A program made the position numbers and the translations under genes. Positions 1-64,000 of a stretch of 64,000 nt of DNA are shown one piece after another. The stretch is from NCBI GenBank assembly GCA_022414725.1, contig CM039465.1:21021556-21085555 (forward strand), in the 5' to 3' direction. The DNA comes from Microglena sp. YARC. Lineage: Eukaryota > Chlorophyta > Chlorophyceae > Chlamydomonadales > Chlamydomonadaceae. Under the pieces are notes generated by a model, which searched no databases, had not been told where the DNA came from, and was given only the letters and a program-made list of their open reading frames with translations. Within the stretch, counting starts at the first letter, position 1; every line of letters begins with the position of its first letter.

Positions 1-45
1 CACACACACACACACCCACACACAACATACACACACACACACACG
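1..45. repeat. (CA)n microsatellite at window edge
   Basis: Nearly pure CA dinucleotides run to the left edge, so the full tract is not visible. Confidence 0.9.
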
Positions 46-139
46 CAGGGCACAGCAAGCGGACGGGAGTTGACTTGGCCCCTAACAAGCGATGCATTAA
101 TGGTAGACCCCCTCTTGCACTGTCCCACCTGGCGCGAGG

Positions 140-420
140 AACGGATGACTGATCAGCTTGTTGCCTGTTAGAGCCCTGGTGCATGGAGGTTGCTCGTGGT
201 GGTCCTGAGCAGTGGGGGGGAGAGCAGAAGGATGTAAAGCTTGTTGCCTATTTAGGCCCTGGTGCATGGAGGTCGCTCGGGGCGGTCCTGGGGAGTGGGG
301 TGGAGAGCAGAAAAGTAAAGTTGCCTATTTAATTGCACTACGTTGCTATAGGATTGGCTGGGTAGCAAGCCAGGGGACCAGCCTAGAAGTTGCTGCTCGA
401 ATGGGGGAAAAAGCTAATGC
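140..420 (+). repeat. Mosaic of two dispersed repeats
   Basis: Positions about 170-320 hold two tandem copies of a roughly 80-bp unit containing CCCTGGTGCATGGAGGT and ending AAAGT(A/T)...GTTGCCTATTTA. The same family lies inverted at 14815-15155. Positions 345-405 hold a second dispersed repeat (GGCTGGGTAGCAAGCCAGGG...CCTAGAAG), seen again near 27260, 29730 and 32640. The open frame here is not a gene. Confidence 0.7.
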
Positions 421-667
421 CTGAGTAGCCCTGCCCGGTCTGGGGAGAGTCTGTTTTCGTCGACCCCTGACCTGGCTTCGGGCCGCCTACCCGTATCGCT
501 ACCGGGAACCCAACCTTGAAAGACACCAAATCCCTAATTTCTACCAGAAGCCCCCCTTTCTGAAACGATAAAAAGCTCTGGTAAGGCTGTCGGCGGTTAA
601 AGGAGGGGTTAGGAGTTTAGGAGGCGAAAGGTAGCTCGGAGATGGGAAGAAAGGATCAAGTCACATC

Positions 668-903
668 GAAGGGAATCAGCCCCTTTCAGTGGTAAAAAAT
701 TGTCTAATGGTAGACCAGATCGCTTAAGGAAGAAGAGTTGGGGGTTCGACTCCCCCTTCGGTCACTCTTGGCGTTGCAGGTCGTCATCAACAGCGGTGGT
801 AGCTTGTCCAGTTGAGGTAGGAGACCGCTCCTCACCCGCGTACGACGGGCTCCCTTAACACCACGCCCCACCAGGCGTTATCATTACCTTGAAGGGAATC
901 AGC
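668..903 (+). mobile_element. tRNA-derived SINE with 13-bp target duplication
   Basis: The 210-bp element (681-890) is bounded by perfect direct repeats GAAGGGAATCAGC at 668-680 and 891-903. Its head is tRNA-like: an A-box-like stretch near 700-716 (CTAATGGTAGACC) and a B-box/T-arm GGGGGTTCGACTCCCCC near 744-760. A non-tRNA body follows and ends CCACCAGGCGTTATCATTACC. The same body recurs at 10812-10998, 14618-14812 and 47770-47870, and on the minus strand near 7745-7913. It is a retroposon, not a tRNA gene: the acceptor stem does not pair and related copies are scattered. Confidence 0.85.
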
Positions 904-928
904 TGCTAGGAGCATCAGCATCAGCCGA

Positions 929-1130
929 CAATCCTGATCAGGGTCTAGGGTACGCGGATACTGGTACACCTTAGCAGGGAGGCGTACACTATCAATCCTG
1001 ATCAGGGTCTAGGGTACGCAGATACTGGGACACCCTAGCAGGGAAGCGTACACTTCAGGGGACGCTGACAGTTAGGCAACATGACAGTGTACACTTCAGG
1101 GGACGCTGACAGTTAGGCAACATGACAGCT
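929..1130 (+). repeat. Two short tandem duplications
   Basis: A roughly 65-bp unit (AATCCTGATCAGGGTCTAGGG...AGGCGTACACT) occurs twice. It is followed by two copies of a 43-48 bp unit (GTACACTTCAGGGGACGCTG...CATGACAG). No coding potential is seen. Confidence 0.8.
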
Positions 1131-1349
1131 AACGCTGACATACCCTGTTCACCAGAAGGATAAGGGGAACCCCGTAGTAGCACTGCCTGGTCTGGGGAGG
1201 TTTTGTTTTCGTGTGCAGTATTCGTAAGATCAGCCGACAGGGTGCAGGGTAGTGTGTGGGTGTGGGTGGTCTGGGGGGGGGGTTGTTTTCGTGTGCAGTA
1301 TTTGTTCAAGATGTGTAAGGTTGTCTTGTCAAGTTTGACCTATATGTGT

Positions 1350-1410
1350 TTGTGGTGTGTGTGTTGTTTGGTGTGTGTTTGTGTGTGTGTTGGTGTGTGT
1401 GTTGTTTGGT

Positions 1411-1449
<39 letters not shown>

Positions 1450-2512
1450 GTTTGGTGTGTGTGTTGTTTGGTGTGTGTTTGTGTGTGTTTGTGTGTGTGT
1501 TGTTTGATGTGTGTGTTGTTTGGTGTGTGTTTGTGTGTGTGTGTGTTTGTTTGGTGTCTGTGTGAGTCATGTTTGGTGTGTGTGTGTGTGAGAGGGCGGG
1601 CTAGTTGTTTGGTATGTGTGTGTGTGTTGTTTGGTGTGTGTGTGAGAGAGTGTGTGTTCGTGTGTGTGTGTCGTTTGGTGTGTGTGTGTGTGAGAGAGCG
1701 GGCTAGTTGTTTGGTATGTTTGTGTGTGTGTTGTTTGGTGTCTGTGTGAGTCATGTTTGGTGTGTGTGTGTGTGAGAGCGGGCTAGTTGTTTGGTATGTT
1801 TGTTTGTGTGTTGTTTGGTGTCTGTGTGAGTCATGTTTGGTGTGTGTGTGTGTGAGAGCGGGCTAGTTGTTTGGTATGTTTGTGTGTGTGTGTTGTTTGG
1901 TGTGTGTGTGAGTCATGTTTGGTGTGTGTGTGTGTGAGAGAGGGCTAGTTGTTTGGTATGTTTGTGTGTGTGTTGTTTGGTGTCTGTGTGAGTCATGTTT
2001 GGTGTGTGTGTGTGTGAGAGCGGGCTAGTTGTTTGGTATGTTTGTGTGTGTGTGTGTGTGTTGTTTGGTGTGTGTGTGAGAGAGTGTGTGTTCGTGTGTG
2101 TGTGTCGTTTGGTGTGTGTGTCTCTGTGTGCGTGTTGTTTGTTGTGTTTGTGAGTTGATTGGTTTTGTGTGTGTGTTTATGTGTGTGTAAGTGTTTGTGT
2201 TGTTTGGTGTTTGTGTGCTTGTGTGCTTGTGTGTTGTTTGGTGTGTGTATTTTTTGTTGTTTGTTGTGTGTGTGCTTGTGTGTTGTTTGTTGTGTGTGCT
2301 TGTGTGTTGTTTGGTGTGTGTGTTTGTGTTGTTTGGTGTGTGTGTTGTTTGGTGTGCGTCTGTGTTTGTGTGTGTTGTTTGCTGTGTGCGTGTTGTTTGG
2401 TGTGAGTCTGTGTGTGTGTGTGTGTTGTCTGGTGTGCGTCTGTGTTTGTTTGTGTGTGCGTGTGTTGTTTGTGTGTGTTGTTTGGTGTGTGTGTGTTTGT
2501 GTGTGTTAGTGT

Positions 2513-2543
<31 letters not shown>

Positions 2544-2902
2544 GGGGGCATTTGTTGTTTGGTGTATGTTTGTGTGTGTATATTTTGGTGTGTGTAGGTG
2601 TGTGTTTGTGCGTGGGTTTTTTTGTGTGTGTTGTTTGGTGTGTGTTTGTAAGTGTGTGTGTTTGTGTGTGTGTGTGTGTGTGTTGTTTGGTGTGTTTGTG
2701 TGTTGTTTGTGTGTGTGTGTGTGTGTGTGTTGTTTTGTGTGTGGGTGAGTGTTCGTGTTGTTTGGTGTGTGGGTGAGTGTTCGTGTTGTTTGGTGAGTGG
2801 GTGCTTGCATGTTGTTTGGTGTGTGTTTGTGTTTGTTCTTGTTTGGTGTGTGTGTGTGTTGTTTTGTGTGCGTCTGTGTTTGTGTGTGCGTTGTTTGGTG
2901 TG

Positions 2903-2954
<52 letters not shown>

Positions 2955-3070
2955 GTTTGGTGTGTGTGTGCGTGAGTGTGCGTGTGTGTGTTGTTTGGCT
3001 TGCGTCTGTGTGTATGCGTGTGTTGTTTTGTGTGTGTGTGTGTGTGTGTGTGTTGTTTTGTGTGTTGGGG
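1350..3070. repeat. GT-rich satellite (GTTTGGTGTGTGTGTG)n
   Basis: About 1.7 kb of degenerate TG repeats is punctuated by TTGTTTGGTGTGTG. Higher-order units of about 70 bp carry GAGAGCGGGCTAGTTGTTTGGTATG at 1590-2040. A poly-G run lies at about 2527-2548. The many Cys/Val-rich and Thr/His-rich frames are satellite translations. The satellite lies just downstream of the minus-strand frame at 3093-3572, as expected if it fills an intron of that gene. Confidence 0.9.
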
Positions 3071-3092
3071 TTATTGAGAGTCTTGTGGTAGC

Positions 3093-3572
3093 TCAGGTGA
3101 AGGGACCAGTCCAATAGCTCTTCAAACCCACCCCACCTGGATTCTGGGATGCATTGAGGCGTTTGGTCTTCTCAATCACTTGTTCAACTGGCACGCCCCA
3201 TAGCTTTGCCATCGAATGCGCATGTTGCATCTGAGTAGCAGCTGCCAGCAATGGGGAGGGACCCTCAGGCTTTTTAGGGAATAGTAGCTTAGGTTCATTT
3301 CCCCCGGACGTCGTCCCAGATGATGCATCGACAATTGAACCGTCCCCGTCAGGATTGATTGCGCCAGCGGGCACCTGCAGCTCCCCTGCATCAGCACTGT
3401 TTGCTAGTCCGTTCGGATGGTCGGGGAACGGAATATTTTCTGAAATGCTATCTTCGTCGGCATCTCCTGTTACTTCTGAGGCTGCATCTTTGGATTTGCC
3501 TACTCGCTTGATGGTAAAAGCTTTAGGCAGGGAGACGTCCTTGAACGAGGGAAGCTTGGAGAAAAAACCCAT
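3093..3572 (-). CDS. Hypothetical protein or first exon, 159 codons
   Basis: The frame opens with ATG at 3572 and a basic N-terminus (MGFFSKLPSFKDV...). A low-complexity Ser/Asp/Gly linker follows, then a better ordered C-terminal stretch containing MAKLWGVPVEQVIEKTKRL. I do not recognise the family. It is one of the few long frames in the window outside repeats. A possible splice donor (CCAG|GTGGGG) after the codons for NASQNP would make it a 5' exon whose intron is the GT satellite, with the rest of the gene off the left edge. Otherwise it ends at the TGA just before 3093. It has the same orientation as NSE1, whose stop is about 3.3 kb away. Confidence 0.45.
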   Translation of the reverse strand: MGFFSKLPSFKDVSLPKAFTIKRVGKSKDAASEVTGDADEDSISENIPFPDHPNGLANSADAGELQVPAGAINPDGDGSIVDASSGTTSGGNEPKLLFPKKPEGPSPLLAAATQMQHAHSMAKLWGVPVEQVIEKTKRLNASQNPGGVGLKSYWTGPFT

Positions 3573-5543
3573 GTCAGCTTAGCTTTGCAGCAGAATTGAA
3601 CGCAGAGCAGCTGGCCATGGACGAAAATGATTATGGGAAGGAATTGAATATGGCTAACTAGCAGGGATGAATGGATCGCTCAGGTGAGAACGATCGTATT
3701 ATTGGCACGCAGGAACAGGGGTCTATGATCGCCCCTGCCTACGATGGCGTAACCGGGCGTAACCGACGAGGAGCCGATTACCAATCGATGCCGATCGATG
3801 CTGGATTAAAAACGCCCGCGGCCGCCTGGTGCCAGCCATCCCAACCTGATCCTTCTGGTCACTGCTATCCCGAAACATTTCAGCAGAGGACGGGTTAGGA
3901 CGCGAAGTCTGAGCGCAGTATACAGTGCATGCTATGCGTTCCCCGAACCTCACAGCATATAGCGTGCAACTGTTGTCGGTGCGTTGGGGAACTGTCGAGC
4001 TGGTTTCGGTGAACCGCGGCCCATCGATCACGGAATTGCCAGTATCGACGGTTAGTCCAGAATTGCCAATATAGACAAGGAGTTAGTTGGACAGTTGGCC
4101 AACTTCCGACGATCCTGAGGAGGCTGCACTCCAGGCAAGTGGCACCCTAACTGCAGTACCGTATAGAAATACGTACGTCATTGTGACACCATATGTGGAT
4201 ATGTATTAAGTAAGTAGAAAGGGAAACGAACAGTTGGGTCCGAGGGTTGTTTACACCAGACAAACACCGACAAACACATGCTAAAGTAGGCTCCGGCTCC
4301 TCCTCATACAAGTCGAGTCTCATACACCCTCGAGGTGTCGAGTTGACTTTAACATGTAATGTAATGTAATGTAATGTAATGTAATGTAATGTAATGTAAT
4401 GTAATGTAATACAGAATAGGCATTACAGACTACTACAGATTCCGCCACTACAAGTATTTTACACATGTCTGACTCAGCCGACCTCTGTCAAATTGGAAGC
4501 TCTTGTGTTCTGCTCTTTATGTTACTGCCGAAGAAATGAAGTTGATGCTAAATTGCTTCCTGGAGCCATGGCATGTAACCATGTTCAAGTTCACGTTCTG
4601 CTCTACCAGATCTCACCATCCCTGAATAGTTTTGATTCCACTGCCAAAGACAGCGATCAGCCAAATCGCTGGGTGGGACAGCTGGAGCAGCCTGGGCCAT
4701 GTAACCAATCCAAGTTCAACTTACTAGCAATGTCCCATGGCGGATACCTGCAGCCCAGGACTATGGTTGGTCATGTACGTTCATCCATTGAATTACATTA
4801 CATAAATAGCATAACTTCAGTGACAAGTAGCAGCTTCTAGGCAGCTCCCTGATCCAGCCACTGGGCTAAGCTCCAAGATTTTAACGGTGTCAGAAAGATA
4901 ATTCTGTAAGTCTCCAGGTGCACTTCATTGCTATATGTTCAGGTGGGTAGCAAAGTCAAGCTGTACCATTTGGTATAGCTTGACAAGCAAGCCAGGAGAG
5001 CTACCTTGCTTTGGGCTGTTGAAACGTAGATTTCAAGGGACCTTTGAACAACCCTGGAACCCTGGAAACCCGAAGACGGCGAGCAGCCAAATTGCTGGCT
5101 GAAGCTATGTAACCAAGTTCAAGTTCAAGTTCTTGAACAACCCTGGAGCCTAAAGACCTGGACACGTCTTCAAAATGTATAATCCGCTTACTACTGGTAT
5201 CCTCCCTGGTGTCTGTGACAATAATTGGGGGGTCCCCTCACACGGGGGGAATCGGAAGTCGGCGAGCAGTCAAGAGTTGGCTGAAAAAACATGTAATAAC
5301 CAAATCCTATCCGGTGCTGAAAAGAGTGAAGAACCTACTTTCTTCTTTGTACAGGCCCGCCTTCACCGGAGCTCAGTAGGACTCATGGCAGTAGACCTGG
5401 ACAAGTCATTAGACTGGCTATTCTGCTTTGTATGCACCCTGTTTTCTGTAATAATATGATAATAACCAACTGCGCTATTACATACATATGGGACTGCACG
5501 AGCGGACTTGGAACTGGAAGACGGTGAGCAGTCCACAGTTGGC
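3573..5543. other. Intergenic, no gene seen; dispersed repeats
   Basis: Between the minus-strand frame and the NSE1 3' end I see no supported exon. A (TGTAA)n pentanucleotide run lies at 4353-4410. Positions 4550-5300 are a mosaic of repeats also found elsewhere: the CAGCTTCTAGGCAGCTCCC family (also 29630, 32530) and the ATGTAACCAAGTTCAAG family (also 41335, 63855). Confidence 0.6.
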
Positions 5544-5715
5544 TTTATAGCAATTCAGGGGATGAACTGGACAATCCGTTTCCGCGAGAGCTTGTACTTA
5601 GTCGAGAATTTTGGCCTGGAAATCCGAGAATTCTCGACAATTTGGCCTGGATTTCTCGATAGTTCTCGACCAAGTACGAAACGTTTGTCCAGTTCATCCC
5701 CTGAATTGCTATAAA
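5544..5715. mobile_element. Foldback (long inverted repeat) MITE, about 172 bp
   Basis: The left arm starts TTTATAGCAATTCAGGGGATG and the right arm ends with its complement, CATCCCCTGAATTGCTATAAA. The arms match almost perfectly for about 32 bp, then imperfectly (GTACTT.GTCGAGAA) toward the centre, so the whole element can form a hairpin. The short frames on both strands are reflections of the palindrome. No clear target duplication was found. Confidence 0.75.
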
Positions 5716-6063
5716 ACCATGTCAAAATCCAATCCAATAATAGAATTGTAGACGTAGCAGTGTTGAATGTCAATCCGATGGTAGCTGGAAAGCAAAGAGA
5801 AGAAGGGCTCTAAGGGACTAATGGTCCAATACAAAGCAGTGTAATTCATATGTACGTTTATCTAGCAGAATAATAGTGAGGTGATTTTTGTATGTACACT
5901 CGTAGAGGATTTTCGCCTCAAAGGGTGGGTCTCCCAATGCTACATGCTACAGAAAGTGAGTATACCCCTGAGTAAACTACAATGCGCTGAGTCCGACTAC
6001 AGTAGCTTCAAACAAAAAAAACAATTAACCGAAGACTAAACAATAGTATTTGAACAGTCACTT

Positions 6064-6150
6064 TGGTGGTTGCCCCCAGTGCGAGCTAATGGGCCGGCCC
6101 CCCTCAACCTCACGCCTCGTAATAAGACGTCCTATTTATTTATTTATTTT
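6064..6150 (+). repeat. 80-bp hairpin repeat with (ATTT)n tail
   Basis: This is a member of a family with consensus GGTGGTTGGCCCCAGTGCAAGC, then AACGGGCTGGCCCCCTCAACC, then TCACGCCTCGTAATAAGGCGT, then a run of ATTT. The ACGCC..GGCGT part forms a small hairpin. Other copies: 16572-16655, 16670-16745, 17960-18042 (minus), 19199-19285, 28840-28918 (minus), 30637-30722, 30735-30812, 39944-40032 (minus), and a fragment at 53239-53300. A poly-C run follows at 6205-6236. Confidence 0.75.
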
Positions 6151-6204
6151 AGAACAGCAACTCGTACATATTCATTGAGGGGGGGCAGGTCCGTTTCAGC
6201 CTCT

Positions 6205-6237
<33 letters not shown>

Positions 6238-6329
6238 CACACACACACCTCCTGCATCAGGTTTTTGTTTGAAAGGATTTTCACCCCCAGGAGGTGAGGC
6301 CCCTTGCACAAACCAGCGCCACAGAGGAT

Positions 6330-6540
6330 TCAAAACGTGTTTAAGAGCATGCGCTGTTGTACTTTATATCATGTACTGTAGCACTTTGTAGCATGTACCG
6401 TCGTAATTTATAGCATGTATTGTAGTACTTTATATCATGTCCTTTGTAGCATGTACTTTAGTATATGTACTTGTAGCATGTAGTATATCGTACTTTTAGC
6501 ATGTACTGTAGTACTTTATAGCATGTTCTATGTAGCATGT
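6330..6540. repeat. Minisatellite of GTAGCATGTACTGTAGTACTTTATA units
   Basis: Degenerate repeats of GCATGTACTGTAGTACTTTATA, with internal dyad symmetry around GTAC, lie immediately 3' of the duplicated NSE1 terminal-exon copies. Confidence 0.7.
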
Positions 6541-6585
6541 CCTGCAGTACATGCTTAACTGTCTACAGCTGCCACCAGGAGGGCC

Positions 6586-6845
6586 GAGCGGGTTCAAATG
6601 AAGTCCTGCCATTTTGCCTTTGTGATCTCGGGCAGACCATCCATATGCAACAACATGTCGCCTTGCTCCAGAAATGTGTACTTTATAGCATGTCCTTTGT
6701 AGCATGTACTGCAGTACATGCTCAACTGTCCACAGCTGCCACCAGGAGGGCCGAGAAGGCTTAAATGAGGTCCTGCCATTTTGCCTTTGTGATCTCCGGC
6801 AGGCCATCCATATACAACATGTTGCCTAGCTCCAGAAATGTGTAC
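6586..6845 (-). repeat. Two downstream copies of the NSE1 terminal exon
   Basis: Copies at about 6753-6843 and 6586-6682 repeat the NSE1 last exon including its stop (6925-7014), with about 90% visible identity. They keep the FLE.G.ML and GLPEITKAKWQD-like text but have lost the GCAG acceptor. They are best read as tandem copies of the transcript end. Confidence 0.8.
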
Positions 6846-6924
6846 TTAATTGCATGTCCTTTGTAGCATGTACTGCAGGGCATGCTCAACTGTCCACAGC
6901 TGCCACCAGGAGGGCCGAGAAGGC

Positions 6925-7014
6925 TTAAATTAGGTCCTGCCATTTTGCCTTTGTTTCCTCTGGCAGTCCATCCATATGCAACAACATGTCACCTAGCTCC
7001 AGAAATGTGCGCAC
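6925..7014 (-). CDS. NSE1: NSE1 exon 7 (residues 196-224 and stop)
   Basis: Acceptor GCTTGTTGCAG. Encodes VRTFLELGDMLLHMDG, then KAKWQDLI and TAA. There is no GT between WQDLI and the stop, so no splice to a RING exon is possible without skipping these residues. Confidence 0.78.
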   Translation of the reverse strand: MRTFLELGDMLLHMDGLPEETKAKWQDLI

Positions 7015-7408
7015 CTGCAACAAGCAGTTTTTTTTTCCTTCAGATTTTCCTAGGCAAGGTTGTGTAGCCGGGTGGGCTACTCAACCCTGATTCCAGAAAA
7101 GTTGAGTAGCCCACCGGAGTGGGCTACTCAAACATGATTTCAGAAAAGACGACTGAATGACGACGCATGGGCGACGTGTCGTCGTAAAAAAAAACACTGG
7201 CAACAAGCAGTGTATTTTAGGTATAGCCCCTCCTGTCATGGTTGGGCAAGTCCCTTTAGCGTATTTAGTCTACCCCTGGACTAAAGTAACATTGCCATTT
7301 CATATGTGTGTAGGCCAAGTTGAGTAGTTGCTTGGTCTATTTTTGTGACATTGTGCCAGAGATATTCTTGTATTGTCAACTTCACCGACGTTGCCTTTGT
7401 AGGCAGTC

Positions 7409-7453
<45 letters not shown>

Positions 7454-8357
7454 ACCCCAAATAACAAAAAAACGACTCACCCCAAATAACTAAAAAATTG
7501 ACCCACCCCGAGTATGTAGTAGCCAGGATGATCTTTGACGCTCTTGAGCCAACCATCGTGGATAAATGTACGTAGAGCTTCTTCCTTTGTAGACTTTGCC
7601 ATCTTTTGCGCACCCTGGGTTCATACAGACCATGATGGAGTTACAATTTAAATGTTACAATTTACATGTTTGCGCACCCTCCTGGGTTCAGACAGACCAT
7701 GATAGAGTTACTATTTAAATGTTACAATTTACGTGTGTGCGCACCCGTTGTACGCGGGCAGAGAACGGCCTACCACCTCGACTGGACAAGTTACCATCGC
7801 AGTTGACAACGACCTGCAACGCTCAGGTTGACCGTAGGGGGAATCGAACCCCTGACCCTGCTTCGTTTCAGCGATTTGGTGTACCACTAGACCAATTGTA
7901 TCACTGAAATGGGCTCCTACACATGCAGCTTACAGAAAACATCTATACAGCGTGTAGAAAACAAAACAAGCATTTGCTTTCCAACCCTACACATACTACA
8001 GGTTGGAAAGCACCCTTGTACCCTACACATACTACTGTACTCAGAAGTACCAGGGTACAAGCAGTACACATACTCTCACTCAGAAGGACTTCTATCTCTT
8101 TGTGGCTGAGGAAGACAGTTTTTGTTTTCGTGCGACGCTTTGCAAATTGAGCGACTCGGTGCGACCCCAGTGCGATTAAGTTGATTGTGCAAGGCTACAA
8201 GGATCTGGTGTGTGGTACTGGTAGTGGGCCGGTTTCGGTGCGACCCAAGTGCGACAGTTGATTGTGTAAGGCTACAAGGATCTGGTGCGTGGTACTAGTA
8301 CTGCGCCGGTTTTGGTGCGACCCCAATGCAATGCCCTGCCCCCCATACCCCACTGAG

Positions 8358-8388
<31 letters not shown>

Positions 8389-10218
8389 ATTTCTGACTAG
8401 TTTAGCTGGACCCATGCAACGCCATGCAGCGAGGGAATGGCGCCTCAAAAAAACAGTACTGCGGAAGATGACCTGCATAATCTAATTCCCCTCTTGGTCG
8501 GAGACTTATTGGAGCACAACGATGCACAACAAGGTAAGTAAGACCAATCAACCACCAAACAACCATACACCGACTAACCAAGCACCAACCAACCAACCAA
8601 CTAAGCACCAACCAAAAGCACCAACCAAACAAGCACCAACCAACCGACCAAGCACCAACCAACCAAGTACCAACCAAACACCAACCAACCAACCAAGCAC
8701 CAACCAAGCACCGGCCAAGCAAGCACGAACCAACCAAGTACCAACCAAACACCAACCAACCAAGCACCAACCAACCATTAAACTAAGCACCAACCAACCA
8801 AGCACCAACCAACCAAACACCAACCAACCAAGCACCAACCAACCAACCAACCAAGTGCCAACCAAACACCAACCAACCAAGCACCAACCAACCATTAAAC
8901 TAAGCACCAACCAACCAAGCACCAACCAACCAAGCACCAACCAACCAACCAACCAAGTGCCAACCAAACACCAACCAACCAAGCACCAACCAACCATTAA
9001 ACTAAGCACCAACCAACCAAGCACCAACCAACCAAACACCAACCAACCAAGCACCAACCAACCAACCAACCAAGTGCCAACCAAACACCAACCAACCAAG
9101 CACCAACCAACCAACCAACCAACCAACCAAGCACCAACCAACCAAGCACCAACCAACCAAACACAAACCAACCAAGCACCGGCCAACCAAGTACCAACCA
9201 AACACCAACCAACCAAGCACCAACCAACCAACCAACTAAGCACCAACCAACCAAGCACCAAACAACCAAGTACCAACCAAACACCAACCAAGTACCAACC
9301 AACCAAGCACCAACCAACCAAGTACCAACCAAACACCAACCAAGTACCAACCAACCAACCAAGCACCAACCAACCAAGGACCAACCAAACACCAACCAAC
9401 CAAGCACCAACCCACCAAGTACCAACCAAACACCAACCAACCAAGTACCAACCAAACACCAACCAACCAAGTACCAACCAAGCACACACCAACCAACCAA
9501 CCAACCAACCAACCAAGCACACTACAACTAACCAACCAACTAACCAAGCACCGACCAACTAACCAAGCACCAACCAACCAAGTACCAACCAACTAACCAA
9601 GCACCGACCAACCAACCAAGCACCAACCAACCAAGTACCAACCAAACACCAACCAACCAAGCAACCAAGCACACACCAACCAAGTACCAAGCAAGCACAT
9701 AACAACCAAGCACACACCAACCAACCAAGCACACAACAACCAACCAACCAAACACCAACCAACTAACCAAGCACCGACCAACCAACCAAGCACACACCAA
9801 CCAACCAACCAACCCAGCACCAACCAACCAAGCACCGACCAACCAACAAACTAACCCAGCACCAACCAACCAACCCAGCACCAACCAACCCAGCACCGAC
9901 CAACCAACCAAGCACATAACAACCAAGCACCAACCGACCAAGCACCAACCAACCAACCAACCAAGCAAGACCTATATCAGCCCGTTGCGACATAGCATAG
10001 ACTCCTCAGAGTATAAGGATGAGCAAAAACGTAAAAAATACACATCTACTATATATTTGTAGAGTTAAATTATCACTGTAGCACAAATTCAGGGCCCCCG
10101 TCGGTAAAACGATTGTTTGGGGTTCAGATCATAAAAGCTTTTTCTTCTTAGCCCTTCCTGTCACGGTTGGGCAAGTCCCTTTAGCCTATTTGACCTACCC
10201 CTGGACTGGAACATGCAT

Positions 10219-10260
<42 letters not shown>

Positions 10261-13200
10261 GAAACCAAACACACACATGAGTAGCTTGTGGGGGCTGCGT
10301 TCCTGGTCCCCTTATGTCCAAGTACCACCTCCATCACCACATTGCACCACAGCAGAGACTCCTGAAGGCAAGGAATTCCAAGTCTCTACACCCTATTTGA
10401 CTAAATCAGTCAAGCAAGCAGTGTATAAGGATATGCACACACCAGGGCAAACACGAAACCAAACACACACATGAGTAGCTTGCGGGGGCTGCGTTACTGG
10501 CCCCCTACTCCCCTTATGTCCAAGTACCACCTCCATCACCACATTGCACCACAGCAGAGACTCCTGAAGGCAAGGAATTCCAAGTCTCTACACCCTATTT
10601 GACTAAATCAGTCAAGCAAGCAGTGTATAAGGATATGCACACACCAGGGCAAACACGAAACCAAACACACACATGAGTAGCTTGTGGGGGCTGCGTTACT
10701 GGTCCCCTACTCCCCTTATGTCCAAGTACAACCTCCATCACCACATTGCACCACAGCAGAGACTCCTGAAGGCAACGAATCCCAACTATTTTCACCCTTT
10801 TGTATCTCCGTGTTGACGAATGGCTCAATGGTAGAGCTCGTTCAACCAAGAAGTTGCCGGGTTCGAATCCCTACGGATGCGCTTTAGTGTTCGCGGTCGC
10901 TGTCAACCGCCATGGTAGCTGTCCAGGTCAAGTACTAGCCCGTTCCCTACCGCCGTAAGACAGGGTTTCCTTAATACCACACCCCACCAGGCATTATCAT
11001 TACACCCTATTTTACTAAAAATTAAAGTAAGCAGTGTATAAGGATGTGCATACACGTAACCACACACACCTGGGTAGCTTGAGTTGCTTGTGCGGGCTGC
11101 GTTACTGGTCCCCTAATGTCCAAGTACCCCCCACCATCAAAACTCCTGAAGGCTAGGAATTCCAAGTTTCTACACCCTATTTTACTAAATCAGTGAAGCA
11201 AGCAGTGTATGAGGATGTGCAAACACATAACCAAACACACACCTGATTAGCTTGTGTGGGCTGCGTTACTGGTCCCCTAATGTCCAAGTACCACCTAAAC
11301 TCCTGAAAGCTAAGAATCCCAAGTACCTACACCCTATTTTTCTAAAACATTAAAGCAAACACGGAACCAAACACACACCTGAGAAGCTTGAGTAGCTTGA
11401 GTAGCTTGAGTAGCCTGAGCAGCTTGTGTGGGCTGCTTTACTGATCCCCTAATGTCCAAGTACCACCACCATCAAAACCCCTAAAGTCTAGGAATTCCAA
11501 GTATCTACTCCCTATTTTACTAAAATATTAAAGAAAGCAGTGTGCACGGATGTGCAAGTACCACCTAAACTACAATAAACAGGTACCACCTAAATACACA
11601 TAGTATAAGGATGTCCAAGTACCACGTAACTCCTGAAAGCTTAGAATCCCAAGTATCTACACCCTATTTTTCTTAAACATTAAAGCAAACACGGAACTAA
11701 ACACACACCTGAGTAGCTTGAGTAGCTTATGTGGAATGTGTGCGCTGGGTTACTGATCCCCTAATGTCCTAATGTCCAAGTACCACCACCATCACCCCAC
11801 TGCACCACAGCAGAGACTCCTAAAAGGTAGGAATTCCATGTATCTGCACCCTATTCTACTAAATCAGTGAAGCAAGCAGTGTATAAGGATGTGCACACAA
11901 GTAACCAAACACGCACCTGAGTAGCTTGAGTAGCTTGTGTGGGCTGCGTTACAGATCCCCTAATGTCCATGTTGAGTAGCTCCATCTGGCCTATTCGACC
12001 CATCTCCTCACCATCATACGGAGCCATAGCAATGCGCTCCATCTGATGTGCACATTGGGTTGGTTTGGGATTAGTGCACTGTTGTTTTTGTGCGACGCGT
12101 TGCAAATTGAGAAATACGGTGCGACCCCAATGCGACGCGCTGCCCTCCAAACCCCGTGGAGCCCAGGGGGTAGGGGTGGGTGGGGTGGGGGTGGGGCGGG
12201 GGGTCATTTCTGACTAGTTTAGGCAGACAAAAAATGTCACCACCACACGGAGCCATGGCAATGCGCTCTATCTGATTTGCACATTGGGGTTGGGTTGGGA
12301 TCAGTGCACTGTTTCTTTTGTACGACGCGTCACAATTGGGAAATACGGCGTGACCCCATTGCGATGCACTGCCCCCCCAACCCAGGGGGTTGGGTTGGGT
12401 TGGGTTGGGTTGGGTTGGGTTGGGTTGGGTTGGGTTGGGTGGGGGGCATTTTCTGACCAGTTTAGCCGGACAAAAAACATCACCATACCACCATACGCAG
12501 CCATGGCCATGCATTTCATCTGATTTGCGGGTTGGGTAGGGTCAGGGTCGGGGTTGGGGTTGGTAAGGGGGTGGGGCAGGGTTGGGTTAGGTGGGAGTCC
12601 GGTAGGTGAGCTATATATATGTAGCTTATTAGGTTATCTCACCGATGAGGTTAACAACTTGTACTTTTGAATATCATTTTCAGTATAAAAAGTAAATTTC
12701 ATGTTGCTTTTTAAAACTGAGTTGATCCAATTCGACCCAACTCCTCACCACAATAAGAAGCCATGGCTATGCGTTCCATTTGTTTTGCGCTTTGGGTTGG
12801 AGCAGAAGTCAGTGAGGTGAGCTATACACATGTTTGTATGTTACAGTCCAGGGGTACTTGCCCAACCGTGACAGGAAGGGCTGAAAAGAAAAAGCATTGA
12901 TTAACTGAACCCCAAACAATCGTTTAGTTTAAGGGTTCAGTTCATCAGAAAAAGCATGTGTGGGATTCACGCCATCAGAAAAAGCACTGATGAAGTGAAC
13001 CCCACACGTGTAGCTGAGCAGATCATCGGTGAGATGAGCTACAACAGGTGCTAGGCGGCGTCGCAAGCGATGTGGAAAATTGGCGGAGAGTGTTGGCTAT
13101 TGGAACAACATGTGGCAATTGAATGGAGTGCAGCGGACCAAAGCCAGGGTGTACGCGATAGTTGGTTGAGACAGTTGTCTTTGTGTGGTCGGAAGGACAG

Positions 13201-16200
13201 TCAAATGGACAACGGGTAACCCTGGGGGCTCCCGCCCCCCAGGAGGGGGGGCTCCGCCACAAATGTGCCTCAGTAGCTCAGTTGTTCAGGATAAAGGAGC
13301 TTGGTTGTTCAGGTGCTCCCTGGAGCTACAGGGCACCCAGGGTACAGGGCTTTCAGGGTACAGGGTAGAAGGCTCACAGGGTACAGGGTAGAGGGTACAA
13401 GGCTCACTGGGCTCCCAGGGCACAGGGTACAGGGTAGAAGGGTCACAGGGTACAGGGTACAAGGCTCACAGGGTACAGGGTATACAGGGTACAGGGTTCA
13501 CAGGGCACAGGTACAGGGTACAGGGTAGAAGGCTCCCAGGGTACAGGGTAGAGGGTACAAAGCTCACAGGGTACAGGGCTCACAGGGTACAGGGTACAAG
13601 GGTCACAGGGTACAGGGTACAAGGCTCACAGGGTACAGGGTACAGGGTAAACAGGGTACAGGGTAAACAGGGCACAGGTACAGGGTACAGGGCTCACAGG
13701 GCTCCCAGGGCACAGGGTACAGGGCTCCCAGAGCACAGGGTACAGGGTAGAGGGTGCAAGGCTCACAGGGTACAGGGTATACAGGGTACAGGGCTCCCAG
13801 GGCACAGGGTTTACAGGGTATAGGGTAGAAGGCTCACAGGGTACAGGGCTTACAGGGCTCCCAGGGCACAAGGTACAGGGTTTACAGGGTATAGGGTACA
13901 AGGCTCACAGGGTACAGGGTACAAGGCTCACAGGGCTTCCAGGGCACAGGGTATAGGGTACAAGGCTCACAGGGTACAGGGTATACAGGTACAGCTATAC
14001 AGGTACCAAATTTAGAGTTTAGGATTAAGGGTTAATTATTATTGCTTCAGCTATACAGGTACCAGATGTAGGGTTTTGGGTTAGGGGTTAATTATTATTG
14101 CTTCAGCTATACAGGTACCAAGGTTAGAGTTTAGGGTTAAGGGTTTATTATTATTGCTTCAGCTATACAGGTACCAGATGTAGGGTTTAGGGTTTACTAT
14201 TGTTGTTTCAGCTGGACAGGTACCCTGGGGGTGGCCCCAGGAAAAGAAACAAATGGAAATTAGTGCGAGCTGTCACAGGCCACCCACCCAACACCCACCC
14301 AACACACACACACTAGATCATACTGCATCAGTAAGTTCCGATTCCATGCAAAATTGAAAAAATGGAAATTAGTACTTGAACTTCGTTGCACAGCTTCAGC
14401 AAGCAATGTGGCTGCTGAAAATTAGTACGAGCTGCCACAGGACGCGAGATTGAAGGAACCCACCTGTTTGCATGTACCGTACATACTGGAGAATGGCTAC
14501 TATGTTGGGTTTATTAGGTTTCGCAGACCGAGGAAAAGGAATACTTGACATTCAATACACTTGGCGGCGGTGGGCCCTAACCCCTCCGGAGACCTTCTCA
14601 CTGCTAATCCCCGTTTCGATGAATGGCTTAATGGTCGAGCTCCTTGAACGGAGAAGGTGACGGGTTCGAATCCCCACGGGTGCACTTTAGTTATCACAGT
14701 CGCTGTCAACCGCCATGGTAGCTTTGCCCAGGTAAAGTAGCAGCCCGTTCCCTACCGCCGCAAGACGGGGCTCCCTTAGTACTACGCCACAACAGGCGTT
14801 ATCATTACTTTTCTGCTCTCCCCCCCCACTCCCCAGGACCCCCCAAGCAACCTCCATGCACCAGGGCCTAAATAGGCAACTTTACTTTTCTGCCCTCCCC
14901 CCCCACTCCCCAGGACCTCTCCGAGCAACCTCCATGCACCAGGGCCTATATAGGCCAACTTTGCACCAGGGCCAACTTTGCACCAGGGTAGTGCGGTTCA
15001 GAGACAAGTCGACCTTCACGAAACAGAACGAATTTGATGCTGATGAAAGCGTGTGCAAATACGAACGCATACATGCTAATGCCATACGGGCCTAAATAGG
15101 CCAACTCTGCACCAGGGCCAACTTTGCACCAGTGCCTAAATAGGCAACTTTACTTTTTTCTTACCGTTGCTTTGAAGAAATCTCTCTCAGGGATGGTGTA
15201 GCTGGTTCCACACTTGGATGGCTCATCAGCAAGCTGCACATACAAGCAAGCGACATGTGAGGAGGATGCTGTTTGAGCAGCGTGTAATAATGCGGCAAAG
15301 CAAATCAGACTTTGATGCTATACTGTAGCTGCTTCTGAGTCCACACTTGGATGGCTCATCAGCAAGCTGCACACACAAGCAAGCGACATGTGAGGATGAT
15401 GCTGTTTGAGCAGATTGTGAGAATGGTGCACAGCAACTCGGAGTTTGGTGCTATACTGACATACTGTGGCTGGTTCCACACTTGGATGGCTCATCACTCA
15501 TCAGCAAGCTGCACACACAAGCAAGCGACATGTGAGGATGATGCTGTTTGAGCAGATTGTGAGAATGGTGCACAGCAACTCGGAGTTTGGTGCTATACTG
15601 ACATACTGTGGCTGGTTCCACACTAAGATGGCTTGTCAGCATAGTTCACACACAAGCAAGCGACATGTGAGGATGATGCTGTTTGAGCAGATTGTGAGAA
15701 TGGTGCACAGCAACTCGGAGTTTGGTGCTATACTGACATACTGTGGCTGGTTCCACACTTGGATGGCTTGTCAGCATAGTTCACACACAAGCAAGCGACA
15801 TGTGAGGATGATGCTGTTTGAGCAGATTGTGAGAATGGTGCACAGCAACTCGGAGTTTGGTGCTATACTGACATACTGTGGCTGGTTCCACACTTCGATG
15901 GCTTGTCAGCATAGTTCACACACAAGCAAGCGACATGTGAGGATGATGCTGTTTGAGTACCTTATAAGAATGTGGCAGAGCAACTCAGAGTTTAGTGTCT
16001 CTCCTGTGTGGCCGGGTATTACCTGTAATACCTAGGGAAAGGCTAAGTTAGTTAATATCAGTGAATGCATAATATTAGTGGATGTTAGTTGATATTATAC
16101 GGTCGAGCCGTCCGTCCCACCAGAATTTTGAAGTTTTTTTAAACACTCATATTATTGTGTCACTTTAATAACATGATTTAATTTTTCAAACACTAATATT

Positions 16201-19200
16201 AGTTTCCATTCTATAGTAATACCCCAAAATCGATTATCTCCATAGGTGCCTAAATCCGAAAACGCCCTAAGTCAGTACAAGAATGTGATACAGAGCCGTA
16301 CATGGCCCAAACTGCTCAAAATCGAATTCTGTCAGGCTCATATTGTTCGCCAAAATCGATTAGGGAAAAGTGGAATAAAAGGGGGAAGATGATAACATAT
16401 TTCTCAAATTGCATGGGGATTTTTACAGCGTCAAGGCTTCAAGAGTAGCAGAACACATTTATCACGTCCAATAAGCTACAGTGGTACATCCACATGTTTG
16501 AATTTGAATTTGAATTGGCCGGTAAGAATGGTGCAAAGCGACTCAGAGTTTTGTGCAATATTGTAGTTGGATCGGTGGTTGGCCCCAGTGCAAGCAAACG
16601 GGCTGCCCCCCTCAACCTCACGCTCGTAATAAGGCGAACTATTTATTTATTAATTTACATTTAAACAGGCGGTGGTTGGCCCCAGTGCAAGCATAAGGGC
16701 TGCCCCCCTGAACCTTACGCCTCGTAATAAGGCGTCCTATTCATTTGTCTTCTAGACATGGCGCCTGTTTTCACATTTGCAATCCCCCCCCCCCCCCCCC
16801 CCCCTCTACACACACAAACTTACTTAATGACCGGCATATCATATGATGTTGACCAAAGGCGAGCATGATATCATCTGATATCATACAAATTGCATCATTT
16901 GATATTGTTTATGCATGGTAACTTTAGCGTGTATGCACGGCAACGGCAATATGATATCATATGATGACATAATATCATATGATATCATATTGCCTTTCCC
17001 TACTTACCCCACACCACTCCACCCCACACACCCAGCCCCCCACTTACACCCCCATACCACACCACATCACCAACCCAACCAACGCACCCATAGCAAAACC
17101 TGTAGCAAAACAAATTATTAACACCATGCCCCAAGGACCAACGAATTAATGTCTGAGTGTTTGTTTCAATTTGTAACTAAATTTCAATTTGTTTTCCAAT
17201 TTGCATTTCAATTTGTATTTCAATTTGTACTTCAATTTGTATTATTTCAATTTGTTTTTCAAGTTGTGTTTCAATTTGTATTTAAATTTGTATTATTTCA
17301 ATTTGTATTTAAATTTGTATTTCAATTTGTATTTCAAATTGTATTTCAATTTGTATTATTTCTATTTGTTTTTCAAGTTGTATTTCAATTTGTATTATTT
17401 CAATTTGTATTTCAATTTGTTTTCAATTTGTATTTCAATTTGTATTACTTCAATTTGTATTTCAATTTGTATTATTTCAATTTGTACTTCAATTTATATT
17501 TCAATTTGTATTATTACAACTTGTATCTCAATTTGTATTTCAATTTGTATTTCTATTTGTATTTTAATTTGTATTATTTCAATTTGTATTATTTCAATTT
17601 GTATTTCAATTTGTATTATTTCAATTTGTATTATTTCAATTTGTATTATTTCAATTTGTATTATTTCAATTTGTATTTCAATTTGTATTATTTCAATTTG
17701 TATTTAAATTTGTATTATTTCAATTTGTATCTCAATTTGTATTTCAATTTGTATTTCAATTTGTATTTCAATTTATATTATTTCAATTTGTATTATTTCA
17801 ATTTGTATTTCAATGTGTATATCAATTTGTATTATTTCAATTTGTTTTTCAATTTGTATTTCAATTTGTATTATTTCAATTTGTAACTAAATTTCAATTT
17901 GTATTTCAAGTTGTATTTCAAGTTGTATTTCAATTTGTATTATTTCAATTTGTAACTAAATAAATGGTACGTCCTGGTATGAGGCGTGAGGTCGAGGGGG
18001 CCAGCCGGTTTGCTTGCACAGGGGACAACCACCAATTTTCCATTTGTTTCCTAAACAGGATCACATTATTCTCAGAAGATCATTGCTTCACAGTAGCTAC
18101 AGCTCCATACCCACACACACCAACCAACCACCACACCACCCCAAACCCACCAACCACCACCACACCACCACCACACACACACACTACCACCACATCCGCA
18201 CGAACTAACCACCACGACGCACACACCAACACCACACCACACCCACCAACCAATCACCACACCAACACACACCACCACCACACTACCACCACCACACACA
18301 CACTACCACCACACCACTACCACAAACACACACAACCTCACCACCACCACCAACCACCACACACACCACCACCACCACCATAACCCCACCACCACCACCA
18401 CACACTACTACACCACCACCACACAGACTACCACCACACCACCATACACACACCACCACACCAGGGTACTACATGATGCGCGCTTGCACGCTACCGCACA
18501 AGGTTTTGGAGATTCGATTGACGCAAATTTGTGAACCCCCTCTGGGTGCAATGCGCAGATTTCCGTTTTAAGTTGAGTCAAAAGCGCACCCAAAAGGAGG
18601 CAGTTGCGTCAAAAGCGCAACCAGAAATGATAAAATGTAGTGCCCTGCACCACACACACACCACCACACACACACCACCACACAAACCATCACCACACAA
18701 ACCATCACCACACACACACCACCACACACACCACCACCACCACAACTCCACCACACACAGCACTACCACCACCACCACCGCCACCACAACAACCCCACCA
18801 CCACCACCACAACCCCACCACACACAGCACTACCACCACCACCACCACAACAACAACCCCACCACACACACACCACCACCACCACAACCCTGCCACACAC
18901 ACCACGCACCTTGTTGATGAAGCCGATGTACTTCTCCTTGTCCTCCTGGTACAGCAGCACCACACACACTTCAACTACACCACCACACACACACACACCA
19001 CCACCACCACCACCACAACCCCACCACCTCCACACAAACACCAGCACACACACCAGCACACACACCAGCACACACAGCACGTACCTTATTGATGAAGCCA
19101 ATGTACTTCTCCTTGTCCTCCTGATACAGCATCCAAATAGCAGTTGCATAAGTTGTTTTGCAGGATGACAGCCCTCCCACCGCACCCCACCCCACGCTAT

Positions 19201-22200
19201 TGGTGATCGGCCCCAGTGCATGCAAACGGGCTTGCCCCCTCAACCCCACACCTGGCAATAAAGCGTATTATTAATTTATTTATTAGCTGTTTTGTAGCAT
19301 TGTCACAAATCAAGTGGCAAAATAGTGGCAATGGTAAAAGATATTAGTGGCAAATTAGTGACAAAATAGTGGCAAAAAAGTGGCATTGGTGGAAGAAAAA
19401 AGTGGCAAATTAGTAGCAATGGTGAAAGATAATAGTGTCAAATAAGTGGCAAATTAGTGACAAAAAAGTGGAAAAATAGTGGCAAGGGTGAAAGATAATA
19501 GTGGCAAATAAGTGGCAAATTAGTGACAAAAAAGTGGGGAAATAGTGGCAAGGGTGAAAGATAATAGTGGCAAATTAGTGACAAAATAGGGACAAAATAG
19601 TGGCAATAGTGAAAGAGCAGATAGGCTAGTCCTATCAGTTCTACCACCCAGCAGGTGGAAGGGGTGGCAGGAGAGTGCCCCTTCCACCCACACTGCCTCC
19701 CTGCTATCACCTCATGCAAATCTGCCTATTCTGCACCCATTGGTCGGCCCCCTTAGGGGGACAGACCTATGCGATACTGACGCGAAATCGTGCTGTTGGT
19801 GCTGTTTTTTCCCTTTGTGGGTGGAAGGGGTGGCAGGAGAGTGCCCCTTCCACCCACACACGGACACTGCTAATTGGCGGAGCTCCCTCTTCAAGGGGGC
19901 GGGAGCCCCCATGTTAACCCATTTGTCCGTCCGACCGGAAAAAATCTTGAAGCCAGGCACGTCATCCAACGGTCGCGTAACTAACTCGCTTTGATTGGCT
20001 CCATCTTTGCCACCTTTCGTTCCGTTGCCAACACACTCCGCCAATTTTCCGCGTCGCTTGCGACGCTGCATAGGACTTGTTATTTCAGATTTCTGTTGGC
20101 CAGGTTGAGTAGCTACTTGGGCTCCTCAAGCCTGATTTCAGGATAGTTGCGTAGCTATCGCTATGGTTCCGTTGCCAACACACTCTGCTGCATAGGACTT
20201 GTTTCAGGGGTCTTTGGCACCCTTTTCTGCACCCCTACTACACCCATATACATCCAGAATACACCCTAGAAGCAGGGTGGAATGTGGGTTTTTATACATC
20301 CAGAATACACCCTAGAAGCAGGAATTTTTCCGCTATATATAGCGATCCCTGCTTTTGACCCTGTTTTGGCCCGAATCGCCGCTATAAAAAAGGTTTGGCC
20401 CTAAATGCCCCTAAAAAGCTACACAAAGCTATACAAGATAGGCTGTAAGCCCAATAATTAGGGGTCGGCAATATGATATCATATGATATCATGTGATGCC
20501 GGCGGTCTGACTATGTAACTTTGGCCTTGGGCATCATATCATATGATATTAAATCATATGATATGATGCCCATTTTTTTTTCTGATATCATATGATATCA
20601 TACTCGTCTTTGGTCAACATCATATGATTTGCCGTTCCCTACACATAATGGGGTGCAAAAGACCCTTAAAATTTGCAGCGGGTCTGGGGCATACCAGCTG
20701 TCAGTCAAAGCATCATCATACAGCCGCATGGTTTATAGAAACCAAGTCTAAGAGGTGCGTTCGTTAAATTGGAGGGGGGGGGGGGGGGGGGGGGGAGGCT
20801 GGTATGCACAGATTTTGTTTTTTAGTTGTGCAAGGATTTTCACCTCAGGAGGTGGGTCTCCCGACACTAACCAGCGACACCGAGGTTTCAGCTTGAATGG
20901 TGTTGCCACTCACACAAAAGAGTGGGCGCACTTAGGGTCGGTGGGAGATACGGAACCTCGACCAAACAGACATGGTTGTATGAGGTGCCTGCCGCGTGAA
21001 TAGGTAAAAAATGAAAAATGAAACATGCTACGCCTTGCCACGGGGCGTGAAGTTGAAGGAACCTTCCCGCTCGCTCGCACTGGGGAAGGTTGCAGTAGGT
21101 TTTGCTTTTGCAGATTGCTTATGCGCCAGGAACCTACGACTTTATTTTATAAAGGATGGATGCACACGTGGTGGGTGGTGGATGGTGGGTGGTGATGGGT
21201 GGGAGGTGGGTGGGTGGGTGGGTGGGTGGGTGGGTGGGTGTTGGTGGGTGGTGGATGGTGGGTGGTGGATGGTGGGTGGTGGATGGTGGGTGGTGGATGG
21301 TGGGTGGTGATGGGTGGGAGGTGGGTGGGTGTTGGTGGGTGGGTGGATGGTGGGTGGTGATGGGTGGGTGGGTGGGTGGGTGGGTGGGTGTTGGTGGGTG
21401 GTGGATGGTGGGTGGTGATGGGTGGGAGGTGGGTGGGTGTTGGTGGGTGGGTGGATGGTGGGTGGTGATGGTGGGTGGTGATGGGTGGGAGGTGGGTGGG
21501 TGGGTGTTGGTGGGTGGTGGATGGTGGGTGGTGATGGGTGGGAGGTGGGTGGGTGTTGGTGGGTGGGTGGATGGTGGGTGGTGATGGGTGGGAGGTGGGT
21601 GGGTGGGTGGGTGGGTGGGTTGCGGTGGGTGGTGGATGGTGGGTGGTGATGGGTGGGAGGTGGGTGGGTGTTGGTGGGTGGGTGGATGGTGGGTGGTGAT
21701 GGGTGGGAGGTGGGTGGGTGGGCGGGTGGGTGGGTGGGTGGGTGGGTGTTTGTGGGTGGGTGGATGGTGGGTGGTGATGGGTGGGAGGTGGGTGGGTGGG
21801 TGGGTGTTGGTGGGTGGGTGGATGGTGGGTGGTGATGGGTGGGAGGTGGGTGGGTGGGTGGATGGTGGGTGGTGATGGGTGGGAGGTGGGTTGGTGGGTG
21901 GGTGGTTGGGTGGGTGGGTGGGTGTTGGTTGATGGGTGGATGGTGGGTGGTGATGGGTGGGAGGTGGGTGGGTGGGTGGTTGTTGGTGGGTGGGTGGATG
22001 GTGGGTGGTGATGGGTGGGAGGTGGGTGGGTGGGTGTTAGTGGGTGGGTGGATGGTAGGTGGTGATGGGTGGGAGGTGGGTGGGTGGGTGGATGGTGGGT
22101 GGTGATGGGTGGGAGGTGGGTGGGTGGGTGGGTGGGTAGGTGTTGGTGGGTGGGTGGATGGTGGGTGGTGATGGGTGGGAGGTGGGTGGGTGGGTGGGTG

Positions 22201-23367
22201 GATGGTGGGTGGTGATGGATGGGAGGTGGGTGGGTGGGTGGGTGGGTGTTGGTGGGTGGGTGGATGGTGGATGGTGGGTGGTGGTGGTGGGTGGTGGATG
22301 GTGAGTGGTGGTGGGTGGTGGGTGGGTGGGTGGGTGGGTGGGTGGGTGGGTGGGTGGGGGTGGGGGGGGGCTTGGCCATGGGGGTCCATATATACCCTGT
22401 GATTTTGAGGATGGTTGGAGGACCACCCCCCCAGATGTTGTGGAGAGGGCTTGTCTTGGGTCAACTATGGCCTGTCTCTGACAATGTAATGCAATGTAAT
22501 GCAATGCAATGCCATGCAATGCCATGCAATGCCACGCAATGTCATGTCATGGAACGCAGTGCAATGGAATGGAATGGAATGTCCCAAGCCTCTTGTCTAA
22601 TTATCCACACTGACTGTATTATCCTTCAATACAAGCAACAGTGGAGGGTGCTTCCTTCGCCTCGTGATTAGAGAGGAAATACCGGTAGGGACCGGCATAT
22701 CATATGATGCTGACCAAAGGCGAGTATGATATCATATGATAGCATACAAATTGTATCTTATGATATCATTTATGATTGGTAACTTCGGCCTAGCTAGACC
22801 GCCCTCATCATATGATATCATATATGAGTGGTAACTTTGGCCTACCTAGACCGCAGTCGTCATATGATATCATATGATGACATGAGTGCACATGATATCA
22901 TACTGCTGTTCCCTACATACCGGTGATTTGATGGTCTTCAACTGCAGACTTGCGTAGGCCAGATCTTTGTTGATGCACGACACTGTGTGCCTGTACATGT
23001 CACCTGCAAAAGCCAGGGAGATGCTCTTAGAAGCTCTTTCGGTCACATTCCCAAGGTCAAGTCGGTTCAAGCACTTTGTGTCGTGGGCTGCTGAGTTCGG
23101 AAGCAGTCAACATTGGAGCCCGGGGCGTAAGAGGAGTCGAATTCGCAGCACGCAGGACAGAAGCTCACCGGTAATGTCGTTCCTGCCAACGATGGATGCG
23201 AGCAGTTTCTTCGCATCTGTTTCTGTGTATACTTGATTCGCCATTAAGTTTTGCAGAAAGGTCATTCGATGCAAGGCCTCGACCTCCACATCCGGAGTTC
23301 GCGGGGTAGCCTGTGTAGTCCTCTGGCTAGCAGCCTGACTCGCATTTTCGGCTCCTCGTGGGGGCAT
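6925..23367 (-). CDS. NSE1: NSE1 (non-SMC element 1 of the SMC5/6 complex), RING-less
   Basis: Seven minus-strand exons join in frame: 23169-23367, 22921-23003, 19085-19120, 15165-15233, 11953-12042, 7507-7614 and 6925-7014. They total 675 nt, or 224 aa plus stop. All introns are GT-AG. Family hallmarks in order: HRMTFLQNLMANQVYTE (residues 33-49), an INKDL...LQLK helix, an EDKEKYIGFIN..ADE.SK.GTSYT segment, MELLNMD, and a winged helix with EEALRTFIHDGWL, YYILGVRTFLELG. NSE1 normally pairs with NSE3/MAGE in the nuclear SMC5/6 DNA-repair complex and ends in a variant RING. Here the frame stops about 20 residues after FLELG with no Cys/His motif. The introns hold satellites, SINEs and MITEs. 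The assignment rests on my recollection of family sequence, not on a search. Confidence 0.82.
7405..7452. repeat. (GA)n microsatellite in NSE1 intron 6
   Basis: About 24 GA units. On the sense strand of NSE1 this is a CT tract close upstream of exon 7. Confidence 0.9.
7507..7614 (-). CDS. NSE1: NSE1 exon 6 (residues 160-195, winged helix)
   Basis: Acceptor ATGAACCCAG, donor CTCGGG|GTGGGT. Encodes GAQKMAKSTKEEALRTF and HDGWLK...GYYILG, the winged-helix core of NSE1. TTTGGG|GTGAGT-like repeats follow the donor. Confidence 0.8.
7618..7745 (-). repeat. Upstream copies of the NSE1 exon 6 acceptor edge
   Basis: A roughly 66-bp unit (TTTGCGCACC..CTGGGTTCA.ACAGACCATGAT.GAGTTAC) follows exon 6 on the plus strand. 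It repeats the exon's first bases and the AACCCAG acceptor once fully and again partly at about 7736. Confidence 0.7.
7745..7913 (-). mobile_element. tRNA-headed SINE, minus strand, 3' truncated
   Basis: Reading the minus strand from about 7913: CCCATTTCAGTGATACAATT, GGTCTAGTGGTACACC, a GGGGTTCGATTCCCC T-arm, then the SINE body GCGTTGCAGGTCGT...GTAACTTGTCCAGTCGAGGT. It aligns along the first half with the copy at 681-890. Confidence 0.75.
8290..8430. repeat. GTGCGACCCCAATGCGA repeat with poly-G core
   Basis: This belongs to a family also present at 12075-12520, 32950-33020 and 56085-56120 (GTGCGACGCGTTGCAAATTGAG...GGTGCGACCCCAATGCGA). Near 8360-8388 it holds a poly-G run, followed by TTTCTGACTAGTTTAG. 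Confidence 0.65.
8537..9965. repeat. 1.4-kb (CCAACCAAGCACCAA)n satellite in NSE1 intron 5
   Basis: Units of ACCAACCAAGCACCAACCAA, with variants ACCAAGTACCAACCAAACACC. Higher-order blocks carrying CCATTAAACTAAGCACC recur every 117-120 bp at about 8770-9010. Frames of 346 and 336 codons on opposite strands are artefacts of the 4-bp-based unit. Confidence 0.92.
10205..10260. repeat. (CAGA)n microsatellite
   Basis: About 13 ACAG/CAGA units. It follows an inverted copy of the GGGGTAGCCAAATAGGCTTAA repeat at 10145-10200. Confidence 0.9.
10280..11790 (-). repeat. Array of NSE1 exon 5 donor-edge copies
   Basis: Seven copies of GGGCTGCGTTACTGGTCCCCTAATGTCCAAG-like sequence start near 10287, 10486, 10687, 11093, 11267, 11427 and 11738. 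They repeat the exon 5 3' end and donor (real: 11941-11976), embedded in units of about 170-200 bp. An SINE interrupts the array at about 10812-10998. Confidence 0.75.
10812..10998 (+). mobile_element. tRNA-headed SINE inserted in the exon 5 array
   Basis: Head ATGGCTCAATGGTAGAGCTCG, T-arm GCCGGGTTCGAATCCCTACGG, body TCGCTGTCAACCGCCATGGTAGC, terminus CCACCAGGCATTATCATTAC. It lies between two partial repeat units that share CACCCT.TTT, a probable target duplication. Confidence 0.8.
11953..12042 (-). CDS. NSE1: NSE1 exon 5 (residues 130-159)
   Basis: Acceptor GTGCACATCAG, donor GGATCT|GTAACG, phase 0 at both ends. Encodes MERIAMAPYDG...GQMELLNMDIRGS, which links the FFKAT helix to the winged helix just where the family has a variable helix. 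The donor is weak, and the edges are heavily duplicated on both sides. Confidence 0.65.
12075..12800 (-). repeat. Upstream copies of the NSE1 exon 5 acceptor edge
   Basis: Three decayed copies of the acceptor and the first ~45 bp of exon 5 lie near 12240-12290, 12485-12530 and 12755-12800 (plus-strand reading GGAGCCATGGCAATGCGCTC.ATCTGATTTGCACATTGGG). They alternate with the GTGCGACGCG repeat and G-rich stretches (TTGGG)n at 12380-12440. Confidence 0.7.
13040..13260 (-). repeat. 200-bp repeat with GC-rich hairpin (inverted copy)
   Basis: On the minus strand: TGGCGGAGCCCCCCCTCCTG then GGGGCGGGAGCCCCCAGGGTT, a strong hairpin. A degenerate middle follows, then CGCCAATTTTCCACATCGC and TTGCGACGCCGCCTAG. 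Plus-strand copies: 19868-20078, 41957-42172, 46104-46308, 47458-47665. Confidence 0.7.
13310..13990. repeat. Minisatellite (CACAGGGTACAGGGTACAAGGCT)n
   Basis: About 680 bp of ACAGGGTACAGGG-based units with GGCTCACAGG and GGGCTCCCAGGGCACAGG variants. Frames on both strands are repeat artefacts. Confidence 0.92.
13990..14230. repeat. Four 56-60 bp units with telomere-like text
   Basis: Unit: TTCAGCTATACAGGTACCA followed by a TTTAGGGTTAAGGGTT-like stretch and ATTATTATTGC. The TTTAGGG strings resemble plant/algal telomere repeats but are too few and too interrupted to be a telomeric tract. Confidence 0.8.
14618..14812 (+). mobile_element. tRNA-headed SINE
   Basis: Head GATGAATGGCTTAATGGTCG, T-arm GACGGGTTCGAATCCCCACGG, body GTCGCTGTCAACCGCCATGG, terminus ACAACAGGCGTTATCATTAC. 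It is very close to the copy at 10812-10998. Confidence 0.8.
14815..15155 (-). repeat. CCATGCACCAGGGCCTAAATAGG tandem repeat
   Basis: Inverted copies of the family at 170-320: two units with TTTTCTGC.CTCCCCCCCCACT, then shorter ACTTTGCACCAGGGCC units to about 15155. Confidence 0.7.
15165..15233 (-). CDS. NSE1: NSE1 exon 4 (residues 107-129)
   Basis: Acceptor TTGTATGTGCAG and donor AACG|GTAAGA. Encodes LADEPSKCGTSYT and PERDFFKAT, matching the NSE1 N..ADE.SK.GT.YT motif. Decayed copies of its 5' edge fill the upstream intron. Confidence 0.78.
15234..15960 (-). repeat. 138-bp array of NSE1 exon 4 acceptor-edge copies
   Basis: Five copies of the exon 4 start and its preceding intron lie upstream of the real exon (near 15335, 15475, 15614, 15752 and 15889), spaced about 138 bp. 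Some keep GTGTGCAG|CTTGCTGATGAGCC; others read GTGTGAACTATGCTGACAAGCC and have lost the acceptor. Because 138 is divisible by three, a 189-codon frame appears on the opposite strand; it is not a gene. Confidence 0.82.
16025..16223. mobile_element. hAT-like MITE, family 2, with perfect 8-bp duplication
   Basis: The element (16033-16215, 183 bp) is flanked by GTAATACC at 16025-16032 and 16216-16223. One end is TAGGGAAAGGCTAAGTTAG. The other, inverted, is TAGAATGGAAACTAATATTAGTGTTTG. Both families in this window share a YARNG-type terminus, and 8-bp duplications are typical of hAT transposition. No transposase frame is present. Confidence 0.8.
16572..16745 (+). repeat. Two adjacent 80-bp hairpin repeats
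   Basis: Copies at 16572-16655 and 16670-16745. The first ends in ATTTATTTATTAATTT. A poly-C run follows near 16787-16804. Confidence 0.75.
16825..17002. mobile_element. hAT-like MITE, family 1
   Basis: Left end TAATGACCGGCATATCATATGATG, right end ATATTGCCTTTCCCTA, interior rich in GATATCATATGATATCAT. The first bases are decayed and only CTTAC is shared by the flanks. Confidence 0.7.
17149..17960. repeat. CAATTTGTATTT satellite
   Basis: About 800 bp of TTTCAATTTGTATTTCAATTTGTATTA units. It abuts the (ATTT)n tail of an inverted 80-bp repeat at 17960, and its unit resembles the CAATTTCAATTT tail of the LINE copies, so it may have grown from such a tail. The 245-codon Phe/Tyr/Asn frame is an artefact. 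Confidence 0.9.
17960..18042 (-). repeat. 80-bp hairpin repeat, inverted
   Basis: Reads TGAGGCGTGAGGTCGAGGG then GGCCAGCCGGTTTGCTTGC and AACCACC, the complement of the family consensus. Its AT tail merges into the CAATTTGTATTT satellite. Confidence 0.75.
18110..19080. repeat. (CCACCACACACA)n region in NSE1 intron 3
   Basis: CCACCA and CACACA tracts at 18110-18460 and 18650-19080 surround duplicate exon 3 copy B. A roughly 30-bp unique island (GCGTCAAAAGCGCA) repeats near 18580-18620. Confidence 0.88.
18910..18945 (-). CDS. NSE1: Duplicate of NSE1 exon 3 (copy B)
   Basis: Encodes the same 12 residues as copy A and has its own acceptor (CTGTACCAG) and donor (GTGCGT). Over the 45 bp from CTGTA(C/T)CAG to the donor the copies differ at three sites, two of them inside the exon and both synonymous. 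It could be an alternative exon or a fresh tandem copy. Confidence 0.6.
19085..19120 (-). CDS. NSE1: NSE1 exon 3 (36-nt microexon, copy A)
   Basis: Encodes EDKEKYIGFINK in phase 0 between CTGTATCAG and a GTACGT donor. It matches the NSE1 family in length and in the (Y/I)G(F/V)(I/V)N pattern. A second complete copy lies at 18910-18945; which one is used is unknown. Confidence 0.7.
19199..19285 (+). repeat. 80-bp hairpin repeat
   Basis: Diverged copy: GGTGATCGGCCCCAGTGCATG ... CACACCTGGCAATAAAGCGT with an ATTAATTTATTTATTA tail. It lies upstream of NSE1 exon 3 copy A. Confidence 0.65.
19290..19620. repeat. Minisatellite (AGTGGCAAATTAGTGACAAA)n
   Basis: Units of about 20 bp, with a higher-order unit of about 60 bp containing GGTGAAAGATAATAGTGGC. 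Confidence 0.85.
19868..20078 (+). repeat. 200-bp repeat with GC-rich hairpin
   Basis: GGCGGAGCTCCCTCTTCAAGG then GGGCGGGAGCCCCC; middle CACGTCATCCAACGGTCGCGT; end CGCGTCGCTTGCGACGCTGC. A CTTCCACCC-flanked tandem block precedes it at 19650-19860. Confidence 0.72.
20451..20649. mobile_element. hAT-like MITE, family 1
   Basis: Element 20459-20641: TAGGGGTCGGCAATATGATATC ... TGATTTGCCGTTCCCTA. The flanks CCAATAAT and CACATAAT match at six of eight bases. Confidence 0.72.
20755..21160. other. NSE1 intron 2 segment, no exon seen
   Basis: A poly-G run lies near 20774-20796. A repeat AAGGATTTTCACCTCAGGAGGTGGGTCTCCC follows, also seen near 5920, 6280 and 48635. I see no supported coding sequence here. 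Confidence 0.6.
21163..22365. repeat. 1.2-kb (GGTGGGTGGTGATGGGTGGGAGG)n satellite
   Basis: Units of GGATGGTGGGTGGTGATGGGTGGGAGGTGGGTGGG with TGGGTGTTGGTGGG spacers. The G runs could form quadruplexes on the antisense strand of NSE1. Very long Pro/His/Thr and Gly/Trp/Val frames are artefacts. Confidence 0.93.
22480..22585. repeat. (AATGC/AATGT)n microsatellite
   Basis: Degenerate GCAATGCAATGCCATGCAATG repeats. Confidence 0.85.
22678..22923. mobile_element. hAT-like MITE, family 1, at the NSE1 exon 2 donor
   Basis: Element 22686-22915 (230 bp): TAGGGACCGGCATATC ... GCTGTTCCCTA. It is flanked by AATACCGG (22678-22685) and CATACCGG (22916-22923), seven of eight identical. The right-hand duplication contains the last bases of NSE1 exon 2 and the GTATG of the donor, so intron 2 begins with the transposon after five bases. 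Confidence 0.85.
22921..23003 (-). CDS. NSE1: NSE1 exon 2 (residues 67-94)
   Basis: The acceptor is strong (CTCCCTGGCTTTTGCAG). The exon encodes DMYRHTVSCINKDL...LKTIKSP. The donor GTATGT is partly built by a MITE: GTATG is target sequence, and the next T is the first base of the element at 22686-22915. Confidence 0.8.
23169..23367 (-). CDS. NSE1: NSE1 exon 1 (residues 1-66)
   Basis: ATG at 23367. A Thr/Ala/Gln-rich leader precedes the first conserved helix (FLQNLMANQVYTETDAKKLL). The donor is ATTACCG|GTGAGC and the exon ends in phase 1. Confidence 0.8.
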
Positions 23368-23729
23368 GACTGAATGCTACGCAGTGATTTCGCAGAAAAG
23401 CTCAAAGGTGTGAAGGCTCTGTGGAAACAGGTTGCATGGGTTTGAAATGCATTTTAAACTTCGAAGGCCATGCCGATATTACTGTCCCGGTTCCAACTGA
23501 ATCTGGTCCCTCACCTGATCTAACCGCCAGCCTCGTCTTCATTACCGCCCTCAACTAAGTTACCGCCCTCAACTAAGCAGAGACACCACGGTTACACCGG
23601 TCACACTGGCGGAGGAGGAGGAGGAGGAGGAGGAGCAATTTAACCTAAGGGTTCTGCGCCCGTGAGCGCCCTCGGGCGACGCCAGCCGCCGTTGCGCATG
23701 ACCTGCGGATGCCGAATGGAAGCTTCGAG

Positions 23730-23935
23730 ACGCAGAAGACCGAGACCGAGACCCAGACCGAGACCCCTCTGACCGAGACCCAGAACCAGATCGAGACCGA
23801 GACCGAGACCCAGATCGAGACCGAGACCCAGACCGAGACCCAGACCCGCCCAGACCCAGACCGATACACAGACCCAGACCAAGACCCAGACCGAGGCACA
23901 GACCCAGACTGAGACACAGACCCACGAAACCACGA
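23730..23935. repeat. Minisatellite (GACCGAGACCCAGA)n
   Basis: GAGACCGAGACCCAGACC units of 6 and 12 bp. The minus-strand frame reads Arg/Ser/Gly-rich, like a splicing-factor RS tail, but nothing beside it resembles an RRM, so the repeat explains it. Confidence 0.85.
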
Positions 23936-24256
23936 CCGTGCGAGAGGTGACTGCCCGTCAGGGCGGTCACCTCTAGTTTCTCCAGTCGTAGAAACAGAAG
24001 AGCCCCAAGTAGCCACTCAGGCAGCCAGGCACGAGGACAAGCAAATCGAGTGTAAGAAGGTGCTATACTGCTACGTGAGCAGTTTTTATTTGTAAACGAA
24101 ATGTTTTAATACATGGACCTTTGAACACTGAGCATGGATGGAAGAGAGGAGGAGAGAAGACAGGAAAAGCAGGGTGTCGTTAAATGCAAACAGCTCATTT
24201 TGGTAAGTAACACATCAACAATCGTTTGACAACTTCTCTCTATGTACTCATTAATG

Positions 24257-24851
24257 TTGAGTTACAGTGGACTGGAAGAGAATGAGACCTGACCTCGCCG
24301 TCCTACCTGACATAGACTCTCCTACCTGTTTGGCTGATAAAGAACTTTAGGTTCTTGAGCTTGGATACTGCTCTGATACCAACCATGCTACTAAGTTTAT
24401 CACTAAACACGCCCAGCATGTTGAATTAGTAAATGGCCTTAGATCGGCTGGATACCTCGTTCACTACGAAGTTATCACCATTGGAACAACTGGTACTATT
24501 CCAACCTCTTTTTTGACTTCTATGACCACACTTGGACTTCAGAGACCGTGTGCCCTTAAACTGGCGGACGAAGTCCACTCCCACACCATCACTAGCTTTC
24601 AGAGTATTTTACAGAGCAGACGTTTTATGGAGACCCAACAGGGATCAATACCAGGGGACTAGCAATTTCCCTGGATCTCCTTGTTAAAGCTTGCCCAACA
24701 GGGGCTTATTCAGACTCCCTGACAAGGAGACTCTTTTATGGTGACTACTGCTAGCTCCGGCTTATGCAGTGGTGTCCTTATTTTCACGTCCTGAGAGTGG
24801 CGCATTAGTCGGATGTAACAATTTCAGTTTCAGTTTCAATTTGAGTTACAG
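24257..24851 (+). mobile_element. 5'-truncated LINE copy 1 with target duplication
   Basis: The body (24268-24840) lies between TTGAGTTACAG at 24257-24267 and 24841-24851. It encodes, with breaks, a post-reverse-transcriptase domain: RPDLAVLPDIDSPTC, ELGYCSDTNHATKFI and an ITIGTTGTI motif resembling the VVVGALGTI near the C-terminus of many non-LTR elements. The 3' tail is CAATTTCAGTTTCAGTTT. It is clearly related to 46695-47344. Confidence 0.82.
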
Positions 24852-25634
24852 CGTATGTACTGTCATATACACTGCATGATGTATGACGCAAAAAAGCACA
24901 CTGATTTTTGAGGGTCCATTATACATTTGCACCGCAGACACATGTTTTGCAACCAGTTGCGTCTCGGGAAGAAGATTTTGAAATAAGCTGCGTATCGAGA
25001 ATTAGCTTTGGGTATTTAGGGTTTTGGGCGGTGCACCTGCAATGGGAGTTATCCCGTTTCACCTAGGCATTTAGAAACCCACCCGGTCAGGGCAGTTAAA
25101 ACCCTCCTTCAAGACTTGAATATGAACTGGACGTTCAGCGCCAATCTTTCAGACTGTGCTGTGAATCCAACTGACCCCCCTCTTAAATGCGGGGGGAATC
25201 CTAACTGGCTTCATGTCAACTTTATTTTTACAAGACGGATTTCCGGGTTTAGGGTTCAAAAATATCTTTGAACTGTCCATGACGATGTGATGTGAATGTG
25301 AATTCATTATAGGCCAGCCAGCCGCCCCCATGTCACACCAAGCCTGCAAACTCCAGTCCTCAACGCCTCAGATTGATGTATGCTATGCCTGTGCTTTGCT
25401 TCCTAATCTTGTTCGTTCTGCCACACACCTGCTGGCTAATCAGTGCTCGCCGAGACTGATCGAGCAAGAGGGTGCAACGAGTTCCCCGATGACTGAGGGA
25501 CCAGGCGGGACCAGGAAGCCAGCCAGGGCCGACGTCTATCTTCCCGCTTCTTTCACGTCATAAGACCAGGGGCATAAACTGTTGGCAAGTGGCAACCGGC
25601 GACTTCGCCCCTTACCACTGTCCATTCGGCAGTT

Positions 25635-26202
25635 ATGCTAATTTCACGCTCAATTGCGTTTCTCCTAGTACCCAAAGTCTCACCATGCGGCCGACCCCGG
25701 CCGGGGCCCCGGTCGCAAGTAGCCATCAGACCTCGAGCGTCCGCACAAGATGAACCCAGCAGCAGCAATGCCAGCAACAGCAATTCCTCGGATTTTTTGG
25801 CGCCACTGAACAGAAGCTTCCGGGGCGGCACCACACCGGGCGAGGGGGGTGAGGGAAGAGGTCGGGGAGGCCGTGGCCGAGGAGCTGGGGGTCGAGGACA
25901 GGGCCGAGGACGCAATGCTTGGCGAACGAGAGGCGGACGCGGGCGAGGGAGAGGGGCAAGGAAACCCTCGGCGCTGGAGCTTGAGCACTTGGCTGCTGCT
26001 GCGCTATTGCGAGCGCAGGATGAATCAGAGGGCCACAATGACTATGAGACGGCAGACCCGGCGCAGGAATTCGATAAATCAGGGGTGCGACTGAAGTTCG
26101 ATAAGTTGGAGCTTGATGAGTCGAGTCCCTTCTACACCCCAGTGCTCACAGATGAAGACTTGGCCGAAGATCCCGAGGGTCACAAATCGGGCTACGTTGC
26201 AG
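25635..26202 (+). CDS. ERA: Era exon 1 (transit peptide, RG tract; residues 1-189)
   Basis: ATG at 25635. The exon ends GGCTACGTTGCAG|GTGGGC in phase 1. The DPEGHKSGYVA end joins directly to VIGKPNAGKST, as in plant Era proteins. Confidence 0.88.
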
Positions 26203-29200
26203 GTGGGCCAGCAGCCACTAGTAGTATGTGTAGCAGTATAAGCATTTTCTTTTGTTGCACACATGTTGCATGGCCGGTGTTGCCTGGGGTAGCACGGGTA
26301 GCACGAATGCTACTTGCGTGCATGCTACCCTAGTCAATACCAACCATGCTGCGAAGATCAATACATCATGCATGTCCTTTTCCTGTAGCTGGGTGTTGAA
26401 TTCAAAATTTGGGCTGCAGGCTCTAGAACAGCTTAAACCAGCAGCCCTCACACAGCTTCCAAGCTCTCCTACAGACCCACACTGCCTCCCTGCTATCACC
26501 TCATGCAACTCTGCCTATTCTGCACCCATTGGTTGGCCCCCTTAGGGGCACAGACCTATGGGGGCCAACCAATACTTCCGTCAAATCGTGCTGTTGGTGC
26601 TGTTTTTTCACATCTTCAAATTTCCCAAGAACGCCGGTCAAATCAGCCGGTCAAATCAGTACTCTGAAGTCTTGACAATGCTATTCGTCGCCCTATGCCT
26701 GCATGTCTCAAAATGCTCTATTTGTATGCTGTCTCTTACATGCTGCACTCTACCACAAGACAGGCACATGCTACCTGTACGCCACCGAAACAATAAGTGC
26801 TATGCTCCATGCATCCTACCACTAGACATGCACATGCTGCCTGTACACCACCGAAAGAATAAGTACTAAGCAACATGCGTCCTACCACACTATGCAACAT
26901 GCTGCCTGTACGCCACCAAAAGAATAAGTATTTTGCAACATGCATCCTTCCACATGACATGCACATGCTGCCTGTACGCCACCAAACAAATGAATACTAT
27001 GCGACTTGCATCCTACCACACTATGCAACATGCTGCCTGTACGCTACCGAAAGAATAAGTATTGTGCGACATGCATCCTTCCACATGAATTGCACATGCT
27101 GAGTGCAGCAACGTACGTTTTTCTCGGGTTCTCGTTCTTGCAGCAACGTGTGTTTTTCTCGGGTTCTCATTCAAGTAGCAATGTGTTTTTTTCTCGGGAT
27201 CTTGTTCATGCAGCATGTGCATGTCTTGGTGTAGGATGCTTGAAGCATATGTATCCTTTAGGTTTGGCTGGGTAGCAAGCCAGGGGCGCTGCCTAGAAGC
27301 TGTTGCTGGTACCTTAATAATGCTATGGGCTACTGCGACAAGCCCTAGTTTTGCCGTGGTATCAGAACACCCCCCCTGTCATACCAGCTTTCTTAATTCA
27401 TTCATAGTTGCCCTAGCTAGTTTTTGGTCCATCCCAAGGTCCTGGAAGGAGAGCTGCTTAGAAGCTGCTGCATGTAGCCCATTACAAGTAAAATTTAATT
27501 TTAAAATTTGATTTTAAGGTAAAATTTAATTTTAATCTTAATTAAAAAAATCGGGGAGTCAATCATATTGTTCGTGTTAGTCTGTGTAAGTTCTAAAATG
27601 TATGCTCCAATTAATCCACTTTCTCCTTCCTCTAATATCAGATATTTAAATGTTTTTTGTACAAAACGTGGGTGATACATGGGGGACTTGCACAGTGCAT
27701 GCATTATATGAGGGATAGAATATAGATCATGTATACAGGAGATATCGACCCTCGACAAAACGAACCTGCATCACTGTCAGATAATTTAGTCATATGGACC
27801 CTCGACCAGCAATAATATGGACCCTCAACCAAATGAATGTGCATCACTGTCAGCTCCACGGTGCATACATTACATGAGGCATCTCAACAGACATCTGAAT
27901 GGGTGGTGCTAGTACAAGTGGTGTCAAGTGCGATATCGCGCAGAAACGCTGGTGACACATGGGGGACTTGCTTAGTGCATGCATTACATGAGGCATCTCA
28001 ACAGACATCTGAATGGGTGGTGCTAGTACAAGTGGTGTCAAGAGCGATATCGCGCAGAAACGCTGGTGACACATGGGGGACTTGCTTAGTGCATGCATTA
28101 CATGAGGCATCTCCACAGACATCTGAATGGGTGGTGCTAGTACCATTGGTGTCAAGAGCGATATCGCGCAGAAACGCTGGTGACACATGGGGGACTTGCT
28201 TAGTGCATGCATTACATGAGGCATCTCCACAGACATCTGAATGGGTGGTGCTAGTACAATTGGTGTCAAGAGCGATATCGCGCAGAAACGCTGGTGATAC
28301 ATGGGGGACTTAGTGCATGCATTATATATTTATATATGAGGCATATCGACAGACATCTGAATCAGAGGTGCTAGTACAAGTGCTGTCAAGAACAATATGG
28401 CGCAGAAACGCTGGGGATACACGGGGGACTTGCTTAGTGCATGCATTATAGGTGAGGCATCTCAACAGACATCTGAATCAGTGGTGCTAGTACAAGTTGT
28501 GTCAAGGACGATATGCCGTGGTCAAGGTACCATTCTCCTGCAATATCACACGTGGTTGCTGTACCATTCTCATGCAATATCGCTAGTGGTTGCAGTACCA
28601 TTCTCATGCAATATTACGCGCTTACGGTACCTTTCTCATGCAATATTGTGGGATAATCTTGATCACAGGATGATATTGACAACCCTGAGCTTAGTAGAAT
28701 AGAATTTCGAAAGTACTCCAAATTTGTAATTCATTTGTTATAAAAGGACTTTTTGATAAAAAAAAACTGCTTTCCCATTTTCCCACACAGTTTATTGCTG
28801 ACTTGAGCACATGAGGGTGGCCAATTAGCAATTTAAATCAATACATAGTACGCCTTATTACGAGGCGTGAGGTTGAGGGGGCCAGCTCGTTTGCTTGCAC
28901 CAGGGCCAACCACCAAAAATAGCAATGTATTAACTTCTGTTCTCTTTTTCTTGTTGCAGTTATCGGCAAGCCCAATGCTGGAAAATCCACCCTCATTAAC
29001 GCCATCGTGGGGCAGAAGCTTTCAGTGAGTTTAAATTGGAAGCAGGGATGTGACACTAAAAATAAATATATGCTATGTCATAAATATGGGATGTGATACT
29101 GCATGTCGGGATATATACTACATGACATATATGGGATGTGATGCTATACATACTACATTAAATATATACATGTATGTATGTCACAGACCAGGGGTTATCA

Positions 29201-32200
29201 AATAGGCTTAAAGGACTGGCCCGATCTTGAATCGTTAAGATATATGGGATGTGATACTATATATACTACATGAAATATATACATGTGTGTATGTCACAGA
29301 CCTGGGGTTATCAAATAGGCTTAAAGGACTGGCCCGATCTTGAATCGTTAAGATATATGCCACTATGGCAGTACATGTATGTGTACTACAGTCCAGGTTA
29401 ACCACATTGGCAAAACGGGGATTGCCTTCCACTGGAAGTAGTGAAACGTCTAACTGGCTGTATGTTCTGTAGCCCAGGGGCAGCCACGGAGGCAAAAAGG
29501 GGTTCGCAAACCGCTGGGAGCAGCGTTCTGTGAGTGGGTAAGATAGTCAGGGGGTAGCCACCTGAGCCAAATAGAACTGATTGCCTGCCTGCCATCGGAA
29601 CCCATAGCTTTTCTTTTCGACTATGATGAGCAGCTTCAAAGCAGCTCCCTGAGCCAGCCACTGGGCTAAGCCCCAAGATTTCAGCAATTTTGGAAAGATG
29701 ATTCTGTCAGCTACCAGATGCACTGCTTTGAAATAGGATTGGCTGGGAGTAAGCCAGGGAACTAGGGGAGCTGCCTAGAAGCTGCTGCTAGTAGCTGAAA
29801 AGAAAAGCTATGGGTTCATTCACCACCACCACACTCATTACTACCTACACACACTCACGTCCACCAACACGCACAACACCACCACACCACCACCACACAC
29901 ATACGCTGAAACCAGGGTTCCGAATTAGAATTCTGAGTTGGTTTAGCTGTACACTGTCTTGCACTAGCTAAGGGACTAGCCTAATATTTATAGGGACCGG
30001 CATATCAAATGATGCTGGCAGAAGGAGAGTATGAGATCATATGATATCTTACAAATTGCTTCATATGATATTGTATATAGATGGCAACTTTAGCCAAACA
30101 GACTGCCGGCATCATATGGAATCATATGATGACATGATATCATATTATCCATATGGTATCATATTGCCGTTCCCTAAATATTTAGGGTTACCAAGAATGA
30201 TATCGTAGCTATCAGACATGTATATCGTACGATATATCAAGATATCATGCGATATATAGTTTGATATTATACAATATATTGTACAACATCTGACGACAAA
30301 TCGTTTTAGAACCTTGGAACCAGGAAGATATTGTCAACCCTGCTGACATTTATCTCCAGACAGTCATCTACCAATGAATGCTACCAGGGTGGTGGTGGTG
30401 AAGGTGGTGATAGTGGTGGTAAAGGTGGCAACTCTGCTAACATTTATCTCCAGACAGTCATTTACTCATGAATGCTACCAGGGTGGTGGTGGTGAAGGTG
30501 GTGCTAGTGGTGGTGCTGGTGGTAAAGGTGGCAACCCTGCTAATATTTATTTCCAGACAGTCATTTACCCATAAATGCTGTGTGTGCATGCATATGGTGT
30601 GCGTACCAATATCACATGTGCGTCTGTGCGGCCTTGGCAGTTGGCCCCTGTGCAAGCAAACAGGCTGGCCCCCTGAACCTCACGCCTCAAAATAAGGCGC
30701 ACTATTATTTATTTATTTATCCTCAGTGGGCTCTTGGTGGTTGAACCCAGTGAAAGCAAACGGGCTGGCCCCCTCAACCTCATGCCTCGTAACAAGGCGT
30801 ACTACTGATGTATGTTTTTATCTGTACCCTGCAGCGGGTAGGACCACTGCTGGTCTACTCTCACTCAAGCACCTCTTGGGTTGCATCTTTGCATAGGCCT
30901 ATGTATTTGCATCCTGTCTGTTTCTATCCCTTTTTCCTGTCTTCCTGTTTCTGTCCCTTTTTTTCTGTCCCTTTTTTCCTGTCCCTTTTTTTCTGTCCCT
31001 TTTTTTCTGTCCCTTTTTCCTGTCTTCCTGTTTCTGTCCCTTCTTCCTGTTGTTCAATCATCTAAATGTGTGTATCTATCCAGGCTGTTCCTTAAAACCT
31101 GTTGTTCAATCATCTAAATGTATTAAACTGTACAGGCTGTCACTTATAAGCCCCAAACGACGCGCCATCGAATTGTGGGTATCACATCAGACAAGCACTA
31201 CCAGATGATCTTGTTCGACACCCCCGGAATCATCGAGCGAAAGCGCAATAAGCTGGAGGAGCGTATGATGTCGGCTGTGGTGTCGTCTATTCAAGCAGCT
31301 GAGGCGATTATCGCAGTTGTGGATGCTGCTGACCAGCCGGAGGAAGCGCTGGCCATGTTCCAGCCTGGAGACAACTGGACAGGTAGGAGGAAGCTGGTCG
31401 GTGTGTGTGGTGTGTGTGTGTGGTGGTGGTGGTGTGTGTATGTGTGTGTGTGTGTGTGGGGGGGGGGGGGTAGGGTTCATTATCGCCGCAATTATCGCAG
31501 TTGTGGATGCTGTTGACCAGCCGGAGGCAGCGCTGGCCATGTTCCAGCCCAGGGACAACTGGACAGGTAGGAGGAAGCTGGTCGGTCTGTGTGTGCGGGG
31601 TGTGTGTATGTGTGGGTGGGAGGGGTGGGTGTGGAGGGGGGTAGGGTTAGGGTTCATTCTCGCCGCAATAATCTCAGGTGTGGATGCCGCTGACCAGGCG
31701 GAGGAAGCTCTGGCCATGTTCCAGCCCGGGGACAACTGGACAGATAGGAGGAAGCTGGTCGGTCTGTGTGTGCGGGGTGTGTGTGTAGGGGGGGGCGGGG
31801 GGGGGGGGGGGGGGGAGTAGGGTTCATTATCGTCGCAATTGAGGATGCTGCTGACCAGCCAGAGGAAGTGCTGGCCATGTTCCAGCCTGGGGACAACTGT
31901 CCTGGTAGGGAGAAGCTGGTCAGCACTTAGCTGATCAGCACTTCTTTTCCTAAACCACCTGAACCACCTGAACCTAAACCTAAACCACCTTAGCCACTTA
32001 AACCACCTATACCCTAATCCACCTAGACCTAAACTACCTAAACCCTAAACCACCTAAACCCAATTGCTGACCAGCTTCCCACTACCAACTGGACAGGCCC
32101 CCCCATGGCGGTGCTTCTCAACAAGGCGGATCTCCTAGAGGAGGCCCAGATAGCGGAGTTAGAGACGTGGTGAGGATTTGTATTTTATTTATTTGTTTTT

Positions 32201-35200
32201 AATATGATTTATATGTTTTTTTAGCCGCCTCTGGGCTGCTTGCCGTCTTCCAATTCGAAGTCCCTCGGGTGCGACAGGGATTGTTTTTTTCTAATCTGAA
32301 AGTGGGTTTTTTCTAGCTTAATGGTTTTAGGCCCTATCCAGAGACAGCGTTTTTAGGGCTATTTTGGGCCATATATTGGGGTTCTTCATTGTGGCAATTC
32401 AGGCCAAAACGGGGTCAAAAATAGCGATCGCTATATACAATGGGAAATCACGGAAACCAGGCAGCTCAATAAGCGTACTCGGTGAGAAATCCACGCTTTG
32501 AACACCTAGCGTTTTTTCGTACCTCGAGCAGCAGCTTCTATGCAGCTCCCCTGACTGGTTATTCAGCCAAAGCAAATGCACCCCAGTGCATTTGGAAGCT
32601 GACATAATCAGCTGTCCAGAACTGCTGAAATCTTGGGACTTAGCCTAGTTGCTAGCTCTTGGATCTGCCTGGAAGCTGCTGCTAATAGCCAAAAAGAAAA
32701 GCTATGTTTGAACACCTCTGACCTTGACACCTCTGACTTTGACCTTGACACCTCAGACTTTGACCTTGACACCTCTGACTTTGACCTTGACACCTCTGAC
32801 TTTGATACACCTGACCTTGACACCCTTGACCTTGACACTTCTGAATTTGTTGCAGGGGTTCGGTTTTAGTGTTTTTAACCCTAAAACCCTAAGGTTACAA
32901 GGTTTATGTGCATAACAATCATATAACAGAGTATCGGAAGACAGCATGCACTATTTTTCCGTGCGACGCGTCGCAAATTGAGCGATTAGGTGCGACCCCT
33001 GTGTGACACGCTGCCCTCGAACCCCTCGGATTGTGAAGCGCGGAAGGTGGGTAGCCAAATAGGCTTAAGGGACTTTCCCAACCTCGATATCAGGAGAGGC
33101 TAGAAATGACACAAGCGCTGATGATGAACTGGATCTCAATAAAACGTTTTACCGACGGAGAAGCTGAAAGAATCATTGTGTGTATGTAACAGTACAGGGA
33201 TAGCCAAATACCTCAACAGAACGGTTTAGCAGAAGAAGCTGACAGATGCATTGTATGTATGTTACAGTCCATGGGTAGCCAAATATGCTAAAGAAGCTTG
33301 CCAAACCTCGATATTCGGAGGGGCTAGAAAGAACACAAGTGCTGATGGCGAACTGGGTCTAAACAAAACGGTTTACCAACGGAGAAGCTGGCAGAATCAA
33401 TGCATGTATGTTTAAGTCCAGGGGTGGCCAAATAGGCTTGAGGGACTTTCCCAACCTCGATATCCGGAGGAGCTAGAAAAGGCACAAGCGCTGATGATGA
33501 ACTGGGTCCCAACAAAACGGTTTACCAACAGAGAAGCTGACAGAATCAATGCATGTATGTTAACAGTCAAGGGGTAGCCAAATAGGCTAAAGAGGCTTGC
33601 CAAACCTCGATCTCAGGAGGGGCTAGAAAGGACATTAGCGCTGATGATAAACTGGGTCCCAGCAAAACGGTTTACCAACAGAGAAGCTGACAGAATGAAT
33701 GTGTGTATGTTACAGTCCAGGGGTAGCCAAATAGGCTGAAGAGGCTTGCCAAACCTCGATATCAGGAGGGGCTAGAAAAGGCACACATGTGCTGATGATG
33801 AATTGGGCCCCAGCAAAACATGAATTGGGCCCCAGCAAAACACAGAATTGGGCAGAATTGGGCCCCAGCAGAACATGAATTGGGCCCCAGCAAAACATGA
33901 ATTGGGCCCCAGCAGAACATGAATTGGGCCCCAGCAAAACACGTTTTATCGACGTAGAAGCTGACAGAATCATTACTAAACTGTATGTGCTATGTCTAGT
34001 CTACCAGAGAGCCCCACGCTCTATCCCAAGAGCTAAGTGTTCTGACATAAACCCTGCCCCCTCTGCAGGTACAAGGATGTATGCAAAGCCGAGGTCGTTT
34101 TTAGGGGAAGTGCCAAGAACAACGTCGGCGTGGATGAAGTGAAGGCATGGGCTGTGTCTGTACTGCCAGAGGGCCCCACGCTATACCCCAAGAGCATCGT
34201 CAGTGAACAGCCTGAGCGATTCTTTGTGTCAGAGCTGATTAGGGAGAAGATCTTCTTGCTGTACTCCATGGAAGTACCATACTCCACCCAGGTTAGTGTG
34301 CTTTTTTCTTCCCTTTTTTGTAGCGATTTTTCCAGCTCAGAAAATGCTTTTTATAGCCATATAGATTTAGGCCTCCTGCAGGGACAGCGTCCATAGCTTT
34401 TAGGGCCATTGAGGGCCATAGATTTGGTTTCTTTATAGCGGCAATTTGGGTCAAAACGGGGTCAGAAGTAGCGAAAGCTATAAATAACAGAGAACGAATC
34501 TCTGTTTGTTTGCTCCACGCTCTACCCCAAGAGCATTGTCAGTGAGCAGCCAGATCGCTTCTTTGTTTCAGAGCTGATTACCGTACTTGTTAAAGCGAAG
34601 ATCTTCTTGCCATACTCCATGGAAGTACCATACTCCAGCCAGGTGAGTGTGCTTTTTCGCTTTAGCCCCCTCTGGACCCCCCAGGGTCCCGGGGCTGAAG
34701 CCCTACGTTCCCCCCGTGTCACTGTCCGCGGTCTGCTGTCTGTCCGCTGTCTGTCTGTCCGACAGATGTCAAGGCGTTTGAACTATTCAGACCACCTCCA
34801 CACCCAAACATTTTGCTCATAGTCGGAGTGCGCATGACTAGAGTAATCAGCATCGCAGGGGTCAAGATCCTTCGCAAAAGCTGTTCAATGTTTGTGTCAA
34901 CGGAGTGTTGAAAAGGTTGTAGAGGCAATGAGACTGGGGAGGCACTCTAGAAAGAGAAATGCGACGTTACAGCAGAGAGAGAGGCGATCTGCTGTCAGCA
35001 GATCGCCGCTCCTGAGTATAGCGAGAAGGAATGGTGAGCACACTCTGTGGTGAGCAGCAGAGTGTGACGCAGCTTCCTGGAAGGTAACATCCATAACTAG
35101 GCTGGGATGAAAAAACCATGTGTAACTGGTATCTTACTCACTGATTTATGTAAGAAGATTATGAAAGTTAATTATCATAAATCCCCAGCTACATCACTAA

Positions 35201-36792
35201 CTAAGAGGAATGAACCTACTGACGTACACCTGGAAGGAAATAGGTGTATTGAAGTACATCTGCAAGTACATCTGAAAGTACAACTGCAAGTACATCTGAA
35301 TGTACAACTGCGAAATACCCACAATTGGTTTCACCATTTCACTGAAAGTGAAACTGAACTAGAAACTGACTACCAATCTCCTTCGAGACACACGACATGA
35401 GCCGTCACATCCAAGTTCAGGAATGCACGAGCAGCGCTATAGGTGAGCAGAGCACGTTACCATGTAACTACTCCAAGTAGAAGGGTTGAGCATGCAGCTA
35501 CTTCTTCACTACAGATGGTGCACATCTCGCATAAAGTAGGTGACACGAGCTCTAGTGCCTCCAGTGGGGTGCGTCCAGCTGCTGCAAATACATGCAAGCA
35601 CCAATGCAACGCAAAACCAGACATGTCAACGGAGTGTTGAAAAGGTTGTAGAGGCAATGAGTCTGGGGAGGCACTCTAGAAAGAGAAATGCGACGTTACA
35701 GTAGAGAGAGCGTAGGTTTAAATACACTCTATTAAGGGTATAGGAAGATGTAAACCCTGAGTATAGCGGGGGGGGATGGTGAGCACACTCTTTGGTACAG
35801 CAGAGTGTGACGCAGCTTCCTGGAAGGTACCGGAACACCTAGAAGGTTCCCGTACGCCCCGCATACTCCGGAACTATTCGTTCAATTGTCAGCGGGTGAA
35901 CTACAGGCACACGGATGCTATATCGGCATCTACAAAACTCGTTTAGTTCTCTCCCTTCTTAAGCACGTATCATATGCCATTGCGAATGTACCGAAGCAGA
36001 CTTAGCTTGGCTTAGTAGAAAGAGAAATGCGACGTTACAGCAGAGAGAGAGGCGATCTGCTGGCAGTTTGTAGCTCTATTCCGCTACGAGTAGCTACTTT
36101 CTCCTCTACTTTCGAAACTCCATGCTGGTGACTGCTAAAGCGATTTTCCGTGTCGCTTGCGACACGCTCTTAGAACTTGTCCTCTCCTCTTTTGCCCCAC
36201 GCTCTACCCCAAGAGTATAGTCAGTGAACACCCGGAGCGATTCTCCCATGTCAGGTTGAGATCATTGTAACGGGTTTCAACTCTGTTTCAGATCATTGTT
36301 GCAGGTTTCAACTCGACCATGTATTCGCCCATTTCAGGTTGAGATCATTGAGTTCAAGGAGAGACGCAACCAGAAGGATTACATCTCTGCTCAGATCTTG
36401 GTCGAGAAGGAAAGCCAGGTAAGAGTGTAGTGCCAATGCAATCCTGAAGCCAGGCAAGAGTGGAGTGCCTATGTAATCCTGAAGCCAGGCAAGAGTGTAG
36501 TGCCAAAAAATCCTGAAGCCAGGTAAGAGTTTAGTGCCTATGTAATCCTGAAGCCAGGCAAGAGTGTAGTGCCAATGTAATCCTGAAGCCAGGCAAGAGT
36601 GTAGTGCCTATGTAAGCCTGAAGCCAGGCAAGAGTGTAGTGCCAATATAATCCTGAAGCCAGGCAAGAGTGTAGTGCCTATGTAAGCCTGAAGCCAGGCA
36701 AGAGTGTAGTGCCAATATAATCCTGAAGCCAGGCAAGAGGTTAGTAATCCTGAAGTCAGGTAAGAGTGGTGTGGTGGTGCTGGTGTGTGTGT

Positions 36793-36825
<33 letters not shown>

Positions 36826-39800
36826 TCGAGGGGCCTTCTCACTGTCCATGCAGCTTTCGGGCAAAGAAAAAACAGGGAGTTAAACCGGGCACCCACAAAG
36901 GATTATGTGAATGAAAGGTATAAGTATCTTAATACCTTTGTTTTAGTTTACTATGTTGAAAGGACTAAATATGTTGAAAGAACCCAGCTATTTCCCCAGA
37001 AACAGAACAACCTTCCCCAGACCAACTCACCCACAGCCAAGCACCTCACCAACCCATCTAGATGGGGTAGATGACAACCACGCCCCCCATCACATATATA
37101 TGTATACTAGTACGGTAGCCTGTGTGGCCGGTGGCCGTACCTACTCTCACACCTACTCACACCTACTCTCACTCTCAAGACCCCCCCCCCCCCCCCCCCC
37201 CCAATCATAGTACGGTGCCCGTTTGGCCTTTGGCCACACCTATTTGGGGCTGATTACATAATGGTTAACACTTGAAGCCCCCCCTCATTCTCACACCACC
37301 ACCACCAAACCATTAACCGCCCCCTCCCCCTCCCCTCCCGTTGGCCACACCTGTTTTGGGCTGGGTCGCAAAGAGGTTTTCTCTGCAGTGCATGCAACTT
37401 AAAACATTGACGGGCGCATATCCCTTTTATCCCCCCCCCCCCCCCCCCCCCAGTTATCTTCCCCACCCCACCCACCCCCACCCACCACAAACATACTCCC
37501 TGACTCTTCCTGACATATTTCCTGACTCCATCCCTTATTCCCTTCCCCCACCCTCTCCCCACTCTCATCCCTCCCCTCCCTCATACACGCACCCACCAGC
37601 ACACACATACTCCATATCTGCCTCCCTCCACTTCACCTGTGGGCTTTGCCATAGCTGAAAGGCATACGGGACGAAGAGCATCGACAACGTTTGCGCATCA
37701 TCCGACTCCGCTAAAAGCATCAGACCTGCTTCCCTGCCACCTCAGCTGTGATCGATAGTCGACCCCACTGAAAAAGCTGAACCTGCGGAATCGCAACTGT
37801 ACATAACTAAAGCTTCTTCTTAGCGAGCATGTATTCAGTTCGGCCGAAGAACAAAACCTGTTCACGCAACTGCTCCCCGAAGTCAACTCGATCTGAGACT
37901 TGGAAACATCGTTAGGTTCATCCATTCAACTTTGCCGCGTGCTCGCTATAGCACAATGCACAGCGACGACATATTGCTCGTTGCAGTGGGAAGAAGTTGC
38001 AGTCAAGTTGCTGATTTTTGATGTTCAGTCAAGTTAGGGCGAGAATGCTCAGCGAGATTTCTCATTTGGTCAACTTTGATGCGTAATTGCTATGGCACAA
38101 TGCGGAGCGACATGTTTCTCAATACAGTGGGAAGAACTTGCGGTCAAGTTTGTGACATGGGATGGATGCGATTTGGACATTTCTGACAGGTCCGCTGACT
38201 CACCACGTCACCTCCCGTTGTGCGCAGCGACAGGTCTCTTGACGCAAGGGAAAGGTCTTGCAGAGATGCAGGGGGAAAAGCTTGTAGGAAGACGAACTGT
38301 AGCGCTACCGAAATCAGGTGGATGAACTCAGGCGGGAAAAGGAGAAATCGGGCGGGATGCGCAACAGGTGTAATACGCAGGAGGCGATGGTTGGATTAGG
38401 CAGAATTCGCAGGAGGCCAATCAGGCAGAAGTTGAAGTAGGAGGGATTAAAAGCGTGAATTGGCTGAGCAGGAATTGGCTGGGCGGGAAGTCGGTTAAGT
38501 CGGTTACGCGATGACACCACCACGACCACCACGACCATGATTTCTGTATATATATAGATATATATATAAAGAAATATATCTATATATATATATATATATA
38601 CTAGTACGGTAGCCCGTGTGGCCGGTGGCCACACCTACTCTCACAAAGACCCCCCCCCCCCCCCAATCATAGTACGGTGCCCGTTTGGCCTTTGGCCACA
38701 CCTATTTGGGGGCTGGTTACATAATGGTTCACACTGGAAGCCCCCCCCCCATTCACACACCCCCACCCCCACCCAACCATGTACCCCCGCCCACAAACAT
38801 ACTCCCTTACGCTTCCTGACATATTTCCTGACTCCATACCTTTCCCCACCCAAGCCATCCCACCAGCCCCCACCCTCTCCCCACTCTCATCCCTCCCCTC
38901 CCTCCTACAAGCACCCACCAGCACACACATACTCCATATTTGCCCCCCTCCACTTCAGCTGTGGGCTTTGCCATAGCTGAAAGGCAAACGGGACGAAGAG
39001 CATCGACTACGTTTGCGCATCATCCGACTCCGCTAAAAGCATCAGACCTGCTTCCCTGCCACCTCAGCTGTGATCGATAGTCGACCCCACTGAAAAAGCT
39101 GAACTTGCGCAATCGCAACTGTACATAACTAAAGCTTCTTCTTAGCGAGCATGTATTCAGTTCGGCCGAAGAACAATCCTGTTCACCGCAACTGCTCCTG
39201 AAGTCAACTCGATCTGAGACTTGGAAACATCGCTAGGTTCATCCATTCAACTTTGCCGCGTGCTAGCTTTAGCACAATGCACAGCGACGACAAGTTTATC
39301 GATGCAGTGGGAAGAAGTTGCAGTCAAGTTGCTGATTTTTGATGTTCGGTCAAGTTAGGGCGAGAATGCTCAGCGAGATTTCTCATTTGGTCAACTTTGA
39401 TGCGTACTTGCTAAGGCACAATGCGGAGCGACATGTTTCTCAATACAGTGGGAAGTATTTGCAGTCAAGTTAGTAAAATGGGATGGATGCGATTCGGACA
39501 TTTCTGACAGGTCCGCTGACTCACCACGTCACCTCCCGTTGTGCTCAGCGACAGGTCTCTTGACGCAAGGGAAAGGTCTTGCAGAGATGCAGGGGGAAAA
39601 GCTTGTAGGAAGACGAACTGTAGCGCTACCAAAATCAGGTGGATGAACTCAGGCGGGAAAAGGAGAAATCGGGCGGGATGCGCAACAGGTAGAATAAGCA
39701 GGAGGCGAAGGCTGCATAAGGCGGAATTCGCAGGAGGCCAATCAGGCAGAAGTTGAAGCAGGAGGGATTAAAAGCGTGAATTGGCTGAGCGGGAATTGGC

Positions 39801-40360
39801 TGGGCGGGAAGTCGGTTAAGTCGGTTACGCGATGACTCCACCACAACCACGACCATGATTTCTTTATATATATATAAAAATATATAGTATATATATATAT
39901 ATATATACTATGATGAAAATCAGGTAGATGATGACCACTACCCCATCGCATAAAAATAAATAGTTTGCCTTATCACGAGGTGTGAGGTTGAGGGGGGCAA
40001 CCCGTTTGCTTGCACTGGGGCCAACCACCCACCTAACCCATCCCATCTGAACCCATCCCAACCCATCCCAACCTATCCCAACCCATCCCAATCCATCCCA
40101 ACCCAAACCATCCCAACCCATCCCAACCCAAACCATCCGAAACCATCCCAAGCCAACCCATCCCATATATGTAGGTCGGTATCATTGTTGGAAAGGGCGG
40201 CGCTGCCTTGAAGCGACTGGGGCGAGACTCTCGAGAGGATATCGAGCAGTTCCTGGAACGCTCTGTGTACCTGGAGCTGTCGGTGAAGGTGGCGGCTGAC
40301 TGGAGGGAGAAGAAAGAGTCTCTGGAGCAGTTTGGATTCTACAGCCCCTCCTACACCTGA
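25635..40360 (+). CDS. ERA: Era-like GTPase, chloroplast type
   Basis: Seven exons (25635-26202, 28960-29024, 31136-31382, 32097-32169, 34069-34291, 36338-36418, 40175-40360) join to 1443 nt, 480 aa. Residues 1-37 look like a transit peptide (basic, ending RPRASA). Residues 63-109 are an RG-rich tract unusual for Era, followed by an acidic linker. The G domain starts at GHKSGYVAV: G1 GKPNAGKS at 192-199, G2 region PQTTRH, G3 DTPG at 239-242, G4 NKAD at 302-305, G5 SAK at 332-334. The KH domain has GKGG at 425-428 and an FGFY-containing end. Era binds the 3' end of small-subunit rRNA and helps ribosome assembly, here presumably in plastids. Introns make up about 90% of the locus. Confidence 0.93.
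26750..27210. repeat. Two tandem arrays in Era intron 1
   Basis: 26750-27105: about six units of 60-65 bp (CACATGCTGCCTGTACGCCACCGAAAGAATAAGTA). 27105-27205: three units of about 36 bp (GCAGCAACGTGTGTTTTTCTCGGGTTCTC). Confidence 0.85.
27830..28510. repeat. 114-bp tandem array in Era intron 1
   Basis: About six units with ATGAGGCATCTCAACAGACATCTGAATGGGTGGTG ... CGATATCGCGCAGAAACGCTGG. The starts near 27877, 27991, 28105 and 28219 are exactly 114 bp apart. As 114 is 38 codons, frames of about 150 codons stay open on both strands; neither is a gene. Confidence 0.88.
28840..28918 (-). repeat. 80-bp hairpin repeat, inverted
   Basis: ACGCCTTATTACGAGGCGTGAGGTTGAGG ... TTTGCTTGCACCAGGGCCAACCACC. 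It ends about 40 bp before the acceptor of Era exon 2. Confidence 0.8.
28960..29024 (+). CDS. ERA: Era exon 2 (G1/Walker A)
   Basis: Acceptor TTTTTCTTGTTGCAG, donor TTTCA|GTGAGT. Encodes VIGKPNAGKST and NAIVGQKLS. Confidence 0.93.
29183..29350. repeat. AGGGGTTATCAAATAGGCTTAAAGG repeat, two tandem units
   Basis: Two units of about 107 bp in Era intron 2. The family consensus is TGTATGTTACAGTCCAGGGG, TAGCCAAATAGGCTTAAGGG, ACTTGCCCAACCTCGATATC. Other copies: 7222-7285, 10145-10200 and 12843-12900 (all inverted), 33048-33950, 40838-40900, 43128-43215, 46530-46640, 62893-62960. Confidence 0.72.
29983..30184. mobile_element. hAT-like MITE, family 1, perfect 8-bp duplication
   Basis: Element 29991-30176 (186 bp): TAGGGACCGGCATATCAAAT ... 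ATATTGCCGTTCCCTA, flanked on both sides by AATATTTA (29983-29990, 30177-30184). This is the cleanest copy for defining the element ends. Confidence 0.88.
30370..30570. repeat. Three tandem units with GGTGGTGGTGAAGGTGG
   Basis: About 95-bp units: ACATTTATCTCCAGACAGTCAT, then ATGAATGCTACCAGGGTGG and a GGT/GGTA run. They lie in Era intron 2. Confidence 0.8.
30637..30812 (+). repeat. Two 80-bp hairpin repeats in Era intron 2
   Basis: Copies at 30637-30722 (tail ATTATTTATTTATTTA) and 30735-30812 (no tail). Both carry CCCCCTCAACCTCA-type text. Confidence 0.78.
31136..31382 (+). CDS. ERA: Era exon 3 (G2, G3)
   Basis: Acceptor AACTGTACAG, donor GGACAG|GTAGGA. Encodes AVTYKPQTTRHR, MILFDTPGIIE and VVDAADQPEEAL, ending NWT plus one base. 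An acceptor-edge copy (TCCAGGCTGTTCCTTA) lies 57 bp upstream. Confidence 0.93.
31440..32096 (+). repeat. Tandem copies of the Era exon 3 end and its donor
   Basis: Three copies at about 31480-31582, 31655-31755 and 31830-31925 repeat the last ~85 bp of exon 3 plus the first ~60 bp of intron 3. The first keeps GGACAG|GTAGGAGG; the second has GACAGATAGGAGG (GT lost); the third CCTGGTAGGGAG. A shorter remnant (GCTGACCAGCTTCC..CCAACTGGACAG) ends at the exon 4 acceptor. Poly-G runs separate units. Confidence 0.85.
32097..32169 (+). CDS. ERA: Era exon 4 (G4, NKAD)
   Basis: Acceptor CAACTGGACAG, donor ACGTG|GTGAGG. Encodes PPMAVLLNKADLLEEAQ and ends within the Trp codon completed by exon 5. Confidence 0.9.
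32705..32850. repeat. Minisatellite (ACACCTCTGACTTTGACCTTG)n
   Basis: Seven or eight 21-bp units, open in several frames because 21 is divisible by three. Confidence 0.88.
33048..33950. repeat. Array of GGGTAGCCAAATAGGCT repeats in Era intron 4
   Basis: About five units of 120-170 bp, each with a GATATC(A/C)GGAGGGGCTAG block, GATGATGAACTGGGTCCCA and CAAAACGGTTTACCAAC. It ends with five short ATGAATTGGGCCCCAGCAAAAC units at 33795-33945. Confidence 0.82.
33998..34034 (+). repeat. ERA: Fragment of Era exon 5 just upstream of exon 5
   Basis: CCAGAGAGCCCCACGCTCTATCC resembles the internal exon 5 sequence CCAGAGGGCCCCACGCTATACC and lies about 40 bp before the real acceptor. Confidence 0.7.
34069..34291 (+). 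CDS. ERA: Era exon 5 (G5 and linker to KH)
   Basis: Acceptor CCCCCTCTGCAG, donor CACCCAG|GTTAGT. Encodes the SAK motif, LPEGPTLYPKSIVSEQPERF and EVPYSTQ, all typical of Era. Confidence 0.93.
34500..34645 (+). repeat. ERA: Downstream partial copy of Era exon 5 with donor
   Basis: Repeats the exon 5 second half: TLYPKSIVSEQPDRF, FVSELI, then an insertion, then KIFLPYSMEVPYSSQ and CAG|GTGAGT. It is open in frame but lacks an acceptor and the SAK half. A third, shorter fragment is at about 36195-36245. Confidence 0.8.
34895..35830. mobile_element. LTR-like direct repeats flanking a short insert
   Basis: Two related repeats of about 190-205 bp start TGTCAACGGAGTGTTGAAAAGG at 34895 and 35624 and end GCAGCTTCCTGGAAGGTA at about 35086 and 35830. 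The 530-bp interior has no pol-like frame. The layout resembles a terminal-repeat retrotransposon in miniature, but no primer-binding site or target duplication was found. A third fragment lies at 36014-36065. Confidence 0.45.
36338..36418 (+). CDS. ERA: Era exon 6 (start of KH domain)
   Basis: Acceptor CGCCCATTTCAG, donor AGCCAG|GTAAGA. Encodes VEIIEFKERRNQKDYISAQI and LVEKESQ, phase 0 at both ends. Confidence 0.9.
36411..36760 (+). repeat. Minisatellite built on the Era exon 6 donor
   Basis: About nine units of about 35 bp (GCAAGAGTGTAGTGCCAATGTAATCCTGAAGCCAG) start directly at the real junction GAAAGCCAG|GTAAGAGTG. Each unit rebuilds an exon-like GAAGCCAG followed by GCAAGAG or GTAAGAG. 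A long poly-G run follows at 36796-36825. Confidence 0.85.
37106..39907. repeat. 1.3-1.5 kb tandem duplication in Era intron 6
   Basis: Unit 1 (37106-38599) and unit 2 (38600-39907) both start ACTAGTACGGTAGCC, contain poly-C tracts, the CTGTGGGCTTTGCCATAGCTG block, and end with a GGCGGGAAGTCGGTTAAGTCGG stretch and a TA-rich run. Identity looks above 90% across the last kilobase. I see no supported exon in either. Confidence 0.82.
39944..40032 (-). repeat. 80-bp hairpin repeat, inverted
   Basis: AAATAAATAGTTTGCCTTATCACGAGG ... TTTGCTTGCACTGGGGCCAACCACC, followed by a (CCCATCCCAAC)n run up to Era exon 7. Confidence 0.8.
40175..40360 (+). CDS. ERA: Era exon 7 (KH domain, stop)
   Basis: Acceptor CATATATGTAG. 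Encodes VGIIVGKGGAALKRLG ... LELSVKV.ADWR, the RNA-binding GxxG loop and final helix, ending YSPSYT and TGA at 40358-40360. Confidence 0.92.
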   Translation, partial: VGIIVGKGGAALKRLGRDSREDIEQFLERSVYLELSVKVAADWREKKESLEQFGFYSPSYT

Positions 40361-40470
40361 TCTGGGGGTATCTGATCTGGGGGTGCCTGATCTGAGGGTA
40401 CCTGATCTAAGGGTACCTGATCTGAGGGTGCCTGATCTGGGAGTACCTGATCTGGGGGTACCTGATATAT
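40345..40470 (+). repeat. 15-bp repeats starting at the Era stop codon
   Basis: CTGATCTGGGGGTAC-type units, about seven, begin with the TGA of the Era stop (CACCTGATCTGGGGG). They would form the start of the 3' UTR. Confidence 0.82.
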
Positions 40471-40595
40471 AGGGAACGACATAATGATATCATATGACAA
40501 AGTCAGACTAGGCTTAAGTTATTACTTATATACAATATCATATTATGCAGTATGTACGATATCATGCTCGCCTTTGGTCAACATCATATGATGTC
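40470..40595. mobile_element. hAT-like MITE, family 1, right end decayed
   Basis: TAGGGAACGACATAATGATATC ... GGTCAACATCATATGATGTCCC. The left end is intact; no convincing duplication is seen on the right. It lies about 110 bp past the Era stop. Confidence 0.65.
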
Positions 40596-41956
40596 CCAAG
40601 ACAGGGCACTTATAGATAGGGTTGGACATGTTTTTCAGCATACTCTGGGTTGCTCACAGTCTTCCGATTCCAAGCCCCCCCCCCCCCCCCGTGCGATACC
40701 CACAGAAACCAGGAAGCGTAATAAGTGGATGAGAACGTTTAAAGACCTGTCCAGGTCAGGTAGCAGTTCTATAGTTGTAGCAGGTGCTACAGTTAGGCTC
40801 CTGGCCCACCCATGTGTGTGTTTTTAAGTCTAGCCCGTAAAGGCGTAGCCAAATAGGCTTAAAAGAATTGCCCAACCTTAATATTGGGAGGGGCTGTACA
40901 CAGAACATGTACTAGCCATCATGTACTAGCCATCAAAGTGATCGGGGTCCTGCTTTGCCTTTTTAGCAGTGGGCACTCCAGTTCTCCTATGTCAGCTTAC
41001 TTCGAGCTTTATTTAATTGAATCGAATTGAATTGGATTGTTGTATGGTTCTCCAGCCAACTGTGGGCTGCTTGCTGACTTTCTTTCAATACAAGCCACCC
41101 TACGATTCCCCCAGAAACCAGGGAGCATACTCGGCGGAATATACTTCTTAACCTGTGAAGAGCGTAGTAGCGCAGACTGGGTTCACCTGGCCGGAGCTAT
41201 ATATATCATATATGAGATCAAAGCATATGGGGGAGAAAGGAAGCGTGAGTGGTATCAGTAGTACAGCCGTGATGCATGACTGTAGTACTGTACTACTGAT
41301 ATCACAACAGAGCTGAAGAGATCCACCTGAACTTGACCTTGGTTACATAGCTTCAGCCAGCAATTTGGCTGCTCGCCGTCTTCGGAGTAAAAACATTAAT
41401 TTCAGGAAAATGTAATCCCGATTCCCGAACAAATCACTTTTTCATTTTCCCCCTTCTTTTTCATTTTTCGGTTGTTTTCCTCTTCTTCTACTGAGCGATA
41501 AAACAGCTCCCAAAAACCTTTTCATACCCCATGTCCCCGTCATACCTATAAAAAAAGACTAGATCCAGTATATTCATACATTCATGGACGAACAAGGGAA
41601 GCTTCTCTCGCCCTTCAACGTCTGGATTGCACATCAGGTTGCCGTACGCAGAGAAACATTTTGCTCTCCGATTGGAAAACCAGGCTCTATTGTGATACTT
41701 TCTTCTCGAATCAGGCAGTACAAGTCAGTACATTCAAATACCACAATCACACAAATGACGCGTTCGATCCTTGCAAGGGGGAATGGGCCGTTTCTAATAC
41801 CGTCGACAATTATAGCCACGTGTGCGAGTGTCGATACAGTGCCGTGGTGCCGTAGTGCCGTTTCCACAGAAGAGCTAGATCAGCGTAATACTACCGTTCA
41901 TGGCATGATCTCCGCAGAAGCACGTTTTTGACATCTTACGATCTAGCCAGTACCGA

Positions 41957-42172
41957 TCCGCCTTTTTGGCGGAGCCCCCCCTTCTGGGGGGCGGGAGCCC
42001 CCAGTTTTACCCATTTGTCCGTTCGACCGACCGACCATCCATCTGACCGCGATGAAGCCTGACACGTCAGCCAACGGTCTCGTAACCAACTCGCTTCCGT
42101 TACCATCTGTCGCTCCGTCGCGATCACTCTCCGCCATTTTTAGCGTCGCAGGCGACGCTGCATCGAACTTGT
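41957..42172 (+). repeat. 200-bp repeat with GC-rich hairpin
   Basis: GGCGGAGCCCCCCCTTCTGG then GGGGCGGGAGCCCCC; middle GAAGCCTGACACGTCAGCC; end AGCGTCGCAGGCGACGCTGC. This is the best-preserved copy. Confidence 0.75.
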
Positions 42173-43564
42173 TGAGATTGCGACTGACATATCCCGTGCC
42201 AGATTATCTGCACTCTGGGTTGAGGGTTTCCTGGTAGCCTTCGATATTTCTCTTCCTTCTCTTCCGCCGAGGTGAGCGGGATGCTTGGGATGACTGACCC
42301 ATATACCGGCAACCATTCGCTTCCCTTCTTCTTCTGGCCCCAATCAACCCCCCGTCGATTATTCAATGTCACGGTTGGATAGAAAGCAGAGGATCCATCC
42401 TAACAAGGACAGTTTAACGTGCCCAGGTCCAAGCAATAAAGGATGCAGCTGATGCTCAAGACAAGGCCAATGCTGCACTCCAGGATCCTACCCCTGTCCT
42501 TGTGTCAACCCAGGCCTCAGAGGAGTACTGCTGATGCAGCACCATATGTTGTCAGTGCTACTCCGAGTAAGTGTGCATCGTGCCACGTCAGTAGGTAGGC
42601 ATCATTCAAGCATGTAACTGTTGTAGGCCAAACGATGCAGGTTTGGTATTCTAATGAACCTGGTCTAAGTACCTCGTGGGGTTATGGTGGGTAGCTAGTT
42701 TCTGCAATATCTAATTTACACCATCCATTAATTTATCTATCTCTCCTGCTGGTGCTGGCTTGCATGCAGATGAGCGCCCCATCTGGCCTGGGAAGGGAGG
42801 AACAAGGAAGGACCCCCAAAGAGAGGGTGCTGATGAACCTACTGTTGGTGGTAAGGCAGGGCACCCCTTGGGGAAGGTTCCTGCTGTTGGCTCTCAACAA
42901 GGAAGAGACTAATCTTCTAAGAGGATCACACCGCGTCGTATGGACTACCAGAAGGAAGGCATGGTAAGACCATGGATACTCTATCCCCACACACAAGCTA
43001 TTTATCTAGGATGTTCTGCTGAGTGCAGTAGACTGCAACATACATCTACCGATGCTTTCGTTCATGCTGGTGATGCCTCAATCGGACGTGACATAGCTGC
43101 TTTTTGGTACTATTTTTGTATAATCCAGGGGTATCCAAATAGGCTGAAGGGACTTGCCCAACCTTACAAACAGGAAGGGCAGTTCAAAAAGCAAGCACTG
43201 GTGAACTGAACCCCAACCAATGGTAAACGACTGGGGCCCGGAGTAAGTGCTATCTATGCAGATAATTGAACTTCTCGCTTCTTGACACATTTATTAATAC
43301 ATGTAACAAGATGTTTCCATCCTCTTAATGAGTCAGGGTTCATTCACATGGCTACTTGTGAGATGCATGGGCTTTGCATCCTTGGCCCACATCTTTGATT
43401 AGGTTGATGAGCCGCTGTGCGGCATCTAGAAAATTGAAAATTAGTATGCCATGCCACAGGCGTGAGATTGAGGGAACCCTCCCGTTTGCATGAATGTGTA
43501 CATACTGGAGAATGGGTACCATGTCGGGTTTATTTGGTTTTGCAGGCCCTCTGCGCCTGAGCTT

Positions 43565-43745
43565 GGACTAGCGACATCTAGTATATCATATGATGACGTT
43601 TTGCAACAGTGTTCCATTTTATAGTGTTCCATCTTATATTGTTCCATTTTAAAGTGTTCCATTTCAAAGTGTTCCATTTTATGGTGTTCATTTTATAGTG
43701 TTCCATTTATAGTGCTCCATTTTACAGCCCTCCATTTTAGAGTGT
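43565..43745. repeat. Minisatellite (TTCCATTTTATAGTG)n
   Basis: About ten units of 14-15 bp with TCTTATATTG and TTTAAAGTG variants. Confidence 0.85.
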
Positions 43746-44120
43746 GCTATGGGGTTCCATACAAAACAAAACTAGTTGGAACCTGGTCATACAGATAGCC
43801 ATTATATTCTTGCGCACACCGCACATGGTAGATAGAGACGTGAAACAGACAGTTGTAATCACCTGGATGTTTTCACCGGTGCAACTTGTTCATCTCACAT
43901 TTCTCCAAGGCCAACACTGACCATTATATAACCTAGTTGACTACATGTACTAAAGGCAATGACACGTTTAAAATCCGCTTGAAAGAACCCTCATAACAGC
44001 CATATTCGCATATTCAGCAATAAAGAATAAGGCAAAGCCTAAACTTGAATGAGCTCACCATTGAATTTGACGTCAATACCACATCCTTCTTTGTAGGCCG
44101 TAGCAAGCCCTGCAGAGCTG

Positions 44121-45563
44121 ATGAGGACCATCATAGGATGCAGGGACTTGAGAAGCTTGGATCAAGTTATCAACAGCCATAGCAGGGACTTTGATGGGCG
44201 GAAGGTGTCTGCTGCAATGAATAGGGTGGCTAAATTGCATAGGCAGGACCAAGTGGCTATAGCACAAGAGATGATGCAGGATCTGAGTGTCTTGGCCTTG
44301 CGGGAACTGAACAACATGGATGTTCGCTCCTTGTCCGGTGTGTTGTTGTCCTTGGGCAAAGTAGGAGGTCCAGTAGTCAACCTTGATTTAGTACAGGGGA
44401 TCTTGGCACGTACCAAAGAGGAGTTGTCAAGCGTCAACGCAGTCGACCTCTCAAATATTCTGTGGGCGATTGCAAAACTGCAAGCTCCTATTAATGACTT
44501 ATTAGTTCATGAACTAATGGATGCTGCCACATGGAGGTTTCCGGAATTCAAACCCCAAGATTTTTCCAACACTCTCTGGGCGGTAGCAACAATGGGGATA
44601 CGTCCTGATGGCCCATTCCTTGAAGGCTGGATCTACTTTGCTGCCACAAAGCTGCCTGACTTCGACACTCAAGCCCTATCCAACAGCCTATGGGCAGTAG
44701 CCACGCTGGGTGTTCAGGATGAAACTTTCATTGCTGCCTGGTTGAGTGTGGCTAAGCTGAAGCTGCCCGAGTTCAATGTCCAGGCACTGTCCATCAGCTT
44801 GTGGGCAGCGGCCAAGCTGGGTATCGAGGATGAAGCTTTCATTGATATCTGGTTGCGAGTGGCTAAGAGGGAGCTGCCTGGTTTCAATGCCCAGAATCTG
44901 TCCAACAGCTTGTGGGCAGCAGCCATGCTGGGTATTGCGGATGAAGCTTTCATGGCTATCTGGTTGCAAGTGGCTAAGCGGGAGCTGCCTGGCTTTAATG
45001 TCCAGAATCTATCCAACAGCTTGTGGGCAGCGGTCAAGCTGGGTATTCAGGATGAATCTTTCATTGCAGCCTGGTTGAGTGTGGCTAAGCGGAAGCTGTC
45101 TGAGTTTAATGTCGAGGAACTGTCCATGACCTTGTTGGCAGCGGCCAAGCTGGGTATTGAGGATGAAGCTTTCATTGCTATCTGGTTGCGAGTGGCTAAG
45201 AGGGAGCTGCCTGGCTTTAATGCCCAGAATCTGTCCAACAGCTTGTGGGCAGCAGCCAAGCTAGGTATTGCGGAAAAGGCTTTCATTGCTATCTTGTTGC
45301 GAGTGGCTAAGCGGGAGCTGCCTGGCTTCAATGCCCAGAATCTGTCAATCAGCTTGTGGGCAGTAGCCAAGCTAGGTATTGAGGATGAATCTTTCATTGC
45401 TGCGTGGTTGGGCGTGGCAATGGGGAAATTGCCTGAATTCAATTTTCTGGATTTGAAACAGACGTCTATTGCAATAGCATCAAGTGACAAGTGGAATATA
45501 GACACAGGGTTCAAGGACAGGATCGCTGCCAAGCTAAATCAGGGAAGCGACTTGGAGTGCTGA
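44121..45563 (+). CDS. Alpha-solenoid protein of 37-aa repeats (OPR/RAP-associated type)
   Basis: A 480-codon frame. The N-terminus RTIIGCRDLRSLDQVINSHS and VSAAMNRVAKL resembles leaders of algal and apicomplexan organelle RNA-binding solenoid proteins. Eight repeats of 37 residues follow (core FIAAWL.VAK..LPEFN.Q.LS.SLWA.AKLGI.DE), several nearly identical at DNA level over 111 bp. Related proteins usually bind organelle RNA and end in a RAP domain; none is visible before the stop. The start is uncertain: an acceptor-like TTCTTTGTAG ends at 44096, followed by eight codons open into the ATG, so earlier exons may exist. The exact family name is not assigned. Confidence 0.75.
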   Translation: MRTIIGCRDLRSLDQVINSHSRDFDGRKVSAAMNRVAKLHRQDQVAIAQEMMQDLSVLALRELNNMDVRSLSGVLLSLGKVGGPVVNLDLVQGILARTKEELSSVNAVDLSNILWAIAKLQAPINDLLVHELMDAATWRFPEFKPQDFSNTLWAVATMGIRPDGPFLEGWIYFAATKLPDFDTQALSNSLWAVATLGVQDETFIAAWLSVAKLKLPEFNVQALSISLWAAAKLGIEDEAFIDIWLRVAKRELPGFNAQNLSNSLWAAAMLGIADEAFMAIWLQVAKRELPGFNVQNLSNSLWAAVKLGIQDESFIAAWLSVAKRKLSEFNVEELSMTLLAAAKLGIEDEAFIAIWLRVAKRELPGFNAQNLSNSLWAAAKLGIAEKAFIAILLRVAKRELPGFNAQNLSISLWAVAKLGIEDESFIAAWLGVAMGKLPEFNFLDLKQTSIAIASSDKWNIDTGFKDRIAAKLNQGSDLEC

Positions 45564-45639
45564 AGGAAACCCAGAGCCTACCTTCATATATTTGAGGACA
45601 TATCTAGCAGGTACCTTCTGATCATGTCTGGAAGTATAT

Positions 45640-45815
45640 GAGTTCCATGGTATTAGTTGTGCACTCAATTCCAAAATCTGATGTCTAATATTTATCCAAC
45701 ATCAGTTGATATTAGTTTTGCAAACACTTAGATTAGTTGCCGTTCCTTACATGTACGGTATCTAGGGACCTGCTGGTCCATATCATATGATGTTGACCAA
45801 AGGCGGGTATATGAG
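45640..45815. mobile_element. Composite of MITE family 2 and family 1 fragments
   Basis: TGATATTAGTTTTGCAAACACTTAGATTAGTTGCCGTTCCTTA (the end of family 2) ends near 45749. A family 1 fragment starts TAGGGACCTGC near 45772. A 35-bp phrase (GTATATGAGTTCCATGGTAT) flanks both sides. Confidence 0.55.
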
Positions 45816-45930
45816 TTCCATGGTATGAGTTGTGCACTCAAGTCAGCAGGGTCTGATGACATGGTACACAATAAAATCCTTAAATCAAGGACCATCCTCC
45901 AGATTCACACACTTATGTAGCTCTGGTTGG

Positions 45931-46090
45931 CAGATGCGTAGGGACCGGCATGTCATACGATGTTGACCAAAGGGGAGTATGATATCATATGATATTGTAT
46001 ATAAATGGTACCTTTAGCCTAGTCAGAATGCCGGCATCATATGATGACATGATATCATATGGTATCATATTGTCATTCCCTTCAAATGCG
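45931..46090. mobile_element. hAT-like MITE, family 1
   Basis: Element 45939-46082 (144 bp): TAGGGACCGGCATGTCAT ... ATATTGTCATTCCCTT, flanked by CAGATGCG and CAAATGCG, seven of eight identical. Confidence 0.82.
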
Positions 46091-46103
46091 TCTTTAATTT
46101 TTT

Positions 46104-46308
46104 GGCAGAGCCCCCCTTATGGGGGGCGGGAGCCCCCAGGGCCACCCGTTGTCGGTTTTTTTGTGCAGCCGACGTGTGACCGAGACGATGCCAGGCACGT
46201 CAGCCAACGGTCTCGTAACTAACTGGCTTCTGTCCGCTCAATTCCGTCGCCAAATCTCTCCGCCAATTTTCCACGCCGCTTGCGACGCTGCCTAGGACTT
46301 GTGATCAT
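46104..46308 (+). repeat. 200-bp repeat with GC-rich hairpin
   Basis: GGCAGAGCCCCCCTTATGGG then GGGCGGGAGCCCCC; end CCACGCCGCTTGCGACGCTGCC. It starts 20 bp after the MITE duplication. Confidence 0.75.
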
Positions 46309-46681
46309 GTGAGGACACACTTGAGTTCCACATGTGGTATGGGTTGTGTGCGTAGGGTCACATGGTACGAACAGGTACATGATACAATTAAATACCACCA
46401 TCAAAATGTATCCACTCCTGTAGTTTTGAATGGCAGCCCAGGCTGTATATAATCATGTCAGGACCTGTTTGACAGTTTGAGTTCCATGGTATGAGTTGTG
46501 CATGTGCATGTATGTTTGTGTGTGTTACAGTCGAGGGGTAGCCAAATAGGCTTAAGGGACTTGCCCAGCCTCGATATCAGGGGGCACTAGCTGGCTTAAC
46601 GAATATAAGCACTGATGAATGTGCCAGAACAAATCGTTTTACTGATAGAGGCTCTGAGTTGGAGCTACAGAGATAATTTAA

Positions 46682-47357
46682 TTGTACGATTCTCAGAGAA
46701 TGAGACCTGACCTTGCCGTCCTACCTAACATAGACTCTCCTACCTGTATGGCTGCTAAAGAACTCTGGCTTCTTGAGCTTGGATACTGCTCTGATACCAA
46801 CCATGCTACTAAGTTTATCACTAAACACGCCCAGCATGTTGAGTTAGTAAATGGCCTTATATCGGCTGGATACCTCGTTCACTACGAAGTTATCACCATT
46901 GGAACAACTGGTACTATTCAAACCTCTTTTTTTACTTCTATAACTTAACTTGGACTTAAGAGACCGTGTGCCCTTTAACTGGCGGACAAAGTCCATTCCC
47001 ACTCCATCACTAGCTTTCAGAGTATTTTACAGTGCAGACGTTTTATGGAAGCACACCCTGGGTCGATACCCGGGGACTAGCACACAGACCGTGCCCCCCC
47101 TCAGTTTTTGTCTTACCAGCTGCATTGTGCTGATGCTTCCCAACCGGGGTGAAAAAACCCCGTGGTCCAGTTGCATTGGCACTATGTGGTTACGATGCCT
47201 GCCTCTGCGGGCGTCAATGGTGATTCTTTTTTACTCAGTTGGTCCTACGGTGACTATAGCTAGCTGCGGCTTACGCTATGGTGTCCTTAACTTCACGTCC
47301 TGTGAGTAACGGTATTACACGGATGTAACAATTTCAATTTCAATTTGTACGATTCTC
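46682..47357 (+). mobile_element. 5'-truncated LINE copy 2 with 13-bp target duplication
   Basis: The body (46695-47344, 650 bp) lies between TTGTACGATTCTC at 46682-46694 and 47345-47357. It encodes RPDLAVLPNIDSPTC, ELGYCSDTNHATKFI, ITIGTTGTI and later broken frames, then ACGGATGTAACAATTTCAATTTCA as the tail. It is about 85-90% identical by eye to copy 1 over the first 350 bp. Confidence 0.87.
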
Positions 47358-47457
47358 GCAAAATTAAAAACTAGAATTATTATATATTTCCAACTTCAAA
47401 ACATTCAGGATACGTGACCTGATGCTAGAGTCTTTACAAGCCAATTTTTTTTTTTTT

Positions 47458-47665
47458 TTACGGAGCCCCCTCTTCAAGGGGGCGGGAGCCCCTATATATA
47501 CCCATTTGTCCGTCCAACCGAAAAACAAAAAAATGAAGCCTGACACGTCAGCCAATGGTCGCGTAACTAAATCGCCTCTGTCACTTCCACCGTTGCCACC
47601 ACTCGTTCTGTCTCCAACAAACTCCGCCTATTTTTCGCGTCAATTCGCTGCATAGGACTTGACAG
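47458..47665 (+). repeat. 200-bp repeat with GC-rich hairpin
   Basis: CGGAGCCCCCTCTTCAAGGG then GGCGGGAGCCCC; middle GAAGCCTGACACGTCAGCC; end TTCGCGTCAATTCGCTGCAT. It is preceded by a T12 run. Confidence 0.72.
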
Positions 47666-47769
47666 TTTCTCAAAAAGCATTTCCTATCTTCAGCATACGG
47701 TTTAAAAAAACATTCTAATATCAAATGCATTTCATTTTCTACCACTATGCTTGGACTTGAACTACCGTA

Positions 47770-47870
47770 ACCGCCATGGTAGCACTATCCAGGTGATGTA
47801 GCAGCCCGTTCTCTACCTTCGTAATACAGGGCTGCCTTAATACCACGCCCCACCAGGCGTTCTCATTGCT
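47770..47870 (+). mobile_element. tRNA-headed SINE, 5' truncated
   Basis: Only the body remains: TAACCGCCATGGTAGCACTATCC ... ACGCCCCACCAGGCGTTCTCATTGC. The tRNA-like head is missing. Confidence 0.75.
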
Positions 47871-47899
47871 TGTTCGAACTTTAAATTTGTTATATGGCT

Positions 47900-49317
47900 C
47901 CAAACAGCAATTTGGCTGGACGCCGTCTTAGGCAGTAAAAACAAATACCAGGGGAAATGTAATAGTACCACTCGTCTACCATCAATCAGAATATCATAGC
48001 ACCTGCTAATTCTGTTAAAACGGGAGTTACCCCAGTCTGATTCAACATTCCTTTTGTGAGCTCAGTTTGTATTTTTGCTATGCATTTAATATCTTCCTTT
48101 TAATTCAGTTATTTTCTTTCCTGCTGCCAGCAGCAGCTTCTGGGCTCCAGTGTTCCCCCTCTTGCCCTGGGTTGAATTTCACGCACACAAATGGCAAGTT
48201 GGTCAGTGCATTAAGAACTATAATATGTGTGCTTGGTGTGTGTGTGTGTAGGGGGGGGGGGGGGGGGGGGGCTGTATGTGTGTGCTTGTGTGAAGTTCAG
48301 TCAAGGCAAGCCTATCCAATTCTTGCTGCGGGTGGAGGGCCTGGCTGTTTTAGAGCCAGAAGAAGAAGAATCGTCGTGTTGTGTTGAAGTCTGAACACAG
48401 CTACAGCTTTCGCATCTCATGCCGACCTAAGGATGCCTACTGCCCCACTCCCGCCTTTTGTATGAGTGAACCCGCGGATCACGTCAACACCATCCTTGAG
48501 TCTAGGACCCACCCTTTGAGGCAAAAATCCGTCTCGTAAAAAACGTGTAAAAACGTGTTCTCATTGCAAGAAGCAACAGTGTTCCGTCTTGTTTTGCTTA
48601 TAGTTTGTTTATAGTTGCGTAAGGAATTTCACCCCAAGAGGTGGGTCTCCCAATACCGGTATAAACCAGCGACACCGAGGATTCAGTCCAAATGACGTTG
48701 CCACTCCTATAAAAAAGTGGTCGAACTTAAGGTTCAACTGGGTGTGACCGGTATTCAGACAAACACTGCTTAACAAGTGTACAGCGGTATGGTAGTGACA
48801 GGTGAGGGGGACAGGAGTATTGGGGACCAGATCTGGTCAATGGCCCCTCCAGATAGTATATAATTATCTTGATTATTTGAGGATGTGCAATTCCCTTGAG
48901 CCTGATTCTCCAGGCCTACCCCTTGGACGGTAAAAAACAAACATTGCAGCAAGGAGGACATTGATTTACTAGATTGATTTCCTCGGCTGAGAATCCGCTG
49001 ACCCCCAAAACTTAACGCTTGGTGGGTCTATATTTCCGTGGACGTCAAGCTGATGTGGGACGGTGGCCCCAGGTGGTGGCCCTGCCAGGCTGGCAGAAGT
49101 TAGGTGGTAGTCTCTTCGGCCCGTGAGTGTCTAACCTGCAGCCTGCCCTGGACTGAGAAGAGCAACCACGGCCTGGGGTTTGGGCTAGCCAGGGGTAAGG
49201 CAGCTAGGGCCGCTAAGGCTGGACCAGCCCCACTCCGCCGTTTCCTTCCTCGCCTAATCCAGTCCCAGGCGCAGGGATCCCTTCGTATGTGAACGTTGAA
49301 AAAGGTGGTTGATAAAA
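47900..49317. other. SRP72 upstream region, no gene assigned
   Basis: Contains the TAGCTTCAGCC-type repeat at 47890-47945, a poly-G run at about 48251-48270, and a CACCTC/AGGAGGTGGGTCTCCC repeat near 48635. Around 48290-48400 a short protein-like frame (KFSQGKPIQFLLRVEGLAVL) appears without supported splice sites. The SRP72 promoter should lie within the last few hundred bases, but no element is recognisable. Confidence 0.45.
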
Positions 49318-63840
<14,523 letters not shown>

Positions 63841-64000
63841 GTGGAAGCTTGAACTTGAACTTGGTTACATAGCTTCAGCCAGTACTTTTTGTAGATTGCG
63901 ATGCTCACATGTGCTCTCGTGTTAATCTGACTGGTTCTCAACAGCTTGGTCAGGTTGGCTAGGTTACATGGCTAGGTTACGTACATTTTGAATTGTTGTA

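Follow-up and report, generated by a model that had tools for sequence, protein, structure and literature searches.

Diverged tandem copies of exon edges, together with the adjoining splice sites, are found in the introns of a green alga at many exon-intron junctions, and these arrays are a real and widespread case, in a new lineage, of a known phenomenon, viz. the "mirages" of amphioxus genes. In the 64-kb stretch of nuclear DNA analysed here (the window; C4:21021556-21085555 in a genome of 568 Mb and 2390 contigs), copies of this kind span the splice site at 16 of the 41 junctions, and there are 47 of them at an alignment score of at least 40. What is observed directly are the copies, the side on which they lie, a rate of copying that is close to that of the intron background, and their decay. 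The reading which we favour, with a probability of about 0.75, is that a general process of local tandem duplication in introns yields the junction copies without there being a hot spot at the junctions.

The window contains three gene models based on tblastn matches and splice sites, which together have 20 introns (42,376 bp) and 41 junctions. The models for Era (7 exons, 25635-40360, plus strand, 480 aa) and NSE1 (7 exons, 23367-6925, minus strand, 236 aa) are closed by a stop codon, and that for SRP72 covers the first 9 exons (49318-63840, plus strand, 387 aa) and has an open end. The best homologs of Era include proteins from Dunaliella tertiolecta (54%), Chlorella (43-45%) and Myrmecia (45%), and identities of up to 60% are seen among unnamed environmental and transcriptome proteins. 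The sole Pfam match of the NSE1 model is PF07574 (179 residues, E 3e-28), a RING-like domain was not found in it, and a search of a collection of genome contigs with NSE1 found no relative. In a predicted EukProt gene model for the NSE1 locus (P0121), the acceptors of exons 4, 5 and 7 and the donors of exons 4 and 5 are the exon-attached ones; it has the same 3' end as our model, but exons 3 and 6 are missing from it and its exon 2 is different. In Pfam, the SRP72 model has matches to several TPR families, SRP_TPR_like being barely over the cut-off; among its relatives are a protein of Gonium pectorale described as an SRP subunit and one of Auxenochlorella named SRP72. The mean intron in the window is about 2.1 kb, and both the mean introns of Limnomonas (720-823 bp) and the median introns of core-Reinhardtinia (198-343 bp) are shorter, according to the portions of the published accounts consulted. 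A junction-spanning copy was defined by an alignment score of at least 40 for a query of ±120 bp around the splice site; in the background test, a segment of ±15 bp was counted as copied at an identity of at least 75%.

Table 1. Exons, junction copies and related arrays in the window (positions are those of the 64-kb stretch).
Feature	Positions	Strand	Basis
NSE1 exon 7, 3' part with stop codon, 164-bp unit, two downstream copies, without donor	6511..7009	-	alignment
NSE1 exon 6 acceptor, 67-bp unit, one upstream copy	7605..7746	-	alignment
NSE1 exon 5 donor edge, six downstream copies, two shifted at splice site	10259..11972	-	alignment
NSE1 exon 5	11917..12042	-	gene model
NSE1 exon 5 acceptor edge, upstream copies (offsets -229, -477, -737)	12008..12790	-	alignment
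NSE1 exon 4	15165..15233	-	gene model
NSE1 exon 4 5' edge and acceptor, 135-bp unit, five upstream copies	15197..15997	-	alignment
NSE1 exon 3 (19085-19120) and whole-exon copy 175 bp downstream, both splice sites	18910..19120	-	alignment
Era exon 3 (GTPase switch region)	31136..31382	+	gene model; tblastn 85% to P0001
Era exon 3 3' edge and donor, three downstream copies (offsets 184, 361, 522)	31304..31921	+	alignment
Era intron 3 acceptor end repeating exon 3 3' edge	32065..32096	+	11-nt run flush with splice site, second 11-mer upstream
Era exon 5	34069..34291	+	gene model
Era exon 5 3' part and donor, downstream copy (offset 351, 12-bp insert)	34512..34657	+	alignment
Era exon 6 acceptor and upstream copy (offset -83)	36230..36350	+	alignment
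Era exon 6	36338..36418	+	gene model
Era exon 6 3' edge and donor, 35-bp unit, eight downstream copies, GC for GT in seven	36412..36768	+	alignment
Era exon 7, terminal, KH domain, TGA end	40175..40360	+	gene model, Pfam
15-bp array with Era stop codon, without donor	40355..40466	+	alignment
SRP72 exon 4 5' edge and acceptor, four upstream copies	53298..54344	+	alignment
SRP72 exon 4	54302..54436	+	gene model
SRP72 exon 4 3' edge and donor, three downstream copies	54401..54999	+	alignment
SRP72 exon 5 3' edge and donor, four downstream copies	55703..56057	+	alignment
SRP72 exon 7 (60382-60515), two upstream acceptor copies, one downstream donor copy	60160..60655	+	alignment
SRP72 exon 8 3' edge and donor, 143-bp unit, three downstream copies and one partial	62204..62870	+	alignment

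The copied junctions, which comprise 7 acceptors and 9 donors, are those of NSE1 exons 3 (both sides), 4 (acceptor), 5 (both) and 6 (acceptor), Era exons 3 (donor), 5 (donor) and 6 (both), and SRP72 exons 4 (both), 5 (donor), 7 (both) and 8 (donor); at SRP72 exons 1, 2, 3, 6 and 9 no junction-spanning copy is seen at a score of 40. An earlier note on this DNA had reported copies at NSE1 exons 3-7, at Era exons 3, 5, 6 and 7 and at SRP72 exons 3, 4, 5, 7 and 8. The copies themselves are borne out at the 16 junctions, but the other 25 of the 41 are without a spanning copy. Further, the two terminal exons in that list, viz. exon 7 of NSE1 and of Era, carry a stop codon and not a donor (the NSE1 model ends in TAA within the exon 7 array, at 6925-7014 on the minus strand), and for SRP72 the exons 4, 5, 7 and 8 were recovered but exon 3 was not, where the numbering may be shifted.

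All 30 donor-side copies in the window lie downstream of the exon and 16 of the 17 acceptor-side copies lie upstream, the sole acceptor copy on the downstream side being part of the whole-exon copy of NSE1 exon 3. The polarity, which was said to be always the same, is therefore kept except for this copy and for internal fragments of Era exon 5, which are also copied and one of which lies upstream. However, the side of the copies is forced, because whichever copy is continuous with the exon body is, by definition, the exon, and the earlier explanation that the polarity follows from duplications spanning a junction is correct in this geometric sense. The similarity of the copies is far beyond chance (75-97.5% identity over 28-120 bp at a score of at least 40), and in 3 of 10 arrays the detached copies are more alike mutually than they are to the exon copy; homogenisation of the detached copies does not appear to be general. 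The splice dinucleotide is kept in 19 of the 30 donor copies and in 12 of the 17 acceptor copies, neighbouring dinucleotides being 76% intact; the 11 losses among the donor copies include two shifted alignments and the seven identical GC of the Era exon 6 array. This loss of splice dinucleotides reads as neutral decay. Selection against decoy splice sites was also considered, but there was no clear departure from the neighbouring dinucleotides.

When low-complexity sequence is dropped, 14 of 39 window junctions are copied, versus 13.4 (copies within 600 bp) or 15.8 (within 3 kb) at positions chosen randomly in the same introns. Without this filter the count is 14 of 41 versus 17.2 and 19.5 for the two distances, and for copies within 3 kb the junctions are copied less than random positions (P(random <= observed) = 0.038). 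An alignment-based version of the comparison gave 13-15 of 39 junctions versus 13.5-17.1 expected over sixteen settings, in which 35-50% of the complex intron positions were locally copied. Comparison with random intronic positions was the check proposed in the earlier note for its suggestion of junction hot spots, and no hot spot emerges from it; its other suggestion, that such arrays are tolerated only at junctions, does not agree with the copying of a third to a half of the complex intron sequence. In blocks of 1 kb, the mean copied fraction of complex sequence is 0.51 for the introns (41 blocks) versus 0.17 for three flanks (17 blocks; Mann-Whitney p = 1.6e-4), where the flanks are three stretches not assigned to these genes and include at least one coding array. 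The claim that the arrays explain the long introns is supported in so far as tandem copying adds length, but NSE1 intron 2, with 3.8 kb, is only 13% copied.

Family searches of the same genome listed 27 GTPase, 32 Adaptin_N and 64 Cpn60_TCP1 matches. For GTPase and Adaptin_N, 47 of the 59 matches were entered (2 in the window, 2 with internal stops and 8 others being left out), and 43 of these were used after three with internal stops and one duplicate exon had been dropped; for Cpn60, 18 of the 30 loci obtained were used, the others being dropped on account of internal stops (eight) or very long open frames (four). For the junctions outside the window, a matrix built on the 20 introns of the window predicted 75 in the first set and 30 in the second (66 and 28 in complex sequence); some of the exon cores may lack introns or belong to contaminant contigs. 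Detached copies are present for 32 of the 43 exons in the GTPase/Adaptin_N set and for 10 of the 18 in the Cpn60 set, and the alignment test detected spanning copies at 49 of the 105 predicted junctions (39 of 75 in the first set, 10 of 30 in the second), the same test giving 15 of 40 in the window and thus 64 of 145 in total. Among the 180 copies in these other genes, 154 touch one exon edge (5 whole-exon and 21 internal copies were not counted for side) and 152 of them lie on the expected side, with 68 of 70 copies of 5' edges upstream and 84 of 84 copies of 3' edges downstream. These numbers of copied junctions and the sides of the edge copies show that the copying of exon edges extends beyond the window.

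In the comparison with background, 36 of 66 predicted junctions are copied versus 32.3 expected (P = 0.14) in the GTPase/Adaptin_N set and 9 of 28 versus 6.5 (P = 0.12) in the Cpn60 set; pooled, these become 45 of 94 versus 38.8, a marginal excess (P = 0.049). In neither set is there a peak at the junction relative to positions 75-150 bp into the intron (0.531 versus 0.526, and 0.308 versus 0.338), and the junctions are therefore at most slightly preferred. At 600-1300 bp from the predicted junctions the copied fraction is 0.45 and 0.19 in the two sets, and the enrichment of closely spaced copies near exons is weaker in the other genes than in the window. In view of the slight junction excess and the fall-off far from exons, a preference for exon neighbourhoods is possible. 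The nearest copy is found at a median distance of 149 bp (range 57-584) for the 64 copied junctions and of 150.5 bp (quartiles 102 and 197) for 1958 copied complex positions, the latter being a position-weighted figure that favours long units. The spacings in the window and the other loci are concentrated at about 100-200 bp, with a density that is highest at 150-170 bp and falls sharply beyond 220 bp; to relate a spacing of about 150 bp to the similar length of a nucleosome would be speculation. At one of the other loci (L013; C1:67386777 and 67387283) an Adaptin exon is seen twice, about 500 bp apart, with both exons open and alike in protein.

The divergence among the copies is structured by codons, which we regard as the most interesting point of this work. 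Among the detached copies in the window, 49 of 89 polymorphic columns are at third codon positions versus 31.3 expected, where the expectation was matched for exon and base in 5000 permutations; none of these was as high, and with any exon left out P is at most 0.0005. For the edge-touching window copies the count is 35 of 70 versus 24.6 (P = 0.002, or 0.04 without SRP72 exon 4), and for the exon half of the junction-spanning window copies only, it is 35 of 81, which is not significant (p = 0.15). Excesses are seen elsewhere too, with 155 of 354 versus 122.4 in the GTPase/Adaptin_N set, a count which none of 5000 permutations reached, and a weak one in the Cpn60 set, with 66 of 165 versus 57.1 (P = 0.044, or 0.055 for edge copies only). 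The intron halves of the window copies have no codon period. The differences between exon and copy in the window are synonymous in 101 cases and not so in 93, versus a neutral 61 and 133, although part of this synonymous richness arises because the exon itself is constrained. We interpret the differences among the copies by budding or conversion, in which the copies may have come at different times from the living exon, or from different alleles. A corresponding age gradient is weak: in 28 arrays the nearest copy is the closer one, in 17 it is the farthest copy, and 3 arrays are tied (p = 0.037 by the Wilcoxon test and 0.14 by the sign test), and in the window alone 6 arrays are negative and 4 positive. 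If budding from the selected exon-attached copy (or from alleles) occurred repeatedly, then old copies would keep earlier synonymous states, and the copies could form a layered fossil record of the exon in which some were recruited as splice sites. To this proposal we give somewhat less than an even chance; candidates for such recruitment are the acceptor of Era intron 3 and the duplicate of NSE1 exon 3. If it is true, part of the intron sequence would consist of dated earlier states of the adjoining exons, and introns would steadily supply new splice sites.

The favoured reading supposes that the introns of this alga duplicate locally in tandem, often and commonly with units of about 100-200 bp. 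If a duplicated block spans an exon-intron junction, then the copy joined to the exon body would stay the exon and the rest would become intronic mirages, upstream at acceptors and downstream at donors. The spliceosome would mainly use the exon-attached sites, and selection would remove the duplications which disrupt coding, so that mainly junction-spanning or intronic ones persist. Further copies may be generated continually from the living exon when unequal exchange or conversion takes in the exon-attached unit. However, if splice junctions were true hot spots of minisatellite birth, e.g. through R-loops or spliceosome-linked breaks, this could account for the marginal excess in the other genes, for the denser close copies near junctions in the window (for copies within 600 bp, 0.47 of complex positions at 60-240 bp versus 0.22 beyond 960 bp), and for the commoner occurrence of tandem repeats near intron-exon junctions that is stated in part of a survey of C. 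reinhardtii and V. carteri (PMC3887541). Against this, the window junctions are copied about as often as random intron positions and their rate (14 of 39) is not above that of their own neighbourhood, and the other genes have no junction peak. Further, the exon portion carried by the window copies, the whole-exon copy aside, is scattered from 7 to 119 bp, and it is thus also incorrect to interpret the arrays as being seeded exactly at junctions. The interpretation of junctions as hot spots is therefore unlikely and has to be tempered, as general intronic tandem duplication suffices.

Slightly less probable still is that the detached copies serve as alternative or additional exons and hence have a coding constraint of their own. 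The third-position excess among differences private to one copy (44 of 83) is in its favour, stop changes are somewhat below neutral (3 versus 6.0, 20 versus 27.1 and 9 versus 10.0), and both the copy of NSE1 exon 3 with its two splice sites and the copy of Era exon 5 with its 12-bp insert keep sites and frame. However, the splice dinucleotides are gone in 11 of 30 donor and 5 of 17 acceptor copies, stop changes do occur, and only 6 of 223 copies (1 of 43 in the window and 5 of 180 in the other genes) touch both exon edges. As tandem repeats are hard to assemble, collapsed or mis-joined reads could also have produced false tandem copies, but the copies differ mutually by some 3-21%, the unit lengths differ, and several scaffolds have the same pattern, so that an assembly artefact is very improbable.

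In the case of Era intron 3, the acceptor seems to be a recruited copy of the upstream exon edge. The end of this intron is identical to the end of exon 3 over an 11-nt run flush with the splice site, the maximum in 380 cross pairs of other exon and intron ends being 7, and a second 11-mer follows upstream in the same order; the gapped score of 40.2 is above all of 2000 shuffles (maximum 35), and the plain local score of 22 is near the 99th percentile of the cross pairs (21.2) and below their maximum (26). This resembles intron gain by tandem duplication, in that the exon end is repeated at the intron end. However, the start of the intron and the start of exon 4 share a 1-nt run only, with no repeat, and therefore the intron does not follow the symmetric AGGT model of intron gain. 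That model was also considered for all introns and set aside, since Era intron 3 is the only conspicuous one among the 20, the 7-nt run of Era intron 1 being equal to the cross-pair maximum. Tandem duplication across an exon-intron boundary can supply splice sites according to the relevant portions of reports on Drosophila (PMC2891723) and on potato RdRp (PMC4974935), where an intron was gained by a duplication crossing an intron-exon boundary. In Era intron 6 (37442-39907, plus strand) a block of 1.17 kb is duplicated with 92% identity and a spacing of 1.3 kb.

The earlier note knew of no description of this pattern, but the mirages of amphioxus are one. As given in the portions of the two reports consulted, they are minisatellite-like tandem duplications of exon-intron boundaries, with units of 10-160 bp, in Adh3 and the globin genes BflGb6 and BflGb9 (PMC3087553); they occur also in TnC, with imperfect repeats in PGBD5 (PMC3902484). 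In amphioxus as in the alga, both 5' and 3' edges are duplicated and AG/GT is present in many but not all copies, and the algal arrays share three features of mirages, viz. boundary-spanning units, both boundary types, and AG/GT in many copies. The amphioxus cases, as reported there, concern single chordate genes with RT-PCR and haplotype length differences, whereas the algal case comprises 64 of 145 junctions in the sequence of one genome assembly. In C. reinhardtii and V. carteri the density of tandem repeats is highest in introns and greater toward the intron ends; the portion of that survey consulted deals with units of 1-50 bp and describes no exon-edge copies (PMC3887541). Our literature searches found no report of boundary minisatellites in green algae, and in the literature searched they are described for single amphioxus genes. 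What is new is their extent in an alga, the candidate acceptor of Era intron 3, and the codon-structured divergence among intronic copies. With arrays at about one third to one half of the examined junctions, the alga offers many natural experiments on how the spliceosome selects a site in the presence of almost identical decoys, and a system in which the gain, loss or shift of splice sites in introns by tandem duplication can be followed.

Some other repeats were observed in the window. Between Era and SRP72 there is a coding minisatellite, an open frame of 488 aa (44097-45560, plus strand) with about six and a half in-frame tandem units of 111 bp (37 aa), in which 44676-45443 matches DUF6832 above the cut-off and FAST_1 just below it. 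A short dispersed element, which reads like GCGTGAGGTTGAGGGGGCCAGC, was seen by eye in both orientations in introns and flanks (16571-16746, 19199-19284, 28850-28916, 30640-30700 and 39970-40030). Between SRP72 exons 8 and 9, a degenerate copy of exon 5 with a donor-side array (63127-63392, plus strand) was likewise seen by eye, about 7.5 kb from its source exon.
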